A stretch of 64,000 nucleotides of DNA from Pleurocapsa sp. PCC 7319 (GTDB lineage: Bacteria > Cyanobacteriota > Cyanobacteriia > Cyanobacteriales > Xenococcaceae): NCBI RefSeq assembly GCF_000332195.1, contig NZ_KB235922.1:1485902-1549901 (forward strand), in the 5' to 3' direction. How positions within the stretch are numbered: the stretch's first letter is position 1; the number at the start of each line of letters is the position of its first letter. The position numbers were made by a program, and so were the translations under genes. Positions 1 to 64,000 of the stretch are shown piece by piece. The notes below the pieces were generated by a model. That model had not been told where the DNA came from. It was given only the letters and a program-made list of their open reading frames with translations, and made no database searches.

Positions 1-2
1 CT

Positions 3-2714
3 AATGGTCAGATTGAAGGATTACCAGCAGAATTAATCGAGGGAGGCGCGCAGCGAGGAGCTAACCTATTCCATAGCTTTCAAGAGTTCAATATTGGAGA
101 AGGACAAAGAGTAGACTTTGCTGATCCCGCCGGCATTGATAACATTCTGACTCGAATTACTGGCAGTAATATTTCTAATATCATGGGTACTTTGGGAGTT
201 GATGGTAGTGCCGACTTATTCTTGCTCAATCCCAATGGAATTATTTTCGGTGAGAATGCCAGTCTAGATATCAATGGTTCTTTTGTGGGAACTACAGCCG
301 ATGCGATTCAATTTGGCGATCAAGGATTATTTACTGCCACTGAACCAAATACACCACCTTTACTCACGGTTAAACCCTCTGCTTTATTTTTCAATCAAAT
401 GAATTCGGGCAGAATTGAGAACAGATCGATCGCTCCTGCTGGATTTGATATTTTAGACACGCCTTTATCTGGTTTGAGAGTTCCTAATGGTGAAAGCTTA
501 CTATTAGTTGGTGGAGAAGTAATAATAGATGGGGGTAGCTTGCACGCTCTAAATGGTCGTGTGGAATTATTGGGAATAGAAGGAGAAGAAAGTATAGAAT
601 TCAACACCGATGAAAATAGACCAGCCTTAAATTTACCCTCACAACCTCAACTAGCGGATATATCGATTGTTAATGGAGCTTTTATCAATACAAGCGATCG
701 CGGTGGGGGAGCAATTCATTTACGAGGTAAAAATATAAATATAACTGATGAGAGTTTTGTTTTTGCCGACACTTTGGGAGATCTCGATGGTCAAGGCATT
801 TCAATTACAGCCGAAAATTTACTCCTCAATAATGGTTCTCGCGTAACTACAGACATATTAGGTTCTGGAGCGGGAGGGAATATAAGCATTGACACTAGAA
901 CGTTGAATATTGAAAATGGCTCTGCTGTATCTAGTAGCTCCTTTGAACAGGGTGATCGAGGCAATAATGGGAACATTGATATCAATGCCATCGAAACTAT
1001 CTCTCTAAATACTGGTAGTAGTATTATTAACGAAATACGTAGCAATGTAGTAGGTAATGGTGGAAATATTAATCTTGCTACCAAGTCATTATCTCTCAAT
1101 AATGGCAGTTTAATTTCTACTACCATCTTCGGAAAAGGAAATGGCGGAAATATTAATATTGATGCTACCGAAAAAGTATCCGTGATTGAAGGAGCCTCTT
1201 TCAACTCTGATGTAGGTGGTAGTGGTATGGGACAATCTGGTAATATAACCATCACGGGTAATAATATAGTCTTTGATGGCGGTTTTGCCAGAAGCAGATT
1301 GGGAACAGGCGGAGAAGGCAGTGCTGGAGATATTCAGATTACTACTGGCTCGCTTTTAGTTACAGGAATCCCTCCTGAATTAACAGGTAATACTGGTCAA
1401 TTAGTTACTGCCACTTTTGGACAGGGTGATGCTGGTAACTTAACGATAGATGCTACTGAAGACGTTACTTTTGATGGACGTGGAAGTGATGTTTTCAGCC
1501 TTATTGGAGGAAATCTAGAAATTCCCAATATTGGCCCAGCAGAAGGAAATGCCGGTGACATTGAAATTAACAGCAAATCTCTATCTATCAACAATCAAGC
1601 TCGATTGGTCAGTAGTGTTGAAGGTATTGGAGATGCTGGTAAAATCGACATCAATACCAATACGTTATCTATTACCAATGGTGGAAGTTTATCGACTACA
1701 GTTAGTGATACTGGCATAGGTAATGCAGGTAATATTGAAATCGTAACAGGAACACTTGATGTCATTAATGGAGGACTGATAAATTCTGGTACTTCGAGAA
1801 GTGGAAATGCTGGCAACATATCAATTACAGCGACCGATTCAGTCATCTTAACCGAAACAGAAGACAATAATCTTGATAATGAATTGCCAAGCACAATAAC
1901 TACAAGCTTTGGACCTGCCGCTACAGGCAAAGAAGGTAACTTGATAATTACTACTCCAAATTTAGAAATTAGCGATAGGTCAGCAATAATAGCTACTGCT
2001 CAGGGACAAGGTAATGGTGGCAATATTCAATTACTTGATTTAGAAATATTGCTGCTACGTAACAATGGTCTTATTTCTACCACTGCTGGCATTGAAGGAA
2101 CTGGGGGAGATGGTGGAAACATTCATATTGATACTGATGTTTTAGTTGCTTTTCCCTCAGAAAATAGTGATATCATTGCCAATGCTTTTCAAGGGGATGG
2201 AGGTAATATTGATATCGATGCACAGGGAATATTTGGCATTGAGCAACGTCGAGCAACTGAAGACAATATAACTAATGACATTGATGCTAGTTCTGAGTTT
2301 GGTTTTTCTGGTGAAGTAGAAATCAATATTTATCGGGTCGATCCTAGTCAAGATTCTTTAAGTATCTCCGTTGCACCAGTAGAAGCTAAAGTTGCTCAAA
2401 TTTGTGAATCAACAACCAATGGTAATCGGAGTGAATTTGTGGTTACTGGGCGGGGTGGTTTACCCGATTCTCCAGAAGCTAATCTCAATGGTGATTTTGG
2501 TCTAGAAGATTGGCGAGTAGAAGAAGATAGTTGGCTCTCTGCTTCAAGCTCGAATGAAAGCACATTAAGAGCTGAGGACGAAGAATTTAAACCTATAGTT
2601 GAAGCCGATAGTTGGATAGTGAATGATCGAGGAAAAGTTGTACTCATTGCTCATAATGCTCCTAATCCATCTAGCAAATTGGCTCAGCAATCAGCGCCTT
2701 GTCAAATAGATTGA
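3..2714 (+). CDS. Two-partner-secretion filamentous-haemagglutinin-type adhesin (5' truncated by window edge)
   Basis: The frame is open from base 3, so the start lies upstream of the window. The first visible residues carry the TPS (haemagglutination activity) domain: FHSFQEFNIGEGQRVDF, then LLNPNGIIFGENASLDINGS. This domain normally guides secretion through a TpsB/Omp85 outer-membrane partner, which is not in the window. The rest is a long series of glycine/asparagine-rich repeats of the type GNGGNINI and GDAGKIDINTNTLSI, expected to fold as a right-handed beta-helix. A Cys-containing tail (AQICESTTNGN and APCQID) ends the protein. It probably works as a secreted or surface adhesin. The first ATG of the open frame at 183 lies inside the domain and is not the true start. 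No partner or chaperone gene is seen downstream. Confidence 0.9.
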   Translation, partial: NGQIEGLPAELIEGGAQRGANLFHSFQEFNIGEGQRVDFADPAGIDNILTRITGSNISNIMGTLGVDGSADLFLLNPNGIIFGENASLDINGSFVGTTADAIQFGDQGLFTATEPNTPPLLTVKPSALFFNQMNSGRIENRSIAPAGFDILDTPLSGLRVPNGESLLLVGGEVIIDGGSLHALNGRVELLGIEGEESIEFNTDENRPALNLPSQPQLADISIVNGAFINTSDRGGGAIHLRGKNINITDESFVFADTLGDLDGQGISITAENLLLNNGSRVTTDILGSGAGGNISIDTRTLNIENGSAVSSSSFEQGDRGNNGNIDINAIETISLNTGSSIINEIRSNVVGNGGNINLATKSLSLNNGSLISTTIFGKGNGGNINIDATEKVSVIEGASFNSDVGGSGMGQSGNITITGNNIVFDGGFARSRLGTGGEGSAGDIQITTGSLLVTGIPPELTGNTGQLVTATFGQGDAGNLTIDATEDVTFDGRGSDVFSLIGGNLEIPNIGPAEGNAGDIEINSKSLSINNQARLVSSVEGIGDAGKIDINTNTLSITNGGSLSTTVSDTGIGNAGNIEIVTGTLDVINGGLINSGTSRSGNAGNISITATDSVILTETEDNNLDNELPSTITTSFGPAATGKEGNLIITTPNLEISDRSAIIATAQGQGNGGNIQLLDLEILLLRNNGLISTTAGIEGTGGDGGNIHIDTDVLVAFPSENSDIIANAFQGDGGNIDIDAQGIFGIEQRRATEDNITNDIDASSEFGFSGEVEINIYRVDPSQDSLSISVAPVEAKVAQICESTTNGNRSEFVVTGRGGLPDSPEANLNGDFGLEDWRVEEDSWLSASSSNESTLRAEDEEFKPIVEADSWIVNDRGKVVLIAHNAPNPSSKLAQQSAPCQID

Positions 2715-2844
2715 ACCCACATTCAGCAGCCCCATAGATGAACTCCAAAAGCGACTATGGTAATAGCTCGGCAGTACTCCTAATGGTATTTTTGGTGTAA
2801 TAAGTTGATTACAGCTCAGTGCTGAAGAGAGCAAATTTTTATAT

Positions 2845-3510
2845 TTAAAATTTCAATTGTAGCCTTTTGCTCCTAGGAGAATTAGCATAAATTGCTAACT
2901 GCGATCGATTTCGCAGATTGAGGCTGTTGAGGATATGAGTGACGTGAGCTTTGACTGTCCCTTCTGTAATATAGAGTTGTTCACCAATTTCCCGATTGGT
3001 ATTGCCCTTACCAATCCAACCCAACACTTCCTGTTCTCTGGGTGTCAACTGAACCAATTTCTGTGGGTTTGGCTCTGCACCTACAGTGTCATTCTCTAAA
3101 ACGCTCTTAAGCAGCTTTTCCATTAGACCCGGAGCCAATTGTGTATAGCCGCGATGAACAAACAGAATCGCTTGGGCTAGCTCTTCAGAAGGCATATCCT
3201 TGAGCAAATAGCCTTTCGCACCCGCTCGTATGGAGTCAGAGATGTATTGGTCGTCATCAAAGGTACTTAAAACTAGGACTTTAGTTGCGGGAAAATGTTT
3301 AGTAATCATCCTGGTAGCCTCTCGACCATCCATTATCGGCATCCGCACGTCCATTAACACTACATCTGGTTGAAGAGCTGCCACCTGCTCAATAGCAGTT
3401 TGACCATTATTAGCGACTCCTACTACTTCCAAATCCGACTCTAAATTTAGCATTGCTTTTAATCCCTGACAAACAAGTTCTTGATCGTCTACCAGTAGGA
3501 GGCGAATCAT
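2845..3510 (-). CDS. NarL/LuxR-family response regulator
   Basis: About 221 residues. An N-terminal receiver has the acidic pair D8-D9, phosphoacceptor D54 in VVLMDVRMP, the conserved Thr/Ser position in VLSTFDDD and the Lys in GYLLKDMP. A C-terminal LuxR-type HTH follows (LTPREQEVLGWIGKGNTNREIG and EGTVKAHVTHILNSL). It should be a phosphorylation-controlled transcription factor. The start is set at the second Met (MIRLLLVDDQ), because receivers begin right there; a Met three codons earlier is possible. No histidine kinase is adjacent. The gene converges with the adhesin gene, and about 550 bases of non-coding DNA lie upstream of it. Confidence 0.92.
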   Translation of the reverse strand: MIRLLLVDDQELVCQGLKAMLNLESDLEVVGVANNGQTAIEQVAALQPDVVLMDVRMPIMDGREATRMITKHFPATKVLVLSTFDDDQYISDSIRAGAKGYLLKDMPSEELAQAILFVHRGYTQLAPGLMEKLLKSVLENDTVGAEPNPQKLVQLTPREQEVLGWIGKGNTNREIGEQLYITEGTVKAHVTHILNSLNLRNRSQLAIYANSPRSKRLQLKF

Positions 3511-3938
3511 AAAAACCAACTCCAGCTATAGAAATGAATAAAGCTTAATTTAAGCCGTTAATTATTTCTCAGACTTAAACCTTGATTTTATGCAGAATTT
3601 TAGTTTTTGTAAGATTTATTTACAATTAAGAAAATAGTGGGAAACCAAAAATTTGATTAGATTTAGTTTTCAACTGAAGTCTAACCTAGAGGAATTTCTG
3701 CCACTATCATTCGGTAACAAGCAAAAAGCGAAAGGGATTGGGTAGAAATTTAAAAAAGGAAGTCATAGAAACAACCAGAGGGAGTGTTCTTTAATTAAAC
3801 TGCTAAATCCATTCCCAGTATCACCATAAAACTTAAGTTTATGACTTGTGTGGTAATCGCTGGTTTAGCTACAAGACTTTAGTCATAGGAGGATCTACTT
3901 AATAGGTCAGCGAAAGTCAGAGAGTAGTTATCACTTTG
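3511..3938. other. Intergenic region with no recognised gene
   Basis: An AT-rich gap between the divergent NarL-type regulator and the small membrane-protein/AraC unit. No open frame with family resemblance is seen on either strand, and no tRNA. It presumably holds the promoter of the minus-strand regulator. A 72-codon minus-strand frame around 3917-4135 has no recognisable content and overlaps the regulatory repeat and the 49-aa gene. Confidence 0.5.
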
Positions 3939-4006
3939 GTTAAAGCGCGATTCGAGACGTTTGTCAGATGTTTGTCTCTATTTGAATCTCTACGATGAAA
4001 AGATAA
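3939..4006 (+). promoter_or_regulatory. Tandem 11-bp direct-repeat operator plus -10-like box (copy 1)
   Basis: At 3955-3976 two adjacent 11-mers, AGACGTTTGTC and AGATGTTTGTC, form a direct repeat with one-helical-turn phasing. A -10-like TACGAT begins at 3991. The same arrangement occurs at 13391-13452 upstream of the metalloprotease gene. Distances are identical there: 10 bp between the two repeat starts less one, and 26 bp from the CAGATG core to the -10-like box. Direct repeats of this phase are typical of response-regulator binding sites close to the RNA polymerase site. Downstream lie the 49-aa gene and the AraC gene. Confidence 0.55.
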
Positions 4007-4067
4007 CAAACAGCAATCAAACATACTTTCAATATCAACTTTTCCTAACCTTGGGGGATTGAAACCA

Positions 4068-4217
4068 ATGAATGTGCGATGGAAAAAATTGTTAGCGACA
4101 ACCACTCTATGGTTAACCACTGAAATTTGGTTCAACTTTTTAGGAATTGATAACTTGGCTGACTATAGCGAGTTTATTTTTGAGAAGAATAAGATTGTGC
4201 GATCGCTACATAATTAA
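4068..4217 (+). CDS. Small 49-aa putative membrane protein
   Basis: An open frame of 49 codons from ATG at 4068 to TAA at 4215-4217. A good ribosome site (GGGGGA) lies about 11 bases upstream. The protein starts with basic residues (MNVRWKKLL), has a hydrophobic stretch at residues 8-26 (LLATTTLWLTTEIWFNFLG), then an acidic, aromatic tail ending EKNKIVRSLHN. It could be a single-pass membrane protein or carry an uncleaved signal anchor. Its stop is 15 bases before the AraC gene, and both follow the direct-repeat promoter, so the two are probably cotranscribed. The function is unknown. I believe similar short proteins occur in other cyanobacteria but cannot confirm this here. Confidence 0.6.
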   Translation: MNVRWKKLLATTTLWLTTEIWFNFLGIDNLADYSEFIFEKNKIVRSLHN

Positions 4218-4232
4218 ATATTAAGAGATAAA

Positions 4233-4841
4233 ATGACTCACATTTTAGTAAGCGATGAAGATCCTGAAAATAAGAACCTTTTAATTAAATGCTTGGAAGC
4301 AGCAGGATTTGAGCTGATTGGTGAAGAAAATGGTCTTGTTAGTGTTCAGTTAGCAAATGAGAAATTATCTACTAACACCGAAAGTAAACAATCAAATACT
4401 CCTCGATCTATATTTCCTTCCATCCCTCGATTGCGTGAGGTTTTTGAGTTTATCGAATTGAATTACGATCAAAATATTAGACTAAAAGAAGTAGCTCAAG
4501 CACTCGGTTATTCCCCGGCTTACTTAACCGACTTAGTGCGAAAACTTACTGGAAAAACGGTCAACAATTGGATTATCGAGCGTCGGATAGCCGAAGCAAG
4601 TACCTTACTTTTAGAAACTAATTTCTCCGTTGAACAGATTGCTTTTAATGTAGGCTATCAAAATATTAATCATTTTTATGGACAGTTTCGTAATTACTAT
4701 CAAACTACTCCTGGAGCTTGGAGAGATAAACAGCGTTGTGAAAAAAGAGTAAACAAACATACAAGAGTTAATAACCATGAAAAATTACCTGGGGCAAAAG
4801 CTGTTAACAAGACTCTTGTAAATTATCGTAGCAGTGAGTAA
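4233..4841 (+). CDS. AraC-family transcriptional regulator with a truncated receiver domain
   Basis: 202 residues. Residues 1-43 (MTHILVSDEDPENKNLLIKC and following) match the first beta-alpha-beta of a CheY-like receiver. The sequence then leaves the fold before the phosphoacceptor Asp, Thr and Lys. A linker leads to an AraC DNA-binding domain with two HTH motifs at about residues 65-165, ending in the family signature GYQNINHFYGQFRNYYQTTPGAWR. It should bind DNA but cannot be controlled by classical receiver phosphorylation. The basic tail after residue 165 is unusual. It lies 15 bases after the 49-aa gene, probably in one operon behind the direct-repeat promoter at 3939-4006. Confidence 0.85.
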   Translation: MTHILVSDEDPENKNLLIKCLEAAGFELIGEENGLVSVQLANEKLSTNTESKQSNTPRSIFPSIPRLREVFEFIELNYDQNIRLKEVAQALGYSPAYLTDLVRKLTGKTVNNWIIERRIAEASTLLLETNFSVEQIAFNVGYQNINHFYGQFRNYYQTTPGAWRDKQRCEKRVNKHTRVNNHEKLPGAKAVNKTLVNYRSSE

Positions 4842-4947
4842 TTGCTTCGGTAGTATATCATTGCTGATTTCTAATATTTTTTTCTACATTTATCTATTTT
4901 TACTAACTGAATAAACTACAGTTTGTATAGAAAAAATAAATTATCAC

Positions 4948-5001
4948 TACCTAAAAATAATTAATTATTGTTTCTATAAGTACCTAAAAATAGTTAATTA
5001 T
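4948..5001 (+). repeat. Two 21-bp direct repeats spaced 33 bp upstream of the CAP gene
   Basis: TACCTAAAAATAATTAATTAT (one base short of full spelling aside, 4948-4968) recurs with one change at 4981-5001. The repeat period is 33 bp, three helical turns, about 110-160 bp before the CAP-protein start. It may be a regulator site or a chance AT-rich repeat. Confidence 0.35.
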
Positions 5002-5107
5002 CAATCGAGTTAGAAAAGAATATCTTGGTATTAAGAAAGAGCTAAAGGGTTGGCAAACAAGCTAAACTTTGCATTTCTCCAAAAACTCTATTTCTCAGGA
5101 AAAAATT

Positions 5108-5632
5108 ATGACTGCAACACATGATTTCAATTTAGATTCAACAAAGTCTGAGTCGGCTATCGATGAAGCTGTCAGCATTGAACTTGAAACTACTGTTCAA
5201 CAGAATGAGGTTTCATCTAGTGAGCTTGCAGATCCTTCACCATTAGACTTAGCAACTTTATCTTTAATTGAGGAAGTTTTCAAGATCGTTAATAGTGAAC
5301 GGGGTCGAGTAGGATTATCGCCACTCAGACTTCATTCGCAATTAACTGCAGCAGCTCAAGCACATTCCGACGATATGGCAAGGCATAATTTTCTGAGCCA
5401 CATTGGTTCCGATGGTTCATCACCATTCGATCGCATCACGCAATACGGTTACAATTTCCGATGGGCTGGCGAGAATATAGCATCAGGTTATTCCTCACCT
5501 CAAGATGTAATGCAAGGTTGGATGAATAGTAGCGGTCATCGTGCAAATATTCTCAATCGTAACTTCCGTGATATTGGTATTGGATATGCTCGCGGAAATC
5601 AACCCTATTGGACGCAAACCTTTGGGGGATAG
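5108..5632 (+). CDS. CAP/SCP-domain extracellular protein
   Basis: About 174 residues from ATG 5108, preceded by AGGA nine bases upstream. An in-frame Met 13 codons earlier lacks a site. Residues 1-50 form an acidic, Ser/Thr-rich leader (MTATHDFNLD...) with no Sec signal peptide. Residues 55-174 are a bacterial CAP (SCP/PR1) domain: VNSERGRVGLSPL, HSDDMARHNFLSHIG, then GENIASGYSSPQDVMQGWMN and SSGHRANILNRNFRDIGIGY. The conserved His and Glu of the CAP cavity are present. Family members are usually secreted and act at the cell surface. The missing signal peptide suggests a non-Sec export route or a cytoplasmic role. It is followed by genes for LysM and chitinase proteins with similar non-classical N-termini. 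Confidence 0.88.
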   Translation: MTATHDFNLDSTKSESAIDEAVSIELETTVQQNEVSSSELADPSPLDLATLSLIEEVFKIVNSERGRVGLSPLRLHSQLTAAAQAHSDDMARHNFLSHIGSDGSSPFDRITQYGYNFRWAGENIASGYSSPQDVMQGWMNSSGHRANILNRNFRDIGIGYARGNQPYWTQTFGG

Positions 5633-5718
5633 CTATAAGAACTATAAGAACTAATCGACACACGTATCTAAAAGTTCTGGCAATAGAAATTTACAAAAAT
5701 ACAGAGGCTAATAGTCAA

Positions 5719-6255
5719 ATGATAAACAATCAGAATCTAGCAATAGCTGAAAATGAATTAACAGGAAAATATTTGGTTCTGTTCCGTGAAGATGCAGTCA
5801 CTGAAGGTATGCAAATGTTAAGCGAGCAGAGCCCAAGGTGAAATTGAAGCGGTAGCTGGTTTTAATCCTTCTCACGCTATGGATGAAGTTAGTGAAGTTC
5901 AGACAGTAGCGATCGCAGAAGACCTAGAATCACTTCCAGATGCTGCTACCTTAGTATACCTACAGCCAGAAACAGTCTGTGGTGCTGACGATCGCGTTCA
6001 CGTCACACCTGCAAAGCAATCAGTATTGAAGGCAAGATTACTCAGGTGATGGAAAGTTTTCCTTTGCAATTGATGGTGGAAACTGATAGTGGTCGTTGTT
6101 ATGTTGCTCTTCTCCCAGAAACCAAGATTACTCGGCAAGAAAAAACAGTGGATTCTAGTAAATTGAATCCCGATCTAAAGGTAAAGATTCATGGTCTGTC
6201 TTCGGCAGTAAATCAATTAGCTATGACCGCTCAAGTAATTGAAATCAAAATTTAG
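5719..6255 (+). pseudogene. Hypothetical protein gene broken by two frameshifts
   Basis: An ATG at 5719 opens MINNQNLAIAENELTGKYLV and runs to a stop just after 5840. The protein sense continues in the next frame from about 5832 (QGEIEAVAGFNPSHAMDEV). It switches again near 6010 to the frame ending VNQLAMTAQVIEIKI at 6255. Joined, the product would be about 178 residues. The segment GKYLVLFREDAVTEGMQML resembles the inhibitor I9-like propeptide seen at the start of some secreted proteins. The C-terminal 75 residues are not recognised. Either the gene is decaying or there are two sequencing errors. It lies between the CAP and LysM genes. Confidence 0.55.
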
Positions 6256-6309
6256 CTAACAAGCCTGTCCAAGCAGTAATTTCGTAATTTCATTTTTTGG
6301 AGGTTATTT

Positions 6310-6834
6310 ATGACTTGTCAATGCGGAAGATCTTATATTGTTCGGCAAGGAGATATACTCTTTGACATTGCCCAGCGAGAGTTAGGTGATGGTAATCGTT
6401 GGCCCGAAATCATGAATGCTGATTGCAGTAAACCTGTTAACGAGACGATTTTTCCAGGTCAAGAATTGTGCATTCCGAATGGTAATGGTAATGCAATAGA
6501 GTTAGAAGCTACATTTTACGCCCATGAGAATGTAGGATGTGCTTTCCCAGCCTCAGGTGTATTTGGCATAACATTACGTGCAGCACTTGAAGGAGACTGG
6601 AAGCCACGATGCCCCGATATAGGTGAAAATGTTCTGCGCGTACAATGTGCAGTAGCTCGCTCTCAAATTCCCCTGCGTACAAAGTTTACTTTGGTTCTTT
6701 GGGATGGCAGGCAAGTTCCCGCAGAAGCCTTAGATGTAGGTACGGCAATTGTAACGGGTAAGATTGATATTCTTGTCGATACTATTTCAGAAGCACTCGA
6801 ACTAGGTAGAAAGCCTGTCAAAGCAATTTTGTAA
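6310..6834 (+). CDS. LysM-domain protein with unknown C-terminal domain
   Basis: 174 residues, with a strong TTTTGGAGG site before the ATG. Residues 1-58 form one LysM module ([20 protein letters not shown], then [15 protein letters not shown]) with extra cysteines at MTCQCGRS and NADCSK. Residues 60-174 are a separate domain (ATFYAHENVGCAFPASGVF, LVLWDGRQVPAEALDVGTAI) that I do not recognise. LysM binds peptidoglycan or chitin-type polysaccharide. There is no signal peptide. The LysM part and the preceding leader are almost identical in DNA to those of the next gene, 24 bases downstream, so the two arose by a recent local duplication. An operon is likely. Confidence 0.8.
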   Translation: MTCQCGRSYIVRQGDILFDIAQRELGDGNRWPEIMNADCSKPVNETIFPGQELCIPNGNGNAIELEATFYAHENVGCAFPASGVFGITLRAALEGDWKPRCPDIGENVLRVQCAVARSQIPLRTKFTLVLWDGRQVPAEALDVGTAIVTGKIDILVDTISEALELGRKPVKAIL

Positions 6835-6857
6835 TTTAATTTTTTGGAGGTAATTTT

Positions 6858-7748
6858 ATGACTTGTCAATGTGGAAGATCTTATGTTGTTCGGCAAGGAG
6901 ATATACTCTTTGACATTGCCCAGCGAGAGTTAGGTGATGGTAATCGTTGGCGGGACATCATGAATCCTGATTGCAGTAAACCTGTTGACGAGACGATTTT
7001 TCCAGGTCAAGAATTGTGTATTCCTAATGGGTCTGAGCCACCTGAACCTCCTGGAAACGGCGGTTTTGCAGATATTGTGTCGCGTCAAATCTATGAATCT
7101 ATGTTTCCTAATCGTAACGGTTTGTACTCCTATGACAGTTTAGTAAGAGCAACGCAAAGATACCCAAACTTCTGCAATGAAGAACCTGATACACAACGCA
7201 AACGCGAGGCAGCAGCGTTCCTAGCCAACATTGCTCACGAAACGGGTAGTCTTCAATACATCGAAGAATTACGCTGCATTCCTAACGGCTGTGGAGATGA
7301 ATACTGCGATCGCAATAACACCCAGTATCCATGTCAGCCTGGTCGCAGCTATCACGGTCGTGGTCCAATGCAATTATCATGGAACTACAACTACGGTGCA
7401 GCAGGTCAAGCTTTAGGTCAAGCTTTACTCACTAACCCTGACTTAGTGAAGTCAGATGGTGTCATCTCATTTTCTACAGCTTTGTGGTTTTGGATGACCC
7501 CTCAACCACCAAAGCCTTCTTGCCACGATGTTATGAGTGGTCTTTGGACTCCCTCCCCTGAGGATATAAGCAAAGGACGTCTACCTGGTTTTGGTATGAC
7601 TATTAATATTATCAACGGCGGTCTCGAATGTAGCATCCCCACGCCTCCTCAAGTTGATAGCCGGGTAGGCTTCTACCAACGTTTTACCCAGATGTTGGGC
7701 GTGAGTACGGGCGATAACGTCTACTGCGATCAAATGGCTCATTACTAA
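6858..7748 (+). CDS. LysM - glycoside hydrolase family 19 (chitinase-like) protein
   Basis: 296 residues. Residues 1-58 form a LysM module nearly identical to the previous gene. A Pro-rich linker ([12 protein letters not shown]) leads to a GH19 domain at about 70-290. Motifs seen are [18 protein letters not shown], which supplies the two catalytic Glu positions, [16 protein letters not shown], the GH19 signature, [19 protein letters not shown], and [15 protein letters not shown]. It should cleave chitin or related N-acetylglucosamine polymers, or peptidoglycan. No Sec signal is present, so the export route is unclear. The ribosome site is TTTTGGAGG. It is probably cotranscribed with the LysM gene upstream and the cupin remnant downstream. 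Confidence 0.9.
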
Positions 7749-7778
7749 ATTTACCGTTCAAATCTAAAGGAGAAAATT

Positions 7779-8464
7779 ATGACTAATCATGAATGCAACG
7801 AAGAATGCGTCAACAACTTTGATGGATTACTGGCTAGTGACGATGTGCGTACAGGCTCGATCTAGGGAGCCACTTTTAAGAATAAGGTGATTTCCAAGAA
7901 AGACCATACCCACTTGCATCCTTCAAATTCAGAATACTGTTGCTTCCTTGTGGGTATAATTATTGCTGGAAATCACCTAAACTCGTTCAGTACTCAGAAA
8001 CTCCTAGCAATTCTTCCCAACTTACATTCGACTTTCCGACAATTGCTACTGATTCCAATCCACCTCTGATTATGGGATCTGCTGGTGAAATGTTCAGCTT
8101 TTCCAAAAGAAAGGAAGATTATACCCTGTCAGAGTCTATATCTCCAGTTGGCGCTGGTCCAGAACCACATATACAAAAAGGTTACGGTGAATTTTTCTAT
8201 CTTCCAGAAGGAAATGTCAAGTTTTGGGTTGGAGACAAAACTTATCCAGGCGATTCAATACCAGGGAAGAATGCTTCCAAGTCTGATGTGTACTCGATAG
8301 TGACCAAACCAGGAGATTTATTATACGTTCCCCCCTACACAGTTCATGGATTTGAATCGCTACTAGCTCCAGATTTGATAACTGAAAGTAATTCCTATAA
8401 ATTCCTCAACAAATCTTCTTTTATATCAGCCGCCCTAATATTTGGTAGTCTTTCGGCAATTTAA
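7779..8464 (+). pseudogene. Cupin-domain protein gene, apparently decayed
   Basis: An ATG at 7779 with AAAGGAGAA upstream starts MTNHECNEECVNNFDGLLAS and stops at TAG after 28 codons. Reading through that stop gives related-looking sequence with GIIIAGNHLN. The cupin sense then continues in another frame (SNSSQLTFDFPTIATDSNPP; GPEPHIQKGYGEFFYLPEGN; VTKPGDLLYVPPYTVHGFE), where the metal-binding His and Glu positions are visible. After HGFE the sequence loses the family pattern. A shortened protein could start at ATG 8072. The gene is interpreted as broken by a nonsense codon plus frameshifts, like the gene at 5719. Confidence 0.55.
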
Positions 8465-8563
8465 ATTCTGAAGCAAAAATCTAAAAACGGCGGTACTAGA
8501 TAGTTACTTGTCTGAATTTTGTGGGGACAACTCAGAAAATTTCTCTCTCGACAGGATTTAGCT

Positions 8564-9979
8564 CTAGCTATCAAACCACCAAGGATCGGCAACAGAATTA
8601 GTTTTTGCCAAGAAAGCTTTGTTGCGTAAAAATCGCTTTAAACTGGCTGCTCCCATCCGCGAACCTCCTAAACCAGAGTATTTAAAAGAATTTTTTTCCC
8701 CTTCATAAATTAAAGCGGTAAGTCCTGCGTCATTGATAGATATCGCACCAGCATCTATCTGTCTAGCAACTGCTATAGCTTCTGACTCTTCTGCTGCAAA
8801 TACGGCTGCACTGAGTCCGTAAATTGTGTCATTTGCCAAGTTAATAGCTTCCTCTACAGTCACAAAAGGCATTATGGGCATAATCGGTGCAAATGTCTCT
8901 TCAGTCATCACTTTCATCGAGTGATTTACTTGAGTCAGCACTGTTGGATAACACCACCATCCACCATCTTTCTCTTCTACTGTTCCACCACAGCGTACCA
9001 TCGCTCCTTTAGCGATCGCATCTTGTAAATGTTCGCTGATGATTCCTGCTTGTCTCTCGGCAATGATAGGACCAATTTCACCACTTTCGACTGTCGGATA
9101 AGCTAATTTTAAACTTTTGGCTTTGGTAACTAGCAGATCTACAAATTGCTCAAAAATAGATTCAGCAACGTAAATCCGCTCAAGAGAAAGACATGACTGA
9201 CCAGTATTGACAACTGAACCCCACAAAATTGCTGAGGTAGTTAATTCTAAATTAGCGGAGGAGAGTATGATCGCCGGGTCTTTACCGCCTAATTCCAAAA
9301 AAGCAGGGATAAAGTTTGCTGCTGCTGCTGCTCCGACTTTGCGTCCGGTGGCGACACTACCTGTAAAACAAATTAGATCCACATATTCAATTAAAGAAGC
9401 TCCCGTCTCCCCTCCCCCTTCAATAAAGACTAATATATCTCGCAAATCGGGAACGGTTTTGATTGCCTTCATCAGCGGTGCTATGAAGCGAGGTGCAATC
9501 TCACTAGGTTTAACCATTACGGCACAACCAGCCAGTAATGCAGGTATAGTGTCGATGGTAGATAGTAAAAGAGGAAAATTCCAGGGGCTAATTACCCCAA
9601 CCAAAGAATAGGGAACGAAGGTTTGCTGTAATTTTATGAATGGAATTGCTGTATTTTTTTCCGATTCCTGTAATAATTCAGGAGCTAATTGACACCAGCG
9701 ATCGATACTAGAGAGAAACGAATCAATTTCCAGTGCCGAAATAGATAATCGTCCCGTGTCTTGAACTAAAGCTTCAGTCAGGCGATCGCGCTGAGATAAT
9801 ACGGCTTGTTTCAACTGCTGTAAGGCTTCGATTCGACCTACAATACCAATTTGCTGCCAATGAATTTGTGCTTGACGCAAGTTCAGACATTGCTGTTCAA
9901 GCTGATTCTTAGAGGGGGGGACAATTGTATGGTCAGATATACCAGTACGAGGATTGCGGACTTCTATTGTTTTATTCAT
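8564..9979 (-). CDS. Aldehyde dehydrogenase family protein
   Basis: 471 residues, full length for the NAD(P)-dependent ALDH superfamily. Seen are the N-terminal helical region, PWNFPLLLSTIDTIPALLAG, the cofactor loop FTGSVATGRKVG, general-base Glu in LELGGKDPA, catalytic Cys in NTGQSCLSLER, and the C-terminal EETFAPIMPI. It oxidises an aldehyde to an acid; the substrate is unknown. It is the last gene of a minus-strand operon. Only one base separates it from the nitrilase-like gene before it, and DUF1838 comes first. The tight linkage suggests one pathway. Confidence 0.93.
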   Translation of the reverse strand: MNKTIEVRNPRTGISDHTIVPPSKNQLEQQCLNLRQAQIHWQQIGIVGRIEALQQLKQAVLSQRDRLTEALVQDTGRLSISALEIDSFLSSIDRWCQLAPELLQESEKNTAIPFIKLQQTFVPYSLVGVISPWNFPLLLSTIDTIPALLAGCAVMVKPSEIAPRFIAPLMKAIKTVPDLRDILVFIEGGGETGASLIEYVDLICFTGSVATGRKVGAAAAANFIPAFLELGGKDPAIILSSANLELTTSAILWGSVVNTGQSCLSLERIYVAESIFEQFVDLLVTKAKSLKLAYPTVESGEIGPIIAERQAGIISEHLQDAIAKGAMVRCGGTVEEKDGGWWCYPTVLTQVNHSMKVMTEETFAPIMPIMPFVTVEEAINLANDTIYGLSAAVFAAEESEAIAVARQIDAGAISINDAGLTALIYEGEKNSFKYSGLGGSRMGAASLKRFLRNKAFLAKTNSVADPWWFDS

Positions 9980-9980
9980 C

Positions 9981-11039
9981 TTAAATAATTCCGAGATCGG
10001 TTAAACGGGCGATCGCTTTCTGCTGTGTTTCTAAGAAGTGCTTGCGGTCTATGTTTTTGTCTTGCATAGTATTAGCGGGGTAAAAGTGCGATTGGTTGTA
10101 ACTAGCTGCATAGAGTTCAAATCGCTGACGCGATAGTAAATTATTTAATCCTGGTCGGCGACGGTAACGACGTAATGCAGCTAAGTCAATTTCAGCAAAT
10201 GCTGCCATACTCTCTCCCGTAGATGTTTCTGCTAAAACTAATCCTCGATAGTCAACGATTTGAGAGCCACCATCGGCAGAGGCAATAGGAATCGAGATCT
10301 TATTAATTCCTGCTGTGTTAGTTGATACTACGTAGGCTATATTTTCTACTGCACGGCTAATTTTAGCTGCATCTTTAGGAGATCGTCCTTTGCCATATAT
10401 TTCGGAAGTGGAATGTAAAAAAATCTCTGCTCCACGCATCGCTAGACATCTAGCTACTTCTGGATACAGAATTTCTTCTGAAGCAATAGCTGCTAAATTG
10501 CCTATCTCAGTTTTGGCAACCGGAAAAACTCCCTCCAAACCATAGCAGTCAAGATACTGATCCCAAACATCGTGAGGTGTGGGGGCAAACATAGAGTTCA
10601 ACCGGCGATACCGCAGTACGACTGAGCCACTAGGGTCGATGATAAAGCAGGTTTGAAAGTAAAGTTGCGGAAAATTAGGATCTAATTCGTAAGCATTACC
10701 AGCTAAAAAGATACGATGTTTCTGGGCAATTTGACCAAGTAATTCATATTCAGCACCAGCCATTTCCAAGCAAGCTTTTTGTGCCCATTCAGGAATAGAT
10801 TCTCCCAAAGGAAAACCGGTCAGGAAATATTCTGGTAAAACGATTAACCGGCAGTCGGAACCAATAAAAGCAATACTGGCAGCAATTTGTTTTGCTAAGC
10901 GAGTGATCGTCTTTTGTATCAGAGAAAAAACTTCAGCGCGATCGCTTGCTTGATTAACCGCATGACAAGTTATTTGCAGTGCTAATGCTCGGTAGGAGTC
11001 GATGGAATTAGCGGGAATAGAGTTCACTGTGAGAAACAA
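9981..11039 (-). CDS. Nitrilase-fold (carbon-nitrogen hydrolase) protein with altered catalytic triad
   Basis: 352 residues. The nitrilase-superfamily Glu is present in LIVLPEYFLTGFP. At the Lys motif, normally YRK, the sequence is LRYRRLNSMF, giving Arg. At the Cys motif, normally ICYDxxFPE, it is IASEEILYPEVAR, giving Ser in place of Cys. The rest (LAMRGAEIFLHSTSE, AVENIAYVVSTNTAG, SQIVDYRGLVLAE) follows the family. It may be an inactive relative, or an enzyme with a changed mechanism. The reported start at 11039 is TTG; a GTG at 11027 is equally possible and neither has a clear ribosome site. It sits between DUF1838 and the aldehyde dehydrogenase. Confidence 0.8.
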   Translation of the reverse strand: MFLTVNSIPANSIDSYRALALQITCHAVNQASDRAEVFSLIQKTITRLAKQIAASIAFIGSDCRLIVLPEYFLTGFPLGESIPEWAQKACLEMAGAEYELLGQIAQKHRIFLAGNAYELDPNFPQLYFQTCFIIDPSGSVVLRYRRLNSMFAPTPHDVWDQYLDCYGLEGVFPVAKTEIGNLAAIASEEILYPEVARCLAMRGAEIFLHSTSEIYGKGRSPKDAAKISRAVENIAYVVSTNTAGINKISIPIASADGGSQIVDYRGLVLAETSTGESMAAFAEIDLAALRRYRRRPGLNNLLSRQRFELYAASYNQSHFYPANTMQDKNIDRKHFLETQQKAIARLTDLGII

Positions 11040-11074
11040 ATATCATTATCTGTATGCTAATAGATTAGACGCAT

Positions 11075-11875
11075 TCAAGCAGTTTCTTCGATAGGAAAAA
11101 TTTCTCCCCTTAAATAAGAATCAAAGTGTCGCTTAAAGTATAAGATGCTGGTTGTATTGAGTTCATCACATTCATCTGGGGTGAATTCGTAAATAGGTAA
11201 TTTTTCCCTAACTAACCTAACTAACTTAGGATCGAGTTCCTCAAAAGTTTCTACTCTCGATATAGTAGTTTCGTATCTCAATCGTGCGGGATGACCATAA
11301 CCTAATTTCATCCAGGGCATCCAAGGACAATCTCTCGCCCAAGTCGCCGGAGGAATATTCTCGACTCCAGGACGGGAAAAATTTGAGGTGAAATATTCTA
11401 CCCCTTGAAAAGTTTCTCCAGGGCAATAGTCTCGGAATTTACTCTCTTTGGCTAGAGGATGGGGATATGACAAAGGAATCTCATTAACTTTAGTTATGTA
11501 TCCTTGACCCTGAGGAATAACTATCTTTCTTTCTCGAAGAGAACCCTGTACCATACGGTTGGCGATATGCACTACTGGAACTTCTGGGCTACCATTTTGT
11601 GGTTGCCAATAATGTAAGATTTCTTTGGTTTCTGGATCGCAAAATAAGCCAATCTCTCTATTGAGTCGATATCCAACTTCCCCATATTCAGGATCGGATT
11701 TAAGCAAGATTTTGGTGGCGTTCATGCCAATAATCGAGAATAACTTTTCCTTGGGTTTGCCTGGGGCTTCAATCCACCAAATATCTCCCTGCCAACTATA
11801 GTAAAGCTGCTTGCCATGGTTATCTCGGTAGAAATTTAAACGGCTAAATTCGTAGTCTGTTGAATAATCTGGCAT
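11075..11875 (-). CDS. DUF1838 family protein
   Basis: 266 residues from the ATG at 11875, chosen because GGAG lies eight bases before it. In-frame Met codons up to 11908 are poorer. It resembles the DUF1838 family of bacteria and fungi, with Trp-rich segments YYSWQGDIWWIEAPGKP, HYWQPQNGSPEVPVVHI and ARDCPWMPWMKLGYGHPARL. No catalytic motif is obvious. It heads the operon with the nitrilase-like and aldehyde dehydrogenase genes, and is divergent from the membrane protein at 12002. A role in the same small-molecule pathway is inferred only from position. Confidence 0.7.
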   Translation of the reverse strand: MPDYSTDYEFSRLNFYRDNHGKQLYYSWQGDIWWIEAPGKPKEKLFSIIGMNATKILLKSDPEYGEVGYRLNREIGLFCDPETKEILHYWQPQNGSPEVPVVHIANRMVQGSLRERKIVIPQGQGYITKVNEIPLSYPHPLAKESKFRDYCPGETFQGVEYFTSNFSRPGVENIPPATWARDCPWMPWMKLGYGHPARLRYETTISRVETFEELDPKLVRLVREKLPIYEFTPDECDELNTTSILYFKRHFDSYLRGEIFPIEETA

Positions 11876-12001
11876 TTTTAACTCCATTGGAAACTTATAC
11901 ATATACATCTCATCATTAGTTGAAATTTGCAGTATTAATTATTAAAAAATACTCAACAATCTGCTAGGAATAAAGAAGGAAGTTATTGCTAAACAGAGAT
12001 A

Positions 12002-13207
12002 GTGTTAGATTTACTGCTGGTTATTGCCCTAGGATTTTTAGGAAGTTTTGGTCATTGTGTGGGTATGTGTGGACCTTTGACGGTAGCTTTTGCTCTGTCT
12101 CAGGAAAACCATCCCCAGCCAAAAAATAGCTGGCGGTTTCATCTTCTCTTAAATATTGGCAGAATTATTAGTTACACTCTTGTTGGAGCAGCTTTAGGCG
12201 GTTTAGGTTCGACTGTGATTGCTAGTGGACAATTAGCAGGAATAGGGAGTGAGCTGCGGCAGATCATGGCAATTATTACTAGCATAATGCTGATTTGGTT
12301 TGGTTTAGGACAAATTAAACCAAACTGGCTGCCTCGCTTACCTTTTTTGCATCCTTTGCAGGGAGCTATCCACAATCGATTGAATACAGGCATGGATCGA
12401 CTTTCAGCTCAACAACAATGGTGGACACCTGCTTTACTTGGGAGTATTTGGGGCTTAATTCCCTGTGGTTTTCTATATGCAGCTCAGCTAAAAGCTGTAG
12501 AAACAGGAGATTTAATCATTGGTGCCTTAACCATGCTCTGTTTCGGCATCGGGACAATGCCTACGATGTTAGGGGTAGGAATATCTGCTTCGAGGTTAAG
12601 CGCAGATAAGCGTAGTCAGCTATTTCGCCTCGGTGGCTGGATTACTATTAGTATCGGTATCCTAACTCTCTTACGGACAGATGCCATGATAGATTACACA
12701 GGTCATGGTGCCTTGATTTTATTGATGTTAGCTTTGGTTGCTCGTCCGATTAGTTGCGTTTGGGCTGCACCACTTCATTATCGTCGTGTAATTGGTGTGG
12801 GTTCTTTTATTCTGGCTTTGGCGCATACCGCCCATATGTTAGATCATTCTTTAAACTGGAATCTCGATGCGATCGCTTTTATGTTACCTCAACATCGTCT
12901 TGGTATGGCTGGGGGGTTCTTAAGTCTATTTTTAATGTTTCCTGCGGCAATTACCAGTACCGATCGCTTACAGAAAAATCTCGGTCAACGCTGGCGTAAA
13001 ATTCATCTTTTAACTGTTCCTGCCTTCGTATTTGCTGTTAGTCATACAGTTTTATTAGGCTCGCATTATTTGGGAGATTTTCAACTAAGCTTCGGCAGTA
13101 AGTTGCGAGTAGGGATAGTTATTTTGGTAAGCAGTTTAATTTTAATCCTGCGATCGCCCTTATTTGCCAAGGTTTTGGGGAAATGGTACGTTCCACCTAA
13201 AAATTAA
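12002..13207 (+). CDS. TauE/SafE (UreH-type) membrane protein with C-terminal ferric-reductase-like region
   Basis: 401 residues, with a GTG start. The N-terminal half matches the sulfite-exporter TauE/SafE or UreH_2 group, which is related to DsbD/CcdA: GFLGSFGHCVGMCGPLTVAF with a Cys pair, GRIISYTLVGAALG, and GSIWGLIPCGFLYAA with a further Cys. The C-terminal half (from about 230) has five or six membrane segments with His residues (ALAHTAHMLDHSLNW; IHLLTVPAFVFAVSHT), like the YedZ/MsrQ ferric-reductase-like fold. It is likely an inner-membrane metal, sulfur or redox carrier. It is divergent from the DUF1838 operon, about 126 bases apart. Confidence 0.75.
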   Translation: MLDLLLVIALGFLGSFGHCVGMCGPLTVAFALSQENHPQPKNSWRFHLLLNIGRIISYTLVGAALGGLGSTVIASGQLAGIGSELRQIMAIITSIMLIWFGLGQIKPNWLPRLPFLHPLQGAIHNRLNTGMDRLSAQQQWWTPALLGSIWGLIPCGFLYAAQLKAVETGDLIIGALTMLCFGIGTMPTMLGVGISASRLSADKRSQLFRLGGWITISIGILTLLRTDAMIDYTGHGALILLMLALVARPISCVWAAPLHYRRVIGVGSFILALAHTAHMLDHSLNWNLDAIAFMLPQHRLGMAGGFLSLFLMFPAAITSTDRLQKNLGQRWRKIHLLTVPAFVFAVSHTVLLGSHYLGDFQLSFGSKLRVGIVILVSSLILILRSPLFAKVLGKWYVPPKN

Positions 13208-13390
13208 TATTATTCGATTAGCTGGCTAACGAGAGATCGCGCTTGGGATAATTATTTAACAGCAGCAGTAGCTCGATACAAAAATGGTATTTTGCAGTAT
13301 TAGTAACCAAATTGAGACGATTATATAACTTTGGTTGTAGAGAAATATACTTAATGATTCGGCAAAAGTTAGATAGTCTTTCTATCTTTC

Positions 13391-13452
13391 GTTAAGGATA
13401 GTTCAAGACGTTTTTCAGATGTTTGTTGTGTTTTCAATCCCTAAGATAAAGA
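13391..13452 (+). promoter_or_regulatory. Tandem 11-bp direct-repeat operator plus -10-like box (copy 2)
   Basis: AGACGTTTTTC followed directly by AGATGTTTGTT, with the -10-like TAAGAT at 13442-13447, 26 bp after the CAGATG core. This is the same order and spacing as at 3939-4006. Flanking bases (GTTAAGG before; TTCAATCC before the box) are also related. The metalloprotease ATG is about 80 bp downstream. The remaining 13208-13390 gap holds nothing recognised. Confidence 0.55.
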
Positions 13453-13529
13453 CAGTGTTTAAGAGAACGAGCAAGCTTATTGTTCTTGATTGACATCTAA
13501 ATAAATAACCAATTGACAACTAATCCAAA

Positions 13530-14768
13530 ATGACTCAACAACATCAAGCAATCAAAAATTTTAACTGGTTTGACGACTCAGAAATAGCAACAAGCTCACT
13601 ATACTCCGAGTCGTTGGCTCTAAATGCTGATGGTAGCGATTCAGCTGAAAACAGTGAACCAATATTACAGACAGCAGAAGCTGAAACACCTTTAACCAAT
13701 ACAATCACGGTAGGCAATCCTGAGGGAACTCAGTTTACTTTTAATTATGCCGAAGATACTCCCCAAGAAGTTATTGATGGAGTCACAGAAGCTGCGGACT
13801 ATTGGTCATCATTTTTATTAGATGATGTAGATCTGCAGTTCGACTTTACCTTTACACCAGGTGAACCAAACAATTTAGGAGGAACTGCGTCGACTTCTGT
13901 GCAACTCCCCTACACTGAGGTAAATCAGGCTTTAGCTGACGACATTACCTCACCTGATGACCAAACCGCAGTTACTTATCTTCCAGAAGGTAGTGTACCT
14001 TTTTTAATTAACAATACTAGTGAAAATAACGGCAGCGATACTCCTTATCTGGATAATAATGCTGGTTTGAACAATTCAACTATTGAGTTAACTACAGCTA
14101 ATGCTAAAGCTTTGGGTTTTAGTTCAGAATATATTGCTGAGGCTATGGAAGATACTCCAGAGGAGAATGTAGATGCCAAAATAAACTTTAGCAGCAATAT
14201 TGCTTGGGATTTTGATGCTAGTGACGGCATTGCTCCTGACGCCCATGATTTTACTGGCGTAGTATTTCATGAAATTGGTCACGCTTTGGGATTTACAAGT
14301 TCTGCTAATTACCTAGATCTGTATGCGAATAAAAGTTTAAATGAGTTAAGCGAAACTTTAGGTGTAGACATCCCTACATTAATTGCTGAGGCAAACGAAG
14401 ACGGTATTGAAGGTATTGATGATGGAGAAGACATCGTCGATCAATTTATTTCGGACAATGAATATATTCCCTCGTCGCTAGATTTATTCCGCTTTTCTCC
14501 TGAGAGCTTTGTCCAGGGTGCAAGAGATTTTACGACAGGTATCCTTGAAGATAAATATTTCTCTATTGATGGAGGTCAAACTCGAATCGCATCTCTTTCT
14601 ACGGGGGTATATACAGGCGATGGCGAGCAGCTTTCTCATTGGCAAGACAATTTAGGAGATAATCCAAATATTGGCATCCTCGATCCCACTGGTGATACTG
14701 GAGAATTCCTGGAGTTCACGAATAACGATTTACTTGCGTTTGATGTGATTGGTTGGGACTTGGCTTAA
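13530..14768 (+). CDS. NF038122-type zinc metalloprotease (HExxH)
   Basis: 412 residues. Residues 1-57 are an acidic leader (MTQQHQAIKNFNWFDDSEIA...) without a Sec signal. From about residue 60 the sequence matches a cyanobacterial and bacterial metalloprotease group. It shows the zinc motif VVFHEIGHALGF (HExxHxxG, metzincin-like) and the downstream ISIDGG/SLSTGVYTGDGEQLSHW and DLLAFDVIGWDLA segments that end this family. It is likely an extracellular peptidase. The parvulin-like gene 57 bases later could help fold or export it. The upstream direct-repeat promoter links its regulation to the AraC operon at 4068-4841. Confidence 0.85.
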   Translation: MTQQHQAIKNFNWFDDSEIATSSLYSESLALNADGSDSAENSEPILQTAEAETPLTNTITVGNPEGTQFTFNYAEDTPQEVIDGVTEAADYWSSFLLDDVDLQFDFTFTPGEPNNLGGTASTSVQLPYTEVNQALADDITSPDDQTAVTYLPEGSVPFLINNTSENNGSDTPYLDNNAGLNNSTIELTTANAKALGFSSEYIAEAMEDTPEENVDAKINFSSNIAWDFDASDGIAPDAHDFTGVVFHEIGHALGFTSSANYLDLYANKSLNELSETLGVDIPTLIAEANEDGIEGIDDGEDIVDQFISDNEYIPSSLDLFRFSPESFVQGARDFTTGILEDKYFSIDGGQTRIASLSTGVYTGDGEQLSHWQDNLGDNPNIGILDPTGDTGEFLEFTNNDLLAFDVIGWDLA

Positions 14769-14769
14769 G

Positions 14770-14818
14770 AAGTAGTGAGTAGTCCCGTCTTCGCGGGATC
14801 GAGATGAGTAGTGAGTGG
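14770..14818. repeat. Short direct repeats flanking a small hairpin
   Basis: GTAGTGAGT occurs on each side of a 5-bp stem (TCCCG, loop TCTTCG, CGGGA) in the gap between the metalloprotease and the isomerase. It looks like a small REP-like or junk repeat. There is no T-run, so a classical terminator is not supported. Confidence 0.35.
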
Positions 14819-14825
14819 AGCAACT

Positions 14826-15557
14826 ATGAAGACAATTATTAGAAGTATCGATCGCGTTATTACTGCCGAAGAGATTATTCCTCTATTGAATAAATACGGG
14901 ATGCTGTCACGGTTGGCTTATGAAGATATCATTGATCGAGCGATCTCCCAGATTGAATGCACTCCCCAAGAAATAGCGATCGCTTCTGGGTTATGGCAAC
15001 ATCAACAAAATAAATCAAAAACTTCCTCTGTAAACAAAGAAGAGTTTCTAGCATCAGCTATCAGAAACTTCAAGATTGAAAAATTTAAGCAACAAAATTT
15101 TAGCGATCAGATACCTGCCTATTTTGCTCGTCAAAAAAAGCAACTAGATCAGGTAGTTTATTCAATCGTTAAGACGAAAACAAAGGAAATCGCTAGAGAA
15201 ATGCACTTTCGCTTAATTGAAGCAGAACAGACTTTTACTGAGTTAGCACAAGAATGTAGGGAAAATCCCCAGATTAAAGCTAGTGAAGCTATTGGCTGGG
15301 TAGAATTGGGAACTCTCTCACCTTTAATAGCACAACAGCTATCTACCCTCCCAGCCAATTCTATTTCTTCTCCTATCCTCATTGGGGAATGGTATGTGAT
15401 CTTGCGTCTGGACAAATATGTTTCCGCACAATGCGATCGCGCTGTGCAGAAGCGTCTGAGGGATGAACTATTTAACCAGTGGATGCAACAACAACTAATG
15501 AAACAAAAATATCACCTAGAGAATACTACTTGCGCTGCGCGATGTAGTAAAGAATGA
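14826..15557 (+). CDS. Parvulin-like peptidylprolyl isomerase
   Basis: About 243 residues from ATG 14826 (GGAG nine bases upstream); a weaker in-frame start lies five codons earlier. An N-terminal helical part (residues 1-115) is followed by a PpiC/rotamase-like domain at about 125-205: MHFRLIEAEQTFTELAQECR, IGWVELGTLSPLIAQQLSTL, and GEWYVILRLDKYV. In cyanobacteria this group is commonly found near type I secretion and bacteriocin-type ABC transporters. Here it follows the metalloprotease, which fits a chaperone role in maturation or export. It lacks a signal peptide and is likely cytoplasmic or inner-face associated. Confidence 0.7.
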   Translation: MKTIIRSIDRVITAEEIIPLLNKYGMLSRLAYEDIIDRAISQIECTPQEIAIASGLWQHQQNKSKTSSVNKEEFLASAIRNFKIEKFKQQNFSDQIPAYFARQKKQLDQVVYSIVKTKTKEIAREMHFRLIEAEQTFTELAQECRENPQIKASEAIGWVELGTLSPLIAQQLSTLPANSISSPILIGEWYVILRLDKYVSAQCDRAVQKRLRDELFNQWMQQQLMKQKYHLENTTCAARCSKE

Positions 15558-15698
15558 CGATAAACTAAAGCAGACATATCTTTGACATAACCATCACCAA
15601 TAACGCTAGCAACGTGATAACCTCAGACTTTACAGGTGCTTAATACCATTCTTTCCCGGCGATATATGTCCCATTCAAAAGTAGCAGATACCAAGAAC
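15558..15698. other. Short degenerate stretch without a recognised gene
   Basis: The minus strand gives a short protein-like stretch (STCKV, stop, GYHVASVIGDGYVKDMSAL) interrupted by a stop, perhaps a gene scrap. Nothing can be named. It borders the truncated toxin-antitoxin copy. Confidence 0.3.
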
Positions 15699-16025
15699 TG
15701 GCTCTCGGATTACAGTTGAATATATTGTCAATGAAATTAAAGCAGGTGTTACTCCAGAAGAAATCTTAGAAGATAAACCTCATTTAACTCTTGCTGGCAT
15801 CTATACTGCGATCGCATATTATTATGCTAATAAAGAATTACTAGATACTGAATTTGCTGAATATGATCGAGAATGCGATCGATTGATAGCAGAATATACA
15901 ACAGGTAAATAGTTGTGAGCCGAATTTGCCTTTATCTAGATGAAGATACGATTAAAAATGCATTAGTTAAAGCTCTGCGAAATGCCGATCTCGATGTAAT
16001 GACTGTAGCTGATGTAGTACCCTAA
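15699..16025 (+). pseudogene. Truncated second copy of the DUF433 antitoxin / DUF5615 toxin pair
   Basis: About 318 bp (15699-16017) match 20271-20589 with only about six differences. The copy has lost the first third of the antitoxin gene. It keeps the antitoxin C-terminus, with its stop overlapping the toxin region exactly as in the intact locus, and the toxin GTG at 15915. The toxin part runs into foreign sequence after about 35 codons (MSRICLYLDEDTIKNALVKA..., stop at 16025). It is a recent partial duplication lying outside the integrated element that holds the intact pair. Confidence 0.85.
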
Positions 16026-16039
16026 CAAGTTTGAATTGA

Positions 16040-16158
16040 GGGGTTTAACTAAAAACTCTTTAGTCTGATAATCTAGCGCCCCAAAATAGGTTTGTAGCTT
16101 TCATTGGTCATTGGCACTTCTACTCTTTCATCTGTTCGACCCCAGATATAACAATACG
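16040..16158 (-). pseudogene. IS630-family transposase remnant
   Basis: The minus strand reads YCYIWGRTDERVEVPMTNE and, in a shifted frame, YFGALDYQTKEFLVKP. This is the DDE_3 core of an IS630-type transposase of a different subgroup from the element at 16675. It is frameshifted and missing both ends. It abuts the truncated toxin-antitoxin copy. From 16159 to about 16430 nothing else is recognised. Confidence 0.7.
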
Positions 16159-16674
16159 AACTTATATTAGGACACTCGTTACTCGTTACTAGTTACTTAC
16201 GAGCAATCAAATAAACTTGTCCTAACGTAACTTTGTACGGCTATATAATCACAAAGGTCTCCCCACAGGAGATGACATTCATCTATTACCTAATTTTGGT
16301 TGTAATATTCTTCTACCCTGTATTACATGGCTGACCCTATTCTTTAATAGTTCTTCTTTGGCGATCGCAGGTATGTTTTTTTCACAAATCAAATCCGATT
16401 GCTATATCATTGATCACCGAAAATTTGGGTCTGAAGCCCTGTCCTTCTTGCTCAATAAGCTCAACGGGGGGAACCCCCGCAACGCTTTTTCGCGCTTTTA
16501 GGACGGCTTTATATTTCTTGGTATTCATATGTGATATAATTAATCGTATGAAACAAGTATTGACAATTGTTTGCAAACTCAACCCTTCTAATGAAGTGAT
16601 TCAAAAAATTGAATCTACATTAAAGGCGTTTGCTAATGCTTGTAACTATGCCAATCAAACTGTAAAGCCAACTA

Positions 16675-17633
16675 TAGCTAACTGAAATAAGTTTGAATCG
16701 CTGAAGAATTAAAGCTAAATTGGGATAATAACCCTTAAACAATCGAAAATAAAACCTAAAAATGGCATATTCTTTAGATATGCGGCAACGTGCATTAGAC
16801 CTGTTAGAAGAAGGCAAAAGCAAAACAGAAATATCAAGAATGCTTGGAGCTAGTAGAACAAGTATTCTTCGATGGGAAAAAAGAGCCTTAAGAGGAGAGC
16901 TTGCAGCTATTTACCCCAAAAAAAGAGGTGGGTTTAGAGTAGATGATGAAAAATTAAAAGCTTATGTCGCATTAAATCCCGATGCCTATCAAGCAGAAAT
17001 AGCAGAAGCGATTAGAGCCAAAGAAAATACCGTATGTCGAGCACTTAAAAGATTGAAGATTAGTCGAAAAAAAAGACACCGCAGTACCGAGAACGGGACC
17101 AACAAAGGCGAAACGATTATTTAAAAGAGATAGAACAGTATCCCGAACAACAGAGAGTTTATCTAGATGAGAGTGGGCTATGTCATCGTTTGCAAAGAAC
17201 TCATGGCTATGCTCTCAAGGGAGAAAAAGTACACGGTCTAACTGATGGCAAAAGACAGGGTAGAACCAATATCATTGGGGCTTGGTCAACAGATAATAAA
17301 CTTTTTGCCACAAACACTTATGACCATACTGTCAACAAGAAGGTTTTTATGGATTGGATTAAATCTCACCTTCAGGGACATCTCACTCATGGGATGGTTG
17401 TTATCATGGATAATGCTCCTTGGCATCGGGGAAATGACATCAAAAATCTCATTGAAAGTACTGGTGCCCAACTGATAAATCTTCCCCCCTATTCTCCAGA
17501 TCTAAACCCCATCGAACATGCATGGGCTAATCTCAAACATTATGTCAAATCCGCAAAAAAAGACTTTGAGCACTTCTCTGATAATTTGGCTGCACAGCTA
17601 AATAAAATGAATCATTCTAAAATCAGTTAGCTA
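16675..17633 (+). mobile_element. Complete IS630-family insertion sequence (959 bp)
   Basis: The ends are imperfect inverted repeats: TAGCTAACTGA at 16675 and its complement ending at 17633, with about 18 of the first 25 bases matching. It is flanked by the TA target duplication typical of IS630/Tc1 (16673-16674 and 17634-17635). Removing it restores the tnpB reading frame exactly, which fixes the boundaries. Confidence 0.9.
16762..17630 (+). CDS. IS630-family transposase, probably made by -1 ribosomal frameshifting
   Basis: The first frame (16762-17124, 120 aa) gives the HTH region MAYSLDMRQRALDLLEEGKS and a second helix pair. The second frame, open to 17630, gives the DDE_3 catalytic domain: VYLDESG, VVIMDNAPWH and PYSPDLNPIEHAWANLK, with all three acidic residues present. 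The frames overlap at a run of eight A (17067-17074) before G. A -1 slip there yields KKKTPQYRERDQQRRN leading into the catalytic part. This is a usual expression mode for the family. The element could be active. Confidence 0.87.
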
Positions 17634-18559
17634 TATAACTAGCAAAACTACTATTCAATCTTTGGTTTATCAAACCATAAGAAAAGAATTTGATTTGTCG
17701 GCTAACTTGGCAGTTAGGGCTTGCGCGAGGGTCGGTGCTAACAGAAAGACTGCTAAACAAAAGAAAAAGCCTGTCAAAGAATTCAAACCAACATCGGCTG
17801 ATTACGATGCTCGAATTTTTGCTTTTCGAGAAAAAGACTGGACTGTTAGTTTGACTCTTGTTGGTGGTAGAGAGCATATTCCAATTGTTACTAGTAACTA
17901 TCAAATTGGAAAACTCAAAGGTAGAAAGCCAACTTCTGCACAGCTTTGCAAGTATAACGATGGTAAGTACTATATTCATATTCAACTTAAAGACGATGCT
18001 CCTAAACCAATCAAAGCTAATAATGTAATTGGCATTGACTTGGGAAGGACAGATTTGGCTTATACTTCTCAAGACAAAAAATGGTCTGGCAAAGATATAA
18101 AAGACGTGAGAGATAAATACTCTCGACTCAGAGCTTCGAGCCAAAAGAAAGCCTCGAAAGGCACGCGCAGTAGCAGACGTAGATGTCGGCAACTGTTGAA
18201 ACTGCTGTCGGGGAAAGAGCGAAGGTTTCAGCGTCATATCAACCATGTCATCAGCAAGACAGTAGTAGCTGATGCACTTCAAGCTAACAGCATCATTGCA
18301 CTTGAAGATCTTACTGGCATTAGAGAAGATACTAATCAACAACCAAGAACTAAGACTGAAAGACGACGCTCTAACTCGTGGGCATTTTTTCAACTTCGAC
18401 AATTTATCGAGTACAAAGGAATTACTCAAGGAGTTGAAACTTATATTGTTCCACCAGCCTACAGTAGTAAAAGTTGTCATAAATGCCTACACCTTGGTTT
18501 AAGAAGTGGAAAGAAATTCAAATGCGCTAATAGTGCGTGTAAATGGTCGGGAGATGCCG

Positions 18560-18711
18560 ATCAAAATGCTAGTCGAGTTCTAGCAATTATTGGAGGGGTT
18601 GTAAGCCTCCTTCGAGGTTCGGATTCTTTGTCTTGTACATGGGATTCAGGGCTACTGAAACATTCCACTGACGGCGGAGTGCGAAAGCCCCGTCACTTCA
18701 GTGCGGGGTGA
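18560..18711 (+). ncRNA. Candidate omega-RNA/right end of the tnpB element
   Basis: The 3' end of tnpB overlaps a structured GC-rich tail, with a clear hairpin CCCCG-TCAC-TTCA-GTG-CGGGG at 18688-18708. In IS200/IS605-type elements the tnpB 3' end and right end encode the guide RNA. The guide segment would be the flanking DNA just after the right end. The 5' limit is arbitrary. Confidence 0.35.
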
Positions 18712-18870
18712 GCTTACCTTAAGCAATAATCGATTATCTGCAAGGATATCTTTAGTTTTGCGACCCTAGTAGTTTCTAATCTTAGCCCTAGTCAACTTGA
18801 CGTAGGTTTTTACCGTTTTGTAAGACATTTGTAGAGATATAACAATTTTGTATCGCCGGTTACTGAAACA

Positions 18871-18913
18871 ATTAAATAATGACTAGTTATTTAATGTGTA
18901 TTGTGTGTATAAT
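18871..18913 (+). promoter_or_regulatory. hicAB promoter with perfect 9-bp inverted-repeat operator
   Basis: ATTAAATAA (18871-18879), a 7-base spacer and TTATTTAAT (18887-18895) form a perfect palindrome. A TATAAT -10 box follows at 18908-18913, only six bases before the hicA ATG, so the transcript is nearly leaderless. HicB proteins with a ribbon-helix-helix tail repress their own operon, and this site is well placed for that. Confidence 0.55.
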
Positions 18914-18919
18914 CATGAT

Positions 18920-19114
18920 ATGAATAGCCGTGAAGTAATTTCTAGACTAAAGCAAGATGGCTGGCAGCTGGTTAATACTCGTGGCAGTCATGCTCAATAT
19001 AAACATCCTGATAAACCAAATAAAGTAACAGTTCCCCATCCTAAAAAAGATTTGCCAATTGGTACTTTGAAAAATATTTTTAAACAGGCTGGATGGGACT
19101 GGAATTCAAGATAG
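18920..19114 (+). CDS. hicA: HicA-type mRNA interferase toxin
   Basis: 64 residues from the ATG at 18920; an earlier in-frame start at 18896 would overlap the promoter. It shows the double-stranded-RNA-binding-like HicA fold: REVISRLKQDGWQLVNTRGS, catalytic His in SHAQYKHP, and VTVPHPKKDLPIGTLKNIFK. HicA cleaves mRNA when free of HicB. It is the first gene of the pair, with hicB starting 12 bases later. It lies on the chromosome side of the left attachment site. Confidence 0.92.
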   Translation: MNSREVISRLKQDGWQLVNTRGSHAQYKHPDKPNKVTVPHPKKDLPIGTLKNIFKQAGWDWNSR

Positions 19115-19126
19115 AGGAAATAGAAA

Positions 19127-19546
19127 ATGTTTTATCCAATTGTTATTCATAAAGATCTAGATACAGCATATGGAGTAACAGTTCCAGATCTCCCTGGTTG
19201 TTTTTCTGCTGGAGATACTATGGAAGAAGCTGTTAAAAATGCAGTGGAAGCAATTGAATGCCATGTAGAAGGAATCTTAATTGATAACGAAGATTTACCC
19301 ATACCTCAAAACATGGAACAACATATTTATCAACCAGAATATCAAGGTGGAACTTGGGCGTTAGTGGAAGTAGATTTGTCTAAACTAGGCGGAAAAACAC
19401 AGCGAGTTAATATTACTCTTCCTGAAAGAATTTTAAGTAAGGTAGATCGCTTTACTGAAAATACTAATCAATCTCGTTCTGCATTTTTAGCCGATGCTGC
19501 CCTGGAATATATAAACTCCCATTCATCAGGAAAAACTGCTGCCTAA
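19127..19546 (+). CDS. hicB: HicB-type antitoxin with ribbon-helix-helix C-terminus
   Basis: 139 residues. The partly degraded RNase H-like HicB fold occupies residues 1-90: FYPIVIHKDLDTAYGVTVPD, LPGCFSAGDTMEEAVKNAVE. The C-terminal 45 residues (RVNITLPERILSKVDRFTEN, SRSAFLADAALEYI) form a ribbon-helix-helix DNA-binding domain. It neutralises HicA and should autorepress at the 18871-18895 palindrome. An AGAGGAAATAG site precedes the ATG. Confidence 0.92.
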   Translation: MFYPIVIHKDLDTAYGVTVPDLPGCFSAGDTMEEAVKNAVEAIECHVEGILIDNEDLPIPQNMEQHIYQPEYQGGTWALVEVDLSKLGGKTQRVNITLPERILSKVDRFTENTNQSRSAFLADAALEYINSHSSGKTAA

Positions 19547-19780
19547 AATAAATTTTTATTCTTATTTAAGCAATTAGCGATCGCTCTTTTTTATTTAGGG
19601 GGATGGCGATTATCCATTTCTTTTAGTTTTGAGCAGAATAATTACGTCAATTTCTTCATTATTTTCCCCGCATCTCCGCCCGTTTACCGCTCAATTTCTC
19701 ATAACCCGACGTGCCAACTTCGCATAACTTTTTACCAATCCATAATAGACGGTAAATAAGCGTCGTAGCTCTTGAAATTC
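19547..19780. other. Intergenic region left of the integrated element
   Basis: About 230 bases with one HIP1 octamer and no recognised gene. It would originally have been the DNA directly downstream of the tRNA-Met gene before the element inserted. Confidence 0.4.
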
Positions 19781-19828
19781 TATGGCTCGGGTCGGACTTG
19801 AACCGACGACCTAGGGCTTATGAGTCCC
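19781..19828 (-). other. attL: displaced 3' fragment of tRNA-Met(CAT)
   Basis: 48 bp identical to 43689-43736, covering the tRNA 3' end through the anticodon loop. This fragment has no 5' half, so it is not a functional tRNA. It is the outer copy left when an element integrated into the tRNA gene and supplied a new 3' end at the other junction. Confidence 0.92.
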
Positions 19829-20038
19829 AAAGTCGATATCGATTTATCAAGGGTTATGCCGTTTGATATAAAATCTTACCCCAAACTTACCCCAGAAAAA
19901 CCTATTTTTCAAGGCTATACTGATAGTCTCTACAAAATAGTTGAGGTAGGTAAAATCGAGATATTAAAAGTATTAAAAGCTTTTTCGGTAGCTTTATGTT
20001 TTGTTAACCATTGTTTTGATACGAAATCAAAATAGCTA

Positions 20039-20084
20039 GAGAAATATTTTCTAGCTGGCTGGAGAAATATTTTCTAGCTGGCTG
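20039..20084. repeat. Two exact tandem 23-bp repeats
   Basis: GAGAAATATTTTCTAGCTGGCTG is repeated head to tail (20039-20061, 20062-20084), with the beginning of a third copy. Each contains a partly palindromic AAATATTT core. It lies inside the element between attL and the toxin-antitoxin pair; its function is unknown. The flanking 19829-20196 stretch holds no recognised gene. Confidence 0.6.
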
Positions 20085-20196
20085 GAGAATGAGGAGCGCA
20101 GCTTGTCATTCGGAAGGCAGCAACCCGAAGCGTTAGCGGAAGTAGTTTATCCATTTGTAGCTATAATTGATACGTAAAATTGATCAATACAATGAA

Positions 20197-20484
20197 ATGA
20201 CAGCTACAGTTAGCATTGATAGTTTGATTGCATCTAGTCCAGATATTTGTGGAGGAAGACCTAGAATTGATGGCTCTCGGATTACAGTTCAATATGTTGT
20301 CAATGAAATTAAAGCAGGTGTTACTCCAGAAGAAATCTTAGAAGATAAACCTCATTTAACTCTTGCTGGCATCTATACTGCGATCGCATATTATTATGCT
20401 AATAAAGAATTACTAGATACTGAATTTGCTGAATATGATCGAGAATGCGACCGATTGATAGCAGAATATACAACAGGTAAATAG
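20197..20484 (+). CDS. DUF433 family antitoxin
   Basis: 95 residues from ATG 20197; a start ten codons earlier is less likely. DUF433 proteins are small winged-HTH-like antitoxins: SSPDICGGRPRIDGSRITVQ, then IKAGVTPEEILEDKPHLTLA, AIYTAIAYYYAN. It pairs with the DUF5615 gene starting two bases after its stop. The pair resembles VapBC-type modules. A truncated near-identical copy lies at 15699-16025. Located just inside attL, it may stabilise the element. Confidence 0.85.
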   Translation: MTATVSIDSLIASSPDICGGRPRIDGSRITVQYVVNEIKAGVTPEEILEDKPHLTLAGIYTAIAYYYANKELLDTEFAEYDRECDRLIAEYTTGK

Positions 20485-20486
20485 TT

Positions 20487-20855
20487 GTGAGCCGAATTTG
20501 CCTTTATCTAGATGAAGATACGATTAAAAATGCATTAGTTAAAGCTCTGCGAAATGCCGATCTCGATGTTATGACTGTAGCTGATATAGGGATGTTGGGC
20601 TATTCCGATGAAGAACAATTAATCTGGTCAACAGAACAGAAACGAGTGATTTACAGTTTCAATATCGGCGATTTTTGTAGATTACATCACGATTATATGA
20701 TTCAAGGCAAAACTCATACGGGAATTATTCTGGCACCACAACAGCGATATTCAATTGGTCAACAGGTAACAGGATTGCTCAAGTTAGTAACTGCTATATC
20801 CGCTGAAGATATGACAAATCAACTGATATTTTTAAATTCTTATTTGAAAAATTAG
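20487..20855 (+). CDS. DUF5615 (PIN-like) toxin
   Basis: 122 residues, GTG start two bases after the antitoxin stop. The DUF5615 PIN-like fold is recognisable: ICLYLDEDTIKNALVKALRN with a conserved Asp/Glu pair, MTVADIGMLGYSDEEQLIWS, and VIYSFNIGDFCRLH with another Asp. It is probably a metal-dependent ribonuclease toxin controlled by the DUF433 partner. It converges on the 3' end of the interrupted dnaB gene. Confidence 0.83.
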   Translation: MSRICLYLDEDTIKNALVKALRNADLDVMTVADIGMLGYSDEEQLIWSTEQKRVIYSFNIGDFCRLHHDYMIQGKTHTGIILAPQQRYSIGQQVTGLLKLVTAISAEDMTNQLIFLNSYLKN

Positions 20856-21036
20856 TCATCTAAAAAAGCGATCGCAATCCGAATAAAATCATCAAAAAAG
20901 CGACCGCTCTAATCTTCAAGCAAATTCTTTAAGAGAACGAATCATACCAGAAGACTTATCAAATAAAACTTCTGCTTTTCCTGTATTTCCGTGTCTTGCT
21001 TTTGCCAAAATTAACTCTAGAATTCCTGGCTGCGAA

Positions 21037-22876
21037 CGGGGATTTCGCAGGTTGAGGAATAAAGATAGGGTATTAAAATGAAGAGTTAAAATAACCTCTG
21101 AATGGATATCCAAGTTAAAAACTTAGACCACCTAGGTATAGTAGCAGGAATCGTTGACCAAATAGGATTAGTTGAAGAAATAGATAAGCAAATAGAGCAA
21201 CATCCCCAACAAATCATCAGCACAGGACAAGTGGTGAAAGCTATGATTCTCAATGGATTAGGGTTTGTCAGTGCACCGCTGTACTTATTTAGTGAGTTTT
21301 TCGTTGGCAAAGCAACGGAACATCTTTTAGGAGAGGGGATTAAACCAGAACATCTGAATGATGACCGAATTGGAAGAGCTTTGGATAGCTTGTCGAATCA
21401 AGGATTAACGACCTTATTCACTAGCATTGCGATGTTAGCCCATCAAAGATTTAACCTTTTGACCAAGAGTCTACATCTAGATTCGAGTAGCTTTAGTTTG
21501 GAGGGAAGCTATGAAATAGAAACCGCAGATGAATCAACCGAATCAACCGAATCAATCGAATCCGTCAAGATAACTTACGGCTACTCCAAAGATCATCGAC
21601 CAGATTTAAAACAATTCATGATGGATGTTATCTGTACAGGAGATGGAGATGTCCCCCTGTTTGTGAGGATAGGAAATGGAAACGAATCCGACCGTGCTGT
21701 TTTTGCTCAATTGATCGAGCAATTTAAACAGGAATGGAATCTGGATAGTATCTACGTTGCTGACAGTGCGCTTTACAGTTCAGCAAATATTCAACAACTG
21801 GGAGAGTTAAACTGGATTACCCTTGTCCCTCGAAGTATAAAAACCGCCAAAATCTTAGCTGAATCAATCGAAGGCGAGGTGTTGGTTGAGAGCAAAATTC
21901 CAGGTTATCGTATTGCATCATGTTGTTGCGATTATGGAGGAGTTCATCAACGTTGGCTAATTATTGAAAGTGAAAAGCGTCTTAATAGCGATCTCAAGCA
22001 ACTCGAAAAGCGACTAACAAAACAACTTAAAATAGCGACAAGTGAACTTAAGTCACTGATGAGACAAGATTTTGCCTGTGCTGCCGATGCCAAAAAAGCG
22101 GCGGAAAAACTTAGCCGCAACTGGAAATATCATTCCTTAGAATTAATCGACATTGAGACTGATGCTCACTACACAAAGGCAGGACGACCTAGGAAAAATC
22201 AGTCTCCTGAACATTTTACCTATCGTATCAAGGCTCAAGTTGTTCCTGTAGATGAGGTAATTGAGATTGCCAGAAGACAAGCAGGAAGGTTTGTTCTCGC
22301 TACTAATGTTCTCGATGAGAAGATTCTGACTAATGATGAGATTTTAACTGAATATAAAGGTCAGCAAAGTTCGGAAAGGGGTTTCCGATTCTTGAAAGAT
22401 CCTCTGTTTTTTACTTCGAGTGTCTTTTTGAATACTCCTCGGCGAGTGGCAGCCCTGGCAATGGTTATGGGTTTGTGTTTGCTAGTTTATACTCTCGGTC
22501 AACGTCAATTAAGACAAGTCTTAGCTCATTCCGAGCAGACTATTCCCAACCAACTCAAGAAACCCACCTCTACTCCTACACTAAGATGGGTATTTCAGTG
22601 TTTTCAGGCGGTTCATCTTGTTCATTTGAATCATCAAATACAAGTTTCTAATCTTACTGACACCCGACTGAAGATCTTACGGTTTTTTGGAAACCCTTGC
22701 CAAAAATATTATTTAATCTGCTGACTGACCTGCAAAATGTCCGATTCAAATCCATTGCCAAGAGATGGTTTTGGCGATCTAAGTCCCAATCATGTCATCG
22801 CGAGAAATCAAAAATATTTCAAGGCAATGGTTTTGAATGAAATTCATTAGAAGTATAATGCAACTCGCGAAATGTG
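21037..22876 (+). mobile_element. IS1634-type insertion sequence in dnaB (about 1.84 kb)
   Basis: It is flanked by the 9-bp target duplication GGCTGCGAA (21028-21036 and 22877-22885). The ends share an imperfect inverted repeat around ATTTCGC-N2-GTTG. Precise removal restores the helicase reading frame, which fixes the ends to within a base or two. Confidence 0.88.
21102..22724 (+). CDS. IS1634-family transposase
   Basis: 540 residues, full length for the IS1634 branch of IS4-like DDE transposases. An N-terminal part (LDHLGIVAGIVDQIGLVEEI, VKAMILNGLGFVSAPLYLFS) leads to a catalytic region with LHLDSSSFSLEG (first Asp), YVADSALYSS (second Asp), and YKGQQSSERGFRFLKDP (Glu motif). The C-terminal LRFFG is typical. 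The frame is intact, so the element may still be able to move. It is inserted opposite in orientation to dnaB. Confidence 0.92.
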   Translation: MDIQVKNLDHLGIVAGIVDQIGLVEEIDKQIEQHPQQIISTGQVVKAMILNGLGFVSAPLYLFSEFFVGKATEHLLGEGIKPEHLNDDRIGRALDSLSNQGLTTLFTSIAMLAHQRFNLLTKSLHLDSSSFSLEGSYEIETADESTESTESIESVKITYGYSKDHRPDLKQFMMDVICTGDGDVPLFVRIGNGNESDRAVFAQLIEQFKQEWNLDSIYVADSALYSSANIQQLGELNWITLVPRSIKTAKILAESIEGEVLVESKIPGYRIASCCCDYGGVHQRWLIIESEKRLNSDLKQLEKRLTKQLKIATSELKSLMRQDFACAADAKKAAEKLSRNWKYHSLELIDIETDAHYTKAGRPRKNQSPEHFTYRIKAQVVPVDEVIEIARRQAGRFVLATNVLDEKILTNDEILTEYKGQQSSERGFRFLKDPLFFTSSVFLNTPRRVAALAMVMGLCLLVYTLGQRQLRQVLAHSEQTIPNQLKKPTSTPTLRWVFQCFQAVHLVHLNHQIQVSNLTDTRLKILRFFGNPCQKYYLIC

Positions 22877-24116
22877 GGCTGCGAAGTACCTGGATCGTAA
22901 TATTCATCGCGATAGGCAAAGATGATATTATCTGCCACCATCTCCAGAATCCCAGACTGAGAAAGATCTGACATCATCGGACGCTTATTCTGTCTGCCCT
23001 CTACTCCCCTGTTAACTTGAGATAGAGCTAAAACTGGGACATTCAATTCTCCTGCTAATTGATACAGTCCTCTGCCGACATCACCCAATTCATAACTGCG
23101 ATTACCACCGTTATCTGATGCCATCATTTGTAGATAGTCTACGATTACTAAACCAAGTCTCCCTTCTCGTGCTTTAACCTGACGACATTCTGAAGCAATC
23201 CCAGCTACATTTATTCCCCGATTATCATTCATGTATAGAGGTAACTCTACGGCAACCTGAACAATTTTAGAGATACTGTCCATTTCTTCTTCATTGAGAG
23301 AAGACAATCCTGCGCGATGTTGACGAATGCGCTCGACGTGAATCGGGGTCAAACCTAAATGCTGATAACAATCCATCCGACTCATTAAACTCCAAAGTCG
23401 ATACTCTAACTGACTCTTATACATCTCCAAGGAAAAGATAATTACAGGTAACTGATGCTGAATCATCTGCTGAAGAGCCAGATAGAGAGAAATTGCGCTT
23501 TTGCCCATTGATGGTCTAGCAGCCAGAATAGTCAGGCTTCCTGGCTCAAATCCCATCATCAGTTGATCCAGTTCTTTAATTCCAGTAGGATAAATCGGAT
23601 TATTTTCTTCCAGCTGATTAAAAGCAGACATTGCAATCTCGCTATTGTTATCAGTATCTGATTTTATCCTTTGCTGTGTGACACTGAATATTTCTTGTTC
23701 GGATTCGTTTAAAAGCTGTTTTAGTTCAAGACTTAAATCATATCCAAGGTTGACGATTTTATTTCCTGCTTCAATAATTTTACGTCGTTGGTATTTATCC
23801 ATGACCAAATCGACATAGCGCTCGATGTTTACCGCTGAAACTATGCGATTTAATAATTGAGCTAATTTAGCTGTTCCGCCAACTCGATCTAATCTGTCTC
23901 TATCATCCAGATATGTACTGAGTGCCATAAAATCGGTGGGATTGCCTTGATGATGGAGTTTCAAAGCGGTTTGATAAATTTCTTGATGGGAAGAAACAAA
24001 AAAAGCTTTGGGATTTAGTTTGGCTTCAATGTAAGAAATTGCTTTGGGGTCAAATAAAATTCCGCCTAAAATTGCTTCTTCTGCTTCAATATTTGCTGGA
24101 GGTAAGTTGGGTTCTG

Positions 24117-25115
24117 TCATGCTACACCTACCTGGACTGCTTGATTAGCAAAATGGCTTTTCATTCTCAAGTTTCGCAATTGTTCGTAGCCATCAGCAAT
24201 TCGTTTTCCTAAAGGTTGAGAAATTGGTTTCGATTGACTTTCAAGTTGATTGATTCTTTTGAGCTTGTGCTCGGGATTATTCAGGAATCGGTCAAATTTC
24301 TCTTTATCTTGTCTATTCTCAATCTTGACCCGCCCTGACCTTTGCTGTTTTAACTGTTCTTGAAATTTAGCGATCGCCTTTTTTTTGTCTTCATCAGGAA
24401 TTGAACTTGAATGAGAGTCGAGTTTACGAGCTTTTTTTTCCTCTTGATACTTGTGATAATAAACTTCCCAGCGATTCTGCCCAGCTTTTGTCTTACTGGC
24501 TAACCAAGCTTCAAGATCATTTACTGGTTGACTGAAGTTTTGAATTGCCTTTTTGACAAACTTGAAAAAATTCTCGCTCTCGCCTTCTGAGAGAGTCTTT
24601 TTAAAGTCTATATAAGTCTTAGAGATCTTAGGAGTTTGAAACCTTATCTCTAACTTGGTTTCAGGCGACGGTGGCGACACTGGTGACGCTAAAGTGACAT
24701 GGGTGTCGTCTAGGCGATCCTGAGGTCGCTCAAACGATCCTGGTGTCGCCGAGACGATCTCAGTGTCGTCTGACGATCCTGGTGTCACCACCTCGGATTT
24801 ATCTTTAATTTGAGGGCAATGAGCATTTTCAGATACTGATTTAGATTTCATCTGATACTTAAATTTGTTAATTACCAGTTCGATTAAGTTCTCTTTCTGC
24901 AACTTAACCAAAGCTCGCTGAACCGTGCGACGGCTAATTCCCAAATCTTTAGCAATTTCATGGGTATTGGCTTCGATTAGCTTTCCCCCAAAAGGATCGT
25001 TGGTTTTCAGCCATAGATAAACCGAAAGCTCTGACTGAGTAAGAATTTGATTGAGTTTCAGAAACTCTTGATGCTGAAGTGGATAAAACTTTCCAGATAT
25101 TTTTTTGGTAGACAT
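24117..25115 (-). CDS. HTH replication-type protein (plasmid/primosome-like)
   Basis: 332 residues from the internal ATG at 25115. The longer start at 25175 would place the coding sequence across an 11-bp palindrome. Residues 10-90 hold a winged HTH: FYPLQHQEFLKLNQILTQSE, AKDLGISRRTVQRALVKLQK. The rest is polar, with a low-complexity middle and a lysine-rich coiled-coil C-terminal part. Position and operon with dnaB (stop and start overlap) suggest a replication initiator or helicase loader for the excised element. No named family is certain. Confidence 0.6.
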   Translation of the reverse strand: MSTKKISGKFYPLQHQEFLKLNQILTQSELSVYLWLKTNDPFGGKLIEANTHEIAKDLGISRRTVQRALVKLQKENLIELVINKFKYQMKSKSVSENAHCPQIKDKSEVVTPGSSDDTEIVSATPGSFERPQDRLDDTHVTLASPVSPPSPETKLEIRFQTPKISKTYIDFKKTLSEGESENFFKFVKKAIQNFSQPVNDLEAWLASKTKAGQNRWEVYYHKYQEEKKARKLDSHSSSIPDEDKKKAIAKFQEQLKQQRSGRVKIENRQDKEKFDRFLNNPEHKLKRINQLESQSKPISQPLGKRIADGYEQLRNLRMKSHFANQAVQVGVA

Positions 25116-25145
25116 GACTGAGTGAAGAATATTAATGTAGGGAAT

Positions 25146-25177
25146 CTGTGCCTCTTGAAATGATTTAAGAGGCACAG
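25146..25177. promoter_or_regulatory. Perfect 11-bp inverted repeat between two replication-module genes
   Basis: CTGTGCCTCTT, a 10-base spacer and AAGAGGCACAG. No T-run follows on either strand, so it is more likely an operator, an RNA structure or a replication site than a terminator. It lies between the small HTH gene and the replication-type gene. Confidence 0.55.
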
Positions 25178-25198
25178 CTTTCTTCTGAGAATGAAGAA

Positions 25199-25501
25199 TT
25201 ATTTGGACTTACGACTACGTTTCTTCTGCTGATTAGAGAGCAGAGATGCTAAGTAAGCTTCAATGCCTCTCTGATGAGCTGTTGGATCGCAAATATTAGC
25301 AAACCAATCTCGCAAAAGTCCCTCATGATACCTGATAGTTCGTGAATTCAAGTACTGATAATGGATTCCTAAAGTCCAGTATCTTTTGCGGTAAAGCTTT
25401 AAAGTATGAGTTGAAATTGCAAATATTTTGGCAGCCGCATCTTTGTTTATCCAGTCTTTATGAGCCTCGGATACTATTTTTTGTGCCTCGGAAGTTTTCA
25501 T
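25199..25501 (-). CDS. Small HTH DNA-binding protein (excisionase-like)
   Basis: 100 residues with a MerR/Xis-like helix-turn-helix: WINKDAAAKIFAISTHTLKL, then YRKRYWTLGIHYQYLNSRTI, and a basic tail (NQQKKRSRKSK). Proteins of this shape act as recombination directionality factors or as small replication regulators. It is the first gene of the replication operon. The integrase at 42361 has no closer candidate partner. A role in excision is inference. Confidence 0.55.
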   Translation of the reverse strand: MKTSEAQKIVSEAHKDWINKDAAAKIFAISTHTLKLYRKRYWTLGIHYQYLNSRTIRYHEGLLRDWFANICDPTAHQRGIEAYLASLLSNQQKKRSRKSK

Positions 25502-25810
25502 GTTGGTATTCTCTTAATTATTGATACGCCGAGATATATAAACACTGACTCTCTTGAGGTAGCTGCTTCACCAAGCCGAGTTACATTTCACTAAGGTCGA
25601 GTAAAATATAAGTAGCGCAGCGAAAGCTGTCAATAGAGAGTCGAGATTTGAAGGGAACTTTTACTTTGGACGGTAAACCCTATTTACCTCGGCTCTTTTA
25701 ACTTTATCGTAAAATATTACAAAAAGCCATAAAAGACTCAAAAAAAATGTAATATTAGGAATATGCTAAGATATTAGTCCTTATGTATATCAACTGTAAC
25801 TAGCTCAACA
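25502..25810. other. AT-rich gap at the head of the replication operon
   Basis: About 310 bases between divergent transcription units. It contains several CTCGG/CCGAG-type short repeats and a small inverted repeat (GGTAAA...TTTACC near 25671-25687). It is a reasonable place for promoters of both units and possibly an origin, but nothing proves an origin. Confidence 0.35.
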
Positions 25811-26821
25811 TTGTCAGATAAACCACTATCAGAACTAATCAAAAGAGCAAGAGACCGCAATAATCTTACTCAAACTGCTTTTGGTAAGTTTTTTGAACCT
25901 TCTATAGCTCAACCTACAATAGCTAGATGGGAAAAGGGAGACCTCTTACCAAATAGAAAGCATTTTCCCAAAATAGCTTCATTATTAGATATTACACTGG
26001 AGGAATTTTTAGAACTTGTTAGTAAGCAGTTGAGTGAAGAGGGAATTATTATTCCTAATTTAGATAATGATACATATGTTCCTAATAAGCGACATCTTAA
26101 TGTTCTAAATAAAGGGGTAAAGTCTTGGAATCGCTGGAGAGAAAAAAATTATAGAATCATACCTCAATTAGCTGGTGTAAAACCAAAAGAAGATTACTTG
26201 GATGAAATTGATCTTTATCATGCTGATTTACGGGGTTCATATCTAGAGAACAAATCTCTAAGAGCCTCAAACCTGAGAGGAATAGACCTCAGCGGAGCAA
26301 ATTTGAGTAATGCAGATTTAAGCGATGCCGATCTTTTAGGAGCAAACATTAGTGGAGCAAATTTAACTGGGATAGATTTGACAAATGCCAACTTATGGGG
26401 AGCGAATTTGAGTGAGGCAATTCTGGTAGATGCTATTTTATGTAATGCGAATTTTAAAGAAGCAAATTTGAGTAACGCAGATCTTACTCATGCTGACATG
26501 AGAGGTGCAATTTTAAATCAAGCAAATTTTGAATATGCGATTCTTAAATATTGTTTTGTTTACGGAATATCTGATTGGAATACGAATCTGAATGGTGCAG
26601 TTCAGAAAAAACTTTATATTTGTCCATACAAAACGTACTCCATTTATGTCAATTGCTTAGAGAATGCACGTCTCAAATTGATGGAAATGAATAATCGTGA
26701 TGTCCCCAAAATATCTAAATTGGCAAATGAATTACAAGTTGCTAATGAAGAGAATAAAGCTAGCTTCAAAGAGAAATTAAATAAATTACAAAATTCAGAA
26801 GTAGTTGATAGTGAACCTTAG
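25811..26821 (+). CDS. XRE-type HTH protein with pentapeptide repeats
   Basis: 336 residues with a TTG start. Residues 1-75 form a Cro/C1-type HTH: LSELIKRARDRNNLTQTAFG, QPTIARWEKGDLLPN. Residues 130-250 are a run of pentapeptide repeats (A-N/D-L-x-x), such as ANLSNADLSDADLLGANISG. The C-terminus (YGISDWNTNLNGAVQKKLYI) resembles the segment following pentapeptides in some cyanobacterial TIR-pentapeptide proteins. It is probably a regulator or effector. The next gene starts two bases after its stop, so the two form a unit. The DNA is notably AT-rich compared with the surroundings. Confidence 0.75.
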   Translation: MSDKPLSELIKRARDRNNLTQTAFGKFFEPSIAQPTIARWEKGDLLPNRKHFPKIASLLDITLEEFLELVSKQLSEEGIIIPNLDNDTYVPNKRHLNVLNKGVKSWNRWREKNYRIIPQLAGVKPKEDYLDEIDLYHADLRGSYLENKSLRASNLRGIDLSGANLSNADLSDADLLGANISGANLTGIDLTNANLWGANLSEAILVDAILCNANFKEANLSNADLTHADMRGAILNQANFEYAILKYCFVYGISDWNTNLNGAVQKKLYICPYKTYSIYVNCLENARLKLMEMNNRDVPKISKLANELQVANEENKASFKEKLNKLQNSEVVDSEP

Positions 26822-26822
26822 T

Positions 26823-28001
26823 ATGAGAGCCATTCCTGGAAAAATAAGTATAGAAAAATCTAACGAATATAAGATTTCAAGATGTATTTATTACTTTGAC
26901 CCATCATTTAATCTTTATTGTTTGCTCAGAATATTTGAGTTTCAGTCAAAGACTATAGTAATTGCCAGTCAATTAAATGGTGCTATTCTTTGGGACAATT
27001 ATTTGATCAAATATGTCATGGAAGATTTTGAATTAAATCATGAAAATATATTATATTGGATAAATCATATTGGTTTATTTGATAATTGCATACCAGTCAA
27101 GGAGAAGTTTCTTCATACTACTTTTTCTTATAAAAAAGATTTAATATTTTCCCAGAAGACAGTTGATCTGAAAGAAGAGAATGAAATTAATATTGAATCA
27201 GTTGAAAATTTAATAGAGTCTTCCTTAGAGCCAGTTGAGTTTTGGTTAGGACTCGATCCTAAAGCTAACAATGATTTTAAAAGGAAAAGAGAAGAGAAAA
27301 TCATCAAATTATTGCATCTTTATCTTCAAGATAATCTAAAATATCTGTCTGAGCATGAAAAAACAATAAAAGTCGTATCTCAATCATTACCTGGTGCTAT
27401 TTTCTTTTATCCACATCCAGATAAGTATATTGAATTTATCGAATATTCAGAAATTGAAACTAGTAATGATAAGCTAACAAAAAAAGCATTAAAATACATA
27501 AATAAATCTTTTCCAGATCGAGATTTAGTAATTTGTGTTTGTATTAAAGACTATGCTCCATTTTGTATAATTCTTCCTAAAGAAGATTTTATAAACAGGA
27601 TTGAGATTAGCTTTGATTCATTAAAAAAATCAATTTACTATGAACTAGAAATGTCTAATATAACAAAGTTGAATTTTATTGAACATCAAGAACAAGAAAA
27701 ACTAGAAAAAGTAAGAATACAGAGTTTACTTGAATTCTATTTAAAACCTAATCTTGCTTACTTAATATCAAGATTTGAAAAGGACAAATTATTTTTTGAA
27801 TCAGAATTAGAAACTGTACGTGGTGCGCTTTTTTATTACCCAAAACACAACTATTGTGAATTTTCTCCTCTTAAGGAATTTATTAACAATTCTGAGAAAT
27901 CAGCCATACCATATATAAATAAATACAACGTTAAAACTGAGGTTGTAATTTGCGTTTGCTTTGATGATGAACAAAGCATTTGTAGTATTTTTCCTAAATG
28001 A
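26823..28001 (+). CDS. Unknown protein with an internal two-copy repeat domain
   Basis: About 392 residues from ATG 26823; a TTG six codons earlier overlaps the previous gene. No family is recognised. Two copies of a module of about 110 residues are visible. Copy one spans roughly residues 155-262 (IKLLHLYLQDNLKYLSEHEK, PGAIFFYPHPDKYIEF, LVICVCIKDYAPFCIILPK). Copy two spans about 295-392 (LEFYLKPNLAYLISRFEKD, RGALFYYPKHNYCEF, VVICVCFDDEQSICSIFPK). The N-terminal 150 residues are separate. The codon use is very AT-rich. It is coupled to the HTH-pentapeptide gene, suggesting a partner role. Confidence 0.6.
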   Translation: MRAIPGKISIEKSNEYKISRCIYYFDPSFNLYCLLRIFEFQSKTIVIASQLNGAILWDNYLIKYVMEDFELNHENILYWINHIGLFDNCIPVKEKFLHTTFSYKKDLIFSQKTVDLKEENEINIESVENLIESSLEPVEFWLGLDPKANNDFKRKREEKIIKLLHLYLQDNLKYLSEHEKTIKVVSQSLPGAIFFYPHPDKYIEFIEYSEIETSNDKLTKKALKYINKSFPDRDLVICVCIKDYAPFCIILPKEDFINRIEISFDSLKKSIYYELEMSNITKLNFIEHQEQEKLEKVRIQSLLEFYLKPNLAYLISRFEKDKLFFESELETVRGALFYYPKHNYCEFSPLKEFINNSEKSAIPYINKYNVKTEVVICVCFDDEQSICSIFPK

Positions 28002-29561
28002 TCAATCTTCAACTATGTTGCGCCACTGTTGCTGAATAGTTTCATCCCTTTGACTCTTAGCCATAACCACAGATGAAATAAATCTTCTAGCACAGGCAGG
28101 GAATTTCTTCACTTTCACCTTAACCAACGCAGTAGGTTCACTAGCAATTTTCAAATAGCCTTTGAGTTTGGGTAAATCTTGCAATTGGGAGGGCATAACA
28201 GCGTAACTCTCTCTTAATTGCTCATTCAGCGAGACAGTTCTTCCGTTTCCATTTCTTCCTGCCTGATGAGAACGACTTTGGTTTTTAGCGGTGTAAATAA
28301 ACTCTTGCTTGCCAATAATATTAGCCATCGTCTCTGCTGTTTGAGGGTCAGCACAATTTAGAATTAGCTTAGTTTTAGTTCCCTGCAAAATTATGCGAGT
28401 ATCCTCTTTGCCATAAATCTTAGTAATCTGGGCTTCTGTTTGAGTGCCTAAAATGGGACACCCCAGATACTTGCGACTTTCACTAAGTAAGCGATTGAGA
28501 CTGGGCAATTGATTTAAGGCACCTAATTCATCAATTACAATTGCCGTCTTTCTAGTTCGTTGTTCATTGGACAGCAAACCATTAAGCATCAATTCAAAAA
28601 TCAGACTGTAAAGCGGTTTTAGTAATTCTGAATCATTTTCCCTCAAGGTGATAAAAATCCACCTTCGACTATTACTTGCCGCCCAGTCATAAAAACTGAG
28701 AGCATTATTCTGTGGCTGAGTTAGGCAAGAGTAAAACTGACAGTAGTTTGAGGCAGTAGAAAGTATAGAAGTTGCCATCCTTTCTTCTCCCAAATATCTA
28801 GCAGCTAATGTTCCTGAAAGAAATGAACTTAAGGCTGGGATATCACTCCGAAGCAATGACCATAACTCTTGATTACTAGTTGTTTGACGAAATAACTCTG
28901 CCATAACCACTCTTCCAGCTTTAGAGAAAAAAGGCTCAGATGATGATTCCATTGGAATCAATCCTGCTGCCATGGTGTCAGGTTTGGCTGCTTCATGAGC
29001 GTGACTCCAATGAACACTACGAGCATCAAAAGGATTAAAAATTAAATCTCTTCGGGGATCGTAGAATTTCTCAAGCATCTCTCCATTGCGGTCAAATACT
29101 ATCCCCCGAAAATCACTTCGCTGTTTTAGAATATCTACCATTTGACTAATAGCTTGAGTTTTGCCACTTCCAGGAGAACCAAACATAAAGAAACCAAGAT
29201 TTTCATACTCGGCAGGAATGGGCATACCTGCTATTTCTAGTTGAGGTTGCTTTCTGAATTTGGGCTGTTTTTTGAGTATTGCTTTGAGTTGGCGATTAGT
29301 TACTATCTTGGCACCACGAACTACATGGTTATTATTATGGGAACTGAGCAACAAATATGACAAGATGAAAGTTGTCAATAACACCCCAGAGATAAGCTTG
29401 AAAAGACCAACTTGTTCTACTAAGTAGGGCAGGATTAATCTCGGACGCTTCATCAGCATTAAAGCGACTTCGGTATTTTTAGTACCCCAGAGAAGTAATA
29501 AGAGTATGGCAATAAGAAAGATTTGTCCTACTAAAGAAGAATTGGGGTTGGTTCGATTCAT
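28002..29561 (-). CDS. Type IV coupling protein (VirD4/TraD-like)
   Basis: 519 residues. Two N-terminal membrane segments lie at about 12-35 and 52-75. A FtsK/VirD4-like ATPase follows with Walker A FMFGSPGSGKTQAISQ, a TraD-type IVFDRNGEMLEKFYDP, and Walker B TAIVIDELGALNQLPSL. The region ESRKYLGCPILGTQTEAQI fits the TraM-recognition/TraD family. The coupling protein brings the relaxase-DNA complex to a mating pore. Its start overlaps the relaxase stop, so the two are cotranscribed. No mating-pair genes are nearby. Confidence 0.9.
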   Translation of the reverse strand: MNRTNPNSSLVGQIFLIAILLLLLWGTKNTEVALMLMKRPRLILPYLVEQVGLFKLISGVLLTTFILSYLLLSSHNNNHVVRGAKIVTNRQLKAILKKQPKFRKQPQLEIAGMPIPAEYENLGFFMFGSPGSGKTQAISQMVDILKQRSDFRGIVFDRNGEMLEKFYDPRRDLIFNPFDARSVHWSHAHEAAKPDTMAAGLIPMESSSEPFFSKAGRVVMAELFRQTTSNQELWSLLRSDIPALSSFLSGTLAARYLGEERMATSILSTASNYCQFYSCLTQPQNNALSFYDWAASNSRRWIFITLRENDSELLKPLYSLIFELMLNGLLSNEQRTRKTAIVIDELGALNQLPSLNRLLSESRKYLGCPILGTQTEAQITKIYGKEDTRIILQGTKTKLILNCADPQTAETMANIIGKQEFIYTAKNQSRSHQAGRNGNGRTVSLNEQLRESYAVMPSQLQDLPKLKGYLKIASEPTALVKVKVKKFPACARRFISSVVMAKSQRDETIQQQWRNIVED

Positions 29562-32482
29562 TATCTGCTGATTGACCTTGAATGTATTTGAGTACGGCTA
29601 AGTTTATGGTGCTGCTGCATCTCGTTTGTTCTAGCTTTGACTTGATAGTTGGTTTGGCTACGGGAAAAGCTGTTTTTGACTGTGGCATTGTCTCGTAGAT
29701 TGAACTTTAATTCCTGACCGTGTTGAGTAATTGTTAAATAATCTTGGCTATGTCTAATTACTGTGCCATCGATAGACTGGTAAATTTTTTCCTGAGGAAA
29801 TGAAGAATTAAAATGTCCTTGATGCTCTACTAAATATTTGGCTGTGATTAATAGTTGGAATTCTTCTTCTCTCGATGGAGTTAATCTTTGTTGGTTAAGC
29901 GTCTGCTTCATAACAAGAGGAATCGCATTTTCCTGCGCTCTTGATTTTGCGACAGATAGTCCCAAAGCCTTAGTACTGGAAGTGTAGATCTGGAATTCCT
30001 GTTTGGCTCTAGAAGCAGCGACATAGAAGCTTTCTCTTCCTACGGTCAAAGATTTTCCCGAACCCGCAGCATAGATACAATAGTTAGCTGTTTGACCCTG
30101 GCTACTGTGGACTGTATCAACATAGCGGTAATCGGAATACAAGAGGGCATCGGGGTTAACGGTTTTAGTTTTACCCTTAGTCTTTATTTTTATTTGCCCA
30201 TTGTCATCAAAACCCAAGACTGCAAACTGTTGTCCATTAATTTGCTTCTGCTGATTCCGATAATGGTTGCGGGTAAACTTCATCTGTTCTCCAAAACGCA
30301 ATTCGCGGATTTGAGATTGAAATACCGAGCGGTCTTTGTAGCAATTGAGTTTTAAACTCTGTCGATCGCCAAAGCTATTTCTGAGGGTTAAGGTTTTTGT
30401 GCTGCTATCTACAGCATCAACTCGGTAATAAAGATCTTTATTAAACTTGACTGTGGTATGACCGAACTTAATTACGTCTCCCACCTCGTAGCTGCTGGCT
30501 TGAGTCAGACTGAATTGATCTAAATCTTTGGCTTTGAGTATGTTAATTTGCTGAGATTCCTGACTCAGTTGACCCTGCTTAATTAGCCCTTGGCGTATCT
30601 GGTTGGTAATGGCTGATTTTTCTTTATTTGTACCTGCCAGAATGAGAGTCTGTGCTTGGGTTGTACCATCCCGTTCTAAGTAGTCATTGACCACCGCTTT
30701 TAGTCTCAGACTATCAATGGGTATCTGTTTAATGCGACCTTGTTCGTTAAGCTTTTGATATCCCTGTTTGATTTCTCCTTTGGACAATAGAGCTACAACT
30801 TCTCTTAGTTGAAAATTCTGCTGTCGAACATTTTGATTGATTCCAATTGTGGGTAGCTGAGCTTGTTCTTGAAGCAATTTAAAAGGTGAACCTGCCTGTA
30901 CCGCAGCTAATTGTTTGGTATCGCCAATAAGGAGTATGCGGGAATTAGTTTGTTTGCCCTTTTCCAGCAAATTCTGCATTTGGCTACTGCCGATCATTCC
31001 TGCTTCATCAACGACAATTAATTCGTTTTTGGGTAGAGATTTTAGAGGAATATTGAGATAGGCATCAAGGGTTTGACAGTTAATATCGGCTCCTTTATTT
31101 AGTTCTTTAGCAGCCGCCGCACTAGGAGCTAAACCCCGCATCTTGATATCAGAAGACATAGTTGCTTTTAAAGCTTTAACGGTATAAGTTTTGCCTACTC
31201 CTGCATCCCCTTGACAGAGCATTACACCATCGCAATTATTGGCAAAATGATTGAGAGCATTTGCTTGAGCTTGGTTGAGTCCTAGTATTTTGGCTTGTTG
31301 ATGAGCTGTTTCTGTATTGGCTAGAGGAGAATATTTATCTTTACCGCTGATTGCTAAATTAAGAATTTGTTTTTCTCTGTCGATCGCAGCTAATGTTGTT
31401 AGTCTTCCATCTTGAGTTTTAAGCAGATTTTGACTGTGATCGATTTCTTTTTCTAAGTCTTCAAGGCTATAGTTTCCTTGAGATTGTCGCAGTGTTTCTT
31501 TGAGAAGTATATGCTTGGGAAAAGCTACTTGTTTCTCCGTAACTATTTCTATAGCTTGATTCACTAGCTCTTTCCGTTTTTCAGCATTCTGAAGATAATA
31601 ACCCTGGCTTAGTTGATGAATAATAGGTTCGGGATGACTAATTCGGGCTAACTCAGCTTGTTGTTGCCAAGTCTGCCGAAGAGTTTTCCTTTCTTCAGGA
31701 GCTTTGTGTAATTTATCTTTACGAGTAGTCGTACAGGCTCTAGCTTTATTTGCTGCACTGGCTTCATGACCTACAGCATTTTCTATCTCCTGTTTGCGAG
31801 TGCTAAACTCCTTTAACTGTGACTGGCTATAACCCCGAACATCAAACGTGCCATCGCGATTCCAGTCCAATTCATATCCTAGAGTTTGAAGTCTTCTACC
31901 AAGATCATGATGATAGACCATGCCAATAGTCATCTTCTGCTGGTAGAGTTGACGGTTATCCATAGAACGCCATTTGCCATCTGTTCCTTGTGTCTGATTA
32001 AAAGTCACACAATGGCTATGAAGTTGAGGATCTTGATTGCGATTATCATCATGTTGAAAGACAGCGAACAAGGCATTATCTGTCTGAATTTGATTAGCTC
32101 CTCCTTTCCCCGTTCTGGTAAAGATGCAGTTTTTCTCTATATAAGAGAGAGTAGTTTGTACAGCTTCTTGATGAGCCTCTATGACTGCTTTGTCTTCTTT
32201 GACTAAACCCAATAGCGAAACCGATTTAGGAGCAGAAAGGGTAATATCTCTGCCTGGATTATATTTTTTTCCCGACTGTCTTTGACGTAAAGGATTTCCT
32301 AAAGTATCTAATCCCTGATAGGCATTGTTATATTCTTCTATTGAAACTTGACCATTAAGACCAAGTATTTCTGCACCTTGCCCATACCAGTGACTATTCT
32401 CTAATCCTTGGTTTTGAGTGTAGTAATTGTCTTGAGCATAGTCGTTTACCTTGGCGTAGAGTCTACCAATCGAGCAAACCAT
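29561..32482 (-). CDS. MobF-type relaxase-helicase (TraI/TrwC-like)
   Basis: 973 residues. The N-terminal TrwC relaxase domain has catalytic-Tyr candidates in DYAQDNYYT and the HUH-type metal site FQHDDNRNQDPQLHSHCVTF. A C-terminal RecD-like helicase follows, with Walker A CQGDAGVGKTYTVKALK, Walker B IVVDEAGMIGSS, and motif VHSSQGQTANYCIYAAG; residues RESFYVAASRAKQEF complete it. It nicks one strand at oriT and unwinds DNA during transfer. It is somewhat shorter than F TraI. It is transcribed away from the stb-like operon, with a 323-base gap that should contain oriT. Confidence 0.95.
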   Translation of the reverse strand: MVCSIGRLYAKVNDYAQDNYYTQNQGLENSHWYGQGAEILGLNGQVSIEEYNNAYQGLDTLGNPLRQRQSGKKYNPGRDITLSAPKSVSLLGLVKEDKAVIEAHQEAVQTTLSYIEKNCIFTRTGKGGANQIQTDNALFAVFQHDDNRNQDPQLHSHCVTFNQTQGTDGKWRSMDNRQLYQQKMTIGMVYHHDLGRRLQTLGYELDWNRDGTFDVRGYSQSQLKEFSTRKQEIENAVGHEASAANKARACTTTRKDKLHKAPEERKTLRQTWQQQAELARISHPEPIIHQLSQGYYLQNAEKRKELVNQAIEIVTEKQVAFPKHILLKETLRQSQGNYSLEDLEKEIDHSQNLLKTQDGRLTTLAAIDREKQILNLAISGKDKYSPLANTETAHQQAKILGLNQAQANALNHFANNCDGVMLCQGDAGVGKTYTVKALKATMSSDIKMRGLAPSAAAAKELNKGADINCQTLDAYLNIPLKSLPKNELIVVDEAGMIGSSQMQNLLEKGKQTNSRILLIGDTKQLAAVQAGSPFKLLQEQAQLPTIGINQNVRQQNFQLREVVALLSKGEIKQGYQKLNEQGRIKQIPIDSLRLKAVVNDYLERDGTTQAQTLILAGTNKEKSAITNQIRQGLIKQGQLSQESQQINILKAKDLDQFSLTQASSYEVGDVIKFGHTTVKFNKDLYYRVDAVDSSTKTLTLRNSFGDRQSLKLNCYKDRSVFQSQIRELRFGEQMKFTRNHYRNQQKQINGQQFAVLGFDDNGQIKIKTKGKTKTVNPDALLYSDYRYVDTVHSSQGQTANYCIYAAGSGKSLTVGRESFYVAASRAKQEFQIYTSSTKALGLSVAKSRAQENAIPLVMKQTLNQQRLTPSREEEFQLLITAKYLVEHQGHFNSSFPQEKIYQSIDGTVIRHSQDYLTITQHGQELKFNLRDNATVKNSFSRSQTNYQVKARTNEMQQHHKLSRTQIHSRSISR

Positions 32483-32805
32483 TTTGAATTGTTTTGTTTG
32501 ATTTATCTATTTTGATAGTGACATTTTTCATTGTTTAAAACTACTATTTAAAAGCTGGTTTACATATCTTATTATTGATGTTTAAAAATAGTCAAAAATA
32601 CCTTATCTATATTTATTTGAAAAACCAGCAGAATTTATTTTGTTCTCACTAAGGGTGCATCAGGTGTGGGATATCAACCAGTATAAAACTAGTGTTGTTA
32701 AACAAAATCTGTCACACTGAAAGTGAATCTTTTTTAATTCAAGCTATTGTTTAATTGATAAAATATCTGGCAGAATAATATCAGAGTTATTGCTACAAAC
32801 AGAAA
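32483..32805. promoter_or_regulatory. Divergent intergenic region, candidate oriT
   Basis: About 320 bases between the relaxase and the stb-like operon. It contains an 8-bp inverted repeat (GCTGGTTT 32554-32561, AAACCAGC 32622-32629) flanking 60 AT-rich bases. A GC-rich patch GGGTGCATCAGGTGTGGG lies near 32653. In R388 and relatives oriT lies exactly between trwABC and stbABC. The assignment rests on this gene order; the nick site is not identified. Confidence 0.4.
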
Positions 32806-33183
32806 ATGAATCAGTCTGAACTAAGTCCTTTGGAAAAAGCGATCGCGAAAAGGATAGATAAGACCAAAGATAAGGCATCAAAACCAGGATATTTAAGAAC
32901 GCTAGTTGCTAAGTTGCACTTGAGGATTGAGGCAGCCTTAGCTAGAGGATGTGAATATGATGATTTGGCGGAATCAATTACGGAATCAGGAGTCAAGATC
33001 AGTACGGCTACCCTGAAGCAATATCACACTGAGTATCGTCGTTCTTTGAATGAAGAGGCGGAAGAAAAATCTAATACCGTTGGCTCAATATTGCCTCCCG
33101 AACAGCCAGAGGAAATCAAGCAGCAAGTTAATACACCAGATAGAAAGCAGTCGGTAGTAAATAAGTTATTTGCAAGTAAGTAA
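32806..33183 (+). CDS. Small plasmid-type DNA-binding protein (StbA-like position)
   Basis: 125 residues. Residues 25-80 (LVAKLHLRIEAALARGCEYD, LAESITESGVKISTATLKQY) show the helix-turn-helix-like pattern of small plasmid transfer or stability proteins that bind near oriT. The C-terminal 40 residues are polar and probably disordered. Its stop overlaps the start region of the ParA-like gene. The StbA-like role is inferred from gene order. Confidence 0.5.
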   Translation: MNQSELSPLEKAIAKRIDKTKDKASKPGYLRTLVAKLHLRIEAALARGCEYDDLAESITESGVKISTATLKQYHTEYRRSLNEEAEEKSNTVGSILPPEQPEEIKQQVNTPDRKQSVVNKLFASK

Positions 33184-33938
33184 TGAAAGTTAAGACCGAA
33201 ACAAAAGAATCAGCGTCAAAATTAATTGTCACCCGTCCAGGTATTCAGATTTCTAACTGTAAGAAAGGCGGTGTAGGTAAGACACTACTATCTAAATTAA
33301 AGGCTGCTTACTGTTTAGAATCGGAGCTGGATTTTTATGCGGTAGATGCAGATAGACAAGAGAGTTTTTTGAAAGCTTATCCTGAGTTTGCCCTGCCAAC
33401 ACGATTTAGTGAGTTGGATAAGAATCTAAAGATACCAGATCGCATTTTGGATTTGGCTCTTGAAAAATTAGTGTTAGTTGATTTGCCAGGAAATGTAGAA
33501 GAAGCATTTAATCATTGGCTAACGGCTAGCGATATTTTAGAAGCATCAAAGGATCTTGGTGTCGAGATTCAGAACTGGTATGTGCTTGATGATTCGACTG
33601 AGTGCTATGAAGGGTTTTTGAGAACGCTGGAGTTTGTCAAAGACAATGCGACTCATATATTGGTCAGAAATTTAGGCAGATGTGAGGACTGGGAAAGTTT
33701 TGATCAGTTTATTACTCCTGGGTTGATCGCTGAATATAAGTTGACGGTGATTGACCTACCAAAGCTGAGGCTAGATACAGCGACGACGGTGTATAAAAAT
33801 GCCCTCAGTTTTACTGAAGCCAGGAGACATTCAGAGTTTAGTACGGCTCAGTTGGCTGGTTTACGTGGATATATGCGACGAGTCTACAAGGTATTTGATG
33901 ATGCTGGTTTCAATATTGAAAGTTTGAGGTTGGATTAG
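33183..33938 (+). CDS. ParA/MinD-like ATPase (StbB/MobD-like)
   Basis: 251 residues with a deviant Walker A motif ISNCKKGGVGKTLLSKLKAA, an Asp-containing switch (YAVDADRQESF) and Walker B-like LVLVDLPGN. Proteins of this type on conjugative plasmids (StbB of R388, MobD types) help position or transfer the plasmid rather than acting as classical ParA. It sits between the small DNA-binding gene and a coiled-coil membrane protein, sharing stop/start overlaps with both. Confidence 0.75.
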   Translation: MKVKTETKESASKLIVTRPGIQISNCKKGGVGKTLLSKLKAAYCLESELDFYAVDADRQESFLKAYPEFALPTRFSELDKNLKIPDRILDLALEKLVLVDLPGNVEEAFNHWLTASDILEASKDLGVEIQNWYVLDDSTECYEGFLRTLEFVKDNATHILVRNLGRCEDWESFDQFITPGLIAEYKLTVIDLPKLRLDTATTVYKNALSFTEARRHSEFSTAQLAGLRGYMRRVYKVFDDAGFNIESLRLD

Positions 33939-34525
33939 TGACTTATTTAAAGAAGCCAACTTTACTTCAACAACAGCAAGAACTTCAGAAATTGATAGAT
34001 GAGAGATTAGGAAATGAAGAAGTAAAGATTCGTCAGCGAGTATATCAGTGGTTGAGTGACAATCAGTATTTTGTTGATGATGAGTTGTTTGATTTTTATT
34101 TCTGTGTGGCTCAGAACATAGCTGCTGTTGAGGTGTTGGGTAGCTCTGGGGAGAAGATTTTAATAGCCGAGAAGGAGCTTGAGAAATCTGCGGAAGCTTA
34201 TAAAAATCAAGTGGTTGATACTTCTAATTGGATACACGAGCAATTGGAAAGACAGTTACAAAGCATTCTGGAAAATCAGCAGAAGCTAGACCAAACAATT
34301 ATTCAAGTGCTGGAAGGATTGACAAGAGAGCATGAGAATCTAAAAGCCGTCTCAACTGGTTTGGTTAACTCTATTTCGATTTTATTGAAGAAGCAGAGAC
34401 AGATGTTGGTTCAAACTGAAGCTGCTAGAAAATTTGCTTTTAACTCAATAGTTTTGGCTTGGGCAATTCCTGTTATGGCTTTGCTGGGATGGATAGCCAT
34501 TTTACTCTTAAATAACAAATTGTAA
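33938..34525 (+). CDS. Coiled-coil protein with C-terminal membrane anchor (StbC/MobE-like position)
   Basis: 195 residues, GTG start overlapping the previous stop (TTAGTG). It has an N-terminal helical region, a long heptad-rich segment at about 80-150 (WIHEQLERQLQSILENQQKL), and one membrane helix at the end (VLAWAIPVMALLGWIAILLL). No enzyme motif is seen. It is probably the third member of the stb-like operon, acting at the membrane during transfer or stable inheritance. Confidence 0.55.
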   Translation: MTYLKKPTLLQQQQELQKLIDERLGNEEVKIRQRVYQWLSDNQYFVDDELFDFYFCVAQNIAAVEVLGSSGEKILIAEKELEKSAEAYKNQVVDTSNWIHEQLERQLQSILENQQKLDQTIIQVLEGLTREHENLKAVSTGLVNSISILLKKQRQMLVQTEAARKFAFNSIVLAWAIPVMALLGWIAILLLNNKL

Positions 34526-34699
34526 AAATCTGACTCAAAGTACGAATTAAAATAACAAAGAGGCGAGGTGATTGGTTCACTATATATGCTAAAAAATATT
34601 ATCTAAAATCAGCAATGCCGTATTTTTAAAACCAGGTTAGAACTTAAACATAATTCAAAACTTGAAAGTAACTTGGTATTTAAGCAATTAACATAATTA

Positions 34700-35326
34700 A
34701 TGACTCAATTAAGTATTTCCAACATAAATAACGATATTTCAGATATTTTGCCAGTAGAGCCTATTTTTGCTCGCCATGAAACTTTTCACCCAAGGTTTGG
34801 CTGGCTTAAAAAAGGATTCGATTTAGCAGAGAAGGATTCGGGTGTTTTTGTACAACCTGATGCGCCAGTTCGCCTGGGGGTGGGAAAGAATATGGTGCGT
34901 TCTATTCGCTATTGGTGTAGAACTTTTAAGGTCTTGCAAGAAGATTGTCCAAGCAAATTCGGGAGGCAGCTTTTTTCTGATCAAGGGTGGGACACATTTC
35001 TTGAAGATCCAGCTTCTCTGTGGTTATTACATTGGAATCTACTCAAGCCCACCTGTGAAGCTGCTGCTTGGTATTTTACTTTTTATATTTTTAGAAAAGT
35101 TGAATTTACTTCAGATGAATTACTAACTGAATTAAGTGAGTGGCAAAATACTCTAGGCAAAAAGGTAGTAGAATCTTCTCTCAAGAAAGATATTTCCTGT
35201 ATTTTGCGAATGTATGGCATGGAAGAGGGTAAAAAAAATTTTCAAGAAGATTCCATTGATTGCCCTTTTTTATTGAAGCAGCAGGAATGGGATTGGCATC
35301 ACGACCTAATCTACAAAGATGGTTAG
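34700..35326 (+). pseudogene. DUF4007 (SspB-like) protein, C-terminally truncated
   Basis: 208 residues. The N-terminal 190 match the DUF4007 family: FARHETFHPRFGWLKKGFDL, LGVGKNMVRSIRYWCRTFKV, and KKDISCILRMYGMEE. To my knowledge DUF4007 includes SspB, the nicking component of single-strand DNA phosphorothioation systems. After DSIDCPF (near 35265) the normal C-terminal third is missing. The frame ends after 20 unrelated codons that overlap the next gene in another frame. The joint lies at a T6 run. It is best read as a deletion product, not a working protein. Confidence 0.65.
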
Positions 35327-37200
35327 AAATTCAAGATTTAATTGCTGATGCTAACTATCTCGATTCAGATAGTCTTAGAGTATTAAAAACTATTGGAATT
35401 TTAAACTTGGTTACTATTACAGGCACAACTAGGGCGACTCGTAATTTAGTCACTCTAGCAATGTGCGATCGCCCTAATGATAGTGAGAGTCTTAAATACT
35501 GGGGTCACGTTGTTGATAAGTTGTTGCAAAGAGGTTTAATTACCCATCGTCGCCAATTAGATGAACTGCGTATTTGGCAAGGCTCTGATTTTAATGTAGA
35601 TAGCGAATTGTCACGATATCTTGAAGAAGAGCGATCTCCTTTATACAGCTTGTTGTCCTCAATTCGACCTCTAAAACCTTTAGTAGCGCAGCGTCATAGT
35701 TATCAAACAGGAACTTTACGTTATTTCGAGCGTAGCTATCTAGATGGTTCTAGTAATTTAAAAGATTTATCTTGTTCTCATCATGACAGTGATGGAATGA
35801 TTGGTTATTGGGTAAATGAAGATTTACCCACTTCTGTTACTCAATCTACTGTCGATGGCAAACCGTTAATTATATTGTGTGCTGCTCAATTAGATTTGTT
35901 ACGTATCCGAGCTAGAGAATATGCTGCACTGAAGAAAATTCAAATTAACGCTTCAGAATTACAAACCGATGGTGTAGCTAGAAGAGAAGTTCGCTATCGA
36001 TTAGCAGAAGCAGAAAAATTACTTTATGAAAGTCTACAATACGCTTTTGAGCTAACCAATGACAGCAATATTTGCTGGATTCAAGGGCAACAAGTAACTA
36101 TTAGCAGCATTACTGACTTTAACGCTGAACTTTCGCGAGTTTGTGATCGCGTTTATCAAAAGAGTCCCAGGATTTGGAATGAACTAATAAACCGTCGAGT
36201 TCTTACTTCTCAAGGGGCTAAAGCGAGGCGAGAATTGATTGAAGCAATGATTGAACGCTCTGACCTAGCAAAATTAGGTTTAGAAGGATATGGTCCCGAA
36301 GTCACAATATATCATTCAATACTCGGTGAAACAGGCATTCATAAAGAAAAGGATGGGTACTGGGATTTTTATCCACCTGACAAAGAATCAGGAGTATGGA
36401 GAGTATGGCAAGCTATTGATGAATTTTGTTTGGCTGCTACAGATCAACCTAGAACTTTAGATCGGCTTTATGAAGTTTTAGCTACTCCTCCCTATGGAAT
36501 AAAGCAGGGTTCAATTCCTATCTTATTAGCTGCTGTATTGCTCTATCACATTGATGATTTAGGAGTTTATCAAGATGGTACTTTTATTCCTATTTTAGGC
36601 GCAGAGCATTTTGAGTTACTACTGAAAGCTCCATCTCGTTTTGCAATTAAGTATTTTGAAGTTGTCGGACTGCGATCGCAGGTATTTAAAGAACTTGAAG
36701 CTATTTTACGTAGCCCTAAAGCTCAAAAATCTGGTAATCTGCGTAATGCTACTCTTTTAACAGTAGTTACACCGTTATATCAGTTTGTTGGTAAACTTCC
36801 TAAATATACAAAGCAAACTAAGCGATTGAGTAAGGAAGCAGTAGCTATTATACAAGCTCTACAACAAACAGTAGAACCAGATGAACTTTTATTTACAGGT
36901 TTGCCCCAAGCTTGTGGTTTGCCTTCTATCGGTACAGATAAAGCTGATGATGGCACGATTGCGAAAAACTTACGGTTAAAACTGATTCAAGTTCTCCGCG
37001 AACTTAATACTGCTTATGACAGTTTGTTAAGCGATTGTCAAAGTTTACTTCAGGATGCTTTTGGGGTTCGCAGAGGCAAACAAAAGCTACGGGAAGATTT
37101 ACGAGTCAGAGCTAATTATTTGGTAGAAAAATGTATTGAACCTACTTTAAAACGTTTCGCTAAAGCTGCGATCGATGAGAAACCTGGAAACAAACATTAA
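35267..37200 (+). pseudogene. C-terminal part of a large AAA-type ATPase (SspC/BrxC-like), N-terminus missing
   Basis: About 644 residues are open to 37200, but no P-loop is present. The visible start (FFIEAAGMGLASRPNLQRWL) corresponds to a point after the motor domain in large ATPases of phosphorothioation and BREX-type defence loci. Supporting stretches are LRVLKTIGILNLVTITGTTR, TVDGKPLIILCAA, LLAAVLLYHIDDLGVYQDGT and LLKAPSRFAIKYFEVVGLRS. It follows the truncated DUF4007 sequence directly in another frame. The likely history is deletion of the 3' end of the DUF4007 gene and the 5' end of this gene. The family link is by pattern memory and needs a profile search. Confidence 0.5.
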
Positions 37201-37224
37201 TCAAAGCTGTATAGTTCAAATATT

Positions 37225-38181
37225 TTAAAAATCAAGTTTATATTCCATACCAGGAATTGAAAATTTAGAAACAATCTTACTCAATTTCCGTTTTGAATCA
37301 GCACTAAGTCGAATAAAAGGCTGATTCTTTTGATTTTTTAAAATACTTCCACAAAGATCAAAACGAGATTCAAGCAACGCAGCTAAAAATTCTACTTCGT
37401 TATCAGAAAAAGCCATTGTATAAAAATTAGCTGAACCACTTGAACAACCATCATCACAAAACCAAACAGCCAGGGCAAATTTTGTTAAATATTTTTTAAT
37501 AAGCTTTTCAGGAATAACTTTTGCTTCTGAATACCATTGTGAATGTAACTCGGTTAGAACTGGATGCACTTTAGTTCTTAACCACCAACCTTGATATCTT
37601 TTTCCTGTTTTTGTATGGGGTGAAGATATACGTTCATTAAAAGAACAAGAAAAATATTGACTGATAAATTTATATTTCCATTCTAAATATTTTTGATTAC
37701 TTCCACCTTCTGCATATCGAGCGTTCCGTTTACTCGAACGTCTTTCTAGACAACCATCACCCAACAAAGAACCTGTTAAAAATTCATATAATTCTTTGTC
37801 AGGTTTTTTCCCTTTATAGTTTAAATAGTGTGACCTTCCTGCTGCTTCTTTTCCTCGTTGTTGCTGTATCCGAGAATTAAGCACGGGAAAATTAGGATAC
37901 AGTATTTTATATTCTTTAGTTGTCAACCCATGTGTTCTTAAGTGGCTATAGCCAATCATTTCAAATTGTTGGTTACACACCGCACAAGTTACCAAATCGA
38001 TATCTTGTTCTTTGAGTTGTTCGATTCGATTGCGTTGGCGACAATAATCAGCTTTGACAGCAAGCTGTTTTTTATAAATAGCCTGACATTCTGGACTTCC
38101 ACAGGTACGACGACAAGCAGGATGAACTAAATTAGGCTCAACTTTTTTACTACAAACCAGACAATTAAAAGGTTGCACCAT
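37225..38181 (-). CDS. LAGLIDADG-type homing endonuclease with N-terminal zinc-finger region
   Basis: 318 residues. Residues 1-45 hold a CxxC...CxxxC cluster (FNCLVCSKKV, RRTCGSPECQ). Residues 65-110 resemble a MucR/Ros-type C2-His finger (VTCAVCNQQFEMIGYSHLRT, HGLTTKEYKILYP). From about 135 two LAGLIDADG motifs are seen, FLTGSLLGDGCLERR and FALAVWFCDDGCSSG, which supply the two acidic active-site residues. It is freestanding, not inside an intron or intein that I can see. It is inserted on the opposite strand between the ATPase remnant and the HTH-HNH gene. Confidence 0.8.
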   Translation of the reverse strand: MVQPFNCLVCSKKVEPNLVHPACRRTCGSPECQAIYKKQLAVKADYCRQRNRIEQLKEQDIDLVTCAVCNQQFEMIGYSHLRTHGLTTKEYKILYPNFPVLNSRIQQQRGKEAAGRSHYLNYKGKKPDKELYEFLTGSLLGDGCLERRSSKRNARYAEGGSNQKYLEWKYKFISQYFSCSFNERISSPHTKTGKRYQGWWLRTKVHPVLTELHSQWYSEAKVIPEKLIKKYLTKFALAVWFCDDGCSSGSANFYTMAFSDNEVEFLAALLESRFDLCGSILKNQKNQPFIRLSADSKRKLSKIVSKFSIPGMEYKLDF

Positions 38182-38289
38182 AGATTCTAACTTGAATTAT
38201 TTTGTTATCATAAATGCTAACTTTACTCAAATATTTTGTTGTTTTAAAAGTTAACAACAATTACAATCTGCTCTGCCATAATTGAAACT

Positions 38290-39675
38290 ATGGGAAAAGC
38301 AGGTCAAGCATTAAGACAGGTATTAGAGGCGTACGACATCAACCAAAGCGCACTAGCAACAGGTTTAGGTGTTGAGCGTTCGATTGTTTTTCGTTGGTAT
38401 CATGAACAAACAGACCCAACGGCTGAAACAGTGGCTCAAATTGTCCAAGCCTTACAAATCATCAATATATCTGCTGCAAAAGACTTTATACAAGTTTATT
38501 TAGGCGATTTAACACAAACAGTTAATGCAACTATCAGCCAAGATTTACCACCATCAGATCGAGTTAATGTCTCGGTTTTATCACAAATCTTTGATAAGAC
38601 TACTAATTCTTATAAATATCTTTTCTTCCTTTCACTTTTGGATATTCTTAAAAGAAGAAACTTCGATACTTTATCACCCGTTACTTTTCAAGAAATTATT
38701 ATCGAGATTATAGCTAATGCTTGGTATCCCCATAATTATTTCAAATTGTCTTTTGGAACACAAGACCAGATTGCTAATAAATTAGATTCTCTTGATTTAG
38801 TAATTAGCGAACCAATATTACAATTTAGAGATGCAGATAAAAAACTTTTAAGAAAAACAATTCAAGGTCAGAACCTTGATGATATTGTCAAAGATATTGG
38901 GCGATACGTTCCATTTCGTCTAATTCGTCCATTTTTTACCCATAAAACTAGGGGATTAAAAGATTATGACGTTAATCCCAGTGTATGCGAGCTTGCTAAT
39001 AATCAATTTGAAGTAACTAAACCGCTTTATTGTTTTGATTCAACATCATACAAAGACTGTACGGCGATTATTTTGCATCAGGACTGGATAGAATATATTG
39101 CTGAAAATTATTCTATTGTTCGGGGTTGGGTATCTTGGGAATGGTTGAATTATATGCAATCAAAAAATATTAATATTCCTAATATAGTTAGTAAATTATT
39201 TATTCCACAACAGAGAGATTCTTTAAGTAAACAGACAAAATATTGGAAGCTAATTTTAAATCATCAAAAAATTAAATGTATATATTCTCAAATTGAATTA
39301 GACAAAAATAGTATTTCATTAGATCATTATTTACCTTGGTCGTTTGTAGCTCATGACCAATTATGGAATTTAATCCCTACAACTCCATCTGTTAACTCTT
39401 CTAAATCTAATAATATTCCTGCGGAAAAATATTTTACTGATTTTGTAAAATTACAGCATCAAGGTTTAACAATTTACGCTCAAAATAACTCGGAAAGAAA
39501 ATGGCATAACTATGCAGAAGATTACATCGCAGAATTGAAAGTAAATAAAGCTGATGATTTATTAAATATTGATATTCTTAATAATGCTTATCAAGCTACA
39601 CTACAGCCTTTAGTTTCTTTAGCAGCAATTCAAGGCTTTAAACAAAATTGGATTTATCAGAGCAACCAAAACTAA
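38290..39675 (+). CDS. XRE HTH - HNH endonuclease fusion protein
   Basis: 461 residues. Residues 1-65 are a Cro/C1-type HTH (LEAYDINQSALATGLGVERS, FRWYHEQTDPTAETVAQIVQ). The middle (FLSLLDILKRRNF, IIIEIIANAWYPHNYFKLSF) is typical of HNH proteins in defence islands. The HNH core is at about 335-385: CIYSQIELDKNSISLDHYLP, then WSFVAHDQLWNLIPTTPSVN and SSKSNNIP. It is likely a DNA nuclease, perhaps the restriction arm of the neighbouring modification-type locus. The HTH would let it repress its own promoter or target specific sites. Frame and motifs look intact. Confidence 0.82.
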   Translation: MGKAGQALRQVLEAYDINQSALATGLGVERSIVFRWYHEQTDPTAETVAQIVQALQIINISAAKDFIQVYLGDLTQTVNATISQDLPPSDRVNVSVLSQIFDKTTNSYKYLFFLSLLDILKRRNFDTLSPVTFQEIIIEIIANAWYPHNYFKLSFGTQDQIANKLDSLDLVISEPILQFRDADKKLLRKTIQGQNLDDIVKDIGRYVPFRLIRPFFTHKTRGLKDYDVNPSVCELANNQFEVTKPLYCFDSTSYKDCTAIILHQDWIEYIAENYSIVRGWVSWEWLNYMQSKNINIPNIVSKLFIPQQRDSLSKQTKYWKLILNHQKIKCIYSQIELDKNSISLDHYLPWSFVAHDQLWNLIPTTPSVNSSKSNNIPAEKYFTDFVKLQHQGLTIYAQNNSERKWHNYAEDYIAELKVNKADDLLNIDILNNAYQATLQPLVSLAAIQGFKQNWIYQSNQN

Positions 39676-39676
39676 T

Positions 39677-39997
39677 TTATTTAGTCCACAACAATCGTAT
39701 TTTTTTAGCGAATCCGCCTTTTTCTTTTCGCTTTTGTTCTTGTCTAGCTAAAACTAAATCTTTATCTATTTTTAAGTTAGTCAGTATTCCATCTATAACT
39801 TCATAAATATCGGCTAATTCTTCTACTAAATTATCTGGTTTAGCCTCTGCTGCTTCTTTAGCTTCTTCTATCAGCTTATCTAGTAAAGCTTGATAATACT
39901 CCGACTGTGACATTGTTTTTACTTCATATTCTCGTCCAGCTTGACGGATAATTTCAGGGATGCGATCGCGAATGAGTTTACTATGTTTTTGGCGCAT
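39677..39997 (-). CDS. MazG-like / phosphoribosyl-ATP pyrophosphohydrolase-like protein
   Basis: 106 residues of the all-alpha NTP pyrophosphohydrolase group: KLIRDRIPEIIRQAGREYEV, LDKLIEEAKEAAEAKPDNLV, EELADIYEVIDGIL, with the EEL/E..D acidic metal-binding residues. Such proteins hydrolyse non-canonical nucleotides and are common cargo of mobile islands. The start codon lies only seven bases from the divergent cysteine desulfurase start, leaving no room for two promoters. That points to a rearranged junction. Confidence 0.8.
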   Translation of the reverse strand: MRQKHSKLIRDRIPEIIRQAGREYEVKTMSQSEYYQALLDKLIEEAKEAAEAKPDNLVEELADIYEVIDGILTNLKIDKDLVLARQEQKRKEKGGFAKKIRLLWTK

Positions 39998-40004
39998 AAT
40001 TAAT

Positions 40005-41090
40005 ATGACAACTACATTTGGTAATGCTAGCAGTACAGACCATATCTACGGCGACGAAGCAGCAAAAGCCTTATCCAAAGCTCGCTGTCAAGTTGCTGAA
40101 TTAGTCGGCGCATCATCAAAAGAAGTGATTTTTACCTCTGGGGCAACAGAAAGCATTAACTTAGCTATTCAAGGAACTATATTTAAGCATATTGATAACA
40201 AAAATCAACCTTGCATTGCTTTCTCCCCACTGGAACACAAAGCAGTATTAGATACCTGTCAGGCGATCTCCAAAAAAAGACTAGCCAATCTTATTTTTTT
40301 TCAAGTTGACTCCTTTGGGAGATTAGACCTTGAACATCTCGAACAAGTTTGTAAACAAGGGCTTTCATTGCTATGTGTGATGGCAGCTAACAACGAAATC
40401 GGCAATATTTACCCAGTTCGAGAAATTGGTGAGATAGCTCAAAAATATCAGATTCCTTTTCTTTGTGATGCTTCCCAAGCAGTAGGAAAAATACCAATCG
40501 ATTTTGAACAGTGGGGAATAACTTATCTAGCCATCTCTGGTCATAAATTCTATGCACCCAAAGGAGTTGGAGGATTAATTGTTAGAAAAGGACATCATCT
40601 AGAACCGATTATCTTTGGTGGTGGTCATCAAAAAGGATTGCGATCGGGAACGCTTAATGTTCCTGGGATTGTTGGTTTAGGAGAAGCTTGTCGATTAAGA
40701 CAATTAGAAATGGAAAAAGATGAACAGGCGATCGCCACACTTCGAGATAAATTACAGAAGTTGCTACAAGACAAAATACCTAACTTAATTGTCAACGGAG
40801 ATATTAATTCACGACTAGCAGGCAACCTCCATATTTCCATTCCTGGGATTCCTAATAGTGCCATTATTGCTAGAGTACCTAACCAATTAGCAATTTCTAC
40901 TGGTTCTGCCTGTTCTTCTGGAGTAGCAGCACCATCTCATGTTCTGCGAGCCATGAATTTATCCGATGACGAGATCGAAGGCTCACTAAGAATCGGACTA
41001 GGCAAATTTACCACTGACAAAGAGATAGAAACATCAGCAGAAATTCTTTCTCATGTAGTCGATTTAATCTTGCAATCAATGGTAATTTGA
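40005..41090 (+). pseudogene. Cysteine desulfurase (SspA/DndA/IscS-like), 5' truncated
   Basis: About 361 residues from ATG 40005. PLP-enzyme motifs are intact: VIFTSGATESINLAIQG, HKAVLDTC, FLCDASQAVGKIPIDF, the PLP-binding Lys in SGHKFYAPKGVG, and the sulfur-carrying Cys loop STGSACSSG. The first 25 or so residues of the family (the YLDxNATT strand and helix) are missing; the sequence starts at the equivalent of TTFGNASS. With the seven-base gap to the divergent gene, this looks like a deletion breakpoint. The enzyme would normally supply sulfur, here plausibly to the phosphorothioation-type locus. It may be inactive or poorly expressed. Confidence 0.7.
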
Positions 41091-41312
41091 CTATTTTGTT
41101 CCCTCTCGCTTTTTTGCTTAATTTATTTAAATTTGCTTTGTCCACGATTAATTCATTAAAGCAGAAATTTTAAATCTTGCTAGGCAATTAAGGCATTTGG
41201 AAATTAGCTTTAACTTGTGTCGATCATATTTATAAAAAGAGCAATCGTGCTATTCTTGAATTAGGCACAACAAATATATTGTACTTTGACAAACCATCGA
41301 AAACAAATCAAT

Positions 41313-41720
41313 ATGCTACCCCCATTTGATGAAAGGGGTAATCTTCCTCCTGGTGTCTATGAAATAAACTGGACTGAATTTTGCGTTCGCTTTGGGTTCA
41401 ATTCTCACAGACAAAACATCCTTGTAGGTTTACAAATGGCTCTCCAATTTCTAGCTCAAGCAAACTGTCAGCGAGTTTATATAGGAGGGAGTTTCGTCAC
41501 CAGCAAAGAATATCCCAATGATTTTGATGGTTGCTACGATGACATGGGTGTAGATTACGATCTGCTCGATCCCATATTTGATGAAGAGCTATTTGTTCAA
41601 AAAGAAAGATTTAGTGGAGAATTATTCGCCGATCCTATATTTCAAGGCTTTTTACAGACAGACAGAGATGGTAGTCCCAAGGGAATAATCGCTCTAGACC
41701 CCAGAGAATTACTTAAATGA
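41313..41720 (+). CDS. DUF6932-like protein, probable nucleotidyltransferase-type toxin
   Basis: 135 residues from ATG 41313; an upstream TTG at 41286 is less likely. It has the pattern LPPGVYEINWTEFCVRFGFN followed by ANCQRVYIGGSFVTSKEYPN and DFDGCYDD. This resembles the G-S and D-x-D motif of minimal nucleotidyltransferases, in the group called DUF6932. It is followed 13 bases later by a XRE-type HTH protein, the usual partner in this arrangement. It probably forms a toxin-antitoxin-like addiction pair near the integrase. Confidence 0.6.
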   Translation: MLPPFDERGNLPPGVYEINWTEFCVRFGFNSHRQNILVGLQMALQFLAQANCQRVYIGGSFVTSKEYPNDFDGCYDDMGVDYDLLDPIFDEELFVQKERFSGELFADPIFQGFLQTDRDGSPKGIIALDPRELLK

Positions 41721-41733
41721 GAGGAAAATAGCA

Positions 41734-42159
41734 GTGATTCAAAACGAACATCAGTATAAAGTAACTCAAAATAAACTCAAAGACTTAGAACAAGCATTAG
41801 TAGAACTGTTACAAATTAAAGATACTTTGCGTCCTCGCCAGTTTTCATCACGTAAGAATGGCTTACAATTAATGATTGGCAATTTAAGCAAGGAAATTGA
41901 AGAATATAACGCTTTAAAACAACAACAGACACCGATCAAGATTGCATCAATTCAAGAATTGCCATTAGCTCTGATTAGAGCGCGAATTGCAATGGGCATG
42001 ACTCAAAAAGAACTAGCAGAGAAAATGGGAGTCAAGGAGCAACAAGTTCAAAGGGATGAAGCTAATCAATATAGTTCGGCTGGATTTCAGCGTATATCAG
42101 CAGTAGCAGAAGCTCTAGATATTAAAATTCAAGAGACTAGTGTTTTGCTGAAGTCTTAA
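41734..42159 (+). CDS. XRE-family antitoxin-like regulator
   Basis: 141 residues, GTG start. The first 70 residues are a helical coiled-coil part (LKDLEQALVELLQIKDTLRP). Residues 80-135 hold a Cro/C1-type HTH (RARIAMGMTQKELAEKMGVK, EQQVQRDEANQYSSAGFQRI). HigA/MqsA-like antitoxins have this build. It pairs with the DUF6932-like gene 13 bases upstream and is the last plus-strand gene before the integrase. Confidence 0.75.
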   Translation: MIQNEHQYKVTQNKLKDLEQALVELLQIKDTLRPRQFSSRKNGLQLMIGNLSKEIEEYNALKQQQTPIKIASIQELPLALIRARIAMGMTQKELAEKMGVKEQQVQRDEANQYSSAGFQRISAVAEALDIKIQETSVLLKS

Positions 42160-42360
42160 CTTTAAATATTTTAATCAAGTAAATTATTGGTAGAAAATTG
42201 GTAGATAAAGTTATTGATAACAACTAAAAACTAATTGTAGATAGCTATTCAAGAATTATTTGCTCACTTTGGGGTAGTGGGGAGATGATAATAGGTCGAA
42301 TTCCAGCTTTTAAAAACTTCTCAATCTTTACTATTTTATACCTATCAATTTTTATCTAAA

Positions 42361-43536
42361 TTAAAATTCAGGAACGAATAACTCCCGCTTAGTTCCTGCA
42401 TAATGGCGATAGATAATTTCTGGTGAGTTGCCTACTAGGCGAGCAACATCCTTAGCATCAAGACCATGTTCTAAAGCTAATGTAATAAAAGTATGCCGAG
42501 TATTGTATTGAGGCAAATATTTCTCTAGCTTTCGCTCTTTAACTAGTGCCTTAATCACAGGTTTCCAAATACGATTTGAAAAATTGTGCGTGTCCAAAAT
42601 CCGCCCTCTTGGGCTGGGGAAAACTAACAAATCTGATAATAACTTCTCAGGCTTGATGCTTAGTAAGAAACTCTGAAGTTTTGGATTACAAGGAAAAATT
42701 CTAGTTTTTTTGTTTTTAGTCGCTCCTCTAATTCCAGTGTCACAGGGAATTGCTTCTATAAAGTGAATCTTGCTACAGTCAATGGTGATATGTTTCCATT
42801 GAAGTGCAACTGCTTCTTCAGGTCGGCACCCAGTCATAAAAAGAAAATTGACATAGGGAGCATAGTAAGAATGAGAGAAAGGAGAATATTTTGAGGAATA
42901 TGTATTGTTTTCTAAAGCTGCTATGATCGCGTCTCTCTCTCCAGAACTAAATGGCTCTCTACTACTATCTCTAACAGTTTTTTTTATGTCCCCAGCCATT
43001 CCTTCAAAAAAATTTTCATCAATTAAGCCTGACTTGACTCCCCATTTAAAACAAGCATTAAGTTGAACTAAAGTACGGCGTGCAACTTCACTACTATATT
43101 TACTTAGTAACCAATCTCTAGCACTTATCCCATCTTCTATATTTTTGGGCATAAGCTTCAGTCGCTTGGCAATCTTGCCATAATCTCTAGTGAGGGTACT
43201 AGCTGAAACTTGAGGAGCTTTATATTTGGTATATTTTTCCCAAAGATCCGTAAATGAAAATGAAACTTTTGGGGTAGATATTGGGGTAAGAGTATCGATC
43301 GCAGTTTGGGGTCTATATTTTGCTAAGGAAGGGTCAAACCGCTCGTAAGCGATATCAGCCTCAATAACCTTAGCCTTAGCCTCTGCTGCTTTGCGGTTTA
43401 GCTTACTATCTGGTAAGCCTAGTGAAAGGTAGTGACGCTTACCACTATATGAGAAGACAAGCTGTAATCGACTATTGGAAACTTTAATGCGGACAGAACC
43501 TTTGGGGGCTTTGCTTTTTGAGCTTTTGGCGTACAT
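42361..43536 (-). CDS. int: Tyrosine recombinase (integrase) of the tRNA-Met element
   Basis: 391 residues. The N-terminal arm-type region (RIKVSNSRLQLVFSYSGKRH) and SAM-like core-binding domain are followed by a catalytic domain. It has Arg I in MTGCRPEEAVALQWKHI, the Arg II box YNTRHTFITLALEHGL, a His/Gly VARLVGNSPE, and the nucleophile Tyr in YRHYAGTKRE. It should catalyse integration and excision at the 48-bp repeat. It ends about 155 bases from the tRNA gene, as in classic tRNA-integrated islands. The reading frame is intact. Confidence 0.95.
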   Translation of the reverse strand: MYAKSSKSKAPKGSVRIKVSNSRLQLVFSYSGKRHYLSLGLPDSKLNRKAAEAKAKVIEADIAYERFDPSLAKYRPQTAIDTLTPISTPKVSFSFTDLWEKYTKYKAPQVSASTLTRDYGKIAKRLKLMPKNIEDGISARDWLLSKYSSEVARRTLVQLNACFKWGVKSGLIDENFFEGMAGDIKKTVRDSSREPFSSGERDAIIAALENNTYSSKYSPFSHSYYAPYVNFLFMTGCRPEEAVALQWKHITIDCSKIHFIEAIPCDTGIRGATKNKKTRIFPCNPKLQSFLLSIKPEKLLSDLLVFPSPRGRILDTHNFSNRIWKPVIKALVKERKLEKYLPQYNTRHTFITLALEHGLDAKDVARLVGNSPEIIYRHYAGTKRELFVPEF

Positions 43537-43688
43537 CGAGTAGATCTATATTTTTTGTTGGGGAAACACTCATGCTCTAATTAGAATTTACCCCAAACTT
43601 ACCCCAATTTTCAATCTAAACTACTCTAAAATTACCCAATAAAAAACGTAGGAGTAACGCAATTAAAGCTTGTATGCCTTGAAATGGT

Positions 43689-43736
43689 TATGGCTCGGGT
43701 CGGACTTGAACCGACGACCTAGGGCTTATGAGTCCC
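43689..43736 (-). other. attR: 48-bp repeat within the intact tRNA-Met gene
   Basis: Identical to 19781-19828. It spans the tRNA 3' end to the anticodon loop, so the element-borne copy rebuilds a full tRNA on integration. Confidence 0.92.
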
Positions 43737-43764
43737 CCGCTCTAACCAACTGAGCCACCGAGCC
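43691..43764 (-). tRNA. tRNA-Met (anticodon CAT)
   Basis: 74 nt. The acceptor stem GGCTCGG pairs with CCGAGCC, followed by discriminator A. The D arm is TGGCTCAGTTGGTTAGAGC. The anticodon loop is CTCATAA with anticodon CAT. The T arm carries GGTTCAAGTCC. CCA is not encoded. It is the insertion site of the 23.9-kb element. An initiator or a lysidine-type tRNA-Ile2 identity is not excluded. Confidence 0.93.
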
Positions 43765-43952
43765 TTTTTTGTAACCCCTCTATTTTACAATAAACTATAT
43801 CTTTTTAAAAGATAAATTTTTAATTAACTGGAGTGTAGGTTGGCATCAAGATTGAGTTATTTGATGACGATCTGAACAAATATTAAAAATATAAAGAAAA
43901 CATTAATATACAATATTAATAGTGAATAGACGAGTGTAGCCTACTAAAGCCA

Positions 43953-44642
43953 ATGCCTCTATTAATCCTAATTGCTGAAGATGACCCAGGAATTCGCTTG
44001 TCTGTTAGCGATTATTTAGAATTGTCTGGGTATTCAGTCATTACAGCAGAAAATGGCATCAAGGCCCTATCGATGTTAGACAAGTATCATCCTCATCTCT
44101 TAATTTCTGATATTAAAATGCCAGAAAAGGATGGTTATGAGTTAGTAAAAAATATTCGTCAACTGCCCCAATATCGTTTGTTACCAGTAGTTCTGTTAAC
44201 CGAATGTAGAGGAACTCCAAACCGTATTCGTGGTTATCAGGTTGGATGTGATGTTTACTTACCCAAACCATTTGAAATGGAAGAATTAGGAGCCGTAATT
44301 CGTAACTTATTAGAGAGATCGCAAATTGTTCACTCTGAATTACGATTTTCTCGTCGTCATAGCTACGATGTAGAAACTCATTCAGACTTGTCAACTGATA
44401 GCCAAAAAGCCAAAACTCAATTTGACACTTTAGAACTCCAAGAAAAATTAGAGCTAACTCCAAGAGAACAAGAGGTTCTCCATCTGTTGATGAATGGTCA
44501 CTCTAACATTGAAATCGGTCAGAGACTACACTTGTCTCACCGCACTATTGAAAAATATGTCAGCAGTTTATTACGTAAATCTGAAAGTAATAATCGTATA
44601 GAGTTAACTCGATTTGCCTTGGAACATAATTTACTTCAATAA
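43953..44642 (+). CDS. LuxR-type response regulator (Ycf29-like)
   Basis: 229 residues. The receiver has E9-D10-D11, phosphoacceptor D53 in LLISDIKMPEKDGYE, and Lys in VYLPKPFEMEELG. A linker is followed by a LuxR HTH at about 165-225 (LELTPREQEVLHLLMNGHSN, HLSHRTIEKYVSSLLRKSES). The overall form matches the Ycf29 type of cyanobacterial and algal-plastid regulators. It is the first chromosomal gene after the tRNA-Met, on the opposite strand. Confidence 0.88.
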   Translation: MPLLILIAEDDPGIRLSVSDYLELSGYSVITAENGIKALSMLDKYHPHLLISDIKMPEKDGYELVKNIRQLPQYRLLPVVLLTECRGTPNRIRGYQVGCDVYLPKPFEMEELGAVIRNLLERSQIVHSELRFSRRHSYDVETHSDLSTDSQKAKTQFDTLELQEKLELTPREQEVLHLLMNGHSNIEIGQRLHLSHRTIEKYVSSLLRKSESNNRIELTRFALEHNLLQ

Positions 44643-44694
44643 TTAACTGTACAAAATTCAACTTCTTCACCAATCGGATTGAGGGAAGTAGTAG

Positions 44695-45678
44695 TTATGG
44701 ATGACGTTTTTGATGCCATTGCCAAGCATGAGTAATAATATCTTCTAAGCCCGGATATTGTGGTTTCCATCCTAAAATTTGCTTTGCCTTTTCTCCACTA
44801 CCAACTAAAATTGGTGGATCTCCTGCACGGCGATCGCATTCAGTAGCCTTAATCTCTTTTTGTGTTACTTGACGAGCTGTTTCAATTACCTGTTTAACGG
44901 AAAAACCATTGCCATTACCCAAGTTAAACATATCTGAACTCCCACCATTTAACAGGTATTTCAAGGCTAGTATATGAGCCTGAGCCAGATCTGTTACGTG
45001 GATATAGTCTCTGATACAGCTACCATCGGTCGTATCATAATCAATGCCATATATGGAAATTGATTCACGATGACCTAAAGCAGTTTGTAGTACTAATGGT
45101 ATTAAATGCGTTTCTGGTGTGTGATCTTCCCCCAGCATTCCTTCGGGATCAGCCCCAGCAGCATTAAAATAACGCAGACATACCGAACGAAAATTATAAG
45201 CCAGATCAAAGTCTTGTAAAATTTGCTCTACCATTAATTTGGTTTTACCGTAAGGATTAATGGGGTTTTGGGGTTGCTCTTCTATAATGGGAACTGTTTC
45301 GGGAACTCCATAGGTGGCACAGGTGGATGAGAAAACAAACTTATTGATATCCGCTTCTACCATTGCTTCTAACAGAGTTAATGTACCAACAACATTGTTT
45401 TGATAGTACTTAGCAGGTTGGGTAACTGATTCTCCTACATAAGCATAGGCAGCAAAGTGCATCACTGCATCGATTTGATGATTGTTAAATATCTGTTGTA
45501 ATAAAGAGCGATCGCTCGTATCTCCAACAATCAATTTAGTTTTTAATACTTTTTCTACTATGTCTTGATGACCGTATACCAGATTATCGAGAATGATAAC
45601 TTCATATCCTGCTTGTTGTAATGCCAGAACGGAGTGAGATCCTATATATCCTGCTCCTCCAGTTACCAAAATTGTCAT
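44695..45678 (-). CDS. galE: UDP-glucose 4-epimerase
   Basis: 327 residues, full length for GalE of the extended SDR group. The NAD-binding VTGGAGYIGSHSVLALQ, MHFAAYAYVGESV, catalytic Ser in FSSTCATYGVPE and the YxxxK pair in INPYGKTKLMVEQIL are all present, with the GalE-specific RYFNAAGADPEGMLGEDH. It interconverts UDP-glucose and UDP-galactose for polysaccharide synthesis. It is convergent with the Ycf29-like gene. Confidence 0.96.
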   Translation of the reverse strand: MTILVTGGAGYIGSHSVLALQQAGYEVIILDNLVYGHQDIVEKVLKTKLIVGDTSDRSLLQQIFNNHQIDAVMHFAAYAYVGESVTQPAKYYQNNVVGTLTLLEAMVEADINKFVFSSTCATYGVPETVPIIEEQPQNPINPYGKTKLMVEQILQDFDLAYNFRSVCLRYFNAAGADPEGMLGEDHTPETHLIPLVLQTALGHRESISIYGIDYDTTDGSCIRDYIHVTDLAQAHILALKYLLNGGSSDMFNLGNGNGFSVKQVIETARQVTQKEIKATECDRRAGDPPILVGSGEKAKQILGWKPQYPGLEDIITHAWQWHQKRHP

Positions 45679-45774
45679 ATTTGGAAAATTATGCCTCTTC
45701 TATTTTGAAGCTAATATACCAGTAAATTTGATTTAAATATGTTCTTTATCAGCCAGCAATTATGATTGCTCAGA

Positions 45775-46203
45775 TCAATTTACTGAGGTTGAAGTCTTTT
45801 TCCATTCTCGCTGTAGATAACTAAACCACTTAGCTGCTAAAGAAATATCTGTAAAAGGTATTTGTAATGATTTTTCTGGCTCACTCAAGTTAAATTCCAG
45901 GGCCACTTTACCTTTGCGAGGAAGATGATCCAACTCCACCGGGCGATCGCTTACTAATAAGTTAATTTCTTTGACGTTGTCTAGAGAAAAACTTTCTAAA
46001 TTGATCATGCCCTTACGACTAGGTTTACCCCAAGTGATTTCTCGCTCTTTTTTGCCCAACACAGCATAGATATCAAACTTGGCATTATCAAAATCTTCCG
46101 CCCATATTTTATAAGCTTCAAGTTTGTGATATTCATTCCAACCACTCCACGCCAACCAAATAAAGGCTATTAATAATGGTAGCCACAATAATCCTCTTGC
46201 CAT
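45775..46203 (-). CDS. Conserved hypothetical membrane-anchored protein
   Basis: 142 residues. One N-terminal membrane helix (WLPLLIAFIWLAWSGW) is followed by a soluble domain with SFSLDNVKEINLLVSDRPVE and IPFTDISLAAKWFSYLQREW. It is not recognised as a named family; such proteins are frequent in cyanobacterial genomes. It lies between mnmA (67 bases upstream in transcription) and galE, all on the minus strand. Confidence 0.65.
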   Translation of the reverse strand: MARGLLWLPLLIAFIWLAWSGWNEYHKLEAYKIWAEDFDNAKFDIYAVLGKKEREITWGKPSRKGMINLESFSLDNVKEINLLVSDRPVELDHLPRKGKVALEFNLSEPEKSLQIPFTDISLAAKWFSYLQREWKKTSTSVN

Positions 46204-46269
46204 TCTTCCTCTTGCTCTTAATGTACGTCAAAGATCGTCTGAAAAAATATTGCTATTAGCTATTAACTA

Positions 46270-47325
46270 TTAGCTATCAACTTCAATTATTCCACCACCA
46301 AGAACCATTTCGCCGTTATATAAAACTGCTGCTTGACCAGGAGTGACTCCAAATTGATGCTCATCAAACATAATTTTGCTCCGGGAGTTACCCAGGGGAA
46401 TTATCTGTGCCGAGACAGGTTGAGAACGATAGCGAATTTTTACTTCAGCCTGGATCGGCGATGAAGGTTCAGCAATAGAAACCCAGTTCATTCGAGATAC
46501 AGTACATGACAACCGTCCACCAGCATGGCGATCGCCCACTATGACACGATTCATTACCGCATCTAATTTGACTACATATAGGGGGTGCGAGGCAGCAATC
46601 CCCAATCCTCTTCTTTGTCCAATGGTGTAATGGTGAATTCCTGTATGTTTACCTAGGATATTCCCCGCCATATCAACGATATCTCCCTCTTTTTGGTCGA
46701 TATAACGGTCTAAAAAGGTTTGCATCGAGCCATGAGCTTCAATTAAACATAGATCTTGACTTTCAGGTTTATCTGCGGTCGATAGACCAAATTCACTGGC
46801 AACTCGCCGAGTTTCTTCTTTAGTTTGATTCCCTAAAGGAAAAATTGAGCCTGCCAGTAATTCTTGAGTCAGATCATAGAGAAAATAAGACTGATCTTTG
46901 TGGCGATCTACTGCTTTTAATAGTTGATAGCGATCGCCAACTTGATCGTAACGAATTCGAGCATAATGACCAGTGGCAATTTTATCCGTACTCAACTCTT
47001 TTCGAGCATAGTCCAACATCGGAGAAAATTTGACTGCGCGATTACATTGAGAACATGGTAGAGGAGTAATACCAGCTTCATAACCATTAACTAAATAGTC
47101 AACAATATTTTCTTGGAAGACATCTCGGCTATCAACAATATGATGGGGAATGTTTAATTCTTCACAAAGACGAGCTGCATCCACCATCCCGTCTGAGCAG
47201 CATTGCCCCTTACCCTTCATTAACCAGAGGGTAAGACCAATTACTTCGTAACCTTGATGGTGTAGAGTGGCAGCAGCAACTGAGCTGTCAACGCCACCAG
47301 ATAAGCCGACAACGACCTTATTCAT
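46270..47325 (-). CDS. mnmA: tRNA-specific 2-thiouridylase MnmA
   Basis: 351 residues. The PP-loop [17 protein letters not shown], catalytic Cys pair in [13 protein letters not shown] and SQDLCLIE, and [11 protein letters not shown] identify MnmA. It installs the 2-thio group on U34 of tRNAs for Glu, Gln and Lys, using sulfur relayed from a cysteine desulfurase. It is a full-length housekeeping gene. The 290-base gap upstream (47326-47615) shows nothing recognised. Confidence 0.97.
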
Positions 47326-47615
47326 GGAACTAGTTGACTAATGTTAACTTCTATAAATATTAGGGGTATTTTTCAATAGTAGATTAGTCCTATATCTTAT
47401 GACAACTAAATTTGGTGTTGATCTGGATAATATTAATGACATTCCATACCACTCATTATCTTAATTTGAGTAGCAGTCTGATTAATCATCAGATCGAGCC
47501 AGACATAAGCTAATAACGACGACAATTTATAAGATAATAAAATTAATTATTTTGTAGTGGTCTATTTACTTAATTACTTCAATTTTCTCCTATAGTTTTT
47601 CTTTAATCTTGAATT

Positions 47616-48068
47616 ATGAGTAAGATTTCGTCTCATTATTACTTATTTATTTTAGTTAGCCAGTTAATGGTTGTAGCCACTTCCACAACAGCCAATGCCC
47701 AAATTTTCAACCATATGGAGCGATATCAACACGATTCTTATCAATCTAATTCAGTATCCTCTTTTTATCTGAGCAAGAACCATCCAGACTCTAATCAAAA
47801 CTCCAATAAACGAGAATATACGTTTAAAGCACCTGCTAACAGTAGTACTCTCATCGATACAGCTCAATCCAGCACAATTAGCGGCTACAAAGTAGAAGTC
47901 TATGGCAGCGACGAAGAACTTTTACGACAAGTCAGAGCTATCGAACCAAGAGCATTTATCAAAGGTCATATTATCCAGGTAGGAATTTTTAGTGAACAGG
48001 ACAATGCTGAAGATTTAGTTCGTAAACTTGCTGTTGCTGGGTATTGGGCTAGAATCACTCCTGAATAA
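47616..48068 (+). CDS. Secreted hypothetical protein with SPOR-like C-terminus
   Basis: 150 residues. A Sec signal peptide is seen (YLFILVSQLMVVATSTTANA, likely cut after ANA). A low-complexity Asn/Ser-rich middle precedes a C-terminal segment GHIIQVGIFSEQDNAEDLVR / KLAVAGYWARI, which resembles a SPOR-like peptidoglycan-binding repeat. It is likely periplasmic. It is monocistronic in appearance and convergent with the OB-fold gene. Confidence 0.65.
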   Translation: MSKISSHYYLFILVSQLMVVATSTTANAQIFNHMERYQHDSYQSNSVSSFYLSKNHPDSNQNSNKREYTFKAPANSSTLIDTAQSSTISGYKVEVYGSDEELLRQVRAIEPRAFIKGHIIQVGIFSEQDNAEDLVRKLAVAGYWARITPE

Positions 48069-48163
48069 GTCAGTTTCTAGCAAGATAGTTGTTGAAGTCT
48101 CCTAAATGAGAATGTCTTCAAACACAAGTTGGCCAAGTAACTTCTTAAGTTAGTTCAAGATTC

Positions 48164-48538
48164 CTACTCGTTTGAATTGACGACTTGAAGCTGATCAACA
48201 CGAATTTGGATTTTCTCTGGAGTTGGATCTTTTACTGCTTCATCTGGATGCTCAGATTCAAAATCAACTATTCCCGAGATTTCAACGGTCGTATTAGAAT
48301 TGAAGGGATAATTGTCATCTTCAAGTTCAATCGTAATCTCATTCGTGTTGTCAGTAAACGTATAGTCTGTTTCATTTTGTTGATGTCCAATAATTTTGCC
48401 CCGAAGGATAACTTTTTGTCCATCAACAGGATTATCTAAAATAGATGAAACAGTAGTAGTATTTGTTTGACTTACAGCATTAGCACACACTATAAAGTTA
48501 AGAGCTATTAAAGTTAAAACTGTATTAATTTTTGGCAT
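48164..48538 (-). CDS. Periplasmic OB-fold (YgiW/YdeI-type) small protein
   Basis: 124 residues from ATG 48538, preceded by AGGAG. The signal peptide is KINTVLTLIALNFIVCANA. The mature part (VSSILDNPVDGQKVILRGKI, DYTFTDNTNEITIELEDDNY, VEISGIVDFESE) has the order of the bacterial OB-fold (BOF) family, including NirD/YgiW stress proteins. Its ligand is unknown. Confidence 0.7.
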   Translation of the reverse strand: MPKINTVLTLIALNFIVCANAVSQTNTTTVSSILDNPVDGQKVILRGKIIGHQQNETDYTFTDNTNEITIELEDDNYPFNSNTTVEISGIVDFESEHPDEAVKDPTPEKIQIRVDQLQVVNSNE

Positions 48539-48670
48539 ATTTCTCCTCAAATCCACTATCTTAACAGGTTAATTGTAACCGGTTGGAGAATTGGGGGTGG
48601 TTGGGATGAACTTCTTAAATAGCAATAACATAGTGAGTAAGAAATCCTAAAAAATGTCTAATCATATCAG

Positions 48671-50515
48671 ATGAGAATTTTATTGATAGACGATGATGAA
48701 TCATTAATGGAGGTTTTAGCTGATAACCTGATCAAACAGCACTATGCAGTAGATATTGCTAATGACGGAGAAATGGGTTGGGAGTTTATTTTGCTCTTTA
48801 ATTATGACCTAGTAGTTCTGGACTGGATGTTACCCGACGTTGAAGGTGTAAGTCTTTGTCAGAGAATTAGGACTAAAGGGTACAAAATGCCTATTTTACT
48901 ACTAACAGCTCGCGATCGCGCTAATGATAAGGTTATGGGGTTAGACGCCGGGGCAGATGACTATGTAGTCAAACCCTTCGATTTTGAAGAGCTGACAGCA
49001 AGAATTCGCGCTCTACTGCGAAGAGATATTCACGTTGCTTCATCAATTTTAAAATGGCAAAATCTCAGCCTCAATCCCAAAACGCACGAAGTCAGTCACC
49101 AAGACCAATTACTGCCCCTAACTCCCAAAGAATATGGTCTGATTGAGTTATTTATACGTCATCCACAACAGGTATTCAGTCCTGGAGCAATTATTAACAA
49201 TCTCTGGGCAGGAGAAGACCCACCAGGAGAAGAAGCAGTAAGAACTCATATCAAGGGATTACGTCAAAAGTTGAAAGCTGCCGGTATGACCAAAGATACC
49301 ATTCAAACTGTATATGGTGTCGGTTATCGACTCAAAGCCATTGAGAAAACAGAGTCTCACTCAGTAAAGTCTAACCAATCCGATATTTCCGAGAGAATCA
49401 AGGCAGCTTGGGCAACATTTAAAAATGTAACCCAGGAAAGAATAACAGTTCTGGAACAACTAACTGGCGCAATATCTCAAAATCAAGTAAACCGAGAAAT
49501 TCATGACAGCGCGAAAAGTGCTGCCCATAAACTGGCTGGTTCTTTAGGTGGCTTTGGCTTTCCCCAGGGATCAATCATAGCTAAAGAAATAGAAAACTTA
49601 TTAGCTAACGATCTTACCGATCAAATTCAAGAACAACAGTTGATTCGTCTCGTCAATTCGTTGCAAATTGAAATACAACATCAACCTTTTGTTGACCATG
49701 CCATTAATTCACTAGGTAAAACTATCTCATTGTTATTGATTGAGCGTGAAATTATCTCCGAAAATTTATCTTTGACTAAGAGGTTGATTAAAGATGCTGA
49801 GCAATGGGGGATAAAAATCCAGACTGCCGCTCGATTTAAGCGCGCTAGGGAGATAATTGCTGCTAATCCTCCGACCATCATCCTGCTACAAATTGTTTTT
49901 CCGGATGGAGAAGATCTGGCATTTTTAGAGGAAATACATCAACAAATACCATTGTTGCCGATCGCAGTTGTCATTAACAATGCGCAGTTTAATGATCGTC
50001 TAGAGTTAGTAAGACGTGGTGCTAGTCTAGTCTTACAGCATTCCTTAGCAACCAGTGAAATTTTCACCTCTCTTACCCAAATGGTTAAAAATCTGGGTTC
50101 GGAAACCAAAATTATGATTGTCGATGACGATCCTCAGATTTTACTGTCATTGAAAATCTCGCTTCAACCTTGGGGATTTATAATCAAAACTCTGGAACAA
50201 CCTGAAGAATTTTGGGAGATCTTAGAAAGTTTTAACCCAGATCTACTCGTACTAGATATTGAAATGCCTGAAGTTAATGGCATCGAGATTTGTCAAGTAT
50301 TAAGAAGCGATCACCGCTGGCAACAATTGCCTGTATTATTTCTGACTGTACATCACGATCAAAAAACGCAACACCAAGCTTTTGCAGTTGGTGCAGACGA
50401 TTATATTTATAAACCCATATTGGGGGCAGAACTAGCAAATAGAATAATTAATCGGCTCCAAAGAAGTCGGATTTTAAAGTCAGGAGGTCTAGCAGTTTCT
50501 GATTCAGACTTCTGA
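48671..50515 (+). CDS. Multi-domain response regulator: REC - OmpR winged helix - Hpt - degenerate REC - REC
   Basis: 614 residues. The first receiver (1-120) has D51 in LVVLDWMLPD and Lys in YVVKPFD. An OmpR-type winged helix spans about 125-225 (PLTPKEYGLIELFIRHPQQV, RTHIKGLRQKLKA, GVGYRLK). An Hpt domain near 245-335 has candidate His in SAAHKLAGSLGGFGFPQ. A receiver-like stretch about 350-470 lacks the phosphoacceptor (TIILLQIVFPDGEDL). A final receiver about 475-600 is intact (LLVLDIEMPEVNG, YIYKPILG). It can both relay phosphate and bind DNA. Confidence 0.87.
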   Translation: MRILLIDDDESLMEVLADNLIKQHYAVDIANDGEMGWEFILLFNYDLVVLDWMLPDVEGVSLCQRIRTKGYKMPILLLTARDRANDKVMGLDAGADDYVVKPFDFEELTARIRALLRRDIHVASSILKWQNLSLNPKTHEVSHQDQLLPLTPKEYGLIELFIRHPQQVFSPGAIINNLWAGEDPPGEEAVRTHIKGLRQKLKAAGMTKDTIQTVYGVGYRLKAIEKTESHSVKSNQSDISERIKAAWATFKNVTQERITVLEQLTGAISQNQVNREIHDSAKSAAHKLAGSLGGFGFPQGSIIAKEIENLLANDLTDQIQEQQLIRLVNSLQIEIQHQPFVDHAINSLGKTISLLLIEREIISENLSLTKRLIKDAEQWGIKIQTAARFKRAREIIAANPPTIILLQIVFPDGEDLAFLEEIHQQIPLLPIAVVINNAQFNDRLELVRRGASLVLQHSLATSEIFTSLTQMVKNLGSETKIMIVDDDPQILLSLKISLQPWGFIIKTLEQPEEFWEILESFNPDLLVLDIEMPEVNGIEICQVLRSDHRWQQLPVLFLTVHHDQKTQHQAFAVGADDYIYKPILGAELANRIINRLQRSRILKSGGLAVSDSDF

Positions 50516-50520
50516 CTTCT

Positions 50521-50919
50521 TTAAGCCATATTCTGAGGACAGTAGCCTAATCGAGCAACAATTGCCTCTCGGAAGATTTCAATCTCTTCTTTTGCTGGTA
50601 GACCGTATGCTACCACTACTACTTGATAGCGGTTCATGATCTTAGTAGGAGATTCTCCTGCCTCTAATCTTTCCAAAGCTGTAGCGATCAGTTTTGATGG
50701 TTGGTAAGGAATACCCATTTCGCAGAAAAAAGCTCTAATATCTTCTCTTAGTTGGCTGGGTAAGGAATGTTTAAAGTGGAATTTTACTATCCAGCGGTCA
50801 ATAGTATTAAGAACTGTTACCGAATTTAACGGTAATTGTCGTCTGCGCAAAAAATCTATAACTCGCAGTGTTACGCTGGCATTATTAAAGGAGTAAATAT
50901 AGTCAATATTAATCTTCAT
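50521..50919 (-). CDS. Cyanobacterial conserved hypothetical protein
   Basis: About 132 residues from ATG 50919; a GTG ten codons earlier would overlap the preceding gene. Residues 30-75 look like a small alpha-beta domain (RVIDFLRRRQLPLNSVTVLN, DRWIVKFHFKHSLPSQLRED). No known family is assigned. It is linked to the DUF2949 gene upstream and probably cotranscribed. Confidence 0.55.
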   Translation of the reverse strand: MKINIDYIYSFNNASVTLRVIDFLRRRQLPLNSVTVLNTIDRWIVKFHFKHSLPSQLREDIRAFFCEMGIPYQPSKLIATALERLEAGESPTKIMNRYQVVVVAYGLPAKEEIEIFREAIVARLGYCPQNMA

Positions 50920-50930
50920 AATATTTTTGC

Positions 50931-51110
50931 TCAAACTGTTTCCAACCACTCAAATGTACGATCTAGTTGTTCTAAGTTCAGCAGTCCATACTGCCAAAGA
51001 ATAATTGGCAGAGTATGTAGCTCGGCATGAGGATTTTTTTCTGCCAGAGAAATTGCTGCTGTAGAAATTCCTAACTCTGTTCGCCAAAATTCAGTTAGTC
51101 TTTTTATCAT
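50931..51110 (-). CDS. DUF2949 family protein
   Basis: About 59 residues from the internal Met at 51110. The sequence LTEFWRTELGISTAAISLAE and LPIILWQYGLLNLEQLDRTF EWLE matches the small cyanobacterial DUF2949 family. The function is unknown; all-helical. It ends 11 bases before the next minus-strand gene and is divergent from the large sensor kinase. Confidence 0.78.
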   Translation of the reverse strand: MIKRLTEFWRTELGISTAAISLAEKNPHAELHTLPIILWQYGLLNLEQLDRTFEWLETV

Positions 51111-51339
51111 GGTATGTATTCTCGATACTTCTGACTGGGAAAATCTCACTAGAATTGATGATTAAAAAAAATTTAGCTCAATATTCTGAGGAAATTGTGA
51201 AGAAGTACAACAGTAGGGGGAGAAAAGAGCTAGAAACAAAAGCATCTTATATTTTAGTTACATAAAATTCTCGACTTCGGAATTTTGACCAGAGCTGACG
51301 TTCTTCTCACTCCCGATCCTTTCTTTGACTCTAGTTACT

Positions 51340-54300
51340 ATGCAGCAGCCTAAGAAATCGCCCGCTCGACTTAAGTTAGAGCAGATAATTGAACCTAACC
51401 CTGTCATCGTGACACCAAAAACTGTATTGTCAGTAGCGATCGCTGCGATGGATAGTGCTGGCACAAAGTATGCTCTGGTTGTAGATCAAAGAAAAGTAGT
51501 GGGTCTTTTTACCGCTGAAGAGCTAGTAAAGTTAGTAGCAACTAAAATCGATTTCTCAACTACCAAGATTGGTTCGGTAGTAACTCAACCTGTCAAAACT
51601 ATGGAGGAATTGCAATGTCAGGATATCTTCTCAGTTTGGTCATTTTTGCGACGGCATTCCTTAGCTTACGTCCCTATATTAAGTGATCGCCAAGAATTAC
51701 TGGGAGTTGTGGAGCAAGAGCATCTACTAAAGCTTTTGGAGTCCGATGAATTTAACTTTTGTTTAGAGTTTTATGGGACAGGGAATGTTAATCCCTGCCA
51801 ACGAGTAGAAGACGAACTCGAACGCTTTTTTAACATTACTCCTAGTCTGCTTTGTCTTGCTGGTTTTGATGGCTATTTCAAACGTTTAAACCCCAGTTTT
51901 AGACAGATTCTGGGTTTTACGAATGAAGAGTTGCAAGCCGAACCTTTTATTAACTTTGTTCATCCAGAAGATCGGGCCGCAACTATAGCTGAAGTAGAGG
52001 GTTTAATTCAAGGTAAAACTACTATTGCCTTTGAAAATCGCTATCGGACTAAAGATGGTAGTTATCGTTGGTTGTTATGGACAGCTTCTTCATATGTGGA
52101 AGAACAAGTCATCTATGCAGCAGCCAGGGATATTAGCGATCGCAAACAAACAGAAATACAACTCCAGCAAGAACGTGATTTTACCGGTGCAATCCTAGAT
52201 ACAGTTGGTGCTTTAGTCACGGTTCTCAATCGCCAGGGGCAAATTGTCAGTTTTAATCGCACCTGTGAACAAATTGCTGGCTATTCCTGGGCAGAAGTTG
52301 CGGGTAGACCAATCTGGGATTTATTGATTGTACCTGAGGAAAAATTAACTGTCAGAGCCATTTTTGAGAGATTATTAGCCGGACAATTATCTAACAATTA
52401 TGAGAATCACTGGTTAGCGAAAAACGGTAGCCGTCATTTAATATCTTGGTCAAATACAGCTTTATTTGATGCCCAGGGAAAGGTTGAGTTTGTAATTTCC
52501 ACGGGAATTGATGTAACTCAACAGCGTCAGGTTCGGAATAAATTAGAACATCAGTTTCGACAAACCCAGTTACTAGCAGAAGTAACTCGTAAGATTCGGA
52601 TGTTAATCGGCTTAGATGAAATCTTACAAACTACCGTTACCGAGGTGCAACATCTATTAGCTTGCGATCGCGTGATGATCGTCGAACTAAGGTCTAATCA
52701 AACAGCAGTACCGATTAGTGAGGCGATTCTGAGGGATTACCCTCCCATGTTGGGTTACGAACTTGCCGATCCTTTATTAGTGGGAAAATATGTAGAGCGG
52801 TATCGCCAGGGAAAAATTTTAGCCATTAACGATCTCCAAACTGCGGCAATTGATCTAGATATCAAACAGCTACTACTACAATTTGCGATTCAAGCCAAAC
52901 TAGTCGTGCCAATTCTCAGTCAAAACCAACTCAAAGGTTTGCTGGTAGCACATCAATGTTCTAATCCCCGTCAATGGCAAGATAGTGAAATCGAACTATT
53001 GAAACAGTTAGCTGACCAAATTGGAGTAGCTCTATCTCAGGCACAGTTACTAAATAATTTAGAAGAAGCGGTTGCTGAACGTACTAACGAACTCAGTGTA
53101 ACCAATCAGCGCTTACAGTTGGAAATTACGGAACGCCAACAAACGGAAACTGCCCTGAGAGAAAATCAGCAAATGTTAGCGGGAATTTTAGAATATGCTG
53201 ATGAAGCAATTATTTCTATTGACGAACAGTACAAAATTTTACTTTTTAATCAGGGTGCAGAAAAGATCTTTGGTTATCAAGCCAGAGAAATCATGGGACA
53301 GTCTTTAGATATTTTATTGCCCAAGGAATTTCGTCATATACATCGACAGCACATCGATCAATTTAGCGGCTCGATAGAACAAGCTCGCTCTATGACGGTG
53401 CGTAGCAGTAATGTATATGGTCTGCGTAAGGACGGTAAGAAGTTCCCTGCCGAAGCTTCAATTTCCAAATTACATACCCACGAGGGTTTAATATTTACGG
53501 TAATGCTCCAAGATATTACGGAGCGTCAACGGACTGAAGAAAAACTTCAGGCTTCGCAAAGATTATTAGCTAAAGCTGAGAAAATAGCTTGTATTGGCAG
53601 TTGGGAATACAATATTGTCACTCAAAAACTAACTTGGTCAGAGGAATTATTTAATATCTTGGGTCTTAATCAAGAGCGAACAATTCCTAATTGTGCAGTA
53701 ATCTTTGACTCTATTCATCCTGACGATCGCTCATTGGTCAGAAATACTCTTAAACAAGGGCATATTGAGGGACAACCCTGGCAATTTAACTATCGTTTGG
53801 TGATGCCTAATGGCTCACTTAAATATTTAGAAACTAGAGGCGAACCGACTATTGATTCCTCAGAAAAAGTGGTTAAAGTTTCTGGAACGATTATGGATAT
53901 CAGCGATCGCGTTCAGGCAGAAATATCTCTGCGTCGTAGCGAAGATCGGTTGCAACTAATTACTAATTCTTTACCAGTATTGATTGCTTACATTGATAAT
54001 CAACATCGATACCGCTACAATAATCGCACCTATGAAATTTGGTTTGGTAAGTCTCGAACAGATTTAATTGGACTTCATGTTCGAGAACTTCTAGGTAAAG
54101 AGAATTATCAACAAATGCTGCCCTATATCAAAACTGCGTTATCGGGGCAAGCAGTTACTTTTGAAAATCTACATCAAAATGAGCGTGGCGGTAATTATTG
54201 GATTAGTGCGATCTATGTCCCTGATTTTGACTCCGAAGGTAAGGTACAAGGGTTCTTTTCTATGATCGATGACATTACGGAGCGGAAAGCAATTCAGCAG

Positions 54301-54972
54301 ATGCAAAGCGAGTTTGTTTCTGTTGCCAGTCATGAAATGAGAACCCCCCTAACTTCTATTCACGGGGTTTTGAAATTGCTTTGTGCCGAGCGCCTGGGCG
54401 ATCTTTCAACCTCAGGGAAAGAAATGGTCAATATTGCCCTGAGAAATACTGATCGCTTGGTACGTTTAATTAATGATGTTCTCGATCTAGAGCGCATGGA
54501 GTCGGGTCGAGAAAAATTAGAAAAACAACTATGTAATAGTGCCGATCTAATTCAGTACGCCATAGAAACTATGCACTCCCTGGCTCAACAACAGCAGGTC
54601 AAAATAGAAACCGATACCAACTCTGTCGAATTATGGGTAGATAGCGATCGCATTCTGCAAACTCTTACCAATTTACTGAGTAACGCCATTAAATTTTCTC
54701 CCAACAATAGTACAGTCTGGATAAGTTGCGAACAACAGGAGAATCAAGCGTTATTTATGGTCAAGGATCGAGGAAGAGGTATTCCCAGAGAGAAACAAGA
54801 AACTGTATTTAACCGTTTTCAGCAAGTAGACGCTTCTGACTCTCGCAAAAAAGGCGGAACAGGTCTAGGATTATCTATCTGTCGTCATATTGTTGAACAA
54901 CATGGGGGTAAAATTTGGGTAGAAAGTGTTGTAGATCAAGGGAGTACGTTTTTCTTCACCTTACCCCTATAG
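51340..54972 (+). CDS. CBS - PAS2 - GAF - PAS3 histidine kinase
   Basis: 1210 residues from ATG 51340. CBS pair at about 10-140 (ALVVDQRKVVGLFTAEELVK). PAS/PAC at about 160-275 and 280-400. GAF at about 415-580 of the phytochrome-like kind (LLACDRVMIVELR, LLVAHQCSNPRQWQDSEIEL) but without the bilin-binding Cys-His. A coiled coil and three more PAS/PAC domains (about 610-970) follow. HisKA has its His in SVASHEMRTPLTSIHGVL. The HATPase has NLLSNAIKFSPN, DRGRGIP and GGTGLGLSI. No membrane segments are seen. Likely partner regulators are the single receivers just downstream. Confidence 0.93.
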   Translation: MQQPKKSPARLKLEQIIEPNPVIVTPKTVLSVAIAAMDSAGTKYALVVDQRKVVGLFTAEELVKLVATKIDFSTTKIGSVVTQPVKTMEELQCQDIFSVWSFLRRHSLAYVPILSDRQELLGVVEQEHLLKLLESDEFNFCLEFYGTGNVNPCQRVEDELERFFNITPSLLCLAGFDGYFKRLNPSFRQILGFTNEELQAEPFINFVHPEDRAATIAEVEGLIQGKTTIAFENRYRTKDGSYRWLLWTASSYVEEQVIYAAARDISDRKQTEIQLQQERDFTGAILDTVGALVTVLNRQGQIVSFNRTCEQIAGYSWAEVAGRPIWDLLIVPEEKLTVRAIFERLLAGQLSNNYENHWLAKNGSRHLISWSNTALFDAQGKVEFVISTGIDVTQQRQVRNKLEHQFRQTQLLAEVTRKIRMLIGLDEILQTTVTEVQHLLACDRVMIVELRSNQTAVPISEAILRDYPPMLGYELADPLLVGKYVERYRQGKILAINDLQTAAIDLDIKQLLLQFAIQAKLVVPILSQNQLKGLLVAHQCSNPRQWQDSEIELLKQLADQIGVALSQAQLLNNLEEAVAERTNELSVTNQRLQLEITERQQTETALRENQQMLAGILEYADEAIISIDEQYKILLFNQGAEKIFGYQAREIMGQSLDILLPKEFRHIHRQHIDQFSGSIEQARSMTVRSSNVYGLRKDGKKFPAEASISKLHTHEGLIFTVMLQDITERQRTEEKLQASQRLLAKAEKIACIGSWEYNIVTQKLTWSEELFNILGLNQERTIPNCAVIFDSIHPDDRSLVRNTLKQGHIEGQPWQFNYRLVMPNGSLKYLETRGEPTIDSSEKVVKVSGTIMDISDRVQAEISLRRSEDRLQLITNSLPVLIAYIDNQHRYRYNNRTYEIWFGKSRTDLIGLHVRELLGKENYQQMLPYIKTALSGQAVTFENLHQNERGGNYWISAIYVPDFDSEGKVQGFFSMIDDITERKAIQQMQSEFVSVASHEMRTPLTSIHGVLKLLCAERLGDLSTSGKEMVNIALRNTDRLVRLINDVLDLERMESGREKLEKQLCNSADLIQYAIETMHSLAQQQQVKIETDTNSVELWVDSDRILQTLTNLLSNAIKFSPNNSTVWISCEQQENQALFMVKDRGRGIPREKQETVFNRFQQVDASDSRKKGGTGLGLSICRHIVEQHGGKIWVESVVDQGSTFFFTLPL

Positions 54973-55216
54973 GTTAGAGATTCTAGGAACCAAATTAGGT
55001 TAAGATTAGTTCTTTAATATATTATAGTTATCTGAAAATGAAAACCTAAATAGTCTGAAATACATTTAAAAGTAATATTTACAAGCATTTTATAGTTACA
55101 AAAGTCGAAACGATTTACTTGTAAATGTTTCAGCAATTTTGACTGGTTATTTTTTGACTAGTCTATTCTGGTTTGATTTTTTAAAACTTCAATTTTGTTC
55201 AGCCAAATTGATTAAC

Positions 55217-55591
55217 ATGAGTGCCAAACGTATTTTATTTATCGATGATGAGGAAGATATAAAAACTTTAGCTCGTTTCTGTATCGAGTTAGAATCGGAT
55301 TGGCAATTAATCACTGCTTCTAGCGGGGCTGAAGGCATTGCTATTGCCGAAACTGAACAACCAGATGCGATTCTGTTAGATGTGATGATGCCAGAACTAG
55401 ATGGTTTACAAACCCTGGAAAAACTTCAGCTAAACCCCAAAACCAAAAAAATTCCCACAATCTTCATAACTGCCAAAGCTCAAGCAAGCGATCGCCGCCG
55501 TTTCTATGCTGCAGGTGCTAAAGGAGTCATTAATAAACCCTTCGATTCTTTGACTTTAGCCAGTCAAATTGCTGGATTTTTAGCATGGTAA
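55217..55591 (+). CDS. Single-domain response regulator
   Basis: 124 residues from ATG 55217; the upstream open frame is not needed. CheY-like: FIDDEEDIKTLARFC, phosphoacceptor Asp in AILLDVMMPELDGLQ, Thr in TIFITAKAQ, Lys in GVINKPFDSLTLA. It has no output domain. It lies 244 bases after the large histidine kinase and is a natural phosphate acceptor for it. Confidence 0.88.
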   Translation: MSAKRILFIDDEEDIKTLARFCIELESDWQLITASSGAEGIAIAETEQPDAILLDVMMPELDGLQTLEKLQLNPKTKKIPTIFITAKAQASDRRRFYAAGAKGVINKPFDSLTLASQIAGFLAW

Positions 55592-55676
55592 ATTTTAGTT
55601 TCTCTTTCTCACTAAACTTCTCTTACTCTTCTTCACAACTTCCCTGGATTTTAGCTTTAAACTCTAGCTCAAAGAG

Positions 55677-56141
55677 ATGAGAGTATTAAAAATTCTAATG
55701 TATTTACAATCGGTGCTCACTAAACTAGATGTCCAGCCGATAAATCTCCGCCCGAAATATAAATCTAAGTTCCCAAAACCCAAGCAAGTCTTGCTGCTGA
55801 GCAATACCCAAGACTTGGGAAGAATTGTGCAACTCAGTTTGGAAGAGATTGCCAGTTGGCAAGTCATTACTGTAGATATTAGTTTTCAAAGCATAAACCA
55901 AGCTGCAATTCATCAGCCAGATGTTTTAGTGTTAGATACAATCTTGCCAGATGTAGCGGGACTAGATACGTTACAGATTATTCATGACAACTCTCGCCTC
56001 AAAACTATTCCTCTAATTCTTCTCACAGAAAGAATGCAATCGAGCGATCGCAAATTATATGCCAGTTTTGATGTGGATGCGGCGATCGCTAAACCCTTTG
56101 ATATATTGGATTTAGTAGAGCTAATTAATAGGCATTCCTAG
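55677..56141 (+). CDS. Receiver-domain protein with basic N-terminal extension
   Basis: 154 residues. Residues 1-35 are basic and unusual (LDVQPINLRPKYKSKFPKPK). The receiver-like domain has Asp in VLVLDTILPDVAGLDTL and Lys in AAIAKPFDILDLV. The N-terminal acidic pair of normal receivers is replaced by LLLSNTQDLG, so Mg2+ binding and phosphorylation may be impaired. It is next to another single receiver, probably a diverged paralogue. Confidence 0.78.
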   Translation: MRVLKILMYLQSVLTKLDVQPINLRPKYKSKFPKPKQVLLLSNTQDLGRIVQLSLEEIASWQVITVDISFQSINQAAIHQPDVLVLDTILPDVAGLDTLQIIHDNSRLKTIPLILLTERMQSSDRKLYASFDVDAAIAKPFDILDLVELINRHS

Positions 56142-56277
56142 CACAGAGCGGAAACTGATTCTAAATTCTTGATTTTATTTTATGACTACTTAAATATTAT
56201 TTGGCTTTCCTCACAAGTTCTTCAAGTTTTGAGGCTAGTCTTGAAATCGGGTTGAAGTGAAGTTAACCAAAAAAACT

Positions 56278-56541
56278 ATGCCACAGATTTCTAAAACACT
56301 GACGACAGAGCCTAAAACAAATATCCTTTGCTATCATTACAATTCTTCTAATCAAATACAAATAATACAATTTGTTAAAAGTAATATAGAGTATTCCAGT
56401 AAAATTATCTTTCCTGGGCAAAGAATTATGTTTGAAGCTGAACCTGATAGTCAGATAGAAATTTTGCTCAATGGAAAAGGTGATACTTCTTTTAGTCGAC
56501 TTGTAAATTGTCAGGATCTACAAGTAAATTCGCAATTCTAG
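56278..56541 (+). CDS. DUF1830 family protein
   Basis: 87 residues from ATG 56278; a GTG at 56257 is possible. The pattern ILCYHYNSSNQIQIIQFVKS and IIFPGQRIMFEAEPDSQIEI is that of the small cyanobacterial DUF1830 family. The function is unknown. It stands alone. Confidence 0.75.
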   Translation: MPQISKTLTTEPKTNILCYHYNSSNQIQIIQFVKSNIEYSSKIIFPGQRIMFEAEPDSQIEILLNGKGDTSFSRLVNCQDLQVNSQF

Positions 56542-56651
56542 GGCAAGCTAATTTTATTTCATAAGCTCCTTACTAAGTATTCTCTAACTAGCGAAATTTG
56601 ATTTTATACCTTTAATAGAAATATTCCCGAAAAAACCGAGTTGACCTAGCT

Positions 56652-56855
56652 ATGAAAATTAATCCTACCTGCCCTTGTTGCTCCAATGTAATGCTGCACC
56701 ACATTGACAATAAAAGAGAATACTGGTTTTGCCGCTATTGCTGGCAAGAAATGCCAGATTTAAGAAAAGTAGATAATCTCCAGAAAAACCGTCGACCTCA
56801 AATCGTTACTTTATCAGCTAATCTGGAAAAATTAATGCCACTGATTTCTGTCTAA
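56652..56855 (+). CDS. Small zinc-ribbon protein
   Basis: 67 residues with two CxxC pairs (CPCCSNVMLH and WFCRYCWQEM) suitable for one zinc ion, followed by a basic, helical tail. Similar short proteins occur in cyanobacteria. The function is unknown; nucleic-acid or protein binding is possible. Confidence 0.65.
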   Translation: MKINPTCPCCSNVMLHHIDNKREYWFCRYCWQEMPDLRKVDNLQKNRRPQIVTLSANLEKLMPLISV

Positions 56856-56952
56856 GCAGATCATTTCAGCCTTCTTCGAGACATAGGCAGTATTGAACAA
56901 TATAAAATCTGTAGGATAAGATTGCTATTCTATATCCGATTATCAGAATTTT

Positions 56953-57942
56953 ATGTCATCCGATCGCCAGTGGCACATTGAACGTAGTCAAAAAATCCTC
57001 CAAGATCATCCCGAGATTAAACAGTATTTTGGCAACTATCCCTTATCTATTATTCCCATTATCGTTCTGGCTTCTCTTCAGTGGACTGTAGCTTGGTTAG
57101 TAAAAGATCTATCTTGGTGGATGATTGGCTTAATTTCCCTCTTGGTTGGTCAATTTATTCTACATTCGTTAGCCGTATTTGTGCATGAAGCGGCTCATAA
57201 TCTAGTTTTAAAAGGGAAATTTGGTTCTACTTTCACCTTGTTTCTCATTGAGTTAGGTTCACTTTCTTTTGGCAAATCTATAACCTATATTGGTATTCAC
57301 GGCAAATCCCACCATCGACATCTCAATGACTATCAACAAGACTATGAGTGGTGGGATAAAAAACAATCGCGCTTTCTGACTTTAAATCCTTATTGGCGGT
57401 CAGCAGAAGCTATTATTCAACTGCTTCCTGGCGGTGTAGCTATTACAGACTTAGTAATGGCGCAAATGATTCCCGCCGAGTCTCGTCACATCCAATCAGC
57501 TTATACATCTAAATTTTTGCAAATATTTCTAACATCTACCAGTTTATTTTTATATGCTCTAGCATGGTATTTATTGAGCTGGCAAGCTTCTTTATATTTA
57601 TTTTGGAGCTTGACTTTTATGGTAAGTAATTGGGGCATAACTTTTAAAGGTCAATCGATCGCCGAACACCATATTTATCAAGAAGGTAAAACCTACTCAA
57701 CTTATCAATGGACTAATATCCCCTTTTTTAATACTGGCTATCACGATGAACACCATACCTTCGCCAATGTAGCCTGGATACATCTACCAAAAATCAAAAA
57801 AATTGCTCCCGAATATTTCACCAACGATAATCCCTATTCCTACTTTCATATCTGGTGGCTGTGGGCAAAATCTTTTTTTGAACCCGTTCATTTTAACCGC
57901 TATATTCCTGAGTCGAATAAGTCAATAAGCTCTAAGCTCTAA
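56953..57942 (+). CDS. Sphingolipid delta-4-desaturase-like fatty acid desaturase
   Basis: 329 residues, membrane bound. Three His boxes are present: FVHEAAHN, HGKSHHRHLNDY and GYHDEHHTFANVAW, plus the DES-type tail HLPKIKKIAPEYF. At least four membrane segments are visible. The family introduces a double bond or hydroxyl into ceramide-type or acyl chains with a di-iron centre. The substrate in cyanobacteria is unclear. The stop codon lies within a heptamer tandem repeat. Confidence 0.87.
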   Translation: MSSDRQWHIERSQKILQDHPEIKQYFGNYPLSIIPIIVLASLQWTVAWLVKDLSWWMIGLISLLVGQFILHSLAVFVHEAAHNLVLKGKFGSTFTLFLIELGSLSFGKSITYIGIHGKSHHRHLNDYQQDYEWWDKKQSRFLTLNPYWRSAEAIIQLLPGGVAITDLVMAQMIPAESRHIQSAYTSKFLQIFLTSTSLFLYALAWYLLSWQASLYLFWSLTFMVSNWGITFKGQSIAEHHIYQEGKTYSTYQWTNIPFFNTGYHDEHHTFANVAWIHLPKIKKIAPEYFTNDNPYSYFHIWWLWAKSFFEPVHFNRYIPESNKSISSKL

Positions 57943-57967
57943 GCTCTAAGCTCTAAGCTCTAAGCTA
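57928..57967. repeat. Heptamer short tandem repeat (AGCTCTA)n
   Basis: About 5.7 copies of the 7-bp unit AGCTCTA. It overlaps the last codons and stop of the desaturase gene. Tandem heptamers (STRR) are a known feature of cyanobacterial genomes. Confidence 0.85.
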
Positions 57968-57978
57968 GTAGTTCTGAA

Positions 57979-58935
57979 CTAATTTCCATAGGTTTTTAAT
58001 GGCTCTTTGATAAAGCGAATATAGAAATGTTTAAAAGTTGAGCGCAGAACACGAGGTAATCCAAAATCAATGGGTGTGAGAGCATCGGGTAGTTTCCAAT
58101 CAGATACCTGTAAGTCTGCGGGTTTGCAGTAGGGAAATTCGATTTCCGCAATTTCGGCACAAAGTCCCTGTTTAAATTGAGTTGCTAAAGTGGGTACAAC
58201 CAGAGGATCGACATTCAAGATTTCAATCATGGCTCGGTCTAAAGCAAAGACATTAGTAGACGCACCTAAAACGCCTAGTTCTCTAGGTTCACCACCGCTA
58301 GGACCATTACCTTCATGACCAACAATACCGTCAATGATGGTTAAATCTGGAGCGATCGCCTTAGCTGTTTCCACTAGCATTTCACCAAAGCGAGCGGCAT
58401 CTTTCCCTGCTTCCATGTGCCACCAAGCTTTCATTTTTCCAGGAACACAACCAAAGAGGTTTTTTACACCCAAGGTCATAGTTAGCTGCATATGAGATTT
58501 TACTTTGGGTAAGTTAATGACGACATCAGCATTCATTGCCTCTTTAGATAGGCGTAAGTGCTGAAAATTGGCGTTTTCTGTGGTGTAACGTTGTCCTTTA
58601 AATTCGATGATTGGTAAATTTAATTCGGCGCATAGAGGTAAATAACCATTAGCCTTGGCTACTCCCTTCGCACTACCAAAAGCGGGACTGTCTCCTAAAA
58701 AAGGTTTTCCTCCTGCTTCTTGTACTAATTGAGCCACACAGTATACTATCTCAGGACGCGTAATACATTCTTTGGTGGGACGACTACCAGTTAGTAAATT
58801 GGGTTTTAATAAAACGCGATCGCCTGGTTGGACAATGGCTTGGATTCCCCCCAAAGGTTCGAGTAAATATTCAAGACGCGATTTTATTTTTTTTAGCTCG
58901 TAGGACTGAGCGCGGATTAGACTTACTGTATACAT
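57979..58935 (-). CDS. DUF362 domain-containing protein
   Basis: 318 residues. DUF362 pattern: VQPGDRVLLKPNLLTGSRPT, GGKPFLGDSPAFGSAKGVAK, DVVINLPKVKSHMQLTMTLG and KNLFGCVPGKMKAWWHM, then IIDGIVGHEGNGPSGGEPRE. Ferredoxin-like Cys motifs that some members carry are absent. The function of the family is unknown, possibly redox or cofactor related. It converges on the desaturase gene. Confidence 0.88.
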   Translation of the reverse strand: MYTVSLIRAQSYELKKIKSRLEYLLEPLGGIQAIVQPGDRVLLKPNLLTGSRPTKECITRPEIVYCVAQLVQEAGGKPFLGDSPAFGSAKGVAKANGYLPLCAELNLPIIEFKGQRYTTENANFQHLRLSKEAMNADVVINLPKVKSHMQLTMTLGVKNLFGCVPGKMKAWWHMEAGKDAARFGEMLVETAKAIAPDLTIIDGIVGHEGNGPSGGEPRELGVLGASTNVFALDRAMIEILNVDPLVVPTLATQFKQGLCAEIAEIEFPYCKPADLQVSDWKLPDALTPIDFGLPRVLRSTFKHFYIRFIKEPLKTYGN

Positions 58936-59112
58936 TTTTAAGTTTAGATCTGAATATCTGCCTCTAAAATATCAAAAAACTCTAAATATAGCGGTTCTCA
59001 TTTATTTAAAAACAAGCTATTTGATAAAAATCAACCTTAATAGTATATATGTACTAGCTCATTAAAATATAACTCCAAGAAGAAAATAAATGGCAAATTG
59101 CAAATTTTTGAA

Positions 59113-59511
59113 TTATGTTTTATTGATTAAAGAAACAATCTGTTGAATAAACTCCTGATGATTAACCACTGGTTTAGAAATATAGCCATCGGCACCACTT
59201 TGTTTAAGAAAGTTTTCGCGATCGCCCTCCATAGCGTGAGCGGTAACTAAAATTATCGGTAAATGAGCTGTTTTTGGGTCTGATTTGAGCATTTGAGTAA
59301 TTTTTATGCCATCAACTGGTTTTCCTTCATAAATACTATTGGCAAGAGCAATATCCATTAGAATTACATCTACCTCTCCAGATTGAGCTAATTGTAAAAC
59401 TTCTTCGACAATTTCTGTCCCTTGGACTTGCAATCCACCCTTTTTTGTTAGTATTTTGGAAAAAACCCGATAATTTATAGGGTCATCTTCTACAATCAAT
59501 ACCGTTGTCAT
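59113..59511 (-). CDS. Single-domain response regulator (DivK-like)
   Basis: 132 residues: VLIVEDDPINYRVFSKILTK, Asp in VILMDIALANSIYEGKPVDG, Thr in IILVTAHAMEGDRENFLKQS, Lys in GYISKPVVNHQEF. The insert after the phosphoacceptor (SIYEGKPVD) is longer than usual. It has no output domain and no adjacent kinase. Confidence 0.87.
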   Translation of the reverse strand: MTTVLIVEDDPINYRVFSKILTKKGGLQVQGTEIVEEVLQLAQSGEVDVILMDIALANSIYEGKPVDGIKITQMLKSDPKTAHLPIILVTAHAMEGDRENFLKQSGADGYISKPVVNHQEFIQQIVSLINKT

Positions 59512-59769
59512 AGATGTTACTTTGAAAAGTTTTTTTACTTAGAGAAACTTGATGCTAAGAATAACGTGAACAAATAAGATTATTAGATTAAGAAAACATA
59601 CTTCTAATTTTGGCTCAAAAAAGTCAGATAGCAAAGCTAATTAGTTTTATTACCTACAAGGTCGAATTGCGCTAAATTTTTATACTCTTAATTATTTGTT
59701 AGTTATTTTCCCCAAGGCTCGATTGTATTTTTGGCGGCATATTCCTCACAACTCTTGGAGATTTTTTGA

Positions 59770-62298
59770 ATGGCACAACAGCTAAACTTGTTAGGAAATG
59801 GTCAAATCATTCCTACTCCTCTTCACCAAGAAATGGAGAGGTCATATCTCGAATATGCAATGAGTGTAATTGTTGGGAGAGCTTTACCCGACGTAAGAGA
59901 TGGGCTCAAACCAGTTCATCGACGTATTCTCTATGCCATGTATGAGCTAGGGTTGACTCCAGACCGTCCTTATCGTAAGTGCGCCCGCGTAGTGGGAGAT
60001 GTATTAGGTAAATATCATCCTCACGGCGACCAATCAGTTTACGATGCCTTAGTGCGTTTAGTACAAAGCTTTTCGACTAGATATCCTCTCTTAGATGGTC
60101 ATGGTAACTTTGGGTCAGTAGATAATGATCCTCCGGCAGCGATGCGCTACACGGAAACCAGGCTGGCTCCAGTTGCCCATGAAGCAATGCTGACAGAGAT
60201 TGGAGAAGCAACGGTTAACTTCAGCAGTAACTTTGATAATTCTCAAACTGAACCGATTGTTCTACCTGTTCAACTACCGATTTTACTCCTCAATGGTTGT
60301 TCAGGAATTGCAGTAGGAATGGCAACCAATATTCCTCCCCATAACCTGGGAGAGGTGGTCGATGGTTTAATTGCCTTAATTGATCGCCCAAATATAGCAG
60401 AGGAAAAACTCTGGGAGTTAATTCCTGGTCCTGATTTTCCTACCGGTGGAGAAATTGTTGAAATCAAAGGAATTCAGGATGCTTATCGTACTGGTAGGGG
60501 GAGCATTAAAATGCGTGGTATTGCCCAAATCGAGAGGTTGATTTCGGGCAAAAAACGACGCCGAGAAAAACGGGCAATTATCATTACGGAGCTACCTTAT
60601 CAAGTTAATAAAGCTAGCTGGATTGAAAAAGTTGCTGATTTAGTGAACCAGGGCAGAATCGAGGGGATTTCTGATATTCGAGATGAGAGCGATCGCAATG
60701 GAATGCGAGTAGTAATAGAACTTAAAAAGGATGCTACTCCGCAAAAGGTTTTGCACCAACTCTACCGTCAGACAGCATTACAGAGCAATTTTGGGGCAAT
60801 TATGCTGGCACTAGTAGACAATAAGCCAGTTCAGCTGCCTCTACGTGGGGTCCTAGAAGAATTTCTTAAATTCCGGGAACATACCCTAAGAAGACAATAC
60901 ACTCATGAACTAGAACAAGCTAATCAACGGCTACATTTAGTAGAAGGTTTGTTACTGGCTCTAAATCAAATTGATGCTGTAATTGAAATTTTGCGTCATG
61001 CTCCTGATGGCACTTCAGCTAAGTTACGTCTCCAAGAAGAGTTAGACTTATCGCCAACTCAGGGAGATTCTATTTTGGCGATGCCCATGCGTCGCTTAAC
61101 AGGTTTAGAAAAGCAAAAGCTAGAGACTGAATTAACAGATCTACAAGAGCGCATTGCTAACTTAGATCGAGTCTTAGGCGATCGCCATGAGTTAATGAAG
61201 TCCCTGAAAAAAGAACTACGCTCTCTAAAGCGTAAGTTTGGCGATCAACGTCGTACTCGTATCCCCAACGTTTTAGTTGATGAATCAGCTAATCAACCAG
61301 AAACTGAACCAAAATCTTCTAGTAAGAAAAAAACTCCGAAGAAAGATCCTGCTTTAGCGGTATCTCCTAGCCTTACTTTTGAACGTTCTCCCCAAGCCAC
61401 TCTCAAAGTAACTAATTCTGGCTGTATATACTGGCAAAATCCTGTTTCAGATAAAACTGCGACTAAATCTACTCCCAATAAAGGACAAGACTTTCTGGTT
61501 AAAGAAGAATCTATTGGCGATCGGGATAAACTAATTGTAGTTACCGATAGTGGCAAAGCTTACCCTGTTCCGGTTGAAGAAGTTCCTTCTAGTTTGGAAA
61601 GTACTGAATTAAAAGCTGTAGAACTCTTATCGTCAGCTGCCCAGAGAGATGCTAATGGTACGGTGGCGCATTTCTTCCTACCTAAAAATTATCACAATCT
61701 AGATTTAGTATTCCTCACAGAAAAAGGTATTATTAAACGCCTCGAATCTACTGAGCTAGATGCTTTAGGTAACAGGGGGTTAGTCTTAGTCAAACTCAAG
61801 GAAAAAGATATTTTAAAATACTTTTGTTTTACTGAGAAAAAGCATGAAATGGTAATTGCGACTACAGGAGGACGTATATTACGCTTACCAGTGAACGATG
61901 CTCAAATTCCCATAATGGGAAGGAATGCTCAAGGAAATCGAGTCATGCGCTTGAGATTGAAAGAATCTCTAGTGGGTTGTTGTGCTGTTAAACCTAATGA
62001 TTCCATCGCGGTAATTTCTCAGCTAGGATTTGGTAAACGAATTTCTGTTGGTTCTCTCAGGTTGGCTAATCGAGGGGATATTGGAACTCAAGCGATTCAA
62101 TTCACAGCTAAAGAAGATATGTTAGCAGGAATTATTGCTACTACTGACAAAGAAAATATTACTCTAACTACTAGCATCAATCGACGGTTAGTACTACCAA
62201 TTAGTAGTCTTAAGTTAGCTGAAAAAAATAGTCCTGGAGCAAAAATTGGCAAACTTAAGCCGAATGAAATTATTACTGGTGTTTATCCATTTGTGTGA
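59770..62298 (+). CDS. Type IIA DNA topoisomerase subunit A (GyrA/ParC)
   Basis: 842 residues. The breakage-reunion domain has [20 protein letters not shown], the quinolone-resistance region [20 protein letters not shown], and catalytic Tyr in [12 protein letters not shown] coiled coil is followed by a C-terminal beta-pinwheel with repeats such as [20 protein letters not shown]. The GyrA box (Q-R-R-G-G-x-G) needed for wrapping and negative supercoiling is not seen. A Lys-rich linker at about 515-530 ([11 protein letters not shown]) is unusual. It is therefore more ParC-like than classical GyrA; cyanobacteria often carry two A subunits. Confidence 0.9.
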
Positions 62299-62382
62299 CT
62301 TCTCTTACACTGACACGCTTCGCGTTACAGATGTAGAGCCTTGTTTTATTGGTTCGTGCGCAGGACCAACTATTAATTTCGG

Positions 62383-62493
62383 CTAATGAGAAACAAAGCC
62401 CGTTACCAACAAGGGTAATAAAATCAGGACAGAGATAATTAAAACAATCGTACCTGCGTCGATATTCAGGGTGTTTTTTGGTGTTTTTTTCAT
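62383..62493 (-). CDS. Small 36-aa single-pass membrane protein
   Basis: An open frame MKKTPKNTLNIDAGTIVLII followed by SVLILLPLLVTGFVSH and TAG. It has a basic N-terminus and one clear membrane helix at about 14-33. An AGGTAG-like site precedes the ATG at 62493. It resembles the size and build of cyanobacterial small membrane subunits, but I do not recognise it. It is not paired with an obvious complex here. Confidence 0.45.
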   Translation of the reverse strand: MKKTPKNTLNIDAGTIVLIISVLILLPLLVTGFVSH

Positions 62494-62524
62494 TACTACC
62501 TACTTTCTTTAAACAAGAAGAAAA

Positions 62525-63505
62525 TTATTTAAATTGAGCAAAGGCAATCAAAGAATTATCAGTCTCTATTAATTGCTGAAGCTCTTGTGATGCTTTTGAT
62601 GGTTGGCGAACTACTGTATCAATAAATAAACTAGTTGCAGAAGCTATTATTGAGCGGATTTTGTTTTCTGGTTGAGTGGGAGGGAAATCTAAAGCAGTGG
62701 CTTCGACTGTCAAATCAAGATACTCGGCGATCGCAAAATGATTTGCCCCTTCAAGAACAATCAAATAAGTATCATTTCGCCCTCCAGAAATAGCCTCGTT
62801 GAAGGTGCGGATAACAGGAGTGGCTGGAGTTTTCCATTCTCTAACGCCATAGCGATGACTATTTTTGGCAATGACTCCATCGCGAGTACCCGCCATCAAA
62901 AGCATTGGTACCGAGGAAGGTAAAGGTGAAATAGTTCCTGGACTGCATCCTAATTGGATTGCAGTAGCAGAATGAGCACCATAACTAAAAGCAGCGGAGA
63001 CTTGGCTGAAAAACTTCGGACTAGCATTTTCTAAAGCTATCCTGCCACCAGCAGAATGACCTCCCAAAATGATTTTTTGGAGATCTAGCATACCTGCTAG
63101 TATGCTTTCTGACTGCAAATACTCTAATTCGGCTAACAGTAAAGGCAAAGCAGAAGCAGAAGGAATAGTACCATAGACATCAGGTGAAAAAGCAGCCAGA
63201 TCGACACCAGGAGTGAGCGCAATGCTCCCAGGAATATTTTCTGCCAGCCAATCAAACAAAACTACTACCAACCCACGAGCAGCTAACTTGAAAGCCAACC
63301 ATTGATACATAATCAAACTACAATTGATCCCACTGAAGAAAATGACTACTGGAAAAGGAGCTAGGGTAGAATCAACAGAGGAAGTAGATCTTGGCTGTTG
63401 AGGATCTATATCTAGAGCGGGATACAGCACCTTGAGGTTGATAGTATCGTATGGAAATGAAGCATTTTTAACTTTAGTGACTCTCCAAAAAGCTTTAACA
63501 GTCAT
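62525..63505 (-). CDS. Alpha/beta hydrolase (chlorophyllase/dienelactone-hydrolase-like)
   Basis: About 326 residues; the Met at 63505 is preferred, with 63532 as alternative. The nucleophile elbow GGHSAGGRIAL, oxyanion region FFSGINCSLIMYQWLA, acidic residue near LLMAGTRDGVI, and catalytic His in EGANHFAIAEY form the triad. The overall form resembles chlorophyllase-type or PET-hydrolase-like hydrolases without a signal peptide. The substrate is unknown. Confidence 0.82.
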   Translation of the reverse strand: MTVKAFWRVTKVKNASFPYDTINLKVLYPALDIDPQQPRSTSSVDSTLAPFPVVIFFSGINCSLIMYQWLAFKLAARGLVVVLFDWLAENIPGSIALTPGVDLAAFSPDVYGTIPSASALPLLLAELEYLQSESILAGMLDLQKIILGGHSAGGRIALENASPKFFSQVSAAFSYGAHSATAIQLGCSPGTISPLPSSVPMLLMAGTRDGVIAKNSHRYGVREWKTPATPVIRTFNEAISGGRNDTYLIVLEGANHFAIAEYLDLTVEATALDFPPTQPENKIRSIIASATSLFIDTVVRQPSKASQELQQLIETDNSLIAFAQFK

Positions 63506-63657
63506 CACCAACGATTTTGCACTACACCCCAAGTATAGAATAGATCAGCAAACTTTTAGAGCAATTTAATAGCAGTGAATACTCTGTTCATGACGCTGCG
63601 CTTTATGGCTTGTAGGACAATAGAAAAGAGAGTAAATTTTTTAAGTTTGATAAGATC

Positions 63658-64000
63658 ATGCGATCGCCTTTAAATCTTCTTACCATCGAAGAATACCTCA
63701 ATTTAGAGCAAGACGCTGAAATACGTCATGAATACGTGGCGGGACAAATCTATGCTATGGCTGGTGCTAGCGAAGCACATAACTTGATTGTAGGCAACAT
63801 TTTCGCTTTGTTACGTCCTCATTTACGAGGTAGTTACTGTCGTGCTTTCGTTTCTGATATGAAAGTCAAAGTTAAGGCACAAAAGGCGGATATATTTTAT
63901 TATCCAGATCTTCTAGTCACTTGCGATCCCAATGACAATAAAAAATACTTTAAAACCAATCCAAATCTGATTGTAGAAGTTCTCTCTGATTCTACCGAAA
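63658..64000 (+). CDS. Uma2 (DUF820) family endonuclease, 3' end beyond window
   Basis: 114 residues visible. Uma2 pattern: LLTIEEYLNLEQDAEIRHEY, VAGQIYAMAGASEAHNLIVG, and the PD-(D/E)xK-like YYPDLLVTCDPND...LIVEVLSDSTE. These restriction-like-fold proteins are very numerous in cyanobacteria, and their role is unsettled. A HIP1-like site lies at the second codons (ATGCGATCGCC). Confidence 0.88.
   Translation, partial: MRSPLNLLTIEEYLNLEQDAEIRHEYVAGQIYAMAGASEAHNLIVGNIFALLRPHLRGSYCRAFVSDMKVKVKAQKADIFYYPDLLVTCDPNDNKKYFKTNPNLIVEVLSDSTE

Follow-up and report, generated by a model that had tools for sequence, protein, structure and literature searches.

A predicted integrative mobilizable element with a MobF relaxase in the tRNA-Met gene of the cyanobacterium Pleurocapsa sp. 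PCC 7319

The 3' part of a tRNA-Met gene occurs twice in the chromosome of Pleurocapsa sp. PCC 7319, which raises the question of what the DNA between the two copies is and how it may move. The locus was analyzed within a window of 64,000 nt (assembly GCF_000332195.1, contig NZ_KB235922.1, positions 1,485,902-1,549,901, forward strand), to which all coordinates refer. An earlier note on this DNA had described a mobilizable element of 23.9 kb, extending from 19781 to 43764 and bounded by a 48-bp perfect repeat over the 3' half of tRNA-Met. The exact direct repeat is found at both ends, 19781-19828 and 43689-43736 (minus strand), and spans 23,908 bp from start to start. The proposed size stands, but the right end does not: the element proper stops at 43736, and 43737-43764, the 5' part of the tRNA gene, belongs to the chromosome and not to the element.

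The sole tRNA called by ARAGORN in the window is the target gene, tRNA-Met(CAT) (43691-43764, minus strand), which contains the proximal att repeat; the distal one is the displaced tRNA-Met 3' part. A 76-bp tRNA query produced two matches in the whole genome (E 0.001), one full copy and the 48-bp fragment; on sequence grounds, chance is excluded for an exact 48-bp match so placed. An intact tRNA-Met results when the flanks are joined through a single copy of the repeat, and the predicted circle junction contains no tRNA. A tyrosine integrase with an Arm-binding domain (42361-43536, minus strand; Pfam; PHROG 1, 1e-43) lies beside the intact tRNA as had been claimed, with about 155 bp between its start and the tRNA. 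It adjoins an HTH regulator (41734-42159, plus strand; PHROG 1373, 1e-9), a 78% homologue of which lies beside the integrase in G021, a genome of another genus, where an integrase 93% identical to Int also adjoins tRNA-Met. The sequence here documents an integration that was site-specific, targeting the 3' half of tRNA-Met; it rebuilt the tRNA and left a 48-bp repeat behind. Gene order and polarity are those of an element supplying a new tRNA 3' end, as had been proposed, and sisters with tRNA repeats of their own indicate a real element family. We consider it very probable (about 85%) that the segment is an integrative mobilizable element (IME) of a cyanobacterial family.

The relaxase, coupling protein, replication (DnaB) and stb-like genes expected by the earlier note are all located inside. 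A TrwC-type MobF (MOBF) relaxase-helicase is encoded in an intact frame (29561-32482, minus strand; Pfam TrwC, 7e-78; R388 TrwC, E 4e-85; TraI and TrwC in PDB), next to a TrwB-type coupling protein (T4CP; 28002-29561, minus strand; Pfam TrwB_AAD_bind, 1e-87); each is 27% identical to its R388 homologue. The divergent operon on the other side, in an R388-like position, starts with a StbA-like protein (32806-33183, plus strand), assigned by position and by a weak hhalign match to R388 StbA (43 columns only, probability 48.5). It continues with a ParA-type ATPase (33183-33938, plus strand; KGGVGKT), matched by hhalign to a Pseudanabaena MobD-like protein (probability 99.8), and with a third gene (33938-34525, plus strand), recognized by conserved synteny. 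Firm orthology of the ATPase with R388 StbB was rejected, the alignment being limited to the Walker A region; it is therefore named StbB/MobD-like.

The mob-stb region of R388 (IncW) shares this layout, with a MobF relaxase and a TrwB-type coupling protein on one side, faced on the other by a divergent stb operon of three genes. The relaxase gene adjoins the intergenic region in the element, whereas it is the last in R388, and the element StbB, of the KGGVGKT/MobD-like type, cannot be aligned with R388 StbB beyond Walker A. The element further differs by the lack of a T4SS, by integration through a tyrosine integrase, and by the lack of TrwA, no such gene being present in the 323 bp between the relaxase and stbA starts.

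Alignment of this intergenic region from 12 loci identified a most conserved block of 17 columns, corresponding in the window to AAGGGTGCATCAGGTGTGG (32651-32669, plus strand; 17-bp core 32652-32668), between relaxase and stbA. It is the predicted oriT/nic motif, and hence the candidate oriT of the element; the relaxase nick would be expected within AGGTGTGG. Seventeen motif sites were found, in 13 of 60 genomes, and 16 of them adjoin a relaxase-stb module, as do four of the five sites outside the derivation set; the reversed pattern, used as control, gave no sites. On contig C630 of genome G019 one motif has no relaxase homologue beside it; no trans-mobilised element is claimed there, a single 17-bp match in such a scan being possibly due to chance. 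In two of the four cyanobacterial MobF plasmids examined, both from Gloeothece, a hairpin just upstream of mobF is followed by a 4-mismatch site ending in AGGTGTG, in the same orientation. The plasmids examined from Acaryochloris and Nostoc showed no such motif ahead of mobF, and the search allowing 4 mismatches hit other places as well. No relaxase-bound hairpin is claimed for the window element: a stem of 4 bp immediately preceding the core (GCAC-GTGC or CACC-GGTG, folded with RNA parameters at 25 C) occurs in only 4 of the 12 loci, the window not being among them. A short inverted repeat, CACT-N3-AGTG (32715-32726), upstream of stbA, is by alignment and position a predicted regulator site; it is kept in most of the 12 loci, absent in G016 and changed in G003.

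Relaxase-bearing IMEs are defined as iMOBs (PMC11389934). The element has an integrase, direct-repeat boundaries in the chromosome and its own relaxase, and no mating-pair-formation system was recognised among its 23 ORFs, 20 of them scanned with Pfam and two with PHROGs only; the T4SS genes that an ICE would carry were not found on it. With relaxase and coupling protein present and no mating-channel gene recognised, the term "mobilizable" of the earlier note is borne out. The genome collection was also searched for channel genes. PF03135 matched none of the 60 genomes, and was judged too insensitive, because only 1 of 14 controls matched; PF19044 matched ORFs of about 500-1075 aa in 11 of the 60 (3 above cut-off; controls 7/14). 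One of these, on a plasmid of Chondrocystis sp. NIES-4102, scores 21.6 bits with PF19044 (below the cut-off of 25.8); it is a putative VirB4, and points to the presence of helpers in that genus. Used as query (E 1e-20), it has relatives in 20 of the 60 genomes. Neither this query nor the two profiles matched in the PCC 7319 genome, which leaves this host without a visible helper. Among the 13 motif-bearing genomes a VirB4-like gene is present in 8 and absent from 5, and no association is claimed.

A complete ICE, with mating-channel genes too divergent for recognition, is disfavoured. The element does encode its own coupling protein, a few of its ORFs belong to no known family, and the channel genes of cyanobacteria have diverged, as the PF03135 result next to existing VirB4-like proteins indicates. 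Yet, besides the lack of a VirB4-like match in the genome, no ORF except the relaxase has the size of VirB4, and none matches such a family, which makes an ICE very unlikely. Having no recognised channel gene inside and no VirB4-like match in the host, the element is best read as a helper-needing IME.

The replication genes encode a DnaB-like replicative helicase (22819-24120, minus strand; Pfam, 2e-63; PHROG 19, 1e-92) and a winged-helix initiator or helicase-loader-like protein (24117-25175, minus strand; PHROG DnaD-like loader, 1.6e-9; O-like, 2.6e-6). Next to them are an excisionase-like small protein (25199-25501, minus strand; Pfam DUF1233, only 19.4 bits against a cut-off of 22; no match in PHROGs) and an HTH plus pentapeptide-repeat regulator-like protein (25811-26821, plus strand; Pfam), both kept in sister elements. 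The DnaB, O/DnaD-like and phage-type integrase genes match PHROG profiles (10 of the 23 ORFs were scanned), as a prophage or a phage satellite moving in capsids might, for instance a tycheposon-like element. Capsid, portal and packaging families are however absent from the Pfam scans of 20 ORFs, the only two virion labels from PHROGs are weak (terminase small subunit for an HTH protein, 0.0015; tail fiber for the pentapeptide protein, 0.0079), and the full relaxase, the coupling protein and the conserved oriT-like motif point to conjugation; a prophage or phage satellite is thus highly improbable.

For the IME, we infer the following course of movement. Recombination between the repeats, carried out by Int and the small excisionase-like protein, would release the island in circular form, and the DnaB/initiator pair and the Stb-like proteins would replicate and hold it. 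TrwC would nick the predicted oriT, with the stb side leading, the element's TrwB-like coupling protein would dock the complex onto a channel supplied by a resident conjugative plasmid, and in the recipient the circle would integrate into tRNA-Met.

Sister elements were found in other tRNA genes. A second bounded element in the same genome, of 27,124 bp, is located at tRNA-Phe between exact 51-bp repeats and has one stop in the relaxase; two core remnants in this genome also show signs of decay. In Chondrocystis sp. NIES-4102 (G009), an element of 28,677 bp lies at tRNA-Pro, with a repeat matching at 45 of 47 bp. The sequences show that these sisters share a core, made up of replication, relaxase, coupling-protein and stb-like genes, with identities of 66-81% for the relaxase and 81-93% for StbB across the family. 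Integrases group by tRNA target (73-93% identity within groups, 32-43% between them) while the core is conserved; integration modules were therefore exchanged. Relaxase divergence roughly tracks the host genus (75-81% among congeners, 66-70% elsewhere), so the core is not claimed to have spread recently from genus to genus. The recurrence of the same core with tRNA-adjacent integrases, in several hosts and at three tRNA genes, argues against a single chance capture of a MobF mobilizable plasmid by way of a tRNA-like site, without any element family. Such a capture is improbable, even if, within the plasmid collection, the nearest relaxases come from cyanobacterial plasmids (49%, Gloeothece) and cyanobacteria have StbB/MobD-like genes on plasmids. 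Several of the contigs with the core are not long enough to distinguish an integrated from a plasmid state.

The empty site was searched with the tRNA, its 5' side and the response-regulator neighbour, and with the left flank (17000-19780), in 60 and 30 genomes respectively, PCC 7319 included; flank proteins were also matched against 20 fetched stretches. In these relatives, synteny on both flanks was found in no stretch. The response-regulator gene is present in congeners, where no tRNA occurs in any of the seven stretches fetched around it, and stretches around tRNA-Met in relatives do not share the flanks of the element. Repeats of the PCC 7319 genome abound in the left flank. As for the findings that, according to the earlier note, would speak against the element, none of the loci fetched has the same 24 kb. 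Fragments of tRNA-Met away from the element do occur: 3' fragments of 48-49 bases are present in G022 and G033, both without a close integrase relative. We read them as probable traces of other elements using the same site; G022 carries the family core, on another contig. The congeners G004 and G009 have a single tRNA-Met match and no fragment.

Cargo is situated on the stb side, and several members of the family carry there genes resembling anti-phage defences: two sisters have Hma-like genes and a third a defence-type helicase. In the window, the cargo is, by its profile matches, a broken Ssp defence system. The sspB remnant (34700-35326, plus strand; PADLOC SspB, 1e-79, profile 2-180 of 295) has lost its C-terminal part, and the sspC remnant (35260-37200, plus strand; PADLOC SspC, 3e-275, profile 370-1012 of 1104) about 370 N-terminal residues. 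They are followed by a LAGLIDADG endonuclease (37225-38181, minus strand; Pfam, 1e-38), an HTH plus HNH_4 endonuclease-like protein (38290-39675, plus strand; Pfam HNH_4, 5e-10), a MazG/PRA-PH-like protein (39677-39997, minus strand; Pfam PRA-PH, 0.0016, below cut-off) and a cysteine desulfurase (39960-41090, plus strand). The latter may be SspA/DndA-like or NifS/IscS-like (PADLOC DndA, 8e-128; SspA, 2e-127), its NCBIfam scores for NifS, IscS and DndA being all under the respective cut-offs.

The broken cargo, an inserted IS (DUF4277/DDE transposase, 21102-22724, plus strand; Pfam), the remnants and the stop-bearing sister in the same genome, and the helper VirB4 not seen in the host would all fit a decaying island, immobile in spite of an intact-looking relaxase. 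This contests only present activity, not identity, and appears doubtful, because the frames of Int, relaxase, coupling protein, DnaB, initiator and stb-like genes are open, and the att copies are identical over 48 bp, against 2 differences in 47 in G009. The transposase is a passenger, with a copy of 100% protein identity elsewhere in the genome.

More tentatively, the mobilizable elements may be a cyanobacterial lineage of plasmid-phage chimeras, alternating between a tRNA-integrated state and that of a replicating, Stb-partitioned plasmid. They would swap integrase cassettes to gain new tRNA targets, hitchhike on cyanobacterial conjugative plasmids through their own coupling protein, and spread exchangeable anti-phage systems on the oriT leading side, and would thus be a main vehicle of defence genes in the Pleurocapsa group.

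The earlier note had also held that cyanobacterial integrative elements with MobF relaxases are poorly described. None was found for cyanobacteria in the literature searched, but the statement has to be narrowed, since the available text of PMC8627217 delineates 24 MobF IMEs in Mesorhizobium, at tRNA genes (tRNA-Met and tRNA-Phe included) and other genes. Like our element, these are integrated and have a MOBF relaxase without channel genes; they are mostly of the TraACD type (Ti-plasmid-like), in contrast to TrwC, TrwB and stbABC-like genes, a phage-like replication pair and a cyanobacterial host. Judging from these portions of the literature, the novelty lies in the module resembling that of R388 and in the family from cyanobacteria, which adds to the MobF IMEs a second kind, similar to R388. 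A 2017 review, in the portions available, states that no canonical IME with a MobF or MobH relaxase was known, and the word stem "cyanobact" does not appear in its main text (PMC5704250); the MobF IMEs of rhizobia were described after it (PMC8627217). Cyanothece ICEs are likewise integrated, conjugation-related cyanobacterial elements, but encode a T4SS; the accessible part of the 2011 survey lists four cyanobacterial ICEs, all from Cyanothece (PMC3158045). Few such integrated elements are described for this phylum in the literature searched. Among the matches listed, the MobF relaxases of the Gloeothece (pP742403, Cy782205), Acaryochloris and Nostoc plasmids are 33-49% identical, and no TrwB-stb set is annotated beside mobF in the four regions viewed. 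Anti-phage cargo on ICEs and IMEs is known, for example in Vibrio europaeus (PMC12824646, in part), and the family may explain the movement of defence systems among Pleurocapsa-group cyanobacteria. It offers concrete targets, namely the attP junctions, the 17-bp predicted nick site and the coupling protein, and the predicted oriT and the integrase could become genetic tools.

A conserved protein of the element (26805-28001, plus strand) matches no family in Pfam, PADLOC, NCBIfam or PHROGs, and has a 52% homologue in G009. Close to the distal repeat, a DUF433 gene (20167-20484, plus strand; PF04255, 8e-21) and a DUF5615 gene (20487-20855, plus strand; PF18480, 1e-15) encode what we take to be an antitoxin-like and a toxin-like partner, respectively.

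The window contains a single tRNA gene, tRNA-Met(CAT), at 43691-43764 on the minus strand. The exact att repeats reported in the earlier note were recovered as a 48-bp repeat without mismatch (19781-19828 and 43689-43736), and the tRNA, searched against the whole Pleurocapsa sp. PCC 7319 genome (7.39 Mb, 10 contigs), gave one full match and one fragment, the left repeat. When the outer flanks were fused with a single copy of the repeat between them, tRNA-Met came out intact, and no tRNA resulted at the predicted circle junction, in agreement with the polarity proposed there. This is the geometry usual for a tyrosine integrase acting at the 3' half of a tRNA. The G+C content does not set the element apart (36.9%, vs 39.7% and 38.6% in the flanks), and no neighbourhood common to this genome and the relatives searched was found around the insertion site. 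tRNA-Met 3' fragments of the same extent are present in two other genomes, G022 (88%) and G033 (86%) (fetched stretches L183, 611-659, and L184, 8618-8665); G016 has a 30-base match. The G022 fragment is near an integrase of 34% identity, and in G033 an intact tRNA lies about 19 kb from the fragment, with one DnaB-like fragment in between; other core genes were absent near both within the stretches fetched. These fragments suggest different elements, which would have used the same site. In the left flank, close to the element, the stretch 17000-17636 recurs without change at three other places in the genome (contigs C3, C4 and C7) and is a repeat of recent spread; a 176-bp direct repeat, 95% identical, occupies 6307-6482 and 6855-7030.

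From the left repeat, the element carries a DUF433/DUF5615 pair and an IS transposase, followed on the minus strand by DnaB, a winged-helix initiator/loader-like protein and a small excisionase-like protein; on the plus strand by an HTH-pentapeptide protein and a protein without known function; and again on the minus strand by a TrwB-type coupling protein and a 973-aa TrwC-type relaxase. A three-gene stb-like operon diverges from the relaxase and coupling genes, the cargo follows, and the integrase comes last, adjoining the tRNA. The components previously claimed are present: integrase beside the tRNA, relaxase, coupling protein, replication and stb-like genes inside. The relaxase matches the TraI and TrwC structures in sequence. 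Identity to R388 is 27% for both proteins, the relaxase vs TrwC across most of its length and the coupling protein vs TrwB. Of the DUF433/DUF5615 pair, 300 bp (20271-20570) are 99% identical to 15699-15998, outside the element and 4.6 kb away, and the IS transposase (21102-22724) has a protein-identical copy near an stb remnant of the same genome, at about 2713406-2715025 of contig C7.

No mating-channel gene was recognised among 22 of the 23 ORFs of the element (20 scanned with Pfam, and two, at 41286 and 41734, with PHROGs only; the 23rd is 71 aa long). A cyanobacterial VirB4-like query, with relatives in 20 of the 60 genomes, found no match in the Pleurocapsa genome; any helper plasmid would need to be acquired. 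The query itself is a putative VirB4: its PF19044 score is below cut-off, and its relatives occur on 114 plasmid records, 54 of them typed conjugative. Movement of the element is a proposal from sequence.

Any match to the relaxase at E 1e-10 was found in 23 of the 60 genomes, and relaxases at least 65% identical in several relatives. The order DnaB - initiator - xis - pentapeptide - TrwB - TrwC - gap - stbABC is repeated, whole or partial, at other loci; ten sister loci have a complete or almost complete relaxase, at 66-81% identity to that of the window, and StbB of sister loci is 81-93% identical. Two sisters are bounded, one at tRNA-Phe of the same genome (27,124 bp, exact 51-bp repeat) and one at tRNA-Pro of Chondrocystis sp. 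NIES-4102 (28,677 bp, repeat 45/47 bp), a host judged from a plasmid that matches exactly at identical coordinates; no distal repeat was found for G016 (tRNA-Pro), G021 and G025 within the stretch covered. The same genome holds two additional core remnants, and further hosts fall in Xenococcaceae, Hyellaceae, Hyella, Hydrococcus and Pleurocapsa. Because core divergence tracks host genus, old residence and recent spread of the core are equally likely. The tRNA-Phe sister has, beyond its distal att, 45 residues of an integrase N-terminus (49%; L043, 6128-6262 and 6427-6477), as if an older element had once stood in tandem at the same tRNA.

According to PMC5704250, the canonical IMEs known at the time were without MobF; the later PMC8627217 delineates 24 putative MOBF IMEs in Mesorhizobium. 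The view that cyanobacterial MobF elements are poorly described stands for the family, of which no published description was found in the literature searched, mostly short of full text, but MobF IMEs as such were already published. The element is real, its mechanism is ordinary, and it is new as a family.

Integrases of six loci cluster by tRNA target (identity 93% within Met, 89% within Phe and 73% within Pro, vs 32-43% across targets), most clearly in the pair formed by the window element and its tRNA-Phe sister, with relaxases 81% and integrases 40% identical. The integrase stands at the cargo end in the window and at the DnaB or xis end in the tRNA-Phe sister, Chondrocystis and G016, and parts of the window element's left end match the DnaB-Int junction of the tRNA-Phe sister; the integration cassette was therefore exchanged or turned. 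In G021 integrase and relaxase are on separate contigs, and so may not share one element; on the G025 integrase contig the relaxase is present as a fragment only.

In an alignment of the relaxase-stbA gap (32483-32805) from 12 loci, conservation over 17 columns peaks at 32652-32668 (AGGGTGCATCAGGTGTG, mean 0.975), above the relaxase gene start (0.951). This block is the predicted oriT and may resemble the F-plasmid nick region (GGTGT/GG). In this orientation the stb side would lead and the relaxase gene would enter last. A degenerate pattern found 17 sites in 13 of the 60 genomes, own included, vs none for the reversed pattern in the same genomes; 12 sites had served to derive it, and four of the five remaining ones adjoin relaxase or stbA homologues, one of the four (G019 C257) being a near-duplicate of a contig already used. 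Near the fifth, an exact motif on contig C630 of G019, assigned to Hyella patelloides (L158, 3275-3291), no relaxase or stb homologue was found; it may mark a mobilizable element with only an oriT, or be a chance match. Upstream of mobF, and oriented the same way, two Gloeothece plasmids (relaxase 49%) have a hairpin and then TTAGGTGTG, in a 4-mismatch search that also gave sites elsewhere and found no motif upstream of mobF in Acaryochloris and Nostoc plasmids.

R388 shares the layout, with mob genes on one side and a divergent stbABC on the other; there, StbA and StbB tune stability vs transfer, according to PMC3098194. StbA aligns weakly with R388 StbA (43 columns, probability 48.5), and StbB with R388 StbB at Walker A only; the KGGVGKT motif of this predicted StbB fits the classical group, as described in PMC3098194. 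StbB aligns strongly (99.8) with a Pseudanabaena MobD-like protein, whose gene adjoins a MOBP relaxase. StbB-like matches at E 1e-10 occur in 66 of 388 class-level genomes; the four copies of the own genome score 494-545 bits, others at most 135, in an even draw with few members of the own family.

Defence-type genes were found in four of the five loci with cargo examined, the sisters in part only. The window carries a broken Ssp phosphorothioation system (PADLOC), with sspB lacking its C-terminal part and sspC its first ~370 residues; downstream lies an SspA/DndA-like cysteine desulfurase, for which NCBIfam NifS, IscS and DndA are all below cut-off. The tRNA-Phe sister encodes HmaC/DUF499-like, HmaB/DUF1156-like and PbeA/helicase-like proteins, and Chondrocystis HmaA, HmaB and HmaC, each match spanning nearly the whole profile. 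The sole cargo protein tested in G012 is a PbeA-like helicase, a label common to many defence helicases. The two large proteins tested in G016 look metabolic and matched nothing in PADLOC. At 38290-39675 of the window, a 461-aa protein combines a Cro-type HTH with an HNH_4 domain similar to the HNH part of Cas9.
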